From Rhodocollybia butyracea (taxonomy: Eukaryota; Basidiomycota; Agaricomycetes; Agaricales; Omphalotaceae): 64,000 bases of DNA. This document shows positions 1 through 64,000 of the stretch, piece by piece. Where the stretch lies: the NCBI GenBank assembly GCA_015501585.1, contig JADNRY010000187.1, positions 1 through 64,000 on the forward strand, written 5' to 3'. The first letter of the stretch is position 1. The number at the start of each line of letters is the position of its first letter. A program made the position numbers and the translations under genes. The notes beneath the pieces were generated by a model. That model ran no database searches, had not been told where the DNA came from, and worked only from the letters and a program-made list of their open reading frames with translations.

Positions 1-140
1 CGACAGCCTCTTCGGCTCCAGCCCACATATATTTTGCTGATGCCTCTTGAACTTCTAGAGACTAGTATACCTCTGGATGCAGTGACTATCATGAATAGAG
101 AATGCGATACTTAAGGGACAAGCGGAGTCTCTGGCAACCC

Positions 141-1047
141 ATGTTTCTTATCACCACCATTTTCATCAGGACATTCCTGGAGGTTCTGGTTTACGGTGAG
201 TTTTTCCTCGTTGTAAATGACTTAGCAACTCTCACATCCTCCCTTGATTGTCTAGGTGTTTACGTGGCGACTTTCATCAGACATGTCCAAATTCTAGTAC
301 TACGCCAGGAAAAGCTGCCCTCAAAACGTTCATCTATCTTTCAACCGCAACTTTACTTCTCTTTGTGATTGTGACTGTAGTAAGTATGCAATTAGGACAT
401 TTCAAAAAATGACCGCTGATGGAGTCCTTGTGCACGCTGCAGACCATAATAGTTGATCTTATCTTCACCACACACATCTTTAAAAAACCCACCGAGCCTA
501 TTGATTTCTCTGGGTATGCCAAAAAGCTCAAGATCAACATTGGATGTCGTTCATTTGCTGTAGTAGTTTCAGATGCTTTTTTGGTACGCCGCTGACTTGT
601 AGTTCCTTGACCACGCTGCATAGATACTCAATCCGATGCAGCTTTATCGCTCATATATCCTCTACAACTCTCGTCTTCGCGTTGTGGCCCTCCCTTTACT
701 GGTGTTTGTGCTCAAATGCGGTACTATGTCCATTTGCTATGTTTGACACTCTACTCAAATCCATTGGAAGGTATTGGAATATGGAGCTTGATTTCCCTCT
801 CTCAAAAAAATAACGCGGACCCCTGGACTCATCATTCACAAAAATTGACTCTTGCTCAAGTTATCTTCGGCTTTGTTTCAGGTACCATGAATGTGATATG
901 TACCAGTAATGGCATTTTTCCATTTCTTCGAAGAGCATGATGACTTACTAGAAGAGTCAAAAGGTCTTATTATTACCTGTTTGTGGCGCTCCCACCGTCG
1001 ACTGTTGGCGGCAGGAGTACTACTCGATCCGCAGTTGGCACTGAGCG
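141..1047 (+). pseudogene. 7TM-family protein copy 1, 5' part, split by a transposon
   Basis: This is the 5' portion of the repeated seven-transmembrane gene family of this window; the rest resumes at 23255. The ATG at 141 starts the conserved first membrane segment (MFLITTIF then FLEVLVYG), and a GTGAG...CTAG intron follows as in the other copies. The exon reading VYVATFIRHV carries a one-base deletion around 320 relative to intact copies: LPSKR is read where the others read LPPKTF. Later exons (FVSGTMNV, then CLWRSHRRLL) are recognisable. The coding sequence is broken at 1047 by the large transposon. The family resembles a very large group of roughly 320-residue Agaricomycete membrane proteins of unknown function. 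The copy is dead twice over, by frameshift and by insertion. Confidence 0.8.
1038..1047. repeat. target-site duplication, left copy
   Basis: GCACTGAGCG lies directly outside the left transposon end. The identical 10 bases recur at 23245-23254. Confidence 0.85.
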
Positions 1048-1105
1048 GGGCTAGGTGATTTTGCCGTGCAGCCGGTGCGTGGTGCGTGCGGTGCGTGCAT
1101 ATGTA
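1048..1105 (+). repeat. left terminal inverted repeat of the large transposon
   Basis: The end begins GGGCTAGGTG and continues ATTTTGCCGTGCA, then GTGCGTG-rich DNA. From ATTTTGCC onward about 30 bases match the inverted right end with one mismatch; the outermost 9-10 bases match poorly. Confidence 0.75.
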
Positions 1106-1255
1106 TATTACGAAGTCAGTTTTGATTATAAAGTCAGTACTACCGCTGTAATTTCTATCAGTTTCTGGCAATCGTTACATATGTATATTATGAAGTCATT
1201 TTTGGCTATGAACTTAGCCAATAGCGCTGTATTTGTACCAGTTTTCGGCCATTGT
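1097..1255. repeat. direct repeat, two units of about 80 bp
   Basis: Two diverged tandem units each begin with CATATGTATATTA, continue through GAAGTCA, and end with a CAGTTTCTGGC / CAGTTTTCGGC block. They lie just inside the left terminus. No coding potential is apparent. Confidence 0.6.
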
Positions 1256-1365
1256 CAAGCTCCCAACGAAGTCTGTTACTGTAATTTTACACAAATTCTA
1301 CATAATAGTACGTTTTGGATAGATTGTGAATAGAAAATTAGCAATCTCATTACACGCATCTCGTA

Positions 1366-1525
1366 CACTGGCACACACCCGCATCACTGACACGCACCAG
1401 GCACGCACTCCCGCACCACCGGCACGCACCCCGCATCAGTTTGTGGGGTGCGTGCAAGGTGCGTGCAAGGGTGCGTGCCACTAATGTCAGGTGCGTGACT
1501 CGGTGCGTGCAGTGAGCGACTTATC
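1366..1525. repeat. subterminal CACGCAC / GTGCGTG array
   Basis: The left half is made of CACGCAC-type heptamers and the right half of GTGCGTG-type heptamers, around a centre near 1440. The whole could fold into an imperfect long hairpin. The same heptamer is found in the terminal repeats and in the array at the right end, which suggests subterminal transposase-binding repeats. Confidence 0.6.
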
Positions 1526-1583
1526 AGGGACCGAATTTTTGCCATCGGGAGCCGGTCAACACGTCTCATTTAAGATTTATTTA

Positions 1584-2684
1584 ATGCGGTTACTGGGCAC
1601 AATCGACCCAGCGGGCGTGAAAAATTATTCGGTTTTCCTTCAGTCCAGCATCTCGATTCTCTTCTATGCAAATGTATTCTGGCCCGCCTCCATGGCTAGG
1701 CACTCGAGTCAAAGTCATATCTGGCCATTATAAGTCACATTGGGGAATAGTGAGGGATGTAAACCGCTGGGTGGCCAGTGTCAGTGGTTTGCATCTCACA
1801 TTAGAGATAATGGCATGGACGTCTCAAGGAGTCAACCCACAGGTCAGAGTTGACTATGATTATGTCCGGGAACCACAGTTTGTGAACACTTCTAATTTTA
1901 TATATGCTACTTACTGGTTTTTGCTCAGAAATTGGAGAACCCTCATTGAAATTGCACCTTTACAACCCTCACAAATGTTCTATCAGCTCCGACCTGATTA
2001 TATTCCACGGTCGTTCAGCAGTTCATACATTCCTCAGCCACAGCCTGTACAAACCTTTACTAGAACTCCCCCACCATCTCCTAATGCAAGTCGTGATGGT
2101 ATGGAACTGTGGTGGGAACCAGTCAATGACGAAGTATACAGATTTTTATTCCAAGTGGAAAAATTATGCTGACTCTCAAGTATTAGCCTGTGCACACTGT
2201 GCAGCAAGCAGAATGAACACATTGGATCCTAAATCCTGCATTCAATAACAAAGAGTTGAAACTCACAATTCATCACAGTCACCCGAAAGGTAGAAGAGGA
2301 GGTACTACATGGATACGCGTCAGTGAAGGTATTATTACTATTCAAAAACAGGGGAGGAACCGGGAATATCTAGATCCTGGGATGGTTTTGAGGCCAACGA
2401 TTTCACCCCCTGCAAATACAGGACATGCGCTTTTAGCTGTAATTGATGGCCCTCTGGCTGGTCAATTTGCCCGTAGGGTTGGTTCAACATGGCTCCATGG
2501 TGAGCAGAAGATTTTGATAGCATGTGTTGAAAATGCAGGAACAGTGCAAGAGTCAATTCTTCACAGTACTCATACAGTATCCCGTAATGAGGTTGTATTT
2601 GTGAAAGAGGGGAAAGGTATGAGCCAGTATGGCTTCAGATTAGCATCACAACTCGATAAGGAGTTAAAGCATTTATGTCAGTAG
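1584..2684 (+). CDS. KOW-domain protein of the transposon (probably frameshifted)
   Basis: This is the first gene inside the left end. The KOW-like core is read at about 1690-1860: GTRVKVISGHYKSHWGIVRD followed by a beta-rich stretch ending VRVDYDYV. KOW modules bind RNA or ribosomal/transcription partners in other proteins. An intron at about 1874-1928 (GTTTGTG...CTCAG) joins the core to a proline-rich linker. A last segment (2256-2684) holds IDGPLAGQFARRV and ends at a stop at 2684. The stretch upstream of the core (VKNYSVFLQSSI) is in another frame, implying a one-base lesion near 1670. The start chosen is the first ATG of that upstream frame and is uncertain. Similar KOW-bearing proteins occur as unnamed mushroom proteins; their role in a transposon is unknown. 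Confidence 0.5.
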
Positions 2685-2723
2685 TTATAAGGTCTTGATG
2701 TATACAGTTTTATTGCTTTTTGA

Positions 2724-5700
2724 TCATAACCCGGTCCAGGCTATATGCACCAAGTCACGACAACCATACACTAAATAGAGGGAAAAAATACTAACCTGAA
2801 TTTCTGACTCACTACCTTCCCGCTCATTTCCGTTCCTTTCTGGTGCAGATAGACCATATGGATACCAGTTATCTTCATGCATTCCAGCATCTAAGCCCCA
2901 CTGCTCATTACCTGACACTCCTGCTTGGGCAGACCAGTCAAACATTGCCCGATCCAGATGAATCATAGCCTCGTAGTCTACGTCAATTGGATCTATCTGG
3001 AACTTGCCATCTAGAGAGAGGCCAGTGTATTTATCAAGACGACTCCATGCCATATTGATGAGGAACTCCTCAAGTTGTGCTTTGTTGGTGCTATCTGGAC
3101 AGTTGTCCATTGCAAGGAATTCAGCCTGATATCTGTGTGCAACAAGGAGAGTTCGTGAATGAGCAAGAGGGAGATCCCAAGTTGCAGGGTTTGATGTATG
3201 TTCTAGGTTGACAAACTCATGAAAGAAGCTGCGGATTCGGGCATCATCATCCCGGTAATACCACCACAGAAGAATGGAATTTTAGGTGAACCTGGAGTCT
3301 GTGAGTTGAACCAGGCAAGCACAGGTATGAGATTTGGATTGGAAATATGGATGGAAGATTGGAATAGGTCCACAAGTGTTTGGATGTGAGGCTGAAGCAC
3401 CCGACGAATCTCGGAGTTATGTGGCAGTGAGGAAGGGTTTGTCCAAAATTCATCTTCCTTTTCATGAACTGTATGGGTCGGTCATATTTGCCCAGCTGTG
3501 AATGATTATATTTAGACAGTGTTAACTTTAGTTGGCACCTGAATACTCACCCGAATTAAGTGCCGCTCAGCTGTGTTGCCATAGAGTGCATCAACAATGC
3601 GTGAAAATGGAATGAGAGTGTGTGTTGTATTAGCAAGTGAGTCATGGATTCCTCGCCACATGCGGACTGTGGCAGTTTTTCGCTTCTCATCTTGTGCTAG
3701 AATACGCCCTGGGTAATAGAATTTATCATTGGCTTTGACTTGCACAAGTGCAGCCCTGCCAGGGCTAGATCTAGAATAAGTAAAGACTCAACATATTTAG
3801 ATTTAACTTACAAAAGGCGTGTGAATGTGGTTGCAATAGTATTACCCTTTCGCCCAGACTTCCGGAGCTGAAGTGCAGGAATATGACCAGGTACAATTAA
3901 AGGAGGGGAGCAAATATGACAAGTGAACTTTCCTGGGACGTGTCGAGTTTGGCAATGTGTAAGGCATGCTAAGTGAGTATACCTCCCGCATTCATTACAA
4001 CAGACAATTTCCTGTATAACACCTTCACGGTGGCCATCTGACTCCACTCCACAGCGGCACAGGACATGAGCCGGATCAGAAGGACCTGGAGAGCTAGATA
4101 AATTCCCATCAATCTCCATAGCCTGATCTATGTTATCAGCGTTGGGTCCCATATCTTCTAAATCCAAGTCCAAGTCCAGGTTGAATTCAACTCTGGAGTA
4201 CTCCTGTGTATGGGCGCTATGCCATGTGGCCGTTTCAGCTGCATCCATTTGCCGGAATATAGCATTAGTGTAGGGCAGGATGTTATTTGGAGTAGTAATG
4301 GAAAGATCAACATGGAGAGTGGAGAGAACTAGTGGGTTTTGAAGAATGGAGTATCTTTCCTGTGCTGCAGTTCCACCTCGGAGATGATAGATTACTGCAT
4401 ATGAAGTATATCCAGATGGGAGCCCAGTAGGCTGAAAACCAGCTAGAAAGCAGTCTACAGAAGCACTCTTCTCAAACTGACTGTAGCCACAATTCTGCAT
4501 TCCATCATATGTGAAGACTGCAAGTCGGTGGCCAGATGCCGATGGAAGTACACAACGGGTGATGAAGTGATTGGCGGTCTCGCTGTGAAACACTCGAGCT
4601 GTAATATCATAAACCACCCCATTTTTGGTTCCTTCATGGATTGTCAAGGGATAGATGTGCCGTGGGAAATCCCATTGACCTGAGAGTGAATACATGTTGG
4701 GCTCAAGGGTAAGGACAACTGGGAGAGAAACAAGATATTCCATAGTAGCAGAGGTACCCTTGCAGTACTGTTCCCCTTCACTAGGATTTTTGCGATAACA
4801 AGCAGGTTGAGAAGTGCCTTTTGCAACTGTCTTGACAGTAGTCAGAGATTTGAACCATTTAGTGATGCTGCCTTCAAATTCTGCATAGAGATGAGGGGAA
4901 GGGGCCTGGTACACCGCTGAAAGAGTGTGCAAACGTTCAACACGAACATGCTGGATCACAGACTGTGATTGGCATATCCACACCCTAAGAAGCCTTCCTG
5001 AAAAATAACTCCTACATCTGTCATTTGTTGGAAAATCATGTCCAGGAGCAACAATTGATGCAAACCAAGCCTATAGATATAGAAAGGGCTGGTCAACAAA
5101 ACCCAATGGCTTGCCTAGATCACAGAGTAAAGTGCTTACAAAACGGGTTGTGTAGTGTCAATTGGTCCTAAATTTGTCACCATTTTAGTGGTGAACAGAA
5201 ATTGGCGGAAACTATCACGCAAGTTATTGAGCTCCAGAGAGTTAGTCTTGGAAGTGGAAGGGGGAAATTCAGTGATTGGACACAGCCTACAAGCCTGCAG
5301 GCAGAGATAGAGATAGGGCTTGGAAAGGACTGGTTCTCAAACTCAAATAGAGCTTCAAACTCGGTCCAAGACCAATAGTTGAGCACACAATACAATGCCT
5401 CTAGACTTGAGTCCAGCCAGCATGAGTTCTGACTCCAGGGATAGCTCGGAATCTCAATGTGGATTTTTGTGTCAAAAACCTCGAGATTATGCTCCCGATT
5501 GATGTGCTTTGAAGGGACATATTCTCAAAGTGTTTCTGGGTAGCTTTTTTCTCTTGGTCCACAGTAGGAGCTTTGGTTGGAGATTTATTAGGAGAGTTAG
5601 ACCTGGATGATCTGATAGAATCTGAGTCTGAGGATACAACCTTGTGGCGGCAACAACGTTTTGGGGGAGGGGGGTGATCAGAGTCATCAGAATTATATTT

Positions 5701-7965
5701 AGTGTCGGGTTCTGGACGTTTTGGGGGCAGAGGGTGATCAGAGTTAAGTTTGGTGTCTAGATTCTGATTTTTGGAAGCCAACTTTCTGTGGTGGCAAAAA
5801 GCACGAAGATCATCTGGTGCCCTCCCTTCATGACGGCCTCCATTACCTTTCCGAGAAGGGTGCCCAGGTTTCCGACTAGCTTTAGTCCGTCCATGAATCT
5901 TGACTTGCTCATTCCGATATGCTAGTGCAGATTGCTTTGAGTAATGATTTGGTATGCCAACTGTTAACATGCATGATTATTTCTCAGAAAAGTTATGAAG
6001 GAAAAAACATACTCCGGGAATTGTCCCACATCCCGTGGTGATACTTCTCAACTTGAAGAAGGCCATCAAGCCCTGGTATCAGGTCATGGAACTGCCCAAC
6101 CAATTTATAGATCTTTGCATGCATAGACTCCTCTGGATTAGTAGTACTTGGTAGAAGAGCAACTCGTTCTGCCGACATAACACGCTGAGAAGAGAAGATC
6201 ATCTGTGCGATCTCTGGGCGAGTCCACCATGTGAGCCAGGGTGTGATTTTCCAGTGATTCTACATGTAGGAGACTTTTTCTAAATATTCTTCTAGCTCTT
6301 CAATGTGCATAAGTGCGCATGCACATTTGATGAAATCAGTGCGGGTTTCTGGAGAAATGATTCCAGCTGAACGGCTAACTCGTTCAACTGATTTGAGGTA
6401 GTGATATTCGCAACCACGCAGCAGAGCAGTAGCTGCGGTTTCAAGTTCCTCTCTTGTGCGCAGATCATCCTCACACTGTAGCCAAAAATCAACATATGCA
6501 AGTATAAATCCGGCTCGTTGTGGATCACTAAAATCAACAACCTAAAGAATAGTATCCAGTGAGATATTCAGTGATTCATTTTTTGAATAAAATTTTTACC
6601 CACCATTTCAAACATGGTATCAACAATCTTTTTCTTTTTGCTGGCAGCAGCTTCAGCCATGCTTTCAAAAACACCCTTGAAGTGATAACGGTAATGTTCC
6701 GCAGATGTTCCATCAGAGTATGTGAAGAGGCCAGGAACCCAGAACTGAAGTTCCTCAGAGAAGACAGAAGTGATGACAAGAACCAGTGATGATTCTGCGC
6801 AAGGAATGAATGACCGCCTTGAACCTTTGATTTGACATGACGGCGGCGATGAGCAACATATGCTGGATTGCGACCTGCTGCACCAATATCTGCTGCTCCC
6901 AATCCATAACCACTCAGAGTCTTTGGTCCAATCATGAGTGCTGCTGGACCAAGTGTAGGATGTGAATTAAAGAGTGCATCAAACTGTTCATCCTCCTGTT
7001 TACTGAAGTGGATAGCATGTGGAATGCGAGTGTGATTATGTGCACTACCGTTGACATACCGATATCTGGCGGTAGATTCATCATCGCCAAGCTGACCCCA
7101 GCTGACCAGGTAAGATTGGGAGGAACAAGTGATATGCTCGAGCGAGGAACCGCACTTGCAGCTTTCCACTAACTGATGCTGTCGAACTGCTTCAGACTTT
7201 GTGCGGGGGCGAGTGATGATGCTGCATTCTGGATTTACACAGCAAATGACACCAAGACAAGCTTTTGAACTGATCTTCCCACCGGACGGATCAGTAGAAT
7301 TTCTACTCCCTTTACGATCACCGCCGTTGTTTCTTGTAGCCCAATGTACTTGGAGATCCTTGGTGTGTTTGTACTGATCATAAGTTAGATCTAGTGCAAA
7401 AGGGCCTGATGGCCACCCATCCCATCCTGATGCAAGATTTTCCAAAGAGGTAAACTCCACTCCAAAATCAGAGAGATTGCAGAGTTCAGCTCTGGGCTGG
7501 GAGCTCAGTGGAGTATATACAGTGATTGGTGCTGGATCACTAAGATCAAATGGTACCCACTTGGAGAAATCATGAGGTTGGGAAGGTGGATAGGAAGAAG
7601 GAGGGGGAGGTTGTGTTTTCTGAATGAACTGAGAGGCATAAGGCAGACCTGGAACAGGGACAAAGTTGCCATGTAGGTCACAAGTGTAAAGACTGTGAGA
7701 TGGTAGTGGTTGGATTCTAGGACAGTTGGACTTTTCAGAGAGGTTTGTTTTGCTTCAGTGTAGCCAACAATGACACCTAACTAGGAGTAAGTAAAACAAC
7801 TAGACTGAAGGAAGGACGTGCATTTACCATTCCTGTAGATTGGGAGTATGTTCAGTAGACCCCCAGTGTCATGAGGATGTTTTTTGCCGTTGGATTTTGG
7901 ATCTTCATCATCACTTGAATCCGCAAACAAAGATACCACAGTATTGAAGCCATGTCTGAATGCCT
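2724..7965 (-). CDS. MULE-like transposase fused to USP-like peptidase, PHD and Tudor-like domains
   Basis: This is a multi-exon gene occupying over 5 kb. In order from the N-terminus it has: an acidic leader; a GCM/WRKY-like zinc module (cysteines at about 7225-7260, then HNH at about 7030); a DDE-type core (SDGTSAEHY at about 6690; VVDFSDPQRAGF at about 6510-6545; GCEYHY; STTNPEESMH at about 6120-6145, probable catalytic Glu); and a basic linker with PGHPSRK and DSD-rich stretches. Then comes a cysteine box, QNSCWLDSSLEALYC (5430-5385, Cys at 5422-5420). It is matched by a His box, NHF at 4569, with FTYDGM at 4515-4498, like USP-type peptidases. A C4HC3 PHD finger spans 4060-3910 and a Tudor-like segment (YYPGRILA) lies at about 3745-3640. 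The frame leading into the Cys box seems shifted near 5515 and no clean start was found, so this copy may be defective. Confidence 0.65.
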
Positions 7966-9033
7966 TTTTTGTACGACGCTATTGTGCATCGTTTGTTAAA
8001 AAAACACTAACTACAGTTATTCACCGAGACTTACAAACCAACCCATAGTTTAACTTATGATTATACTTAAGGTTAGAATCGAGGAGGCGGGTCGGAAAGC
8101 TGCTCGGGCATTTCACGTCGACTTTATACAAAATTCAAAACCCATCAATTTCTTTTGCAAATTCGATGCAGCGACACGGCGCACAAATGTGTCGCCAACT
8201 TTTTTACTACATTCTAATCGATGCTTCGTTGAAGAACTTATGAAACGCTATCCTATGTAAAAACTACAGGTATAATTTAAAATAAAGAGTGAGATACTTA
8301 CTCACATGTCGGCCAAAGATGTTTGGACATCCTACGCAACGGCCCTGTCAATCCCGTGCGCCATCACGCACTGGCTGTGCACGATCCGGTCAACACACAC
8401 GGAGGCCGGGTTTGATGGGTCTCATTTCGATCCAGGAACATGATGTAAGTTGTCACCAATGAGTCAGTCGTTACATTACATCATTAGTCTATCGGACTGG
8501 ACCCGGGCCAGGAATCGGCACACTATAATAAATAAATCTTTGTTTCATTTTGGGCGAATTTTTGTCACCATATGTGACCATTTTAAGAACTGTACTTCCC
8601 TGCCCAGTAGTTATTCATCCCTGCTTCATGTCTCGGGTTAATGGTTGAACAACTGGCTATCTCTTGTCCATCCCTGCTTCATCTTTTGGTCTAATGGCAA
8701 AACCTCATGGTCAGCACTTCAAAAATCCCCTGGAAGTCGGCGAAACTGGAAAAATGAGCTCTTGGCCCTCATGAAGGTGGAGTTCGTAGCCTCAAGTCCG
8801 GTTTCAGGTAGTCATTTATTGGTCAATCGGATAATGCTTGTTACTTGTTATCTGCTTGGTATCTAGTCTCTGTCGTCAGTTTTAGTAAGTTTATTATATT
8901 ACCTTCCGATAATCGTAAGTGTCTATCCTTGGCTTCCCAAAACTCGCCTGAAGACTAAGTACCTACAGTGATACCCCTCACTTATACCTGTCGTATAGTT
9001 TCTGCAATCTATTATTTCCCCCCAGCTCTCGCA
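7966..9033. other. divergent intergenic region between two transposase genes
   Basis: This stretch of about 1 kb separates the minus-strand fusion gene from the plus-strand transposase and probably holds promoters for both. Small open frames at 8057-8260 and 8450-8866 show no recognisable motif. No repeat or RNA gene was identified. Confidence 0.4.
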
Positions 9034-12000
9034 ATGCCTATGTTACCATTGGCCGAACTCTTAAATCCTGCACCAGAAGTCGAGCCACAGAGCTCTTCCT
9101 TATGCGAAACTGCTTCCTACAAGATTGAAACTAATGTGACTGTCACCCAGAAGTGTACAGTTGTTCGCCTCTATACCTACAAAGCTGGGACTACAATCAA
9201 GTATCCCAAAACCACAGAACAGGGATCTGTAGGTCATCTTTTTGAGCTGGATCCTGAGGACTGGGTCAACCCGAGTCAAGCCTTTGCATATTCACAAGGA
9301 GAACCAAAAGGATTTTTGAGGAATCGATTCTGTTGTATATTGCTTGACGATCAAGGCGAATCTGTACCTTGTTATGTACGGCACTCGACATGTATGTACT
9401 GTATCTTAAAGTCTTTGTATTGATTTTTTTTGACTCGTGAAATTGCAACAGGCCAGGGATGTAAAGCCTGCTCTTTTGCAGATAAAAACCTGGTGTCAGT
9501 GGGCCATACTACAGCGAATTGCAGTGACTTGGCTAATCAGCTTAAGCAATACTCTCAACATCGGCAGCTCGAATTGCCAACTTCAGGCTCAGTTACAAAG
9601 GACCTATTTGAAAAAACCCTCGCTTTGTGGAATGCATTCCAGAATGTTGGATGCTCGGCTCCTCTGAATGAGGACACACTCTATCTTGGGGAAGAACTTG
9701 AAGCCAGAAAAGTTCAGCTAGCTATTGACCATGATATTCGACGAGGACATACTCCTAAGCCAACCTGTCAGGGTCGAGTCATCTTGGATTACGATTCGAA
9801 GGGCACACCATATGTCCAGTAAGCTCGCCTTTTAGAACAGGTTGAATATCAGTACTTACCTAGTCCTCCCAGCTGCGAGCATTATAGGTCTGCAACTTCG
9901 CACGATCACCTGGTGAATTATGATATTAGTTCTGGTTTATATGACTTCGAGTATCTGAGAGCACTCTTCACAAATGATACTGAGGAGCTCGAGCTTATTG
10001 AGGATGGAGCTCAGGATAATGGGTATGGCCCTCTTGCTTTATGCTCGACTATCACAAATGCCTCCTCTCAACATGTTAGTTGTCATAAGTTGGCTCTTTC
10101 GTACTGTTTTCTTACTTTCAACTAACTTACATTTAGCTGCATTACATCGCAACAGCTCTGGACAGCTCGTGAAAGCCAAACTGGATCGCATCGAATGTAC
10201 TAGTCGCATTCGGGTGTTCGAACCACATGAGGAGTATCGTAAAGTCTGTCCTAAAATCCTGGTTGTCTGCACAGGCATGCACACTCACCCAATTCCCTTC
10301 CGACCAAAACACCCCAGGCCTGCGAAGAGAAATTTTAGCATTACTTCAGAGTCTTGGCCAGGATTTACCTGATATCACACCTCGTTGGTTCATCCGACAT
10401 CCCACAACCTGTGCTTATATTCGTGACCAGCTCCTAGTATGCAAAATCCAATGTTAAGTGATCTGCATATATCGCTTGCAAACCAAGATCACCTTCGAGC
10501 CTATATCACCCAGGCTCAGGAGATATCATTTCCCTATGGAACAGGCTGGGCAGGTATGTGATTATTTTGAGCCTGTTATGGAGAGTCAATGTTTCACTGC
10601 CCTGAAGGTGTTATATATGCGAAACAACTGCAGGACAGTAATGTTCCTGTATCCCAGCATTACATTTGGTTGATCAAGGAATATGAACTGGAGGATGATG
10701 AGCTCGATCTGGACTCGAGTAAGATATTCCGAATGATAGTATGCATGACTCCACTGGCAAGCCAGAGGCTTGTTCGGGCCAGTACCTGCAAAGCGATATT
10801 AGCTTCAAACGTGTCATTGGTTTCGAAGAATTTGGACTTGGGGGTCTTGACTCAAACTCAAGAACTAGTCAGCTATCTTTTTCCTCTGCATATCTCTGGC
10901 TAATTTCTACGATATAGGTATTGTTTACTGTCGGGTCTATGTCAATAGGCAAACTGCAGTAGCACATCATCGCATTTTTTCCGTGATTGATGATATTGTT
11001 TTTGCTGATACTGGGACTTGTCTTAAATGGCGACACCTGCATGGCATGGATCTTAACGACTTCTGTGGTATCCTACACTTTGCAGGCGATCAGCATGGTG
11101 GACAAGCGAAAGGTATATCTGGTTTCCATACTATATTCACCCTTACTGGATGTACTTCACAGGTCTTGGGCTTCATCTTTTAGCTCGATCAAAAGAAACT
11201 CCAGAAAAGTATGACTTACACAAACCTCGTCGTCTCCTTTCATCTCTCTTGGTGTACAAACACCTTCATCGTGTTTTTAGGCTCTGCGATGCCCACTTTA
11301 AACGTAACATCACAAAATGTAAAGTACCAGATGAAGTAAAGCAGAAGATGCAATCGCTTTCCTGTATCAGTCATCCTAACTTTGAACAAACAGTCCAGGA
11401 GATCAGATCCGAAGGTGGCAAAGCTGGAGTGGGTCAGTTGCTTCTGTAAACCTCCTCTTTTTGTTCGCTAATATTTCTTGTTAGACTGGGTTAGTGACAA
11501 GTATCGCAGCCACTTTGCTTTTGAGGCAATCTGCTGGGAGAAAAGCTTCATCCCTGCTGCAATATGGCAAGTCGGCGATTCAACAATGAATATCATTGAA
11601 GGCCTTCATGCCAATATTAACCTTGAGGGTGTATTGTGTACTCTACTGGGCGGTCTTCAAAAAGGGCAGCATTACAATAATATGAAGTATAAAATGATTG
11701 AGGCATGTGTTCATTAACTGCGGTTTAATTTTGTCAATGCTTAATGTATTTTTCAGGCCTACAAACTGACAGGTGTTACTCCATCATATAATCCCCAGCA
11801 TCTGTCTTATTCTGCAACTCAAAATTTCAAACGAAAAAGTGTGCTTTCTATTACCCAGATATCTATAACTGGCTGATCGAGCTCTAAAGGTCTTTCACGA
11901 CACAAAAGTTTATTATCGCAGGACAGTCAGATCATGAAAAGGTCACAAAAGCTGCGAAAAAACTGCAAACCGGATCGATATCATCAATTCTCGCCTTGTA

Positions 12001-12099
12001 CAGGAAGTTGCTTCAGGAGGAGAAACATCACAGGCTGCTCAAAAGGCAGCAGTTGCTAGAGCCAAGGCTCAGGATGCCTATAACAAGGTTTTAGAGTAA
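9034..12099 (+). CDS. second MULE-like transposase with zinc module
   Basis: This multi-exon gene is divergent from the fusion gene. The N-terminal domain reads GTTIKYPKT ... GHLFELDPEDW ... AFAYSQGEP. An intron (9394-9450) joins two exons to give a CQGCKAC cysteine cluster. A zinc module, CPKILVVCTGMHTHPIP, follows at 10248-10298 (C...C...HxH, as in WRKY/GCM-type MULE fingers). The DDE-like core shows a probable first Asp in DISFKRV (about 10790-10810), then FAGDQHGGQAKG (about 11070-11110), FRLCDAHFKRN (CxxH, about 11275) and STMNIIEGLH (about 11580-11610, probable Glu). A coiled-coil-like tail ends at the stop at 12099. A one-base shift near 10300 separates HPIPFRPK from LRREILALLQ, so this copy may be inactive. 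The start at 9034 was chosen for the acidic, domain-continuous frame; 8968 is also possible. Confidence 0.65.
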
Positions 12100-12187
12100 C
12101 ATGTGAGACTTACTGCGACCAAAGGGACAGGAAAATTCAATATTGTATCATCGCATATGTAGTGACTAAAAAGTAAAGCGATATTTA

Positions 12188-14119
12188 TTAATCTTCATCA
12201 TCGTGCATCTCCCCAGCCCAGTCGTGATGTTCATCATCAAGGTTTCCTTGACCTGCACCCCAATCGCAAGAACCAAACACTTCTCTCTTTACTGCATCCA
12301 GATCAGCGAATGCCTCTGTGATACTTCGTGAAAATGCAAAAGTAAAATTATAATTTGTGGTGCCCCCGGTGACTGTAGTTCCATGAATATGTTCTGGTTG
12401 AAAGGCAAACATGGTCGAGGGAGCATTTGCAACAACAACACAGAGGTTGACATCGACAAAGTTTGCCCCACCATAAGTCGGAATAGGAATTTTAGATGCT
12501 GCAGTGCGAGTCGGGAGCTGTTCGCGGCCTGCTGTAAGATTGAAAGCAAATCTGGAATAACATTTATCGGTGTGAGACCATCTGTATAGAATTATCAATG
12601 TGTCGCATATTTAAAACTATAACTAAAACTTACGCGGAATAACCTTTAGTCAGATATACCTCTGGCGGGGCTCGACTAGCTTCCGAAAATATAACCGCTT
12701 TATTTCCCAGGGTAAGCTTAAACCCTTTACCTGTAGACCCAGATTAGGTTGATTTCCTATTAATGGATGCAGTGGAATGTGAATAGCATACCTGGTTCCA
12801 CAAAGCGGGTCGCGAGATGGGGAATTTTGTTTTCACGCAGCTCTCTGACTGCCGGTCCAGTAATTTCAGTTGGCATCATGGAAAGAATAAGCGACCAGAA
12901 TATTCCAGCTGCACCATTTATATCTTCATCATGGGCAGTACACTCCTCTTCAGACAGCTTGGCTTGGTAACTTTTTGCCAGTCCCAGCTGTCTACAATGG
13001 CGGGGACCAGTATTGATACCAACCTGGGTCATCGAACCTTCATGACCACCCCGCTCACCAACATGACGAGGAGGCTAGTAGGAGCAATCAGCAGTATATA
13101 CAGTATCTATAGCATTATATACATACCCGCTGGTTGCGCCAGACTCCAACAGCGTAGAAAATAACATCAACTAGCCATTCATACAGCATTTCACTGTCGG
13201 AGCCCTGATGTTGCTCTTCTCCAGGTTCAGAATCTGTCATTGCACCAGCAATATTGCGCAGAACAACTAGCTGGATATTGTCTGGCTCAAACGTGTGGGC
13301 ATCTGGCATAGGGTGAATAACATTGGGGACAAAAACCTAGACTGTAACACACCACCGCTGTAGAAAAGGACCGACTTGCTGGTACTAACCACATAGAATC
13401 CATGTGCTGCATCAACTATCTGATCGCGTGCACCACTCGCAGCTTCCGCTAGATTGTACATATACCAATAGCACCCAAATTTGGGTTTGGTGTCTGGGTT
13501 GCGACGCACAAGCCATACTTGCATGCCACAAGGCATAATGATGTACTGGTCACCTCGGATTATTGCTTCTCTTACAGCATAAGAGCGGAAGTTTATTCCA
13601 AGGTTTACCATCTAAGAAATTTAATCAGAGGCTAATTATTAACTTAGCTGGTACAATTTACGAGTTTTCTTTTCTCTCCACGCGATGCTTGATCTGGTTT
13701 TGTCTTGTGATTTCCACTGGAAGTAACGGAGCAAAACCTCATCGAAGACTGTTTTAATCTCCACACTATCGACTTTGACACGCGAAATGTAGCGGAAAAG
13801 AATGTCCCACTGAAACTTGTGTAAGGAACTAGCAAAAAGTACCAAAGTAATATAACCTGCCTCGGGCTGGCCATCCATAGTGACATAATCACTCATTCTC
13901 TGTAGCAAAGGATGGGTGGTGGATGCGAAGTCTTTCTCGTCCAGCCACTGTAGCTGTTTAAAGGTGTCCGCCTCATACACCCATTCTCTCGCTTGCCTTT
14001 GTGCTGGATACCTGGGATTGGACAGGCAAAATGAATCGTATGTAGAAGTGCTTACATTCAGGATCCTCCTTGGGCTGCCGACGATTCATATTTTTGCCAC
14101 TTTCTTTAGCTTTTGTCAT
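12188..14119 (-). CDS. possible Fe(II)/2-oxoglutarate dioxygenase-like transposon protein
   Basis: This multi-exon minus-strand gene converges on the second transposase. Exon 1 starts at 14119 (MTKAKESG). Spliced segments follow: YEADTFKQLQWLDEKDF; GINFRSYAVREAIIRGDQ; PDAHTFEPDNIQLVVLRN; and an exon with VGINTGPRHCRQLG. The last exon has WSHTDKCY (HxD at 12574-12566), a predicted beta-rich stretch, and PEHIHGTT (His at 12385-12383), ending in an acidic tail (EMHDDED). The HxD...H spacing and the HGTT strand resemble double-stranded beta-helix dioxygenases. TET/JBP-type members are known to travel with some fungal transposons. The arginine expected after the distal His is not obvious, so the fold is a hypothesis. 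One splice junction near 13630 does not keep frame by eye. Confidence 0.45.
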
Positions 14120-14677
14120 GACTGGAAGTGGTAAATGACCGAGGTGGTGGAGGTTGAAAGGAAAGATATGCTATCTGCACCCAGATCGTATCCGACTGGA
14201 TTCCCAGACAATCGGGTAGAAGGTCACAGCAAAAATCTGTTGATCAGTCCATCTGACTAGTCCAACAAAAATTATTTGGCATCTGATACTTAGAATGGGA
14301 ATCGTGTGGGGAAAAGAAGACATTGATACCAAAAGGCAATATTACAGTTTAAAAATAGCCCGCAGCAATCGACACCAGTACTTAAATACATAATAGTAAA
14401 CTTTACCCACAGAACATTATTTACATTGGTACTAGTAGTAGCTTATACCTGGCACCACAGGGAATCGAACGGTTGACCTCAAGGTTTCGGTGATTATGAA
14501 AGCCAGCGTTACTCCACAGCCGGGGACATATCCAGGTACGCCAAGAGGACATTTTTATTTTTGGCAAACAGACTCTACTTATGGCTTATTTAATAATATA
14601 AAAATCATGGTATTAAAAAGGTATGTACATTGAAGGCAGTAAATAAATAAAAAGTGGTATGCAGCCCTCTAGATGTA
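14120..14677. other. non-coding flank left of the Copia insertion
   Basis: AT-rich DNA lies upstream of the dioxygenase-like gene and ends at the Copia target duplication. Apart from a tRNA-like stretch, nothing is recognised. Confidence 0.4.
14447..14535 (-). other. tRNA-like sequence (pseudo-tRNA or SINE head)
   Basis: On the minus strand a B-box-like GTTCGATTCC and an upstream GCTGGCTTTCATAATC stretch resemble a tRNA-Met anticodon region. The T stem and acceptor do not pair, so a working tRNA is unlikely. A tRNA-derived relic is the best reading. Confidence 0.3.
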
Positions 14678-14682
14678 AGAAG
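14678..14682. repeat. Copia target-site duplication, left
   Basis: AGAAG directly precedes the 5' LTR and is repeated at 21450-21454 after the 3' LTR. Five base pairs is the usual size for Ty1/Copia integration. Confidence 0.9.
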
Positions 14683-15198
14683 TGTTGAAACTAGATTACC
14701 GCTTATGAGTCGTATCTAATCAGTAATGTGAGTCGACTAGACGCACTTGCTATACGATCGATGAACTGTCGATATATGCTATGTTGAAACTCACCCTCAA
14801 ACACTAGACGCAGCCTCTACGCAGGTTCGTATAGATGTAGTCAATTATGCCATTCGCTATTAGTCTTATGATACATAGCTTGTACGCTGCCTTGCAGTAC
14901 CTATGAACATTACCTATAGAATTACCATACGGACTCCATCTTCTAGGGTACATTATGCACATGTATATGCACTATGTTTAGCAGTACGACTCAAGTAGAC
15001 TCATACATTGTTATAGGGTTTATTATATTCTGTAGTATAAATACTGTAGATATTTTCCTGTAACAATAACCAAGAATCCTACTATTCGTCTGGACACTTG
15101 TTCTGCTCTCAACAAGCACTCTTATAACTCCTGTAAACTCCTTACACTCTCAGGTGAGTATGCTGTCGACCTTGTGTTGACTGACCGCTGTTTCTACA
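14683..15198 (+). repeat. 5' LTR of the Copia element
   Basis: It begins TGTTGAAACTAG and ends GTTTCTACA. A TATA-like TATAAATACTG near 15036 could be the promoter for the genomic RNA. Confidence 0.95.
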
Positions 15199-15210
15199 GG
15201 TTATGGGCCC
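15199..15210 (+). other. primer-binding site for a half initiator-tRNA
   Basis: GGTTATGGGCCC follows the LTR directly. It is complementary to the anticodon stem-loop typical of eukaryotic initiator tRNA-Met (GGGCCCAUAACC), not to a tRNA 3' end. Priming by an internal tRNA fragment is known for Drosophila copia and yeast Ty5. Confidence 0.75.
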
Positions 15211-15941
15211 CGGATCGCTTCAACACATGTTGTGCCCTCCATTGTGCTTACTGCACTTGGTTAGACAGTGTTCAATGAACGTCCAACGCTCATTCCTGGA
15301 GTGTACAAAGTTCGCGTGTTGTGCATAGCTGGTCATGGTACATGGTAACATTCATGGATCGCATTTCTCTCCATTCCTGCATTGTTCAAAAATATACATG
15401 ACTTTGCACACTGACACACACATGTATTTACATAGGCACCCAATGATCGAACGAACTGTTTAAGGGCTTTGCTGTGATGGCATTCCCTTTAGGGTTTTAT
15501 TCCCTGCCAGGTAGACTTGGGGTCACTGCTATAATAGCCATAAAAGCGTTCATGTGCATCCGCTGGCAAACTGCAAACGATCATTGGGTTCTTGGCCTTC
15601 GTAGAATAATTGTACATACACATTACCTACCTGCTGCTTGCCTTAAGTTCTTCACATGCTGAAGGGATACTGTTCGATTGTGCTGCAAAGCACATCTGAA
15701 CGTTGACTGAACACATATTCTTGGCATTCAGTTACCCTATTTGTGTTCCGATCAACTTAAGTGACTGAGACCGAATTGGAATGATCGGATCAGTGGATGG
15801 AAAATGGATGGATAATTATATGCGATCAACACTGAAAACACTTGTCACGGGTTTCCGACTTTGTTGTTGTGATCTGTGTTCATAACTTGTGGAAGCACGT
15901 CACTGACTGTTGCTCTACTTTTTCTAGAACCTTATCAAAAC
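15211..15941 (+). other. Copia 5' leader
   Basis: About 730 bp lie between the primer site and the gag ATG. A 62-codon frame at 15474-15662 has no recognisable motif. The region probably holds dimerisation and packaging signals, but none is identifiable by eye. Confidence 0.5.
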
Positions 15942-17229
15942 ATGTCTCTCTCAAACCTCTCTAGTGTTCCTCTCCTCAATGGGGCTAACTACCCCTCCTG
16001 GTCCAGTTCAATGACAGTGCTCCTTAGAGCTTCTCGTTGTTGGTCTGTTGTATGTGGACGAATCCCTCGCCCCAAACCAACATACCGGAAACCTACCGCC
16101 GATGAAATCGCCGCAAGGACTTACAAGGCCAATGAAGATATTGAGACCACCACTGCCAACGGCAGAAAGAAATTGATGACTGGGACAGCCTTGACGACCA
16201 AGCCATGGGCTTAATTGCCCTCCAACTTCCTGATGACATCAGGGCTACTGTCCTAAAAACTGAATCTAGCGAAACTTGGGAAGAAATCAAAAAGATCTAC
16301 GGCAAACCCGGCTCTGCCAGCACTTTTGGCATCTTCAAAGAGGCCATTAACTTCCAAATCGACGAAAGAAACGACCCTACTCTTGCCCTAGCATCTTTAA
16401 ACTCCACCTTCTCCCGCCTTGATGGCTCTGGTCTCATTCTTCCTGAACCGGTAAAAGCTATGATTCTCTTGGCCGCCTTACCTACTCAATGGGATAGTCT
16501 TGCAATGACAATCCTTTCTCGAGATGCTACTCTTCTTACTCCGTCAAACATCATGCCGATCATTCAGGACGAGTACCGCCGCCGCCAATCCAACGCTACC
16601 TCTCTCGTGGCCCGCATCTCCGGCGTCAAACGTCAATCTGACTCCAAGTCTTCTTGGAATGATCAGAAGAAGAAGAAGGACACTAAGAAGGGAGCGCCTT
16701 ACCCGGCAAGCAAACCTTCCAACGACTTGTCCTCTCTTCTGACAAAGACAAAAAGACACGCCGCGGAAAGAAAGGAGGAAAAGGCAAAGAAAAGGCTCAT
16801 GAATCGGCTGAAGTGGAGACTTCCAATGTCTCTAATTTCGCCACCTGCCTTGCCTCGCGCATTAATGACAGCTTCCTCCGTGAAGCCTCCCACGACTCTG
16901 TCCTTGACAGGATGAAGATCGAGGAAGTAGAGGTCAATCTCTCTGATCACCTTTGGCCTCAGACTAAACTCGAAATGGACATTGACGAGGAAATGTATGG
17001 CTCTGGAGACGAGCGCCTTATTTTCTGGCAAGCTTCCCTTAATAGTCTTAAGGAAAAATTCACTGACCAATTGCACTCATTACAACAGATGTTCAATAAT
17101 ATGGCTGGAATATCGAATGGTCCAAATGGACCTTATGTATCACACTCTCCACGCTTCTTGAACTCTGTACCTCCTAGCGAGGGTAAATTAAATAAAATGG
17201 TTTCTAATGATGTGCATGGTGCGAAATAA
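15942..17229 (+). pseudogene. Copia gag, frame-disrupted
   Basis: This would encode the capsid-like protein that packages the element RNA. The ATG at 15942 opens MSLSNLSSVPLLNGANYPSW, a typical Copia gag start (L-G-NY-W pattern). The frame ends at 16214, but the homologous reading continues one frame over from about 16170 (MGLIALQLPDD, then the KIYG and LAALP segments). It shifts again after about 16700 into the frame holding KKTRRGKKGG and the acidic tail ending at 17229. Two shifts are therefore needed to read through. No intact CCHC zinc knuckle is visible; a GAPYPASKPSN stretch could be its eroded remnant. With near-identical LTRs, the lesions are either recent or inherited by copying from an already defective template. 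Confidence 0.75.
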
Positions 17230-20200
17230 GAACCTTAGTCAGATATTTAACACATGGCTGCTTGATTCCGGTGCATCTGGATATTTTACCCCTTATCGGC
17301 AAGACTTTGTGTCTTATAAAAAATTCACACATCCGATACCTGTCCAGACCGCTGACGAACGTACATCAACCTTTATTGAAGGTGCCGGAACAGTCTACAT
17401 AAGGCATGACAATGGCGAAGGAAAAATCCTCACGACTAAGTTACACCCAGTGTTTTACCAACCGCATTGCACACACCGACTTCTATCTGTTGGTTTATTA
17501 AATCGACAGGGTTGCTACACAACTATTAACGTTGAAAAATCAGTTATTCGTAAGACGGATGATGACTCAACAATCATGACCTTATATCCCAATAACGATA
17601 GGGATAATATTCACTGGCTAAAGGCCGATGTAGTGAAATCTGAGATAGGCATGATATCATCTCCTAATGATTTTAACACCTGGCATAACCGTTTTGCACA
17701 TCCCGGTGATGTCGTATTACGCAATGCTCCTGGAAATGTCAACGGACTACCTAAGTTGTCAATACCAGATAAAGAATCTCCATGCAAAGGTTGCGCGCTT
17801 GGAAAGGCTGCCTCCAAAGCATATCCTAAGTCCGAGAAACGAGCATCCAATCCTATGGATTTAATTCACGCAGATTTGGTTGAAATTCCAACCGTCTCTT
17901 ATCATAAATTTAAATTTGTGATCACTCTGCTGGATGACTGCTCTTCTCATGCTACTTCAATCATGCTGCGACAAAAATCAGAAGCGTTTCAAGCCTTCAA
18001 GGATTTCAAATCTTGGGCTGAAAAACAAACTGGACGCAAACTTGTGCGTTTCCGCATTGATCGAGGGGGAGAACTTATCTCAAAGGAATTTACTTCCTTT
18101 CTCAAGTCTGAGGGTATTGATATTCAAATGTCCGAACCTTATGTTCATCAACAGAATGGTAGAGCGGAACGTATCAACTGTACACTCATGGAAAAATCCG
18201 AAGCCATGCGACACCATGCATGCTGCCCGGAGTCCTGGTGGCAATTTTCATATTCCACAGGAGTACATGTGTATAACCGCACACCGATCCGTCGATTGAA
18301 CTGGAAGACACCAATTGAAGGTTTTCTCAAAAAGAAACCTGATGTCTCGTACTTCAGAACCTTTGGCTGTGGCGCTTATGTCTTTATTCCTATTGACAAG
18401 CGAAAAAATAAACAATCCCCACACTCTGAAGCGATGACTTTCATTGGATATGACCAAGGAAGCAAAGGATATCTATTCATGTGTAGCGATAATTCCGTAG
18501 TGCATGCTGCACAAGCAACTTTCTATGAGAAATGGTTTCCACGGTGCAAATCTGAATCTGATTCTGGAGTAAAACCCGCTATATCTGTTGCCCCCACGCC
18601 TGTGAAACCTTCGCAACCTTCAAATGGTAATGGTGCAGACATTCCATTTGATCCGGAATTCCCGGAAGATCAACCACAACCGTTTACTGAACTGGATAAT
18701 GGACCGCACAGTCCACCAGCTGGCCCAGATCCAGATCTGCCTGGTGATGATGATGCTCCAAATCCCAATCCTCCGGTACCATCTCGATCACCCACCCCTC
18801 CACCTCAAGCAAGAGACCCTTCACCACCTGCTCCCGATCCTAATCCATTCAGCTACCGTCCCGAAGACGTTGAAGCATGGAAACGTGTGAACCCCACTAG
18901 AGAACGCCGTGCACCCTTGCGCCCTGGCATGATACCCACGCCTGGCACTTGGAGCCGACAAGCTGATTGTGAAGAACGTGCTGAGCACTTTGGACACGCT
19001 AGACGTGGACTTGTGCCTGCTCGCAATATAGTTCCTGATCAAGTTCCGCCACCGGTTCCACCACCACGTCCATTGAATCCTGATGACCGTATGGTCACAC
19101 CGCCACCTCCCGGCGCTACTCCGGATTCTGACATAGAAGAGGAAGCACTTCTGACTAAACTAGCTCAGGAAGGGGGAGTTGAATTACAAAAATACCTTCT
19201 TTCGCAAGCAATCTCCGATTCTCTAGAAGAATCATCTTTTATCACAGATCTTGACAGTGAAATGATACCGGCTAAACACGAAGCCGCTAGGAATAATCCT
19301 GATAATTGGATTTCTCCAACATCATATCGTCATTTACCATCTGCTGAAAGAAAGAAATGGGATCAAGCATGCAAAGATGAGATCGATGGTTTGAAGAAAC
19401 GAAATGTCTTTGAAGTAGTTGATCTACCAAAAGGTCGCAAACCTATCCGTTGTCGATGGGTTTTTACTAAAAAATCTGACGGTCGCTATAAAGCCCGACT
19501 CGTAGCAAAAGGTTTTTCACAAGTAGAAGGTGTGGATTATAATGAGTTGTTCTCACCGGTTGCCCGGTTTGAAACTGTACGAACTCTCCTAGCTTTAGCC
19601 GCATTAGAGGACTGGGAAATCCAGGCTCTTGACGTCAAACAGGCTTTTCTTTATGGCAAGCTAGATGAAGAGATCTACATGGAACAACCTAAAGACTTCA
19701 TTAAAGAAGGCACACCAAAAGTATGGCGGTTACATCGTGCATTATACGGACTGAAACAAGCTAGCTTATCCTGGTGGAAGGAATGTAACGCCTCCATGGG
19801 AAAATTGGGATTTAAGCGCTGCTCTTCAGATGCTGGTGTATATGTCTTTAAATCAAATGGCAAAACCGTAACTGCCATCATCTATGTTGATGACGCACTC
19901 TTTCTTGGCAAGGACAAAGATCTTGTTCTTAAAAAGAAAAACGAGTTTATGAAATTATGGGAATGTCATGATCTAGGAGAACCAACTGAGTTCCTTGGAA
20001 TGCGGATTACACGGGATCGTTCCAAACGTGTCTTAACACTTGACCAACAACCTTATCTTCGAAAGGTCATAGAACGTTTTGGACTGACTAATGCTAAAGC
20101 TACCCCAACCCCATTACCTTCATCCTGGGTTCCTCGTGCAAACACTGGTCGTGTAGATACCAAACTTAGACAACGCTTCCAAAGCGTAATTGGATCTTTA

Positions 20201-20836
20201 TTGTATCTGATGCTAGGCACCCGACCCGACATTGCTTATGCCGTTATAAAACTCTCACAGTATTCGGCAAATCCAAACCCAGATCACCTGGCCAAAGCAC
20301 TTTACATTGTGCGCTACTTAATTGGGACTTCTACTTACGTACTTGTCTTTGATGGTAGATCTGACCATGGCTTCTTAGCCTATTGTGATTCTGACTGGGC
20401 GTCAGATCCAGATGATCGAAAATCCCATACTGGGATGATTATCAAACTTGCCACAGGTCCAATCTGCTGGACTTCTCATAAACAGAAAACAGTTGCTCTT
20501 TCATCGACTGAAGCTGAATACATGGCTTTATCTGATTCATGTAGACAACTTATGTGGCTCAAGTCTCTCTTTTCTGAGATTGGAATTACTATCGCTGTAT
20601 TGCCCTTATGTGGTGATAATCAAGGATCAATCTTTCTGGGATCTAATCCTGTACAAGAAAGAAGAACCAAGCATATTGATATACGATATCATTATATCAG
20701 AGAACACATTGAATCAAAAGAAATAGAACTCTTCTATGTTCCTACTGATGATAATGTCGCAGATCTTCTCACGAAGAACCTTGCACTTGTCAAGTTCCAG
20801 AAATTCTGTAACAGTCTAGGAATTCTCTTTAATTGA
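17207..20836 (+). CDS. Copia Pol polyprotein (protease, integrase, RT, RNase H)
   Basis: This is one open frame of 1,209 codons overlapping the gag tail by 23 bases. The protease motif LLDSGASG has Asp at residue 20. GAG-pre-integrase has WHNRFAHPG at residue 159 and CKGC at 193. The integrase triad is Asp223, Asp285 and Glu321, an exact D-35-E spacing. A proline-rich linker spans about 465-650. Reverse transcriptase begins near WVFTKKSDGRYKARLVAKGF and has YVDD at 893-896. RNase H starts at CDSDWASD (Asp1061), with STEAEYMAL and a C-terminal TKHIDIRYH segment. All catalytic residues I can check are present, so pol looks functional. The first Met is the first after a stop; translation more likely comes as a Gag-Pol fusion. 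Confidence 0.95.
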   Translation: MMCMVRNKNLSQIFNTWLLDSGASGYFTPYRQDFVSYKKFTHPIPVQTADERTSTFIEGAGTVYIRHDNGEGKILTTKLHPVFYQPHCTHRLLSVGLLNRQGCYTTINVEKSVIRKTDDDSTIMTLYPNNDRDNIHWLKADVVKSEIGMISSPNDFNTWHNRFAHPGDVVLRNAPGNVNGLPKLSIPDKESPCKGCALGKAASKAYPKSEKRASNPMDLIHADLVEIPTVSYHKFKFVITLLDDCSSHATSIMLRQKSEAFQAFKDFKSWAEKQTGRKLVRFRIDRGGELISKEFTSFLKSEGIDIQMSEPYVHQQNGRAERINCTLMEKSEAMRHHACCPESWWQFSYSTGVHVYNRTPIRRLNWKTPIEGFLKKKPDVSYFRTFGCGAYVFIPIDKRKNKQSPHSEAMTFIGYDQGSKGYLFMCSDNSVVHAAQATFYEKWFPRCKSESDSGVKPAISVAPTPVKPSQPSNGNGADIPFDPEFPEDQPQPFTELDNGPHSPPAGPDPDLPGDDDAPNPNPPVPSRSPTPPPQARDPSPPAPDPNPFSYRPEDVEAWKRVNPTRERRAPLRPGMIPTPGTWSRQADCEERAEHFGHARRGLVPARNIVPDQVPPPVPPPRPLNPDDRMVTPPPPGATPDSDIEEEALLTKLAQEGGVELQKYLLSQAISDSLEESSFITDLDSEMIPAKHEAARNNPDNWISPTSYRHLPSAERKKWDQACKDEIDGLKKRNVFEVVDLPKGRKPIRCRWVFTKKSDGRYKARLVAKGFSQVEGVDYNELFSPVARFETVRTLLALAALEDWEIQALDVKQAFLYGKLDEEIYMEQPKDFIKEGTPKVWRLHRALYGLKQASLSWWKECNASMGKLGFKRCSSDAGVYVFKSNGKTVTAIIYVDDALFLGKDKDLVLKKKNEFMKLWECHDLGEPTEFLGMRITRDRSKRVLTLDQQPYLRKVIERFGLTNAKATPTPLPSSWVPRANTGRVDTKLRQRFQSVIGSLLYLMLGTRPDIAYAVIKLSQYSANPNPDHLAKALYIVRYLIGTSTYVLVFDGRSDHGFLAYCDSDWASDPDDRKSHTGMIIKLATGPICWTSHKQKTVALSSTEAEYMALSDSCRQLMWLKSLFSEIGITIAVLPLCGDNQGSIFLGSNPVQERRTKHIDIRYHYIREHIESKEIELFYVPTDDNVADLLTKNLALVKFQKFCNSLGILFN

Positions 20837-20923
20837 TTCATCATAGACTGTGCAATATGTCTATAGACTATAATGCCATTTAAAGTCGATAAAAAATTAT
20901 ACTTCTTAGCTACAATTCTTAGC

Positions 20924-20932
20924 GAGGGGGAG
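20924..20932 (+). other. polypurine tract
   Basis: GAGGGGGAG lies directly before the 3' LTR, the expected plus-strand primer position. Confidence 0.8.
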
Positions 20933-21449
20933 TGTTGAAACTAGATTACCGCTTATGAGTTGTATCTAATCAGTAATGTGAGTCGACTAGACGCACTTGC
21001 TATACGATCGATGAACTGTCGATATATGCTATGTTGAAACTCACCCTCAAACACTAGACGCAGCCTCTACGCAGGTTCGTATAGATGTAGTCAATTATGC
21101 CATTCGCTATTAGTCTTATGATACATAGCTTGTACGCTGCCTTGCAGTACCTATGAACATTACCTATAGAATTACCATACGGACTCCATCTTCTAGGGTA
21201 CATTATGCACATGTATATGCACTATGTTTAGCAGTACGACTCAAGTAGACTCATACATTGTTATAGGGTTTATTATATTCTGTAGTATAAATACTGTAGA
21301 TATTTTCCTGTAACAATAACCAAGAATCCTACTATTCGTCTGGACACTTGTTCTGCTCTCAACAAGCACTCTTATAACTCCTGTAAACCTCCTTACACTC
21401 TCAGGTGAGTATGCTGTCGACCTTGTGTTGACTGACCGCTGTTTCTACA
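20933..21449 (+). repeat. 3' LTR of the Copia element
   Basis: It matches the 5' LTR except for C to T in GAGTCGTATC / GAGTTGTATC and an extra C near 21389. Confidence 0.95.
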
Positions 21450-21454
21450 AGAAG
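21450..21454. repeat. Copia target-site duplication, right
   Basis: AGAAG is identical to the bases directly before the 5' LTR. Confidence 0.9.
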
Positions 21455-21553
21455 GACATTTTAGTAGATAGATTATGGGAAAGAGACGATAAATACTAAA
21501 AGATCTGAGAATAGTTAGAAATAAAATAAGCAGGAACAGCTGCTAATTGCTGG

Positions 21554-22729
21554 CTAATTGTCATCAAGGGTAAGGTCAATAATACTAGTAGGAGTAGTAG
21601 TCTGTCTAGCTGCTGTACGATGGCGGCGAATAGAGCCTGGGAGGCATCTGTGACCCGAAAAAGTTCTCTTTGTGGTCACCCGACCACAGGTGCATCTCCG
21701 AAACATAGCAGCAAATGCTTCCTCCTCAATTCCATTTCCATCTCCAGAGTCGAGCTCAAGTAGCAAGGATAGCAATGACCGAGGCTCAGTGGAAGCAGGT
21801 CCTGTGCGAGAAATTCCATCCATCTGGATGGGGAGAGCTGCTGGTCGGGTGGGTGAACTGTTTGTACTGTTTGTGCGAGACGAAGAGGGAAAGGGAACAG
21901 GGGCCTGCGATGGAGACATCTGGCCAGATGGCTGTGAGCCTAAGTCGGTCTGTTAGTATACCAGCTGCATGCACAGGAAAAAGTCGGACGAACTCATTAA
22001 GGCCATCTCAACTTCCTCGTCAGAGTCGATAAGCATGTCGAAGAGCGAGTCCATTGGACGAATAGCTGCAGCCTGAGAAGCCAAAGGTACATTGGGGACC
22101 AAAGATGATGGTATTGGGTCTGGTCGCTCAGGATACCTACCAATCAGCAAGCCTCGTTGGGCATACATCTTCTCCAGCAGCACTATAAAATTCTTAAGCA
22201 ATGCACAGTCTCCGAAATACTACTGAACTTACCCCAGTATCCACATCGTGTTTCTTGAGCACACGAAGCTACCCATTGGCCAGAAAGTCTCCCCGACATG
22301 GGCTGCCAGACTTTCGTCTCTCGTGGGATTCCATCGGTCCTCGAACATAGGCACATGGGATTGCGGAAATAATGGGTTAGCTTGTAAGTGTCCCAGTTAT
22401 CGGGGGTAACTCGGGCAGTGATCATCGGCCTTTAAAAAGTTAAAATTATTAGCTAGGTATATAGTAGAGTATGGTGGATAAGCCTACCATGGTTTTGCAA
22501 CAAGGGAGTTGGCATCGACAGACCATTCCACGATTTCGGGCCCCATTCGTGCATTCGTCCTAACTCGGCGATTGAAAGGTCGATGCCCGAGAGGGTCATT
22601 GACACTGGTATCTCGAGGGTCAAAAATCGGTGTATAGAGAAGAGCAGCCCCAGGGGCAGGTCGTGGCCTAGTGGTAGATGTGGGCCCAGCTCGGGCTCTG
22701 GTGGTTCGAAGACGAGGCTGGACAGGCAT
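21554..22729 (-). CDS. zinc-binding protein with C-terminal SUMO-interaction-like motif
   Basis: A minus-strand gene near the right end of the large transposon. It opens at 22729 with a basic R/P/T-rich segment, then FDPRDTSVNDPLGHRPFN. An intron (about 22489-22432) leads to PMITARVTPDNWDTYKLTHY and a cysteine-bearing stretch (CLCS ... CAQETRCGYW). A second intron (about 22237-22188) leads to LLEKMYAQRGLLIGRYPERP and an acidic helix (LIDSDEEVEMAL). A third intron with a perfect TACTAAC branch point leads to the last exon. That exon has CTCGRVTTKRTFSGHRCLP, a C-x-C...H-x-C zinc-like cluster, and ends IIDLTLDDN. IIDLTLDD fits the hydrophobic-core-plus-acidic pattern of SUMO-interaction motifs. 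No catalytic domain is seen. The frame looks coherent throughout. Confidence 0.6.
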
Positions 22730-23119
22730 TGCAAAGTAGATGGAGTGTTGGGGCTTACTTAGTAAATTTGAAGGAGCTTTTTATACCTAAAAAGCAGCAC
22801 AACAGGCAAGTCGACTTTGTCGTTCATTTTTTTGCTGCTCATAGTGATCGAACGAGGCCAAGCTTTCGGCTGCCAGTGCCCGTGGAGCGACAGTGACAGT
22901 CGTAGGCTCGTAGCGAGCAACTTTGTGCAGGGTGCAGCGCTGCTGGCCGAGAGATCGCTTGCTAATTGTGACAGAAAAAATAAACTTTACTGGTTATTTT
23001 ATTTTACAATTTTTGGACCGTTGTCCGGATGTTGTCCGGCATCCGGAGTCTGGACCACTGAGCAATCCTCAGGTGATGTGACGGTTACAGACCTCGTGAT
23101 ATGTTCCTAGATCGGAATG
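22730..23119. other. non-coding DNA near the right end of the transposon
   Basis: It probably contains the promoter of the minus-strand zinc-protein gene. It includes two short GGACCG/GTTGTCCGG/CATCCGG stretches near 23015-23050. No gene seen. Confidence 0.35.
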
Positions 23120-23221
23120 AGACCCATCAAACGGTCCCTCACACGCACGCACCACGCACTGCACGCACCGCGCAACTTGCACGCATCACGCACTCCGCAC
23201 GCACCACGCACCACGCACCGG
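23120..23221. repeat. right subterminal CACGCAC array
   Basis: At least ten degenerate copies of CACGCAC/CACGCACC run up to the right terminus, inverted relative to the GTGCGTG units at the left end. Confidence 0.7.
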
Positions 23222-23244
23222 GTGCACGGCAAAATGTATGTGCC
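23187..23244 (-). repeat. right terminal inverted repeat of the large transposon
   Basis: Read on the minus strand it begins GGCACATACATTTTGCCGTG, matching the left end from ATTTTGCC onward. Confidence 0.75.
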
Positions 23245-23254
23245 GCACTGAGCG
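23245..23254. repeat. target-site duplication, right copy
   Basis: GCACTGAGCG is identical to 1038-1047. The following CGTATTCTCAAGTTGGTGC continues the 7TM gene. Confidence 0.85.
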
Positions 23255-23839
23255 CGTATTCTCAAGTTGGTGCTATCGTTATTAATTCTGGTGAGCCATT
23301 TTGACTTGATTTTGTCTGTGGTCACTCAATTTAAATTTGTGGCATCCATAGCTACAATGAATGTTGTCTGGTGGCTCAGTGCCTTTGTGACCTCGACTAT
23401 CTCATCAACTATGTATGAGGTGTGCGCTGCTCCGGTGATTCTTGAACATGAACCAAGTTACTGCCTTAGTGAAGTACTGACTACTACCCTAGTTTGCTTG
23501 TATCACCGTACGTTGAGTTATATGCCAAGTGTTCGTAAAAGCTAATCTGCAATATCTTGGCTTTTAGGCTCTGATAGTAAGAAGTTCCTTGGCTCGTTAA
23601 CAATTTCGAAATAAGATCTCATTTCAAGCCAGTTCTCTACAATTATTGTCGGCGCTTCGAGGCCACCTTCCAAGTTGGAGTCATTTGCCCCCGCTTCTTT
23701 TCCACCCCAAGGAGGTCCCCAAGGTTCCATCCCATTGACAGACTTATCAGCAAACGATATGCTGGAGGCTGTCCAGCTGTCGGAATCGCCTTCCTTGGAC
23801 AGATCCAATAACGGGATATCACCCAAAGAGACGGTGTAG
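23255..23839 (+). pseudogene. 7TM-family protein copy 1, 3' part
   Basis: This continues the gene broken at 1047, beginning in the AYSQVGAIVINSG segment that in paralogs directly follows the broken exon. It holds the sixth membrane segment (VVWWLSAFVTSTISS), the tiny exons and the cytosolic tail (SSQFSTIIV, then a Ser/Pro-rich stretch to a stop at 23839). On the other strand a long frame (23542-23859) is only a shadow: every paralog keeps splice sites on the plus strand. This half shows no lesion of its own. Confidence 0.75.
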
Positions 23840-24245
23840 TATGTAGGCTCTGAGCTCATTGCTCTGCGAAGTTATCAAGCACTTATAGATGTAGTAGACA
23901 GAGTTGGAGACATGAAGAGTCCTGAAGCATGGCTTTTCATAATCATCTCCAGTACTGTACTCGTTCATTATACACCGCGGCTTGCTTCAGTCTGAGGTGA
24001 TGTCACCAGTATTTCAGAACTTTTTCAGATGACAGATGGCCGCATCAAATCCACTTAAACTCATGCCCATCATAGGATAACCATTCCTACTAGATCTTGA
24101 GATCTCAAACGTACGATAGGAGAGATCAAGACAGAGTTGTGATAGTGAGGGTAATTGGGGGGGACCTCGATGTATGGTCTCAACCGTCAGAGTAATGAAT
24201 GAAGACATGCAAAAAGTTGACATGCACATTGCGCGTGATTAGGAC

Positions 24246-25220
24246 AGCTTCCCAAAATGACGGAAATGACGGAAATGAAGCCACCCTGAGCAACGGAGGG
24301 CCATGCCTTTGTACGTGTACCGACCCCTATCCGACCAAACTCTTCATTTGAAGAATATATATATGACCAACCATATTGAGTTGGAAGAGGTGGGTTTGGA
24401 GCGTGGAAAAAGGCAAGGAAAAAGGCTTATAGCTAGAAAACGGAAGCTGTAAAGTTCATAATTGAGCATGATCACTCAAAGCAAATGCTAGCACGTACGA
24501 GTGGCAACGGTGAGTTCTCTTTACAACTGTCAAACACATCTACGGCATCAGACTTTGCAGGAAATGAAAAGGTGAACAAGTTGATTTTCGGATTAGGAGA
24601 ACAGTAGGCTTCGTCATTCCTTTTGGGCACCTGAGATGGCCTGGAGATGGCCATACTGGTAGTTGTGGATTGGCTTGAAATAACCTCAGACAGGCAGTGG
24701 TTGGGCTGTGGCTGAACTCTGGCTCCGATCGCTGATAGCTTGAGTTTTCATCAGGGCATTGAAGGGCCTGGAATACTTCATCGTTCTGCATTGTAGATTG
24801 GTAGCCGACACTACTTTCGACTTCGGTAATTGAGTTATGTCCGGATAGGTAAAGCGTTCTTCTCCCGCTCCAGTCTTGTAGGTTGTTCTTCATTTTCTCA
24901 GGCTCCGACAGCAGCGAAATGCAAGTCGGCCAGTGGAAGGTGTTGTCTGGCTGTCTCCCGAAGGCAGATCCCAAAGATCTCTTGGCACTACGAGTCCAGG
25001 TATGGTCAGAAGCTGTAGACTACCTGACAGCCTCTTCGGCTCCAGCTCACACACACGCTTTTTTTCAGATGTCTTGAACTTCATATGCATGTTTGTAGTG
25101 ACCGTGGATCATCAATCATGTATCGCAGTACAAGATAAACAAGCTACCTCGGAGTTGCCAAATTATGCATAACCTCAAGCGGCAATACTTAAGGGACAAG
25201 TGGAGCCTCTCACAAGCCCC
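24246..25220 (+). promoter_or_regulatory. conserved upstream module of 7TM copy 2
   Basis: About 0.9 kb before copy 2 is shared, diverged, with the upstream regions of copies 5, 6 and 7 (inverted there). Shared blocks include the CGATCGCTGATAGCTTGAG type, CAAACACATCTACGGCATC and a TAGAAAACGGAAGCTGTAAAG stretch, in the same order. It probably carries promoter and 5' untranslated sequence. A 144-codon minus-strand frame at 24540-24974 is not kept in the other copies. Confidence 0.45.
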
Positions 25221-26701
25221 ATGTTTCTTATCAACGCCATTTTTATTGGTACATTCCTGGAGGTTCTGGTATACGGTGAGTTTTTTTTTTCCCAAGTTTT
25301 TCCCCGATGTGTATGCACTTAACAACTCTCACATCCTCCCCTTCATTGTCTAGGTGTTTACTTGGCAACTTTCATCAGACATGTCCGAGTTCTAGTACTA
25401 CGCCGGAAAAAGTTGCCCCCCAAAACGTTCATCTATCTTTCAACAGCAAGTTTGCTGCTCTTTCTGATTGTGACTGTGGTATGCAATGAGGACATTTCAA
25501 AAAATGACAGATGATGGAGTCTTTGTGCAGACCATGGTGGCGGATCTCATTTTTGCCACACATATCCTTAAACCGACTGGACCTAATGATTACTCCGGGT
25601 ATGGAAAAAAGCGCAGCATCAAGATTATATGTGGTTCATTCGCTATAGTGGTTTCAGATACAGTTTTGGTGCGCTGCCGGTACCAGCCCCTCGACTGTGT
25701 TGTATATATGCTCAATCCCCCGTAGCTTTATCGTTCTTATATCTTCTATAACTCTCGTCTTCGTGTTATCGCTCTCCCTTTATTGGTGTTCATGGTTGAA
25801 TGTGGTGTGCCTGTTTTCTATCATGTTTGACTCTCTAGGATTAAAGTTTATCGGAAGGTATTGGAATATGGAGCTTAATTTCCCTTTCTCAGGACAAAAA
25901 TGTCGACCCCTGGAGTGATCGTCCACAAAAATTCACTCTTGCTCAAAACATCTTTGGCTTTGTTTCAATTGGCTTGAATGTGATGTGTACCAGTAATGGC
26001 ATCTTCCTACTCCTTTGAGGAGCACCATGGCTTACTAGAAAGGTCAAAAGGTCTTATTGTTGCCTGTATGTGGCGCTCCCACCGCCAACTGTTGGCTACA
26101 GGAGTACCCAATCTGCAGTCACCAAGTGCGTATGCTCGGGCTGGTGCAATCCTGATTAATTCCGGTGTGTCCCAGAACATTTTGGCCCTAGTCTCAGCTC
26201 AGATTTAATTGGCATTCATAGCTGCAATCAATATTGTTTGGTGGCTCAGTGTCTTTGTGTCTTGGATTATCTCATCGGTTGTGTACCAGGTGGTTGTTGC
26301 ATCGGTAAGTCTCAACATTGGACCAAGCTATTCCCTTAGTGACTGACTATCATCCTAGTATGTTTGCGTCACTGTGCGTTAAGTTATATGCCAGGATCAT
26401 AGAAGCTAATCTGCCATATCTTGGCTTTTAGGGCTTGATAGTAAGAATTTCTTTAGGCTAACAATTTCGAAATAAGAATCTCACATCAAGCCAGTTTTCC
26501 ACAATTATTGTCAGCGCTTCAAAGCCGCCTTCCAAGTTGGAGTCATTCGCCCCTGTTTCTTTGCCACCCCAATGCTTTCCCCAAGATTCCATGCCACCAA
26601 CAAACTTATCAGCCAATGATATATTGGAGGTTGGTGTCCAGCTGGCGGAGTCATCTCCCCTGGACAAATCAAATGGAGCATCACCCGAAGAGACAGTGTA
26701 G
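25221..26701 (+). CDS. 7TM-family membrane protein, copy 2 (intact)
   Basis: Ten exons can be placed by eye: 25221-25275, 25354-25478, 25531-25668, 25726-25804, 25858-25992, 26051-26164, 26222-26304, 26359-26373, 26432-26440 and 26495-26701. They total 960 bases, an exact open frame of 319 codons plus stop. The order is: TM1 (FIGTFLEVLVYG plus VYLATF), TM2 (FIYLSTASLLLFLIVTV), TM3 (VADLIFATHI and the FAIVVSDTVL pair), TM4 (NSRLRVIALPLLVF), TM5 (NIFGFVSIGLNVM), TM6 (AINIVWWLSVFVSW) and TM7 (GLIFSTIIVSA). A Ser/Pro/Asp-rich cytosolic tail follows. This fits a large Agaricomycete family of unknown function with receptor-like topology. It is the best template for the other copies. No ligand or partner can be inferred. 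Confidence 0.8.
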
Positions 26702-26879
26702 TAGGTAGGTCCAAACTCATTCCACTCTGTGAAGTTGACAAACACTTCTAAATGTTAGAGTTAGAGACATGAAGAGTCTTGAAGCTTGGCTGTTTGAGGT
26801 TATTCCCAGTGCCCACTGCTGGTTCATTATTGTGGCCTGCCCAAGTCTGAGGTGATATCAGTATTTCACGAGCAGCTAT

Positions 26880-27090
26880 TTGTATATTTCTTTCTTCTCT
26901 GAATCCTGTTTATTCGCATCTGTAAGTATTACTACCAATCAATCTTGTTTGGTTGCTCCGTGCTCGACTATCTCATCGCTTGTGTACGAGGCGTTTGCCA
27001 GTTCGGTTAGTCTCAACGTTAAGCTAGACTATTACCTTATTGATTACCACCCTAGTTGTTTGTGTCACTGTAGGTTGTTAAGCATTTATA
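26880..27090 (+). pseudogene. fragment of a 7TM-family gene (TM6 to TM7 exons)
   Basis: Downstream of copy 2, a short segment repeats CAATCAATCTTGTTTGGTTG, the CTCATCGCTTGTGTACGAGG exon end, the GTTAGTCTCAAC intron start and the TTGTTTGTGTCACTGTAGG micro-exon. It is closest to copy 4. Nothing upstream or downstream completes it. Confidence 0.65.
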
Positions 27091-27332
27091 AATGATAAAG
27101 TTAGAAGCACATGAGAGCCTTTCCGAAGCGTGTTTGTTTGAGATCATCATTATTGGTTCATTATTGCGGCCTGAAATGATATCAATATACCACGAGCAGC
27201 TATCTGACAGATCTTTCCTGAATCGAGGTGTATTCACGTCTGTGTAAGTATTAGTGTTATGTAACGTTGAGTAGAGATCCAAATACGTACTGTTTATACA
27301 TGTACTCGGAGAATATTATGGAAGCCCAGAGG

Positions 27333-27557
27333 TCACCCGAAAGCTTCAACAACGGTGGTAAAAGTCCGAAGAATATCTGTGTATTTAAGCTCAGAGTTAT
27401 CGGGGAGAGAGGCTGACGACACAAGAGCAAGGAGTTGTATAGTCGTTCGACGCTGTTCGCACACACGTCGCTGCAGAATGAGACTAGACCGGTAATGTCC
27501 GAGCTTGATGATTAATGGGAATAGATCGTTACTGACTGTTCTCGAAGTGGGCAACAT
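27333..27557 (-). pseudogene. repeated gene fragment of unknown function
   Basis: One exon-like frame reads LILQRRVCEQRRTTIQLLAL and ends TFTTVVEAFG. Diverged versions of the same DNA lie near 29540-29680 and 32520-32620, the latter keeping TTVVEAF. The parent gene is not in the window as a complete unit and the function is unknown. Confidence 0.4.
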
Positions 27558-27690
27558 TGAACAACTGCTGGATTTTTAAAAACCTTGTCAAAGCCTGGCG
27601 AGACTGCTAACAACAGGAGGCGACGAATGTGGATTACAATTGCTATAATTCTGTAAATGAATCGGGTGATGGAAAACCCTTGTAAAAGGC

Positions 27691-28477
27691 TCAGCGCCCA
27701 GGCATACTAGTGAAGAGCGAACAAGAAGACGAACCAGCCCGTAGAGTGTTGTCTGGGTTTATATCTGCCTCATTCTCAAGCTCAGCCACTAGAATGGGAG
27801 CATCGTTGTCACCAGGATCAAGCTTTTTGAGCATGTTGGCAATGAGTTGTTTTGCAAAGCTTCTACAAACCAGTTCATCAAACAGTGAGAGGACCTCATC
27901 GGGGTCCGACGACGAGTGCTGTTCGTCGTTCGTGTTATAGTAGCGTTTAGCGACTTTATAGGTCAAGTTCAGAGCGCGTAGGATATGCTCAAAAGTTTCC
28001 GCCATTTCATTCTCGTCCACCAGCTGTTCCCGCCGCCCGGATCTGAGCAACCCGAGTGTCCCATGCAATGTGGTCGCGTTTCGCTAAGTTGCGGACAAGA
28101 TTTGGAAGAGAGTGTTTGAGGATCATAACTCCGAATTCATGTTCCTGGGATTGAGTAACAGCATCTTCGAGGTTGAGGGAAATTTTGGGGACAGATTGAC
28201 TGACGGTAGCGGAGATTTGGGAACGTTTGGAGAGTAGATTCTCGAGGTGGTCCTTCGTCTTTCTGGAACCTCGCGATATAGATTTTCAGGGATTCCCCTG
28301 TGAAGCGTAATGCTACAGCGTAAACCTCTGAAATGAAGACCAGTGCATTGGACATTCGCTATTTTCAAGATTTGACGTTTATCAGGATCATTTTCAACAG
28401 GGATTTCTCTGGGTAGGGTGACAGTACCATGACCAGGTTTAGAAAGATAGCAGTGACTTTCCAGAAATGGCGCAGCC
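27691..28477 (-). CDS. unknown gene, probably two exons or frameshifted
   Basis: From Met at 28477 (MAAPFLESHCYLSKPG) a coherent frame runs to about 28250. Coding character then moves to another frame (KISLNLEDAVTQSQEHEFGV, LVRNLAKRDHIAWDT). It ends in the frame with MAETFEHILRALNLTYKVAK and DPDEVLSLFDEL, with a stop at 27691. The last part is predicted helical and acidic. No family was recognised. A 5' part plus helical 3' part joined by unseen splicing is possible; a decayed duplicate is equally possible given the neighbourhood. Confidence 0.4.
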
Positions 28478-28506
28478 ATGAGAATGTGAGCTAGCGAGCG
28501 CCTCAT

Positions 28507-29735
28507 TATAAATCATTCTTCTGTAATCAAACTGCTCGCTTCATCACTTTCATCTCCTCATCACTACTTAACAACTTGAATGAAGGCCAAGATCAACAAA
28601 GGGAGGTCTCAGGTTTACGAAAATCGGAGCAAACTCCATTTCATCTATCTTGTATCCATTCCTGTGTTGAAGGCACAAACGAGGAGGTGTGGCATTGCGA
28701 AAAAGAACCTCAGTCTACCTCCGCCTGAGACTCAAACGCGGATCTTGATTCACCCTCACAAGACAAACAACCCATCACGCTCTTTTCCCATAGCCTTTTT
28801 ATCTTGTCCTTCGCTCCAACTGACATCGCCGCCATCGTCGCCAGTGCCAATTCACTTGAAGTCCCCGTATTTGTTCACATCCTGATGAATGGTCCCGGTC
28901 AGTTGCTATGCGCAATATACGTCGAATATTCAAACCTGTCTTCTTCAGAGACTGGGAGATACGACTTGACTTAGTTGAGGTTTAGGAATGGGGGACGATT
29001 TTTATAAGAGGGGCGATCCGGGAACACGGGTTTATTTTCTCGATCTGGGTGAGTTGTTTTCTCGGCCCATTCCCACTAACCTACCTTAGTCCCATATCCA
29101 GACGAGCCATCGTTGTTATCCAATTATCAAAAGAGGAAAAACACCAGGCAAATCATGGTTATGCTGCAAGTACGACTCAAGTCATTGAAGACGACAACGA
29201 GGAGGCACTGGAAGGTGGGTCAACACCGATACCAGGTTCGGATGCATCGAGTCAATCCACACCATACCCTAATGCAAAATCCGAATCCGACACGTTGAGT
29301 TTATCAATATGTCATCGTCAATTTCTCTATCGATTATATCACAAAGATTTTCATCGCAGCCTTCTCGAGAGCGTTCAACACGGAAGCAGAGCAAATTCCA
29401 GAAGCCACCCGAACGCAACCCATGCAAACATTCATTTCGATGAACTCCATGTGTACCCAAACATCCTGCACTATGATCACCTGTTCGCTGGCCTTGATCA
29501 TCTGTTGTTGTTCAATCTTGGTATCAATCGGAGGCTCATCGTCATCCGGAGCGGTAAACGTCTGAAGAATTTAAGCTCAAAGGGAAAGAGGCTAGCGCTA
29601 CGAGAGCAATAAATGAGTTGTACAGTCATCCAACGCTGTTAGCGCACAAGTCACTGCAAGGGTCAATCTCGTAGCCCGGGCGTTGAGAGTACACACTGGG
29701 ACCGTCAACGCAGCGTTTGTTAAATACACGTTTAC
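28507..29735. other. intergenic / degenerate duplicated DNA
   Basis: Open frames here (28580-28885 +, 29049-29612 +) have low-complexity composition and no motif. From about 29540 on the DNA is a diverged copy of 27370-27500. Confidence 0.35.
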
Positions 29736-29830
29736 TCTATTCTTTGGCATCTACCTTGCCATTCTTCTTGCCATCTCCACCCGGGAAACGATTCTATAGA
29801 GCAGGAATCATCTTCACGAACCTCATGGTC
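29736..29830 (-). pseudogene. last-exon fragment of a TLC-domain gene
   Basis: On the minus strand it reads RFVKMIPAL, an in-frame stop, then NRFPGGDGKKNGKVDAKE. This matches the C-terminus of the TLC gene at 35633 (KRFSGGDGKRNGKLDAKEE). Only this final exon is present here. Confidence 0.7.
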
Positions 29831-29989
29831 TGGATTCTCGATACTATCTGAGTCAGTGTATAAAATTTTAGTATAATCCTCATCAAGCTTTGTTGGCGCA
29901 AGCAAGCCATAACAGTGAGCCACAGGTTGGCCAGTCAGCCATCTGTCCGGAGTGTTAGAAGCTTGCTCCAAATTGTGGATCAATGACCA

Positions 29990-30715
29990 ACGCTGTTCAA
30001 TTTCAGCATTCGAGCCTTGTCCGAGTAGGCAAGGTGTTCTTCCCTGCCTACGCCTTATCCTTCATTTTCTCCTAGGCCGTCCACAGTAAGAACTTATACC
30101 CCTGGATACGGTGATATCACGGATTCAATAGATCGGAGCTGTCTGTTTTTAGGTACCGTCGGTTCTCGCCCGAGCCGCATTAGGTTCACTAGGCGATCCA
30201 GGAAGTCAGAACACCAGAGTCGCGATTTAACTGAGGCTCTGAAGATCTGATTGACCAAGGCGATTCAAGGTGCTTCAGGCATGTGATTCAAGCTGATCCA
30301 AGTCCAAGGGGAATCATGATTCGGTACCAGGTGAAATGCCTTTAGGAGGAGCCTCATCAAAAGATTCCGGTGGATCGAGGTCAATCACTACTAGTACTTG
30401 TTAACCACCCCTTTGCGTTGCCAGTGATCGTGAAAGAACTGTGTCCTGACCTGACCTGACCTGATAATGGTGTTTAAGTCTACTCCGCATGAGTATTCCC
30501 CCAACTGAGGTGAGACTCATATTTTTCTTCTTTACTTACCTACCGGTAGATTTACTTTCGCTCAACAGGTATATTAGTTGCACTCGTATACATCAACTGA
30601 GATTTACTTTCGCTCAGATGTAGTGACCTTGGCAATGGTTAGAGAAACCACTGATGATGTCGCTCAGGTAATATTTAAGAGACAGACCGATGTATACTTA
30701 TTACTCTAGCAGCCC
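29990..30715 (+). other. upstream region of 7TM copy 3
   Basis: It contains a weak copy of the upstream module (GTCCGAGTAGGCAAGGTGTTC near 30017), a TGACC triple repeat near 30447, and two copies of AGATTTACTTTCGCTCA (about 30549 and 30600). No gene seen. Confidence 0.35.
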
Positions 30716-32217
30716 ATGTTTTTTATCACAGCCAATTTTATCGGCACATTCCTGGAGGTTCTGGTTTACGGTGAGTTTTTTTATATGTATTACACCTCAC
30801 AACTCTCACATGCTCCCTCCCTTGATTGTGTCTAGGTGCTTACGTGGCAACTTTTATCAGACATGTCCGAGTTCTAGTGCTACGCCGAAGAAAGCTGCCT
30901 CCTAGAACATTCGTCTATCTTTCAACAGCAAGTTTTCTACTCTTTGTGGTTGCGACCACAGTAGGCAATTAGAACAATTCACAAAGTTACAACTGATGGA
31001 GTCTTTGTGCAGACCATTGTGGGCGATCTCATCTTCGCCACGCATATCGTTAAAAATCCTACTGAGCCTATTGACTTCTCTGGGTATGGCAAATCACACA
31101 GCCTCAACAGTGGATGTACTTTGATGTCTCTGATGATTTCAGATGCATTTTTGGTGCGCTGGGTGGTTCCTTGACTATACAGTGTTGTACTATACGTGCT
31201 CAATCCGATTTAGCTCTATCGCTCATATATCCTTTATAACTCTCGTATTCGTGTGGTTGCCCTTCCTTTATTGGTGTTCGTGGTCGAATGTGGTATGTCC
31301 GCTGTTTCAACTGCCATCCTCTGCTCCTGCTCTGCTCTCTACTGAAGTTTATCGGAAGGCATTGGAATATGGAGTGTAATTTCCCTCACGCAGAAATTGA
31401 ATGATGTGGACCCCTGGACTGATCATACACCAGGAAGGTTGACCCTTCCCGAAAACATCTTTGGCTTCATTTCAGCTAGTCTGAACATAATGTGTACCAG
31501 TAATGCCATCTTTTTTTTACTGTCTGAGCAACATGACTTACCAGAAGAGTCAAAAGGTCTTATTATTGCTTGTATGTGGCGCTCCAATCGTCGACTGTTG
31601 GCCACAGGAGTATCCAATCTGCAGTTACCTAAAACCTATATTCAGGTTGGTGCCATCATCGTTAATTCGGGTATGTTCCAGAACACTTTGGCTCTCATCT
31701 CTCGGTTTGAAATGACGCTCGTAGCTGCAATCTATATTGTTTGGTTGCTCAGTGTCTTCGTGACCTCAACTACCTCGTCGACTGTGTGTGAGGTATTTGC
31801 CGCTCCGGTTAGTCTAAACGTCAAAGTAAGCTATTCTCAGCGAGGTACTGACTACCATCCTACTAGTTTGTTTGTGTCACTGTAGGTCGAGTCATATGCC
31901 AAGTTTATAGAAGCTTACCTGCTATATCTTGGCTATTAGGCCTTAATAGTAAGAAGTTCTTGAGTTAACAAGTTTACGATAAAATCCTCACCTCAGGCCA
32001 GTTTTCCACAATCATTGTCAGCGCTTCGAGGCCGCCTTCATTAGAGTCCGAATTTCAAATTAGCACCATTTCTTTTATACCACGAGCCTTTTCCCAAGAT
32101 TCCATGCCATCGATAGACTTATCAGCAACTGATATGTTGGAGGCTGGTGTCCAGCCGGCGGAGTCATCCTCCCTGGACAGATCAACTATTGGAGTATCAC
32201 CCAAAGAGACGGTGTAG
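30716..32217 (+). CDS. 7TM-family membrane protein, copy 3
   Basis: It has the same exon order and splice sites as copy 2. Start MFFITANF at 30716; exon 2 AYVATFIRHVRVLVLRR; exon 3 IVGDLIFATHI ... MISDAFL; TM4 exon NSRIRVVALPLLVFVVEC; GIGIWSVISLTQ; ISASLNIMCTS spliced to LIIACMWRSNRR; TM6 IYIVWLLSVFVTSTT; and tail exon FSTIIVSASRPPS. The stop is at 32217. I see no frame lesion. The tail differs from copy 2 by a small insertion/deletion (EFQISTISFIP). Confidence 0.7.
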
Positions 32218-33877
32218 TGGGTAGGCTCTGAGCTTATTCTGCTCTGCGAAGTTGTTTATAGATGTAGTAGATAGAGTTGGAGACACGAAGAGTCTCGAAG
32301 CGTGTTGATTCAAGATTATCTCCAGTACTCGTTTATATACCATTGCGGTTTGTTCCATATCTGACATGTAGTATTTTCTGTCTTTGAATCCTGTCTGTTC
32401 GCAGTAGCCTTGCCTTAGGTAGTATTGTTGTGTAACAAACATCTCCAATCAAGTTCGTGTTGTGTGTATACATGTGTCCATAGGTGTCAAATAATTAGTA
32501 CAACTCAACAAGATTGTGGAGGCCCAGAGGCTACCCTATGTAGGAGTATATATCAAACTCAGCAGTCACCAGAAGGCTTCAACGACGGTGGTGGGAGTCT
32601 GAAGATTCTAGCTTTACCCTGGCAGCTTTCTCCTGGCACCTCTCAACTATTTCGACTCTGGCACTTCCTTGGACTCACGGCGCCGACACTATCTTACTAT
32701 ATCCGCCATACAAGCCTGAAGAACACCAGGGTTTCGATCATTACGGTGTCAATCAGTCATACTTGACTTTTAAGCTGTAAGTATTCTGGAGACATCCCCA
32801 CCGGGCCACCGTTCGAGTATTCGATCCGAAGGTGTATGGTGCTGAGTGAGGAAGATGGAGTGATGCGGCGTCAAAGAACTCATAATTCCGGGGTCGAGGG
32901 GACTGAGTAGACGTAGTGTCGAAGAACTTTGTGTGCGCACCGCCATGATTTTGGGAAGGTTATTATAGCTACACTGGAGGAAGACATGCTGGGGTGTCCC
33001 CTGGTGTCTCGATGTGCCTGTCACAGCCCGACACTTCTTTGACTGCCACTCTGCCTCCGGGAGCGGCCCTGTCTTTGCTGGGGACGCGCGAAAGATCAGC
33101 GGTGTGGTATATCTCCAAAGAGCTCGGGTCAGCAAGACACGGTAGGACGCTATGAGATGCCGTCAGTACGCGTGTCAGATAGTGCCAGAGGTATCTGACT
33201 GGGAGTCAGTAGGCCCATCCTTCTGGGACAGTCTGGGACTCGCGCCTAAGTACCGCGTAGGAGGGCGAACCTGGACCAGTTGTCAGGGCCATCAATCTTT
33301 GATTGTAGGTGCGCATTAACCAAACGGCGGACCGTCTCAATGACTGACACGGCGCGTTGGGTCGAGACTCGACAAGTAATCGAGCTCTGGCAAGTGATAG
33401 TAACCTGGTTACCCATCTTGTGGTTAGAAAAAAGCTTACTAGGTCCGAAAACATAAAGTTCCTGATCTTCTACCGCGCTTTTGTCGGGACCTGAACGCAT
33501 TGTCTCATTGAGAAATGGATATGTTTGGTACAATGATGGCCCATCGATCCTATAGACCATTTTTGGAATCTGAAATTTTCATGTTGCTATCATTATATTC
33601 GAGCGGAAGAGGCGTGCACTGAATAATAATCTTAACTCCCAATGTATACGTTCAGGGGGTTCATCGGCGCCAAAAAGTTGTCTGAATGGCTTGATCTAGT
33701 ATTTTCATGTTCTCCTCCCGTAGATGCGGAACTGTATCTTTCAAGTTAATGATAGATCAGTGCAAGATAGTGGAGCTGCCTATTGAATTGTGCAGTGGTG
33801 TAACCTCAATTGGGGACACTGCCCGGGGATACCAATGCTGCAATACTTAACTTGGGAGGCAACTACTTTGGTATATC
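32218..33877. other. intergenic region with unassigned frames
   Basis: It includes the 3' flank of copy 3, a relic of the 27.4-kb fragment (32520-32620), and two minus-strand frames (32770-33135 and 33246-33560) without recognisable motifs. The latter are GC-richer than their surroundings and may be remnants of an unrelated element. Confidence 0.35.
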
Positions 33878-35358
33878 ATGTTTCTAATAACCGTCTTTTT
33901 TATCGGTACATACCTGGAGATTTTGGTTTACGGTAAGTTTTTACTCCAGAGTCTATGTTATGTACACCTCACGACTCTCACCTCCCTTGATAATCATATT
34001 ATCTAGGTGCTTATGTGTCAACTTTTATCAGACATGTTCAAATTCTAGTGCTACGCCGGAGAAAGCTACCCCTCAGGACATTTATTTATCTTTCAGCAGC
34101 AAGTTTTCTGCTCTTTGTGGCTGCGACTGTAGTATGCAATTAGGACAGTTCATAAAATTACAGCTGATGGAATTTCTGTGCAGAGCATTGTAGTTGATCT
34201 CATTTTTGCCACACATATCTTTAAAAACCCCACTGAGCCTATCGATTTCTCTGGGTTTGGTAAACAGCGCATCATCAACAGTGGATGTGGCATGTTCGCT
34301 ATGGTGGTTTCAGACGCATTTTTGGTACGCTGAGTAGTTCCTTGACTGTACATGCATACTTACTCAACTCGATGTAGCTCTACCGTTCGTATATCCTCTA
34401 CAACTGTCGTCTCCGTGTTGTTGCCCTTCCTTTATTTACTTTCGTGGCCGAATGCAGTATGTCTGTTAGGACTACCTTAACTCTCTACTAAAGTTTACTG
34501 GAAGGTATCGGAATACAGAGCGTAATTTCCCTCTCAGGCTCTCAGAAAAACGTGGACCCCTGGACGGATCATCCACAAATTTTGACTCGTGTTGAAACCA
34601 TCTTTGGCTCCCTTTCAGCCGGCGTGAATGTGATGTGTACCAGTAATGGCCTCTTACTCCTTCGGGGAACAGATGATTTACTAGAAGAATTGAAAGGTCT
34701 TATTGTTGCCTGTATGTGGCGCTCTCACCGTCGACTGTTGGCGACAGGAGCACCCAATCTGCAGTCACCTAGCGCCTATGCTCAGGTTGGGGCTATCATC
34801 ATTAATTCTGGTATGTGCCTGAAGACTTTTGCTCTCATCTCCCGGTTTGAGGTGGCTTTCATTATTCATAGCTGCAATCAATCTTGTTTGGTTGCTCAGT
34901 GCTTTTGTGACGTCGACTATCTCATCGCTTGTGTACGAGGTGTTTGCTGGTTCGGTTAGTCTCAACATTGAGCTAAGCTATTACCTTACTGATTACCATC
35001 CTAGTTTGCTTGTGTCACTGTAGGTTGAGTTACATGCCGAATTCATAGAAGCTAACCCGCGCGGCCATACCTTGGCTTTCAGGCCTTGATAGTAAGAAGT
35101 CTCTTGATTTAACAAGTTTGAAATAAGATTCTTACCTTAACCTAGTTTTCCACAATCATTGTAAGCGCTTCGAGGCCATCTCCGTCGGAGTCAAGCACCC
35201 CCATTTCTTTTCCCACACTAGACTTTCCCCAAGAGTCCAGGTTGTCCAATGCTACAATGGAATTATCAGCAGAAAATACGCTGGAGGCTGATATCCAGCC
35301 AGCGGAATTATTTTCCTTGCACAGATCAAATAATGGAGCGTTGCCCAAAGAGGTGTAG
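33878..35358 (+). CDS. 7TM-family membrane protein, copy 4
   Basis: Start MFLITVFFIGTYLEILVYG at 33878, then the AYVSTFIRHVQILVL exon. TM4 is followed by FTFVAEC, then GIGIQSVISLSG. CTS is spliced to LIVACMWRSHRR and leads to SPSAYAQVGAIIINSG; TM6 is AINLVWLLSAFVTSTISS. The tail ends at a stop at 35358 (GALPKEV). All introns keep GT...AG and phase by inspection. Two residues typical of the family differ (IQSV for IWSV). Its SAYAQVGA stretch is the best intact reference for the transposon insertion site in copy 1. Confidence 0.7.
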
Positions 35359-35632
35359 TAGGTAGGCTCTGAGCTCATTCTGCTCGGCGAAGCTGTTAAT
35401 AAGCACTTATAATGATAGAGTTAGACTCAAAGTCCCGAAGCTTAATTGTTCGAGATCGTCCCCAGTACTGGTTCATTATTGTCTGATATACCACGGGCAT
35501 CTATTTGACAGCTATTCTTCCCCCTTCTCTGAATCGTGTCTATCTCGCAGCTTGGGAGTTAAGAGCTTAGAGTATGCAGCGCAGTCAAAGCAGCGTTTGT
35601 TAACTACAGTGTATTCTAAATACACACATATT

Positions 35633-36919
35633 CTATTCTTCCTTGGCATCTAGCTTTCCGTTCCTCTTGCCATCTCCACCCGAGAAACGTTTTCGGAGAG
35701 CAGTAATCATCTTCATGAACCTACCGGACAGAGTCAGCCTCAGCTCACAAGCATATTAAAACGAAACCCACCAAAACACGTTCAGTCCTTGCAAAACTAT
35801 GTTTCCCGTTCCGTAGATCAAGGCATAGGCTAAAGGAATCTCATCCCAAGCGTCGTACAATGTGAAGAAAAATTGGTACGACTGTAACGAGATTAGTACG
35901 GATCAACTGAGAAACCCGGAAACCTACGACGTATGCTCCCCCAATCAAGCGTACAAAAAAGAACGTAGCAAGGAGTAAAATACCATTCACAAGCTGGAAT
36001 GTGCTCCCAGTTCGATTGGTTTTATCGAGGAACCAGTGTATGTTCAAGAAGAAGGTACTCCTGTGTGGAATAATGAGTGCCACGATACGAGATGCTGAAC
36101 GTAAAACACGCACGATTCCCATAACAGACATCTAGAAGCGTAGTATGACAAGAAAGGCCTCTGAGGAAGAAAGAAAGAGATCATTGGTGTAACATGAATG
36201 AATGATGATGATACGCACGAAAGATAAAAGATAGATCAAAGAGCACGCAAATCCTAAACGTTAAAACGTTAAACGCTTATTAGGATAATTGCATTGAGGT
36301 CCATAGAGTGCACGTACCATGCACAATAAATCCAACATCCGTAAAGTTTATAATCGCGTCGAAAGTGTCCCAGACAAAATATCTGTATTACAAAGTCAAT
36401 CGCCGCAGTGATAGGCAGCGAATGAGTAGGGGATATGGATGTAGCGATGCTCACGCGCTCGCAATCGCCTGTAAGCTCCCAGCACCCTCGTCCCACCCAA
36501 ACGCCCTATCCTGCCCTTGAGACGGCGAATTTAAAATACGGAGCGCCATTGGCACGACTACCAGAACGTGTACTTGCGATACAACATGTATGGACCTATA
36601 GTAGCAAGTAGCCGGTCAGAAACTTCTATAGATAGCCTACAAAACAGAAAACATAAACGCAGGAAACCCACCAATTATTCTTTCCCCTCCGATCCAACTT
36701 CCGAAAACTACTCGACATCCATCCACTCACAACAGGTGCAAACGCTTGATGCACAGCAAGGAAGAAAAACAAAGCAGTAAGAAAGGTATACTGATGCGCA
36801 GGGAAGCGCGTGAGCCCGAGATCAAGCGCGACGTTGGAGAGTCTAGTTAACGTCGTTTGGGTCAGGTGTTCGAGGTCGAGGAGAGCGGTGGTCGGGCTGA
36901 AGCTGAAGAGAGATGCCAT
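35633..36919 (-). CDS. TLC-domain membrane protein
   Basis: A multi-exon gene starting at 36919 (MASLFSFSPTTALLDL). TM1 is HQYTFLTALFFFLAV. The TLC core follows: VPMALRILNSP, an intron inside SAY, then YFVWDTFDAIINFTDVGFIV with the characteristic D-T-x-D. NIHWFLDKTNRTGSTFQLVN and LLATFFFVRLIGGAYVV come next, then TLYDAWDEIPLAYALIYG. A C-terminal basic tail, KRFSGGDGKRNGKLDAKEE, ends at 35633. TLC proteins are multi-pass membrane proteins of ER or plasma membrane linked to lipid synthesis or sensing; the substrate here is unknown. The exon between INFTDV and NIHWFLD (about 36240-36130) was hard to frame. Divergent with histidine phosphatase copy A. Confidence 0.75.
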
Positions 36920-37167
36920 TGAGGCCAGGGAAGGCCAGGAGCGCCCGTGGAAGCTGTGGAAGTTGAACAACAAGGGATTATAAATAGTTACTTTGGGTTT
37001 CTCGGTTATTTTACGGAGCGCTGGAAACGCGTGGGATGCCGCGGTTCGGCAACTATTCTTGCTTTGACTAGCCTTTTTTTGATTATACACTTCGTCTTAA
37101 CCTTCATCTTCAATACCATCTTCAATACCACCCTCAAATATCTCAAGTGCTACAAATATCACTCAAC
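36920..37167. promoter_or_regulatory. bidirectional promoter between TLC gene and phosphatase copy A
   Basis: 248 bp separate the two start codons. Pieces recur upstream of other copies: GGAAGCTGTGGAAGTTGAAC also at about 38550, and GGGATGCCGCGGTTCGGCA also at about 48741. The whole divergent promoter was therefore duplicated with the genes. Confidence 0.5.
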
Positions 37168-38323
37168 ATGGTCGACGCGGATGAACTCTATACACATACA
37201 ACCCCGCCCATAGTGCCTAATAATCAAGACCGAAAAACGCAAACCACAAAGCCCTGGAAATGTCTCTTCCTTTCCCTAATTAGACACGCCGAAGTTCGTA
37301 TCTATAATATCTTTTTAATGAATCCAAATCACTCAACCCGGTACTCACCTTCACCCTACCACAGGCCCGCTCAAACACACGGATGGGCCGCAGGCTCCAA
37401 CAGCCCTCTCACCCCACTCGGTCACCTCCAAGCTGGCGGCCTCGCATACGAATGGCGCCGCATCCGCATCAACAAGCTCATCTCCTCGGGTCTCCAACGC
37501 GCGGACACAACAGCCTCAATGCTCGCCGCAGCCAATTCCGAGTATCTTAAGTGCAACCCGTACCCTAATCTTCAAGTCGAGCATTCAGTGGAATTAGACG
37601 ATCCAGAAATTCGCAGAACGCTGAATATGCTGAACATCCTTTCTCTGTCTCCGTCGATCATCGCGTCAAAGAACGCAAATGCGGCTTTCTAGTACGCAGG
37701 CTCTCCACTCAACACCAGACCATCGCCGCCTATCATGCATTAAACGGCACTACTATCCCTGGGCGAATCGCACGGAATCATACCCCGCTAGAACGCGGTG
37801 AGAGTCTCGATGCTGTCGCGGATCGCGCAAAAGCGTTTGTTTTGTCGATTTTGAAGGAGCATGGGAAGCATGTGAAGGGTTTTGGGCCAGAGGACTTTAA
37901 TTTGGAGAGGTGGAACAGGAACGATTTGGACGAGGCGGAAAGGGTACCGAATCCGCATGTGGCTGTTGTGAGTCATGGTGGATTCCTTGGGGAGCTGTAT
38001 GAGATGATGTACTTTTGGAACGAGGAGGAGAGGCCGAAGAGGCCCCTTAGGTGTCATTGGGGAAATGCAGAATGGTGGGTGTTTTCTACCTTGTTTGCAA
38101 TGTTTGTTTTTTCGTTTTTCTAATTCAATTTCTTGTTTTTTCTTGTTTTCTTTTCAGGACGCGTCATGTATTGTGGATTCGTGAAAAGGAGGATTCTTCG
38201 TACGAGTTTCAGTTTCGGGACATTCGGGCTCCTCGAATAGTGGATGAGGACACTTTTGGCACTTCCGTTCTATACGTTAAACATAAGTTTAGAGGCACTC
38301 GCAGAAATACACTTTGCATTTAA
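37168..38323 (+). pseudogene. histidine phosphatase (phosphoglycerate-mutase fold), copy A, frameshifted
   Basis: Start MVDADELYTH at 37168. The catalytic motif LIRHAE sits at about 37282-37299, then an intron ending CCACAG. SPLTPLGHLQAGG, SSGLQRADTTASML, GESLDAVADRA (acid residue) and VVSHGGFLGELYE (second His) follow. An intron after GNAEW leads to TRHVLWIREKEDSSYEF. Motifs fit the RHG-type phosphatase family that includes TIGAR and fructose-2,6-bisphosphatases; the substrate is unknown. Two frame changes are needed: a 2-base difference near 37377 and another near 37620. The usual stop after SVLYV is lost, extending the frame to 38323. Copies B and C lie at 48.9 and 50.3 kb. Confidence 0.7.
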
Positions 38324-38863
38324 GTTTCGTACGCTACCGGAACAGTCATATTTCACCCCGACCAACCGACCGCTTTAAATATGTACACTCTTTGAGTGCT
38401 ACACTGATTGCGGCCTCCATGTCAATTTCAAAGACGAAATAAAAGACGTTTAATCATCTAACACATTTTGGTGAAATTGTGCTGAAGAGATTCGTCTGTA
38501 CAGTAACGGTACGAGTTGCTGCCACTGAAGCCAGGGAAGATAGCGTCCATGGAAGCTGTGGAAGTTGAACAACGAGGGATTATACTAAGATAGTTTTGGT
38601 TACTTGGTTACTCGAAAAGCAACGTTACGCTAATACTTACTTACAGATACAAATAGACAGCCTGATTCAGAGAAGACAGAAAAATACAAACAACTGCTCG
38701 TGAAATACTGATGTCGCCTCAGACTAAAGCAGGCCATATTAATCAACCGGCGCTGGGAATGGTCTCAAACAACTGGGGTTCGGTACTCTTCATGTCTCTA
38801 ACTCTCAGATCATCTATATAAGTGCTTGTTAACTTCGCATAGCAGAATGAGCTCAGAGCCTAC
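38324..38863. other. intergenic, with a piece of the duplicated promoter
   Basis: It contains the GTGGAAGTTGAACAAC relic near 38555 and the 3' flank of 7TM copy 5. No gene seen. Confidence 0.35.
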
Positions 38864-40346
38864 CTAGACCGTCTCTTTGGGTGACATTTCATTATCTGAT
38901 CTGTCCAGAGAAGATGATTCCGCTGGCTGGACACCAGCCTCCAACATATGATTTGTTGATAGTAAGGAGTCCGTCGATGGCATGGAATATGGGGGAAATT
39001 CTCGTGCAAAAGACATGGGGGTGACTTGGAATGACTCGGATGAAAGCGGCCTTGAAGCGCTGACAATCACTGCGGAAAACTGGCTTAAAGTGAGAATCTT
39101 ATTTCGAAATTGTTAACTCAAGGGACTTCTTACTATCAAGCCCTAAAAGCCAAGGTATGGCAGATTAGATTCTATGAACTTGGCATATAGCTCAACTTAC
39201 GGTGATACAAACATACTAGGATGGTAGTCAGTCACTAAGGCAATGGCTTGGTCCAACGTTGAGACCTACCGAAGCATCAAGCATCTGGTACGCAACCGAT
39301 GAGACATTCGAAGTCACAAAGATACTGAGCAACCAAACAACATTGATTAAAGCTATGAATGCCAATTTAAACCGAGATACCAAGTCAAAAGTTTCTGGGA
39401 CACACCGGAATTAATAATTGCAGCACCAACCCGAACATACGCGCTCGCTGATCGCAGATCGGGTACTCCTGCGGCCAACAGTCGACAGTGGGAGCGCCAC
39501 ATACAAGCAACAATAAGACCTTTTGACCTTTCTAGTAAGTCATCATGCTCCTCAAAGGAGTAGGAAGATGCCATTACTGGTACACATCACATTCAGGCCA
39601 ATTGAAACGAAGCCAAAGATGTTTGGAGCAAGAGTCACTTTTTGTAGACGATCACTGCTCCAGGGGTTGATGTTATTTTGCTGAGAAAGGGAAATTAAGC
39701 TCCATATTCCGATACCTTCCAATCAACTTTAATAACAGAGAATAAAAATGATAGCAAACAGGCATACCGCATTGGACCACGAACACCAATAAAGGGAGGG
39801 CGACAATGCGAAGACGAGAGTTGTAGAGGATATGCAAACGATAAAGCTACGTGGGATTAGTATATGCAACACAACCAAGGAAGTAGTACTTAGCGCACCA
39901 AAACTGTATCTGATACCACTATAGCGAACATATTACATACAGCCTTGATGTTGCGCTTTTTTCCCATACCCAGAGAAATCATTAGCCAGAGAAACCATTA
40001 GGCCCAGTCGGGTTTTCAAAGAGATATGTGGCGAAAATGAGATCCGCCACCATGGTCTGCACAAAGACTCCATCAGCTGTCATTTTTTGAAATGTCCTAA
40101 TTGCATACCACAGTCACGATCACAAAGAGCAGTAAACTTGCCGTTGAAAGATAGATGAACGTTTTAAACGGCAGCTTTTTCCGGCGCAGTACTAGAACTT
40201 GGACATGTCGGACAAAAGTTGCCAAGTAAACACCTAGACAATCACAGGGAGGATGTGAGAGTTGCTAGGTGCACATCGAGGAAAAACTCACCATATACCA
40301 GAACCTCCAGGAATGTCCCGATGACAATGGCGTTGATCAGAAACAT
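38864..40346 (-). pseudogene. 7TM-family protein copy 5 (in-frame stop by local duplication)
   Basis: It opens MFLINAIVIGTFLEVLVYG at 40346 and follows the copy 2 exon order down to the stop at 38864. In the third exon (39969-40003) the GATTTCTCTGG stretch is tandemly duplicated with changes, so translation reads GPNGFSG and stops. Other exons look normal (LPFKTFIYLS, ACMWRSHCRLL, tail FSTVIVSASRPLS-like). It is closest to copy 2. This is the first of three minus-oriented copies. Confidence 0.65.
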
Positions 40347-41200
40347 GGGGTTGCCAGCAGCCAGAGGCTCCGCTTGTCCCTTAAGTATTGCATGCTGAGG
40401 GTTATGTATAATTAGGCAACTCCAAAGCGACTTGTTTATCTTGTACTGCGATACGTGATTAAACAAGGAGTTCAAGAGGCATCACCGCAACATGCATGAG
40501 CTGGAGCTAGAGCCGAGGAGGCCGTCCAGCTCTGACTATATCCGAACTCATAGTGCCAACAGATTTTGAGGTCTGCAAATCTGTTGGCACTATGAGTTCG
40601 GAGAGAAAGCATTGAAAGGACACTTGACCTACTCGGACCGAAGTTCAAAATAGCGTCGGTTACCAATTTACAATGGAGGGACGGATAGCATACGTACGTA
40701 GCTGTGGCGGCTGAGGAATGACGAGGTCCCTGCTGTGCCACCTCGCACCTTTTCGTTGGAATTTCCTGCAAAGTCAAATGTCGTGGGTGTGTTTGATAGT
40801 TGTAAAAGAACTCACCGTTGCTCGTACGTGTTGGTGTTTGCTTTAATTAATCGCGTTTGACAGTTGTAAGAGAACTCACCGTACGTGCCAGTGTTTGCCT
40901 TGAGTAATCACGCTCAATTATGAACTTTACAGCCTCCGTTTTCAACTATAAATACGCCTTTTTCTAGACCTCAAACCCGTCGCTTCCAACTCCAATCCAA
41001 CTTAATCTGGTTGGTCAATCAATATATTGTCGGTTAGGAATTTGGTCGGATAGATGAAAGGCATGGCCTTCCGTCGCTCAGGGTGACTTCATTTCCGCCG
41101 TGGGGGAACTGTCCTAATCACGCGCAATGTGTCAACTTTTCGCATTTCCTCTTTCATTGCTCTCAGGATGATTGGGACCGTACATCGATGTCCCAATTAT
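40347..41200 (-). promoter_or_regulatory. conserved upstream module of 7TM copy 5
   Basis: It matches in order, inverted, the module before copy 2. It includes two tandem versions of the TTGACAGTTGTAAGAGAACTC block (about 40793-40820 and 40856-40880), and CTCCAAACC/CGCTTCCAACTC-like blocks near 40970-40990. A perfect hairpin at 40542-40601 is specific to this copy. Confidence 0.45.
40542..40601. repeat. perfect 25-bp inverted repeat with 10-base loop
   Basis: Left arm 40542-40566 begins CCGAACTCATAG. Right arm 40577-40601 is its exact reverse complement, ending CTATGAGTTCGG. Copies 2 and 6 carry only one arm. Confidence 0.9.
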
Positions 41201-41695
41201 TCTCACTATCACAACTCTGTCTTGACCTCTCCTATCGCACGATAAAACGATTTGAGATCCGAATCGAGAAGGAATGGTAAGTTTATGGATTGATGTGTCC
41301 ACTTGTTATCCGAAAAAGTTCTACGGAGACGAGTGGTAGTGGAGGTGGTAGCTGGAATCTTCAGACCGTGACTTCCACCACTGTGACCTCTGGGCATCCA
41401 CTTGTCGACTTGTACTAATTTGACATCTCGGAACACATGTATACACGCAGTACATACTTGGATGGAGAGATCTTTGCTACATGATAACACTACTACCTAC
41501 ACTGCTGCGAACAGACACTCGGATACAAATAAGACAGAAAACACAGACAGAAAAATACCAGCTGAAGCAAGCCGCGATATATAATGAGGACCGGAGATGA
41601 TTTTGAACAACCACACTGCGGGACTCTTCATCTATCTACTACATCAATAGATAAGCGCTTGCCAACTTCGCGGCGCAGAATGAGCTAAGAGCCTA
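41201..41695. other. intergenic between 7TM copies 5 and 6
   Basis: It holds the 3' flank of copy 6 and a short GT/GGTGG-rich stretch near 41330-41350. No gene seen. Confidence 0.35.
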
Positions 41696-43176
41696 CTACA
41701 TCGTCTCCTTGGGTGACACCTCATTATTTGATCTGTCCAGGGAAGATGACTCCGCCGGCTGGACACTAGCCTCCAAAATATCATTTGCTGATAAGGAGTC
41801 TGTCGATGGCATGGAACCTTGGGGAAAGGCTCGTGGTGGAAAAGAAACGGGGGTGACTCGGAACGACTCCGACGAAGCGACTCGAAGCGCTGACAATAAT
41901 TGTGGAAAACTGGCTCGAAGTGAGAATCATATTTCGGAACTGTTAACTAACGGAGCTTCTTACTATCAAGGCCTAAAAGCCAGGGTATGGCAGATTAGCT
42001 TCTGTAAATTTTGCATATAACTCAACGTACAGTGACACAACCAAACTGGGACGGTAGTCAGTACCTCACTCAGGCAAGAGGTTGGTTCAAGGTTGGGACT
42101 AACCGGAGCAGAACACACGTCATACAGAACCGATGAGATAGTAGAAGTCACGAAGACGCCAAGCCACCAAACAACATTGATTGCAGCTATGAACGCCAAT
42201 TTAATGAGAGACCAGAGGCGAGATGTTCTGGAACACACCAGAATTAATCATGATAGCACCAATCCGAGCATACGCGCTTGGTGACTGTAGATTGAGTACT
42301 CCTACGGCCAACAGTCGACGGTGGGAGCGCCACATACAGGCAATAATAAGACCTTTTGACCCTTCTAGTAAGTCATCATGTTCCTTAAAAGAGTAGGAAG
42401 ATGACATTACTAGTACACATCACGTTCACGGCACCTGAAACGAAGCCAAAGATGACTTGAGCAAGAGCCAATTTTTGTGGACGACGGTGATGGTCAGACC
42501 AGGGGTCCACATCGTGTTTTTGAGAGAAGAAAATTACACTCCATATTGCGATACCTTCCATAAAAACTTTCAATAGAGAGTATGACGTAGCAAACAGACA
42601 TAATACCGCATTCAACCACAAACACCGATAGAGGAAGGGCGACAATGGAAAGACGAGAATTATAGAGGATATACAAACGATAGACCTACATCGGATTGAG
42701 TAGACATGCAACACGGTCAAAGAACTACTCAACACACCAAAATTGCATTTGAAATCACTATAGAAAACACACAACATCCAATACTGATGCTGCGTCTTTT
42801 GCCATACCCAGAGAAATCAATAGGCTCAGCGGGATTTTTAAAGATATGTGTGGCGAAAATGAGATCCGCCACCATGCTCTACACAAAGGCTCATCAGTTG
42901 CCATTTTTAAGGTGTCCCAATTGATTATTATTGCATACCACAGTCACAATCACAAAGAGCAATAAACTTGCTGTTGAAAGATAGATAAACGTTTTTGGGG
43001 GCAGCTTTTTCCGGCGCAGTGCTAGAATCCGAACATGTCTGATGAAAGTCGCCACGTAAACGCCTAGGAAATCAAGGGGAGGGTGTGAGAGTCGCTAGGT
43101 GCACATCGAGGAAAAACTTACCATAAACCAGAACCTCCAGGAATATACCGATGAAAATGGTAGTGATAAGAAACAT
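41696..43176 (-). CDS. 7TM-family membrane protein, copy 6
   Basis: Start MFLITTIFIGIFLEVLVYG at 43176. A second ATG eight bases upstream is in another frame. Exon 3 is MVADLIFATHIFKNPAEP ... FSIVISNAIL, where the family Asp of SDA/SDT is Asn. TM4 is LYILYNSRLSIVALPLSVF, then GIAIWSVIFFSQ and FVSGAVNVMCTS spliced to LIIACMWRSHRR. TM6 is AINVVWWLGVFVTST. The micro-exons TTTGGTTGTGTCACT and GCCTTGATA are kept. The tail, VSALRVASSES onward, ends at 41696. No frame lesion seen; probably functional. Confidence 0.7.
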
Positions 43177-44240
43177 GGAAACATGGGGGTTGATAGAGTC
43201 TCCGTTTGTCTCTTAAGTATTGCAGGTATTGCAGCATCGGTTTCTCTAGTTGAGGTTATGTATATCAGGCAACTCCGAGACGACTTGTTTATCTTGTAGT
43301 GCTGCGATACATGGTTCATGATAATCACTGCATCAGTACATAGGTATACTAGAAGTTTAAGAGGGATCAGCAAAACATATGTGAGCTGGAGCCGAAGAGG
43401 CTGTCAGGCAGTGTACCGTACCTCAACTCATAGTGCCAAGAGATTTTCGGGGTCTGCCTTCAGGAGACAACTAGACAATGGCGCGTCCACTAGCCGAGTC
43501 GCATTTCGCTGATACTCGGAGCCCATGAAAGCGAACGACAGGCCTTGAGCGAGCAGGAAGGACACCTTACCTGCTCGAACAAAGTTCAAATAACCGATGT
43601 TGACTAGCGTCGGCTACCAATTCTACCATGTGGTCTACCATGTGGAACAACGAAGTAATGATAGGCCCTTTAACGCTCCGGAGTCCGGACGGATGGTATT
43701 GCTATGGCTGGGCACTGAGCTTTGGCTCTGATCGCTGATAGCTTGAGAGTTATTTCAAGCCAGGCAATCCACAGCTCAATCCAGATACCAGCTACCAATA
43801 CGGCCATCTCGGGGGCCTACCCTAAAGGAAAGATGAGGTTCCGTTCTGTGTATGTCCCCGACTCTTAATCCGAAAATCAGCACGTTCACTTTTCATTGGA
43901 ATTTCCTACGAAGTCAGATGCCGTAGATGTGTTTGACAGTTGTAAGAAGAACGAACTCACTGTTGCTCGTACGTGCCTGTATTTGCTTTGAGTAATTGTG
44001 TTTGACGGTTGTAGAAAGAACTCACCGTTACTCATACGTACCATGCTTTAAGTAATCCTGCTCAACTTGAACTTTACAGCTTGCGATTTTTCCAGCTATA
44101 CGCCTTTTTCTAGACTCCAAACCCGCCGCTTCCAACTCAGTCTGGTTGGTCAATATATTGTCGGTTAGAATTTAGTCGGATAGGCGTTGGTACACGTACA
44201 AAGGCATGGTCCTCCGTCGCTCAGGAGGCTTCATTTCTGG
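43177..44240 (-). promoter_or_regulatory. conserved upstream module of 7TM copy 6
   Basis: Blocks shared with copies 2, 5 and 7 include GATCGCTGATAGCTTGAG near 43731, CGGCCATCTCGGGGGCCTACC near 43800, GTGTTTGACAGTTGTAAGA near 43929 and CTCCAAACCCGCCGCTTCC near 44115. Confidence 0.45.
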
Positions 44241-44267
44241 TATCCCTTGAGCGGAGGCTGAGTGGTA

Positions 44268-44340
44268 GGTTCATGAAGATGAGTGCTGCTCTAAAAACGA
44301 TCATCGAGTGGCATCACAAGAGGAATGGGAGACGCCAAAG
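44268..44340 (+). pseudogene. second last-exon fragment of the TLC gene
   Basis: Reads RFMKMSAALKT, then degenerate bases, then KRNGRRQRRIE. It corresponds to the C-terminus of the TLC gene but is inverted relative to it and carries substitutions. Flanking DNA (AACAAACGCTACTTTGACTG) also matches the region beside the TLC stop. Confidence 0.55.
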
Positions 44341-44525
44341 AAGAATAGAATATATGCATGTTTAGAATACTCTAGCTAACAAACGCTACTTTGACTGTTC
44401 TGCGTACCCTCAACTCCGAAGCTACGAGATTAACTCTTGCTGTGACTTGTGCGCGAACCACGTCGTATGACTGTAATAAGCAATGTAGGTATGCAAATAA
44501 GAGTGCATCGAGAGGGGTATTATGT

Positions 44526-45297
44526 CTATTGAGGTCTTGTCAGCGAGATGAAATGAATCAATGAACAACTCGATACATACTCTGATCCCAAGAGCCACTT
44601 TTGTGAGCCCAGATTTTCAGACAACGGCTCGACAGCATCTGCATAGTTGCCGAAGGTTGCTTTTTTCATTGCGGGGGAGATTCTGATATTGGCCTTATTT
44701 GAGGCGGCTCCAAAGGGACTGAAGAAGGTGATAGAGTACAAAGGAAAGAATCCGGATGTTGGAGGTGGAACTAGTAGAGATTGGGCTGTGGAAGGCGGAG
44801 TTGGTGGCCCAAACAGGGACTGGAGGAGGGAGCGAGAAGGCTTGGATACAATCTTTGAAGAGTTAGTGTTGGAAGCAAACGTCAAGTATGCGTACCAGCG
44901 CAGCATGAACATGTTCTTCCAAAAGAGCCACCCAAGCTCTGCTCTCGTCTTTAGCTGCTTCATCTTTGTATCCCTCCCATGGATCAGTCGATCATCCAGC
45001 ACACCATGCGCGAGTTTCACATCAACCCACATCAACCCACTCGACGATTTGCGCAGAAAGCAGCAATACAGGACCAGTGTTGTTGGCTGTCCAAGAACAC
45101 GTCGGCGACGCGTCGGGAGGAGGATGCAAGTTGGGAAATCTGCCGCCTACGGCGCCGTCGAGGCCTCTGAGTGCGAGATACGCCTGACATTCTACATCGG
45201 AGCTGAGGAGAGAACTCGATGGCGGGTGTACCCAGATTGTCGGCTCTTCTACGGTTTTCGCATTGGGATGCAGAGACGGGTACGTGTAGTCTTGCAA
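44526..45297 (-). pseudogene. unknown duplicated gene broken by a 10-bp tandem duplication
   Basis: A minus-strand frame from 45297 (MQDYTYPSLHPNAKTVEEPT) through SWTANNTGPVLLLSAQIVEW meets a stop at 45022. From 45035 a second frame continues WVDVKLAHGVLDDRLIHGRD and SLLQSLFGPPTPP to 44526. The two frames are separated by a tandem repeat of GTTGATGTGG that the related sequence at 48238-48640 lacks. The protein was not recognised. A 251-codon frame on the plus strand (44647-45402) overlaps; the minus strand is preferred because the duplicated partner keeps the same frame there. Confidence 0.45.
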
Positions 45298-45402
45298 GCC
45301 AGAATCCGTGAAGTAAAATCTGAGGCTATTCTCCCCCTCAGCGTGCGTCTCAGACTACGGTCGGGAAATTGGCGTAGGCGCTTATTTTGGTTGGAGCGCT
45401 AA

Positions 45403-45910
45403 TATGGTCAATTTACACGGGTTTGATCCCCAAGTTGGCTATTGCCGGAATCAAGGCCCATTTTTCAAGTTTTGTCAAAGTCATCCAGTAATACTAACTA
45501 CAGTTTGATCACTACAGCCAGTCACGATCTTTGACAGCTTGCAACTTTCACAGTAGATACTGAGAAGTAAAAGCATTATTTTACTGATCTTGTCTCTGAG
45601 GCTTGAGCCTTATTCTTGGTCTTATTAGATTTGTAGGCTTAATATAGCACAGATTGAGCAGGAAGCGAAACGTTATATAACACTAGAATGACAGTAACAT
45701 CTACAGATGCAAATAGAAGGACTCAGATAGAAAAATACAAAAGCGTTGCTCGTGAAATACTGATATCGCCTACAGACTAAAGCAGGCCAATGAACCAGCA
45801 ATATGAATGGTCTCGAACAACCGAGCTTCGAGACTCTTGTCTCTAACTGTAATATCTATAAGTGCTCGTTTTGAATTTCGCAGAGCAAAATGAGCTCAAA
45901 GCCTCACCTA
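45403..45910. other. intergenic between unknown gene and 7TM copy 7
   Basis: Contains the 3' flank of copy 7 from about 45700. Nothing else recognised. Confidence 0.35.
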
Positions 45911-47381
45911 CTACACTGTCTCTTTGGATGGCACTCCATTATTTGATCTGTCCAAGGGAGATGATTCCGCTGGCTGAACATCAGCCTCCAACAGATCGTT
46001 TGCTGATAAGTCCGTTGATGGCATGGAATCTTGGGGAAAGGCTTCGGGTGGAAAAGAAACAGGGGCAAATGACTCCCACTTGGAAGGCGGCCTCGAAGCG
46101 CTGACAATAATTGCAGAAAACTGGCTTGAAGTGAGAATCCTATTTCGAATTGATAACCCAAGGAACTTCTTACTATCAAGGCCTAAAAGCCAAAGTGTGG
46201 CAGATTAGCTTCTATGAACTTGGCGTATAACTGAACCTACGGTGACGCAAACATACTAGTAGGACAGTAGTCAGTCACTAAGGTGATAGCTTGGTCCAGC
46301 GTTGAGACTTACCAAAGCATCAAACACCTGGAACACAGCTGGTGAAACAATCGAAGCCACAAAGATACTGAGCCAGCAAACAACATTGATTATAGCTATG
46401 AATGCCAATTTAAACCGAGACCAGAGTCAAAATTTTCTGGGACACACCAGAATTAATAATGATAGCACCAACCCGAGTATATGTGCTTGGTGATTGCAGA
46501 TTTACTCCTGCGGCCAACAGTCGACGGTGGGAGCGCCACATACAAGCAACAATAAGACCTTTTGACCATTCTAGTAAATCATCATGTTGCTCGGAGGAGT
46601 AGGAAGATGTCATTAGTACTTACTAGTACACATCACATTCAGGCCACCTGAAACGAAGCCAAAGATGTCTGAAGCAAGAACCAATTTTTGTGTATTATCA
46701 TTCCAAGGGTCAACGTTATTTTGCTGAGAAACGGAAATTAAGCTCCATATTCCGATACCTTCCAATCAGCTTGGATAAGTACTAGAGAATAAAACATGAT
46801 AGCAAACAGGCACACCGCATTGGAACACGAACACCAATAAAGGGAAGGCGACAATGCGAAGACGAGAGTTGCAGAGGATATACAAACGATAAAGCTACTT
46901 GAGATTGAGCATATATGCAACACAGTCAAGGAAGTAGTACTCAGCGCACCAAAACTGTATCTGAAACCACTATAGCGAACGAACTGCATACAATCTTGAT
47001 CTTGCGCTTTTTTCCATACCCAGAGTAATCATTAGGCCCAGTGGGCTTTATGATATGTGTGGCGAAAATGAGATCCGCCACCACGGTCTGCACAAAGACT
47101 CCATCAGCTGTCATTTTCCGAAATGTCCTAGTCGTATACCACGGTCACAAGCACAAAGAGCAGTAAACTTGCTGTTGCAAGATAGATGAACGACTTAGGG
47201 GCAGCTTTTTACGGCGTAGTGCCAGAACTCGGACATGTCTGATGAAAGTTGCCAAGTAGACACCTAGACAGCCAAGGGGGAGGATGTGAGAGTTGCTAGG
47301 TGCACATACATCGAGGAAAAACGCACCGTATACCAGAACCTCCAAGAATGTACTGATGAAAATGATGTTGATAAGAAGCAT
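45911..47381 (-). pseudogene. 7TM-family protein copy 7 (one-base frameshift)
   Basis: Start MLLINIIFISTFLEVLVYG at 47381. Exon 2 runs VYLATFIRHVRVLALRRKK, but a single-base loss near 47195 turns the expected LPLKTFIY into LPLSRSS, and the frame fails. Downstream exons remain recognisable (CMWRSHRRLL, TM6, tail ending at 45911). The same kind of lesion at nearly the same codon is present in copy 1, though the surrounding bases differ. Confidence 0.65.
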
Positions 47382-48100
47382 GGGGTTGCCAGAGGCTCCA
47401 CTTGTCTCTTAAGTATTGCAGCCTGCTAGGGTTATGTATCATTAGGCAACTCGAAGCGACTTGTTTATCTTGTATCGCAGATGTGATTAATGATTCACGG
47501 AAGGTCATCAGCAAAACGTAGCTGCGGCCAAGCTGCGGCTGAGCGATGAGCTTTGGCTTTGATCGCTGATAGCTTGAGTTTTTATTGAGTTTATTCTCCA
47601 TACGGCCATCTCGGGGTCCTACCCAAAAGGAATGATGAGGTACCGTTCCGTGTATGTCCTCTCTTAATCCGAAAATCAACTTGTTCGACCTTTTCATTGG
47701 AATTTACTGCAAAGTCAGATGCCGTGGATGTGTTTGACAGTGGTAAAAGAACTCAACATTGCTCGTAGCCTCGTACGTGTTGGTATTTGCTTTGATTAAT
47801 CGTGTTTGACAGTTGTAAGAGAACTCACCGTTGCTCGTACGTGCCAGTGTTTGCTTTGATCACGCTCAATTATGAACTTTACAGCTTCTGTCTTCCAGTT
47901 ATTAAATACGCCTTTTTCTAGACTCCAAACCCGCCGCTTCCAACTCAATCTGGTTGGTCAATATAATCTCGGTTAGGGATTTAGTCGGATAGGTGTCGGT
48001 ACACGTACAAAGGCATGGCGCTCGGTCGCTCAGGATGGCTTCATTTCCGCCGTGGGCTTAATCATGCGTAATGTGCATGTCAACTTTTCGCATGTCCTCA
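47382..48100 (-). promoter_or_regulatory. conserved upstream module of 7TM copy 7
   Basis: Matches the copy 6 module with GATCGCTGATAGCTTGAG near 47560, tandem TTTGACAG...TAAAAGAACTC blocks near 47730 and 47805, and CTCCAAACCCGCCGCTTCC near 47922. Confidence 0.45.
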
Positions 48101-48237
48101 TCCATTGCTCTGAAGGTTGAAACCGTAGTGACATCCCAATTATCCTTACTGTCTCCGAGTCAACCCCTTCTATCATACGTTTTGAGATCCTAATCGAGAG
48201 GAAATGGTACAGGTTATCCTATGCGCACCAGCACAGC

Positions 48238-48640
48238 ATGGACATGTCCTTCCAAAAGAGCCATCCAGGTTCTGCTCTTGTCTTTAGCCGCTTCATCTTT
48301 GTATCTCTCATGGATCGTCCAGTGCACCATGCCCAAGTTTTAGATCAATCCACTCGACGATCTGCTGTTGCAAAAAGCAGCGATACGGGACCAGTGTTGT
48401 TCGCTGTCCAAGAATACATACACGCTGACGCGTCGGGAACGTGCAAGTTGGGTAGTCTGCCGTCTATGGCGTCCTGGGCGTTGACATCGGAACGGACGTA
48501 GTGGATACTATCGAGGCCTCTGAGTCTGAGTGCGAGATATGCCTGCCATTTGAGACATTCTACGTCGGAGCTAAGGATGGCGGGTGTATCCAGATTGTCG
48601 GCTGTTCTACGGTTTTCGCATTGGGATGCGGGATGCAATT
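48238..48640 (-). pseudogene. partial duplicate of the unknown gene at 44.5-45.3 kb
   Basis: Reads SSDVECLKWQAYLALRLRGL, GRLPNLHVPDASACMYSWTA and NNTGPVSLLF on the minus strand, parallel to the partner at 45022-45297. It contains an extra stretch (YVRSDVNAQDA) and lacks the 3' half of the partner. Confidence 0.5.
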
Positions 48641-48865
48641 GAAGCAGCCTTTATTGAATGTTCTATCAAGGCTTGTTTGTACTTTATTTGCGATGTTCGT
48701 TGGCCGGCCGAATTATGGAAATTGAACGCCGGGATGGTGTGGGATGCCGCGGTTCGGCACATCCTTGCTTTGACTAGCCTTTTTCGGTTGTACCCCTATA
48801 ACTTGAACTAGCTTCGTCTTCAATATCACTCTTAAATATCTCCAGTGCTATAGATATCATTCAAC

Positions 48866-50023
48866 ATGGCCGACGCGGATAAACACTATCACACAACCCC
48901 ACCCATACTAGTACCTAATAACCAAAACCGAACAACCACAAAGCCCCAGTGGAAATGTCTCTTCCTTTCCCTGATAAGACACGCCCAAGTTCGTATCCAC
49001 AATCTCTTTTGAATGAATCTCAAATCACTCATCAACTTTACTACAGGCACGCGCAAACACTCGGACCGACAGCCCACTCACCCCGCTCGGTCACGCCCAA
49101 GCAGACGACCTCGCAGCCGAATGGCAACGCGTCCGCATCGACAAGCTTGTCTCCTCGCACCTCCAGCCGCGCTCAAAACAGCCTCAACGCTCGCCGCAGC
49201 CAATACCGAGTATCTCAGGTGTTCCCCGTACCCTGATCTTGATTATTCAGAGGATTCAGATTCAGAGGAGCCAGTTGAGGATCCCCGGGACGCTGAATGG
49301 GCTGAGCATCCTCTCTCTGTCTCCGTTGATTATCACGTCCAAGAACGCAAATGTGGCTTCTTAGTACCCAAGCTCTCTGCCCAACACCAGACCATCGCTG
49401 CTTATCATGCTTTATACGGCACTACCGTCCCCGGGCGAATTGCACGGGATCATACCCCGCCGCAGGGCGGGGAGAGTCTCGATACTGTCGCGGATCGCGC
49501 GAAAGCGTTTGTTTTGTCAATTATGAAGGAACATGGGCAGCATGTGTGGGGTTTTGGGCCAGAGGACTTTAATTTGGAGAGGTGGAATAGGAGCGATTTG
49601 ATCGAGGCGGAGAGGGTCCCGAATCCGCATGTGGCTGTTGTGAGCCATAGTGTGTTCCTTGAGGAGTTGTATGAGATGATGTACTTTTGGGACAAGGGGG
49701 AGAGGCCTAAGAAGGCTCTTGGGTGTCATTGGGGAAACGCAGAATGGTGGGTGTCTTCTACCTTGTTTGCAATGTTTTTTGTTTTTCTAATTTAGTCTTG
49801 TTTTCTTTCCAGGACGCGTCACGTATTGTGGATTCGTGAAAAGGAAGATTCTTCGTACGAGTTTCAGTTTCGGGACATTCGGGCTCCTCGAACGGCGGAT
49901 GGTTCAGCGCTTCCGCCATATATTAGTACTAGCATAGGGAGAGAGAAAGGTTTGAAGATTAATGGTTCTGGGAACGTAGATGAGAACATTTCAAGTTTTG
50001 GCACTTCCGTTCTATATGTTTAA
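48866..50023 (+). pseudogene. histidine phosphatase copy B, frameshifted
   Basis: Start ATG at 48866. The motif LIRHAQ sits at about 48976-48993, with Gln for the usual Glu. TPLGHAQADDLAAEW and VSSHLQ are in one frame, while ALKTASTLAAANTEYL through GESLDTVADRA and VVSHSVFLEELYE are one base over. The single-base change lies near 49163. The catalytic second His is kept but the following Gly is Ser. After an intron the C-terminal exon TRHVLWIREKEDSSYEF ends SVLYV at 50023. Confidence 0.7.
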
Positions 50024-50336
50024 TAATAAATGTAGAGGCACTCACAGAAAGACACTTTGCATTCAAGTTTCGTAGTACGTTGCCGGAAAAGTCGTCCTTC
50101 ACTTCGACCGCCAACCGACCGCTTTATGGTGAAATTGTGGAGATTCGTCTGATGCCGCGATTCGGCAAACCTAGTTTCGTTTGTACTCCTATCCTTCTAC
50201 GACGATGAGATGAGTCACACTAAGAAAAAGGAGTACATCTCCTTCATCTTACTTTCATCTTACCACCTTCAATTTTAATCGTCTCACGCTTTAAAATCCT
50301 ATCGCATCTCCAAGTAGAATTTCACCCTAGCCTAGC

Positions 50337-51404
50337 ATGACTGTATCTAATAACCAAAACAAAAAAAACAAAAAACCCTGGAAATGTCTCGTCCTTTCTC
50401 TAATAAGACACGCCCAAGTTCGTATTTATATCCCAATCCCAATTCTAAATCAACTCAACTCGTTACTCGCCCACAGGCCCGGTCAAACACCCACGGGTGG
50501 GCCGCAGGCCCAGATAGCGCTCTCACTCCTCACGGGCACACCCAAGCCGACGCACTCGCAAGCAAATGGTCCCGCGTCCTCATCGACAAACTCATCTCGT
50601 CGCACCTCCAGCGCGCGCTTACAACAGCTTCAATACTCTCCGCAGCCAATGCCGAGCATTCCAAGAATCGCGGGTACTATGCAGTGCTCTCAGAGGATCT
50701 TGTCTCTGTAGACATAGATCCTAGAGTGCAGGAACGTAAATGTGGAGAACTAGTACCCAGACTTTCCTTACAACGCCAGAAGATAGACGCATATCACGCT
50801 TTGACAGGTACTACGGTCCGCGGGCGAATCGCCAGGAATCATACACCCCCTGAGGGCGGCGAGAGTCTCGATGCCGTTGCGGAGCGCGCGAAAGACTTTG
50901 TTTTGTCGATTATGGAGGAGCATGGGGACTCGGAGTGCGGGAGTTTTGGGCCGGAGGACTTTCAGTTGTGGAAGTGGAAGAGCGAGGATGCAGAAAAGGT
51001 CCCTAGTGATATTCCGCATGTTACTGTTGTGAGCCATAATGTGTTTCTTGGAGAGTTGTATGAGGCGATGTACTTTTGGCACGAGGGGAGAAGCCAAAGA
51101 GGCCTCTTGGGTGTTATTGGGCAAATACAGATTGGTGACCTTCCTCTCAATGTCTTTTTTATCGTTTCGTTTTTCTGATTTGGTTTCTTGGTTTCCTTGT
51201 TCTAGGACGCGTCATATATTGTGGATTCGTGAAAAGGAAGATTCTTCGTACGAGTTTCAGTTTCGGGATCTCCGGGCTCCCCAAACAGTGGACGGGTCAG
51301 GACTTCCACCGTATATTAGTACTAGCATGGGGAGAGAGAAAGGCTTGGAGATTAATAGTCCTGTAGATGAGGCCATTTTTGGCGCTTCCGTTCTATACGT
51401 TTGA
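50337..51404 (+). pseudogene. histidine phosphatase copy C, frameshifted near the 3' end
   Basis: Start MTVSNNQNKKNKKPWKCL at 50337. LIRHAQ is followed by an intron (GTTCGT...CCACAG) and ARSNTHGWAAG. DSALTPHGHTQADALASKW, SSHLQRALTTASIL, GESLDAVAERA and VVSHNVFLGELYE are all in frame, so this is the best preserved copy. A one-base loss near 51087 (HEG then RSQRGL, where copies A and B read GERPK) shifts the last part of that exon. Without it the splice to TRHILWIREKEDSSYEF would be in phase. The end is SVLYV at 51404. Enzyme class as for copy A; substrate unknown. Confidence 0.65.
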
Positions 51405-52134
51405 TAATGCATATAGGTTTTCGCGCCACACACAAAAACAAGTTTCATACGCTACCGGGAAAGTCATACCTCGCCCTCTAAATTAAGCTCGCTTGCCGAG
51501 GTTGAGTCTGCCTACGGGAGACAAACCTCGCCCCGACCACGTTCAAAAATCTAGGGTCTCGCGCCCTATCAATCTCGAAGCCCAAATAAGAAAATCAGAC
51601 GTTCAATCATCTAAAAGTGATAATATCAAACCGGTAAGACTTGAGCAAAAGCTCGCATGCATGACATCAAAAACCAATTATATCACCAATAGAGGCCAAT
51701 ATACGTAGGTGCAGAACGTAGGTACGAGCATTAGGCGACGAAGTGAAGGATAACAGTGAAGGACAGGGCGGTTCACAGCGTACTAAATTCTAACGTGCAA
51801 GTAGATGGAAACCATAAGAGTAAGCAGTCCATGAGTAAAAGCCAGTGGGAACATGTTAATGAGGGAGAAAAGAATGAGTGTGGGGATAAGTAGGATAGAA
51901 CCCGTGTAGAAACTGTGATTGATTGTGAAGGAGATTGAAATGAAATCCGAAAATCCAGAAGCAAGTATAGAACGAAAGGAGATGATATGGTACACATGGA
52001 AAGAACGGTATACGTACATGCTGAACAGAGAGAAACGTGTCTGAGGAATGAGAAGAAAAAGACAGAACAGTCCGAAATATCAATAAATTACAAAAAAGCA
52101 GCGAACAGTTTCAATGCAAAAGACCAAGTGAAAC
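51405..52134. other. intergenic boundary between duplicated block and single-copy region
   Basis: The DNA 3' of phosphatase copy C and of the LIM gene (convergent). No coding motif. No further copies of the block are seen beyond here. Confidence 0.4.
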
Positions 52135-55100
52135 TCATCTAAGTTCGCCTAAAGCATTCAAATCAACGAACCTAGTCATCCTCTTCATCGCCGTCCCGCT
52201 CCCGTGCCCGGCTCCAACTCCATAACTGCCCTCAACCCCAAATCTCTCATCCTCGTCCTCACCATCCACCCACAAACCGCGATCCCTATCTCCCGCCCTC
52301 GCATGCTTCTCACAAAGCATCCTCCCATCAAGCTCCCAATACTCCCACTCAATCGCACGTCGCATCGTCCAGACCACTCGCATGTAAAATGCTCTGGATG
52401 ATACCGATCCCCAGCATGCGAAACGGCGCAGGGACCTTCGATGGGCTGACCGCATGTCGCAGCGGCGCAGAGCGAGTCGTTTGTTTCGTGATAGTGGTAT
52501 TTGCAGAGAGGGCGGCCGTCGTAAACATAGAAGATTTTGTCAGGGAAGGGTTGCTGGTGGTGTGTAAGAAAAGAAGGGAAGGACAAGTTGGCCAGTTAGC
52601 CAAAGGTCGTCTTGAGATAATGAATACGACGTACGTTGCAAGTAAAACAGTTAAAGCAATCTTTGTGGTACTTGCCCTTGAGTTGGCCGTCGGAGGATGA
52701 AACGGCCTGTTTTTCGATGGGAAGATTACATCGGCGACACTGTATAGAAGAGTGGAGTAGCAGAATGGGGAATGCGGAACGGGAAATGGGGAGAAAATCA
52801 CCGTCAGTTCAACGGAACGGAATAATGAAAAGCGTAATAGAAATAAACAAATAGGGTTGCGGGCTCTCCGGTTTCAAGTGTATCAAAAAAGCAAAAAAAC
52901 GGAACCGAAAATTATTCCACACCCACCTTTGGCAGATACATATTTTTCCAACATTTCTCGCAAAGTACTCCCTTGTCTTTCTTCTCCTTCTCCCCACCAG
53001 CACTACCAGCATTAAATGAAGCACCTGCACCCACACCTTTACTTCCAGGTAACTCTACAGAAATCCACCTCCCATCCTCGATCCTCTTATCACACCTAAT
53101 ACACACTTTGATCTTTTTCGTATTCTTGTGCTCGCTCCCAGTTCCGTACCCAGCGATTCCACCACCACCCGGGACCACCGCCTTCGACGCCCTCTCCGTC
53201 TTACTCCTCGCAGGTAACTTTGTCAGCTTATCAACCGCATCCGTAATCAAACTATACGGCGTCGTCACTCCCACCGTATTACTCCTATGCGCTAGTTTGA
53301 TCATTGAATTAGATGATGCTCGAATCGAATTTGGGATCGGAGGCGGAGCTGGAATCGCAGTCGATAGGGAATCCAAATTGAGGTTATCCAAACTAGAGGT
53401 CGAGTCGAAAGTGTAGTTGCGATGAGGAGACATAGGAGGCGAAGGCCCATCATCTCGTAGTCCGATGCCTATTGGGCGCGGGGGACGAATAGGGCGAGGT
53501 GCGGATCCAAATCTAAGAGTAGAAGCATTAGGAGAGGAGGGGTCGTCTGTCATTAGTTCTTTTAGAGTTTGGGTTAACTCTTGGGTGTTAAGTGCAGGCA
53601 CAGAACCAGAACTAGAACCATAGCCGTAACCGGCTGCGCTTCCGCTTCCGCTAGTTCCACTTCCTCCCGTCCCACTCCTAGCTCTCCCGGCTTCAGGTCC
53701 AGACCCAGACTCGTCCGACTTCAAACTCTTCAAACTCCTCATGCTCTTCATACTACTGATCGTCGCGCTCCTATTCCTCCCAATACTATCCACACTCCTC
53801 AAACTGCTAATCGTCGCACTCCGATTCCTTCCGCCACCATCTTGGTTACCACCTGTGCTTTTCACATCATCTACACTCCTTCCACGCTCTACAATCCTTC
53901 CACTAACGCTTTTCACACTCTTTCCACTCAACGTCCTTGCAACTCCTGGCGCCCCCGGTCCCCCAATAAGTCTCTCGCTAGTTTCTCCCTCAGTGCTCGA
54001 TCTGGATAGGCCAAGGGCTTTCGCTATTGCTATAGCTGATGACCTTGACGAAGAAGTAGGAGAAGGCGATGTTGGTATTACAGAAGCCGTTTTGGATTTG
54101 GTGGACTTGGAGGATACAGAGGACTTGGAAGAAGATACAGATGTAGTCGATGGAGCGCGCGTCCGTTGAGATATAGATGCGTTCGATAGTGTGCGTGTCC
54201 GTTGAGATATGGAGTTAGAAATAGAGCCGGATAAGGGATTGGATATAGATATGGTATTAGCAGGAGGGGAAGAAGGAGGTGATGGAAAAGACCCGAGAAG
54301 AAGCCTGTTTTTGAGATCATTCAAATCATCTTCATCATCAGAGTAGACTGAGCCTGACACAGGTCTAGATCTCTGATCCCGTTCCCTAGGTGTAAGCGGT
54401 GTAGGTGTGGGCGTAACACCATCTCTCGTCGTTCTTCTCGAATTCCTCGACATCCTTGAGTTTACCGAAAGCCTCGCTTTACTGCCCCCTACCCCAGCCC
54501 CATCTCGTATTTGAATCGTCCCTGTCTTCTCCTCCTCATAGTCCGTATCATCAGCATACGCCAAGCCGCCATAATCACTTTCTGAAGTATCTCCTCCATC
54601 TTCTCCATCTGCGACAGCTCTTGTGCCATTACCTTTGCCGCGTCGACTTGATGCACTTGCACTCGAAGCGGAATATGCCAATGCAAAAGTCGACGATGAT
54701 GATGAGGAAGATACATCACTTGTGTTGGAGTTTTGCCGTGTAGGTCCTGCTCGGGGAGTTATACTACCGCGCGCAGACGAAGAGGAAGTGGCGGGTTTCG
54801 CGGTAGGCATATCGGATGCGCTCGGAGTATTCGGCGCGTTCATAGCTGCTCCCGGCGTAAGGCCCTTCATCATCGGCGAGTTCATCGAATTCATAAAGCT
54901 GATGTTGGTGGGACTGGCTGATAACGGGTATGGAGAGGGAGAGACGGGGGAGGCAGGATTGGGAGAAAAGGGAAAGAATGGAGAGACGGGACCCGCGGGG
55001 GATTGAGGTGAGGATGAGGAGGCGGTTAGTGGAGGTGTTCCGGTTGCTAGAAACGAGGAATGAATGTGTTAGTAAGTGTGTAGCATTAGGAAAGGATCAG

Positions 55101-56664
55101 GATGTGGAAGAGGTGGAGGGCTTAACTCCGAAATCACGAAAAGCCAAACCACCAATCACAAGAAACAACTTCCACCAATAAGGAGCATGAGCGAGACCAA
55201 GAAAAGGCACATCATCACTCGAGTCTGATTGATCGTGTCACTGCATACCACCCTTCCAATGAAATACGAGAGAAAACAAGGCACCAGAATAGAACTTCCT
55301 AAGAGGTTACGATGCTAGCCTTTTCGTATCCTTTTCATCTCCACACACCCCAAATCCACGCATCTGTCGTAAGGCATGCGTAAGATCAAGACGTCGTATG
55401 ACCAGTACCTTTACCCTTCTCGTAACTCGGGTGCGTGTATAAAAAGCAATCCACGGAGGTTGGATATCACCGGCCATTGCTCTTGTCCCATATCCCATAC
55501 CGAGTCGTTGCACGAAACCAAAACAAAGAAAGCAAGAAGTAAAGAAGAAACAAACTCACTTTGTATAGCAGCATCAATATCCAATAACGGACCTCCAAGT
55601 GCTTGTCCATTCCCATTCCCAATTCCTTGCATATTAGTAGCAAACAAGGCAGCTCTTGCAGCAGCAGCGAAACCTCTACGTCCAACGCCAGCCATACCAG
55701 CTTCTCCGCCGGACTTGGTATCGAGCTCTGGAGGTCTGGGCTGGCCAAAATTCGACGAAGGTGGGAATACATTCTGTGATGGACGGGTAGGAGGAACTCG
55801 GGAAAGCGATGGTGGGAGTAAACGACCAGCAGGTCCTCTACCGGGAGACATTGGTGCATGTGGTGTATTCATCCGATTCATGGACGCAGTAGCCGCATTG
55901 CTCAACGCAGAAAGCGGAGATATGCCATTGCGTGAGTCTGGAACACGAGGAGAGTCTGGTATGCGAAAAGAGTCTGGTATGCGAGGAGAGTTTAGTACGC
56001 GAGGAGAGTCTGGTACGCGAGGAGAGGTAGCGAGGAGAGTTGGTATGCGAGGAGAGTCTGGTATGCGAGGAGAGTCTGGTATGCGAGTAGAGTCAGGTAC
56101 ACGCGGAGCAGGCGTATCATAACTCGATACAGAAATCATAGTTTCTCTCGAACCAACAGCGGAGTCTGGTACACGGGTAGACTCTGGTACACGCGGAACT
56201 GCCGTATCATAACTCGAGACAGAAATCATAGTTTCTCTCGAACCAACAGTGGAAACAGACATTCTAACATCAGGAGCCGATTCTTCTTTGGGCTTGTCCA
56301 AAAACGATTTCGCAAGCGGACTCGAATGTTGCTGAAAACTTGAGGTACTACCTGTTCTATTCCGAGTGGCATTAGCGAAGGGTAGTGTTGGAGGAGATGA
56401 AAATGATAGGGCTCTTGGAGGGGATTGTCGGCGAGGACTAGCTGGGCTAGTCGGTGTCTTTGAAGCCCTCGGACTACTTGGTGGCGACGAAAGAAAACTC
56501 TGTAGTTTCCCTTTTATCCCACTACTACTCGGCAACGGTGGAACCGCAGCACAAACATGTTCTCCAAGTTCGTGCACAGGAACAGGATTATTGCAGTTAG
56601 AGCACTTCACCGTTGGAAGAAGTTGTGAGATTCGCGGTACTCCTGGCGACGAAGAGACGAGCAT
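52135..56664 (-). CDS. LIM-domain protein, paxillin-like
   Basis: A long gene starting at 56664 (MLVSSSPGVPRISQLLPTV). The N-terminus has a C2HC-like CSNCNNPVPVHELGEHVC. A disordered Ser/Pro/Arg-rich region of several hundred residues follows, including RVPDS/RIPDS repeats, with an intron at about 55560-55050. Three C-terminal LIM-type zinc modules end the protein. The first is CIRCDKRIEDGRW ... CEKCWKNMYLP (53110-52930). The second is CRRCNLPIEKQAV ... HKDCFNCFTC, split by an intron and ending CKYHYHE. The third is CAAATCGQPIEGP ... HPEHFTCEW ... MLCEKH. The stop is at 52135. Fungal paxillin-like LIM proteins localise to sites of polarised growth and the division ring. That role is inferred from architecture only. 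Apparently intact. Confidence 0.75.
55934..56106. repeat. 18-bp coding minisatellite
   Basis: About nine degenerate copies of GAGTCTGGTATGCGAGGA (plus strand) encode P-D-S-P-R-I hexapeptides on the minus strand inside the LIM-protein gene. Next to it (56117-56252) an approximately 30-residue unit containing VGSRETMISVSSYDT is present twice. Confidence 0.85.
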
Positions 56665-59461
56665 CTTGCTTAGACGCCAGGATGTAGAAGGGAAAGACAG
56701 GCCGCGTCCGTGAAAAACTTTCTGTTAACACTTTCTGAATGATACGCGATTAATTGTTTAGAATCCCACACGTGGCGCGCGGGGCGGCTTATCTCCGGTC
56801 CCGCCGCGCCCAAAGTTCCAAGCAAAATTCAGTAGCTTAGAGTTTGATATCCATCCCAGTTTCAACCTAGGCCTGAATTCGCAACAATTATCACCAAGCC
56901 AACTTGCACACAGAGCAGTACACTGGTTCACTGACGACCCTCCACGCTCCACTAGTATGTCTCTGCGTACTTACGACGATTCGCCCGTGGCACTCCGCGA
57001 CAGACTCGCTCGCATAATTTCCGAATTTTGAATCTGGTTTCTCTTTAGGCCTAGGACATATCGGGCCCGAGATGGATATAATCAACCTGATTGGGATCCG
57101 CCATGAACAATACAGAATAATACCCGCACCCACTGCCATAGCGAATAATTGACGTTCCAAATGTAAACGACCAATTGACCAGTAAATCCACTTACCCACT
57201 CACTCACAGACCTAATGGGAATATACACCTGGCTTACACCTCAATTTTGGGACATCCTTTGTTCGAACTGGCATCTGGGGTCAAGTTTCCTACCAGGGTC
57301 CTTCCTGGTTCTTCACTCACGATCCACATAGAAGCTGATGCGAGTAGGACTGTCACACAGCTCCTCATCCATACCGGTTTTCAATCCCATGATCATCTCT
57401 AGACTTGATGAATTCGAACAAATCAATCGTGATTGCAGATTTGTTCCCGAGAAAACTTCGGAACACAAACACAAGTACCACAGGAGATTGAAGAAAAGAT
57501 CGGAACGACGACCGCTGGCTGCTCTGGTTGGTTGATGCGCGACGACGAATGATATACTGCATATAATCAGAAGAGAATTCAGTATATATATTATAACTCG
57601 CGAGTAACGCGAATCTCATTCTGTGAAAGTTATGGTGGAGCTGCAGAATGTTTATGATAAATATCACAAGATTACAGGATTCAGTAAGGTGGTCTCCATC
57701 TGTCTTCTGCTACTTATACATAGTGAGTACTCGGAGCAGCAACAGGTAGCAACCTGTGGCAACTCTCAACTAAATAATTCAATTATTCAGCTACTTGAGC
57801 CTGCGATACTAGGCGATACCTTGGGCGATACTTCCCACCAGTGGCAACGGGGGCGAGGAGATGTTCCCCACCCAATACTCCTTTACCCCCACCTCTCTAT
57901 ACCTACTAGTACCTTCAAGCTCATGCTACTACAGTTTCGTGATCAATTGTAGGTTGTTGTGGCGACACAGCATGTGCACACATGATTGAGGAGTTTTTGA
58001 ATGTTTTTGAGCGGGACTATCAGGACAGATCTAGACCTATCTAGACACTCTGAGACAGTGACATGACTGTACTGTAGCCGCGAAGATTTCAAGAAACTTG
58101 TTAAATAGTTAACATTCGTGATGGACTTGACAGGACTATATTTATATCTAATACTTGTATTTTACCCCTTACAATATCAGCCCAGCACAAGTTCACGAAG
58201 TCAAATTACGATTTGTATTTTAAGTCAATTGCCAGGTCCAAGTTTTTTTTTACAAAACTCTAAGTACCACATAAGACTACATAGTACTACGTCAGTACTA
58301 TTTCTCGAGAAAGATCGGGTACAAATCTCCTCAAGTCTGGACCATCAGGGAAGTACTGCGGATGATCCATCCAAATCAGGAAGAAAAGCGCTCACTGTCA
58401 GATATGTGATCATCTACATACCTGCTGTCATTGTTCATCTCCATCTCATATCAGCTCATATCTCAGTCTCGCGCAAGTCTCGCGACTACAGGATATCTTA
58501 AGTCATTCTGTGCATGCCGAATGCCTGCTCATTTCTAATACACGACGAAATCGGGACAGCGGGGACATACGCAAAAGTAAAGCTTCGGAAAATATATCAA
58601 TATTGAATATTCAATCAAAAAGCCTACGTTGTCGGCAGGGTCATCACAGGATTCAGGACTCATATAAGCTAATAAACCATCTGCCAGACTGCCACCAGCT
58701 GCCACCCTTGGACGAATCCCAGGTTCCAGCTTGAGGTTTGAGGCCGCGAAGTGTTTGAAAAGCTATCATTAAATTTGGGATTGGGGGAAGGGTAGCGGAT
58801 TTCACGTGAGATAGATATTCATAGTCCTGTATCAGCACTCCAGCTCTAAATATCCTATCCCACATAGCGATGGTACTCCCCCATCAGCTCCTTTTTCTCC
58901 AGCATAAACGCCGTCATCGTACTGTCCCCACACCTCAGTGCCATTGATAACAGTCGAAATTGTGACGCACCAGCTCAAGCCCTAATTTCGGATGCTCTGG
59001 CCTTTGATTTTTGACAATGACAACTCTAATTAAGGAGAAGGGGGGACCGATGGAGGGCTGTATAGCAAGATGAGTTGATGGTGATTGAAGATATTAATTA
59101 GGTACTGATACAACGACGCAAGGCGTAAAACACCTACCAAATACTTCTGGTAAAGCTGGAGGAGAAAATATATTCAGAGCACGTACAGGATGAGGTTGTG
59201 TATCACGAAAGGAAGGATACACGGACGAGGAGCCAAGTAAAAATTCGGGTTTGACCAGCAAAGACGTGCATCATCGTGGTAGCCAACAGGCCAGGTAATT
59301 AATTTCATGCGATAAGTAAAGCTACATAAGTATAAGTAACCATATCCATGTCCATGTGTCGTATGCTAACGAATGTATATGTACTTATCAGTAAAAAAAC
59401 AATTGTTTGTTGAAAATCCAAGGCACGCTAGCCTGAGCGTCTATACATCACAGCATCAAAC
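56665..59461. other. intergenic region, 2.8 kb
   Basis: It contains the LIM gene promoter side and the 3' end side of the SAC gene. Frames at 56891-57199 (-), 57365-57667 (-) and 58118-58501 (+) lack motifs and coherent splicing. Two CGATAC repeats near 57810-57830. No RNA gene recognised. Confidence 0.4.
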
Positions 59462-62400
59462 TCAACCACCAAGCCAAAGCAATCGCTTCACTCCATATTC
59501 CATTTTTGCATACATGCTCGTCATCCTCTGCGCATCCGCAAGGCCCACAACATCTTCTTCGACCACAAATTGTCCCGCTCCAATTTCCATCACGGTACCT
59601 GCACTCCCAACATCCGCACACGCCCTCCGGATTGAATCAACTACAAGATCCACTGCTTCTTTACAGTTGGCCGCGCCGGTCAGCTCGTCCGCGGCCTGAG
59701 AAAACTCGGTCGTGCTCCCATACGACGACGCACGTCTGACTCGTGCTGGATCAATAGGAAGCATCTTGAATGCAGCAGACGAAGTGCGGCTCTCCGTACT
59801 ACCACTAAGACCTGGACTGGATGGCGTGGCATTAGAGAGGATATTGGAGAGGGCACTCCGTCGTATCGAGGGTTTGGAATTCAGAGGTAACGAGAGTCCT
59901 TTAGCATTGCGACTGGACATGGACATAGACGAAGATCTACGAGTAGGAGTAGTCGGTCTCGCTGAAGTCGCCGAAGTGTTCTGTCCTGGCTTCTGCCCTG
60001 GCATAAGTGACATGATAGTGGCAAAGGACCGCTGCGCTGCAGCCTGTGCGGTCTGAATGGGGTCGGGTTTCACCGGGGTGGCCTGGGAGGGTTGCAAAGA
60101 AGGAATTCTCGGTGTGGGTGTCTTGGGAAAGATCGGGGTCGATGGGAGAGAGGCTGATGCGTTGCTGTCCAGACTATTCCGTAGTGAATAACTTGTGACT
60201 CGAGTAGTTTGATTATTATTTAGCCAAGTGATAACGAAACCTGCGTTTTGTAAGGGATCGCGGCTGGCCTCTTCAAGTGGCGAAAGAATGTAGGCGCCTA
60301 CGAGATGTTGTTAAAAACACCACATAGATAGACCAGGATCGATTACCTTTCTTAATTCCTATTACATCGCCAAGGGGAATACGGGTATAAATCTTCACCT
60401 TCTCAAGGGTATAATCGTAGCTCTAAAGCAGAAAGTGAGTATATAAAGTCCACAAAAAATTAGCGCAAAGAACCGTACAACAATATATAGAGCAGAATTA
60501 GTCTGGAATCAGATATTAGTGAGTGTACCAGTAGCAAAACGAACCACTTGCAAGTAACAGCACTTTCTCCTCGAACTTCTCCCCGATGGTTGTGTTCAAC
60601 TCTGCGGGAGAAAACAGGGTCCAGCCCGACAGCAACCTTTCACCTTCGGATAAACACCTCGAGACTGACGTAGCAATGGCTTCGGCACGAATCTTTGAAA
60701 GTCGGATGAGATCCCGGGGATCCGTAGACTGAAGCTTGAGAAGAAACTCTGAAAATACGGTAATGGTACGGGTTCCAAGCATGTAGTCAATCACCGCTTG
60801 CGAAAACCAGTCGCTAAAGGTTGATGTGTACATTCTAGTCAAAATGTAAGATTAGCAACAGAGTGTAGATCTTCGCGACTTGCCTCGCCAGGGAGTTCAC
60901 CCCGTCATTAAGCAGACCACTGAGATCACGCCTTCCTGTTCTACATTAGATGTTAACAAATTTTCGAAAGGCGACATGTTCAAAAATCACCTCGTAAAAT
61001 CTCCCTAAACAAGGAAGAACTCAGTAACTTTATCTGAATCGTCACCAGGAACAAACCTTTAGCGCTGATGTTCCAGCACTATAAAAGAGTCAACGACTGA
61101 TGGTAGATAGAATCTGACATCAAGAACTCACTAAGCTCGACTAATTGCATCACCATTATTTGCCCAAACTAGGGATAGCTTAGCCTCAATTCGAGGCAGA
61201 CAGAGAAAACTCCTCACCGTCGTTGAAAACATGATCAGTTTCGGCCTTTTCGACAGTGTGCGGAGCGAGAAGCGCCACAGCGCTCAATTGCTTGTTCAGG
61301 ATGTTCCTTGCGAATGCGGACTAGAGCAAAAATGTTAGTTGCAGATAATGAGAGGTGGGATAGACGAAACGAACCTGAACAACATTGGTTCTATCCAAGC
61401 AATCGATACAATTCACACGGAATACGCCCTTCTGTTGCGACAGGGCCACTCCGTCACAGACCCAGAAGAAGGCTTGTGAATCAAAAACTTTCTCCATCGT
61501 GTCGACGAGGTGTGAAATATTTTCGTATCTATTATAGTATTCGCGGTAAGGTATATGTCGATGTCAAAAGGACCGAAACGTACTTCATTCCTTTGGTCTC
61601 CTTATGAAAGTCATATTCGTTATATCTGGCATCAGGCATATCTAACTCTGTGAGGTATTCACGATAAGCACTTGTTACTCCACTCTCTTTGCCGTGTTGC
61701 TCAGCAAGGTTGACAATAGTCTGGTTAAACAAGTGAGTTTTTATTCAATGATTATACAGTGTATTTAACGAACATGAGGACCGTAGTGAGGTACAGTTTT
61801 TTGAAAATGCCGCTTCATCGCATTGAGATGTTGTTCGCGTGTCCGTTCTGAAGATACAAGGGGTGGTGGTTTCAGTCCATAACCAGTTTGTGTCCAGAAC
61901 AGAGGGACTAGAGGGACAAGGTTTAAAGTGCAAAAGTTGTTGCCAAAACCAACTTACTGGATCCTCTAACTTGGACATAACTAAACACGTTGGTAGATCC
62001 ATCCCGCTGGGTGGAATCGCTTGTCGTTTACAGATCGTTGATCATATCAAGGATGAACGTACCTTGACTCGCATGATAGTTTCACTTTCTACAAAATTGG
62101 CGACATGAGCGTCATCGTCAACACCTCGTCGTTGATACCGTAGTCCTGCTCGATCTCGAGATCTCCTTGATACTATAGCGTAGTCAACTGGTAGACTTTC
62201 CTCAGCATTTTGCGGGTCTGGAACAAGGAAGGATGCGGTTTGATAATACCCTTGCATGATGGGGAGGATGTAATAGTGAAGTCCCGAGTCTATAAAAGGT
62301 TTTGCTAGCCACTCATTCCACCAGAATCGTCGGTCTACTCTACGCCAAAGCGGTAATGTTGGATAAGGCTCTGCCAAGGGGTCAACATTATCAGATTCGA

Positions 62401-63704
62401 AAACAGCTGGTGCTTTTGATGGAAGGGCATCCAGATCAGCGAGGAGGTCATGTTGCTTTTTCGATTTGGCCAGTCGTTCCTGCTTGTGTTGTAGTGACCG
62501 AGTGATATCTACGATAGTTCAGTTCGTTGATCAAAATATAAATCTAGTACGTACCAAAAGTATAAGCGTAGAACATGTTCTTGGAGAATTCACGGATACA
62601 TTCTTTGACGATTTTTACCTCGAGTTCCGAGTGCTTTTCCTCTGCTGTTTCTGGCGCAGGTGCTGTCGCACTCAAAATGCTCTCGATGACGTCATCCGGA
62701 TGTTCCTCTTCGTCCAAAGCATCCAAAGACAGAGACAGTGGCGCTGGCACTTGCGTACCCAGTTCAGGGGAAGAAGGAAAGAGCGAGCTCCGTTTCGACA
62801 ATCTGCTCCAGAAAGAAAGCCTTGAGGCAAGGACTTTGGCGATGGGTGCAGATGAATCCTGGGGTTCGATGCCTGATGGGGTCGAGGGTCCTGAAACCGA
62901 AAGCTCGGAAGCAGAGTCGGGAGGTGATTGGTTACTGTAATTGTCAGAGTTTGGAACGAGTGTGGCAGTAGAGGTCTTGACGATTTGAGGCTCGGAAAAC
63001 TGTACGTGAGGTGCACCGGAAGCCGATTCTTCCTGATCTAAGGAGCTCCTTTCTGGAGAAGAGGAAATTGTGTCTATAGTATCGCTCGTTGAGATGATGG
63101 GCTGACGTAGTGTATTCCTGGATGCTAGAGTATTTACAGTCACTCGGGCTTTGTCTTCGACCAGCGGAATGGCGGCGACGCTTTTTATACTGTGAACCAT
63201 ATGCAATGGATCAAATACTTTCGAAGGAAATGAGATTTGAACAGATATGATAGCTAGATGTGCTTACGATTTCCGGCATCCTCTTTCGCTGTAATGACCA
63301 ACAGATACGACGCTATCATTCAAAATGATTACCACTATTGTAGCATGATACTTATCAAGCGACTTGCCAGAGAACAATTCCAATATACCAACAATTCCGT
63401 AGACGATTATCGATTCCTTCCAGTCATACGACTCGTCATTTCCGGATAGTTCTTCGGCTTGACCGCCTTTGCCCCAAGCAACTCGTATATAGGGTGACGT
63501 TGCATCTTGTTCAGATAGATGAGGTCTTAATAGTAGACCATGCTTAGTGACCAGGAGAGCAATGTGGTTGTATGGATACGGATGAGGAGTTGGTGGAAGA
63601 ATATCTTTCGGATGAAAGCCAGTCGTGTGAGGTGGAACAGAAACTGGCGTTAAAGGTGACTTTGGAGGCGACCTGGCCTCGGGTTTGATAAAGAATCGTT
63701 TCAT
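59462..63704 (-). CDS. SAC-domain phosphoinositide phosphatase (Sac2/INPP5F-like)
   Basis: A multi-exon gene from 63704 (MKRFFIKPEARSPPKSPL). The SAC N-terminal part includes NHIALLVTKHGLLLRP, YGIVGILELFSG, YLLVITAKEDAG and HSIKSVAAIPLVEDKARV. A long Ser-rich insert lies at about 63100-62680. FSKNMFYAYTF, RFWWNEWLAKPF and ILPIMQGYYQTA come next. RYQRRGVDDDAHVANFVESE, VFSYVQVRGS, PLFWTQTGYGLKPPP and the signature CIDCLDRTN (61410-61384; Cys-x5-Arg-Thr) follow. A downstream hSac2-type region includes VKIYTRIPLGDVIGIKKGAY and a disordered C-terminus ending at 59462. SAC enzymes remove phosphates from phosphoinositides on internal membranes. Catalytic residues are present; probably functional. 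Lipid specificity cannot be read from sequence. Confidence 0.85.
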
Positions 63705-64000
63705 GGCCAGAGAACGACGCTGGTTAATGTCATGAGCAACAGAGTGAGTTATCCACGTGTGATGACGCTCGAGTTGCGCTTTTTGTAATTATTTTGTATG
63801 AACTTTCATGCCGCCAGGGTGAAATCTTTTCCTCAGGTCCAATATTGATGCTGAAACTTTACTCTCAGTGGCCGAAGCTCATTTAGTGCCAAAGAAGACG
63901 CTCTTCTTGTACAATATCTGGCCAAGTTTGCAGGAACCGAGGGAAGAAAGGGAAATAATATTTATAAACAACTCTGTGACAATGTACGTGGTCCTCAAAG
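63705..64000. other. upstream flank of the SAC gene
   Basis: Presumed promoter of the minus-strand SAC gene. No element recognised; the window ends before another gene is apparent. Confidence 0.35.

Follow-up and report, generated by a model that had tools for sequence, protein, structure and literature searches.

MULE transposases carry a C(2)H motif between the second D and the E of the DDE domain. Other DDE superfamilies with C(2)H exist, and the KDZ/Zisupton and hAT-like superfamilies make 8–9-bp duplications. Plant Kaonashi MULEs carry ULP1-type proteases, a protease family different from USP. In the part of PMC6446971 available to us, MULE duplications are given as 8–11 bp, and Rehavkus is placed as an outgroup or early branch of the MULEs, with a 9-bp duplication, a PHD finger and a minisatellite by the 3' terminal repeat; the hosts listed there are Arthropoda and Annelida only. 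Nested insertions are described in over a third of the candidate coding MULEs of maize and rice (PMC3903597, in the part available to us).

A preliminary description of a 64,000-nucleotide stretch of DNA from the mushroom Rhodocollybia butyracea (hereafter, the window) reported a single, unusually large 22-kb MULE-like transposon, possibly of an undescribed compound class, inside a 7TM gene. We compared the window with the genome (95.6 Mb, 1,381 contigs). The insertion is almost certainly a three-level nest, i.e., a Copia retrotransposon within an inner Mutator-type element, which lies within an outer Mutator-type element (Table 1). For each of the three elements, separate borders were identified, together with further copies and, within this genome, an empty site or a paralog.

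Results

Table 1. Positions of the nested elements, their genes and the interrupted gene in the window.
Feature	Position	Strand	Remarks
Interrupted membrane-protein-like gene, left part	103..1038	+	
Outer 9-bp target-site duplication CACTGAGCG, left copy	1039..1047	.	
Outer Mutator-type element, left part	1048..8401	+	Block present in five other long copies (four sites)
Outer left terminus, ~52 bp	1048..1099	+	Repeated at 96–98% in many other copies
Subterminal GTGCGTG-type repeats, both orientations	1360..1530	.	
Stop-to-stop ORF with weak KOW motif	1621..2172	+	KOW5_SPT5, E 5.7e-5, below Pfam cut-off
Predicted outer transposase gene region	2726..8046	-	1,496-aa model with ten proposed introns
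Missing stretch	6795..6797	-	~173 bp present in L017, L018, L020 and L021 absent
Inner 9-bp duplication ACACACACG, left copy	8393..8401	.	8/9 match to right copy
Inner Mutator-type element including Copia	8402..23140	+	Own termini, duplication, free copy at C501
Inner transposase gene	9034..11717	+	Annotated protein P0014
Second inner gene, predicted	12190..13611	-	401-aa model
Copia LTR retrotransposon	14683..21449	+	6,767 bp; LTRs ~519 bp at 99.6%; duplication AGAAG
Outer right terminal repeat	23141..23245	+	CACGCAC-type tandem repeats, terminus GTGCCG
Outer 9-bp duplication CACTGAGCG, right copy	23246..23254	.	
Interrupted membrane-protein-like gene, right part	23255..23994	+	

The complete borders that the preliminary description had reported are present where it had placed them: GCACTGAGCG is located at 1038–1047 and 23245–23254, and the outer ends consist of ATTTTGCCGTGCA, inverted at either side and followed by GTGCGTG-type units. 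The right terminus, ...GTGCCG, was fixed by comparison with other outer-family copies. As these copies end in ...GTGCCG, the duplication is 9 bp long (CACTGAGCG, 1039–1047 and 23246–23254). That is, the 10-bp repeat does occur at both sides, but a 10-bp duplication was rejected because the other copies put the extra G inside the element; the leading G of GCACTGAGCG is the element's last base at the right side and matches by coincidence. From border to border, the outer element spans 1048–23245 (22,198 bp including nested DNA), and its net length is 7,450 bp (1048–8401 plus 23141–23245). Its right terminal repeat begins with the 9 bp that form the right copy of the inner duplication, and the tandem repeats lie at 23142–23219. 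The ORF with the weak KOW motif, a possible accessory gene of the outer element, is covered in L017, L019 and L021 and partly in L018 and L020.

We aligned the window with five other long outer copies (L017, L018, L019, L020 and L021). Blocks matched up to 8401 at 93.7–99.3%, and the deletions within the 1048–8401 block differed among the copies. Beyond 8401, all five matched again solely in the right terminal repeat from ~23142; i.e., the inner element is absent from them. L018 and L020 share one site, so the five copies represent four sites. L017 is an empty site of the inner element, in which ACACGCACG occurs once, and in the window the inner duplication reads ACACACACG on the left and ACACGCACG on the right (8/9). 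The inner element is 14,739 bp long (7,967 bp once Copia and the 5 bp duplicated with it are subtracted) and starts and ends with GAGG..TTTGATGGGTCTCATT inverted repeats. A free-standing copy of 7,654 bp at C501 is bounded on both sides by CCTGGTTAA, a perfect duplication; its identity to the window's inner block is 98.6–99.3% and, compared without Copia, it is ~0.3 kb shorter. Copia, in which gag, integrase and RVT_2 were found, is absent from the C501 copy, which represents its empty site.

The inner termini occur 36 times in the genome (reversed control, 0). Among 15 inner-family loci, the duplication is 9/9 at four, 8/9 in the window and 10 bp long at five; the rest comprise one each with 10 bp and 1 mismatch, 8 bp, 7 bp, no duplication and no end pair. 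Lengths other than 9 bp were read by eye from the flanks, and L088 and L092 look like one site. The inner element thus has a duplication in the 8–11-bp range that characterizes MULEs.

These comparisons bear directly on the reading of the locus as one 22-kb compound transposon moving as a unit. With both outer ends and the 9-bp duplication preserved, a transposase from elsewhere could in principle move the whole block. However, the five other long copies carry the left block followed by the right terminal repeat and no inner DNA, a separate duplication and an empty site were identified both for the inner element and for Copia, and near-identical inner DNA was found solely at C480 (the window's contig) and, alone, at C501, with a 64% relative at C795. 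A mobile 22-kb unit is therefore very improbable. The whole unit was not found at more than one site in the assembly, as a compound class would imply, and the length described as unusual reflects a second DNA transposon and the Copia element inside it, each flanked by a separate duplication. The inner transposase and the Copia genes therefore do not belong to the outer element.

It could also be argued that the outer element captured an 8-kb host segment as a Pack-MULE, since MULEs are known to acquire host fragments (PMC6446971, in the part available to us) and a nearly identical copy of the block is found at C501. This copy, however, is bounded by terminal inverted repeats and flanked by a perfect 9-bp duplication, its termini are repeated throughout the genome as counted above, and the block encodes a transposase-like protein, leaving capture with a negligible probability. 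Insertion of a second Mutator-type element accounts for the inner block instead.

Another outer-ended element, L072 (C686:41400–49150), contains the same Copia (98%, LTRs 99.8%) and has its own 8-bp abutting duplication. An outer-ended element at C457 contains an insertion bounded by 427-bp repeats. Taken together, the Copia in the C686 element and the insertion in the C457 element indicate that nesting recurs in the outer family.

The outer end motifs occurred 82 and 77 times in the genome at ≤2 mismatches (reversed controls, 0). End pairs were chosen by eye at distances up to ~10 kb, and the script skipped pairs >9 kb apart outside the window. Both ends were found at 56 of the 63 outer-family loci scanned. 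A perfect 9/9 duplication flanks 37 of these 56 copies, which agrees with the MULE-type duplication length claimed for the window (here 9 bp); five copies show 8/8, five 8/9, and nine at least 2 mismatches, five of the nine being one 266–299-bp subtype. When flanks were re-paired at random, a 9/9 match arose in 9 of 20,000 draws. By exact flanks, the 56 copies represent 50 sites, and L023 and L025 look like one further shared site. Copy sizes range from 266 bp to 7.5 kb among pairs up to ~10 kb apart, with the exception of the window's 22 kb. The outer element thus shares the terminal inverted repeats and 8–11-bp target duplications of MULEs.

None of the five proteins tried had a tblastn match in five other long outer-ended elements (L026, L063, L071, L072 and L075), two of which carry LTR-bounded insertions. 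L075 (C784:18200–22600), which is 4.1 kb long, has a fold-back arrangement, with a 1,461-bp inverted repeat (97% identity). Common insertion sites on different contigs were found for L018/L020, L042/L053, L078/L080 and L058/L074/L079. As these sites have the same flanks, the assembly probably holds parts of two haplotypes.

For 12 of the 56 end-paired insertions, the flanks were joined with one duplication kept and searched against the genome, with 40 of 90 candidates scored. A junction-spanning, uninterrupted match was found for 10 of the 12. Three of these matches were 100% identical over 138–141 bases, the counterpart of L017 (a 7.5-kb copy) was 96% identical, and the other six were 84–94% identical and may be paralogs rather than empty sites. 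For L021 and L028, the scored candidates contained their own flanks only. In the three identical cases, one sequence carries the element and another, not differing otherwise, lacks it, which is the pattern of a young insertion; the outer family was recently mobile. Searching with the outer ends, the check suggested in the preliminary description, therefore yielded copies with the same ends at other sites as well as empty sites.

When the flanks of the window insertion were joined (one duplication kept), the alignment ran across the junction for all six in-window paralogs (72.9–77.0%), and all six are uninterrupted, which supports the claim of an insertion inside a gene of a paralogous family. 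The gaps beside the junction are 3 or 6 bases long, and one pair has a 2-base gap ~35 bases further on. The restored exon that had been proposed is thus plausible. Of the 40 scored matches to the left flank, one is the flank itself, five are paralogs elsewhere on its contig, and 34 lie on other contigs; among these 40, a search for an empty-site allele returned only paralogs at 74–81%, the similarity that members of this family show in the stretch searched. The family is expanded in tandem (window 25000–47500; C531, C1228, C450, C683 and C716 among others). The gene array gave no Pfam hit, and rough models of its genes have 3, 7 and 5 hydrophobic segments; the 7TM label was thus not confirmed, though plausible. 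Three similar ORF regions of the SLIRHAE / HTPPEGGES type, presumably phosphoglycerate-mutase-like, lie between or beside the membrane-protein-like genes (window 37072–38123, 49013–49795 and 50354–51178).

The predicted outer transposase comprises a weak GCM-like finger, a DDE region with C(2)H, a USP-like part and a PHD finger, and its relatives are present in several mushroom genera. The D-D-C(2)H-E pattern, with C(2)H between the second D and the E as in MULEs, was invariant in 12 of 12 aligned outer-family relatives; when P0002, whose model lacks that stretch, was added, the E was nearly invariant. Cys and His are conserved in the USP-fold protease region, and all of the top 50 matches in the VIA fold list for the outer-family model fall on the USP part. 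Pfam listed a PHD finger at E≤0.5 for seven of the 12 members, the best at 1.5e-4, with a profile match to BYE1 at 3.2e-5, and PHD-type matches alone were worth noting in the PDB sequence search. The GCM-like finger was found in 4 of 12 members. The outer transposase thus appears to be a fusion protein that includes a deubiquitinase-like domain as well as a PHD finger. A literature search by title and abstract start, which is weak because most subscription journals lie outside its coverage, returned no description of a USP-fused transposase. Distant relatives with 35–52% identity to P0001 are located at C468, C559, C453, C224 and C497.

In the window, the transposase model reads 5433–5319 as an intron and so omits the USP Cys box, although the DNA does encode it (stop-to-stop ORF 5177–5524). 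Stop codons occur in stretches of this copy; therefore, some of the proposed introns may be decay. The first catalytic Asp motif (SDGAH) is missing and, because this region is lost, the window copy is probably dead.

None of the 12 outer-family members gave a Pfam MULE hit at E≤0.5, nor did Pfam list a MULE domain for the 11 inner-family members at this threshold. The inner family gave nothing significant in the PDB sequence search, and its model gave no Foldseek hit at E≤0.001. The ISCth4 transposase (IS256 family), whose structure is solved, was counted among the nearest known systems, at 6% identity. Three ORFs tested in the second inner gene region gave no Pfam hit. The outer and inner elements differ in DNA; at the protein level, whole-profile alignment of the two families was collinear with a probability of 83%, and their DDE regions alone gave a weak profile match.

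The silence of the Pfam MULE model and the weak DDE-only match would also fit a non-Mutator superfamily with 8–9-bp duplications (e.g., KDZ/Zisupton or hAT-like), and the C(2)H is shared with other DDE superfamilies. On the other hand, the outer family has tandem-repeat termini, a weak GCM-like finger in one third of the aligned members, a collinear match to the inner family and no Pfam KDZ model listed at E≤0.5. Its predominant 9-bp duplications (37/56) likewise fall in the MULE range of 8–11 bp (PMC6446971, in the part available to us). A non-Mutator origin is thus unlikely, and we retain the Mutator-type assignment.

Discussion

In our reading, an outer Mutator-type DNA transposon of ~7.5 kb entered one member of a multicopy membrane-protein-like array, a second Mutator-type element of ~8 kb sits in its right terminal region, and a Copia retrotransposon sits in the second element. 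Long copies of the outer family encode a transposase-like protein. The family would move by cut-and-paste; its DDE transposase would recognize the shared ~50-bp ends, cut, and join with a 9-bp stagger, and short non-autonomous copies would be mobilized in trans. The USP-fold part would be likely to strip ubiquitin (or SUMO) off either the transposase or chromatin; the PHD finger would likely read the histone tails of the target site.

Nesting explains the apparent giant transposon, a caution against equating border-to-border length with element length. The window insertion is an ordinary nest, and the fused transposase of the outer family is the part worth following: for transposon biologists, it points to a family of mushroom DNA transposons, recently mobile, in which the transposase seems to be joined to a PHD finger and a region with a deubiquitinase fold. 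Should the protease prove active, there would be a testable link among the ubiquitin system, chromatin and transposition. We tentatively suggest, with less than even confidence, that the outer family could be a very recently mobile, fungal Rehavkus-like branch, in which a single large transposase joins a DNA-binding finger and a DDE domain to a USP-type deubiquitinase that is active and to a PHD finger that reads histones, and either shields itself from the proteasome or edits chromatin ubiquitin at the target.

The nested Copia element corresponds to Ty1/Copia in its gag, integrase, RVT_2, LTRs and 5-bp duplication, and nothing notable differs. The outer family shares with MULEs the 8–11-bp duplications, terminal inverted repeats, DDE transposase and short non-autonomous copies; unlike MULEs, it has no Pfam MULE match and carries a fused USP-like part. 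Compared with Rehavkus as described in the part of PMC6446971 available to us, it differs in having a mushroom host, outside the published range, and proteins of ~1,400–1,800 aa. These include a weak GCM-like finger and a USP-fold part, neither of which is mentioned there for Rehavkus. Like Rehavkus, it has a 9-bp duplication, a PHD finger in the transposase and, by description, minisatellite-like repeats by the 3' terminal repeat. The outer family thus resembles Rehavkus in described features and, given the difference in host range, we call it Rehavkus-like and no more.
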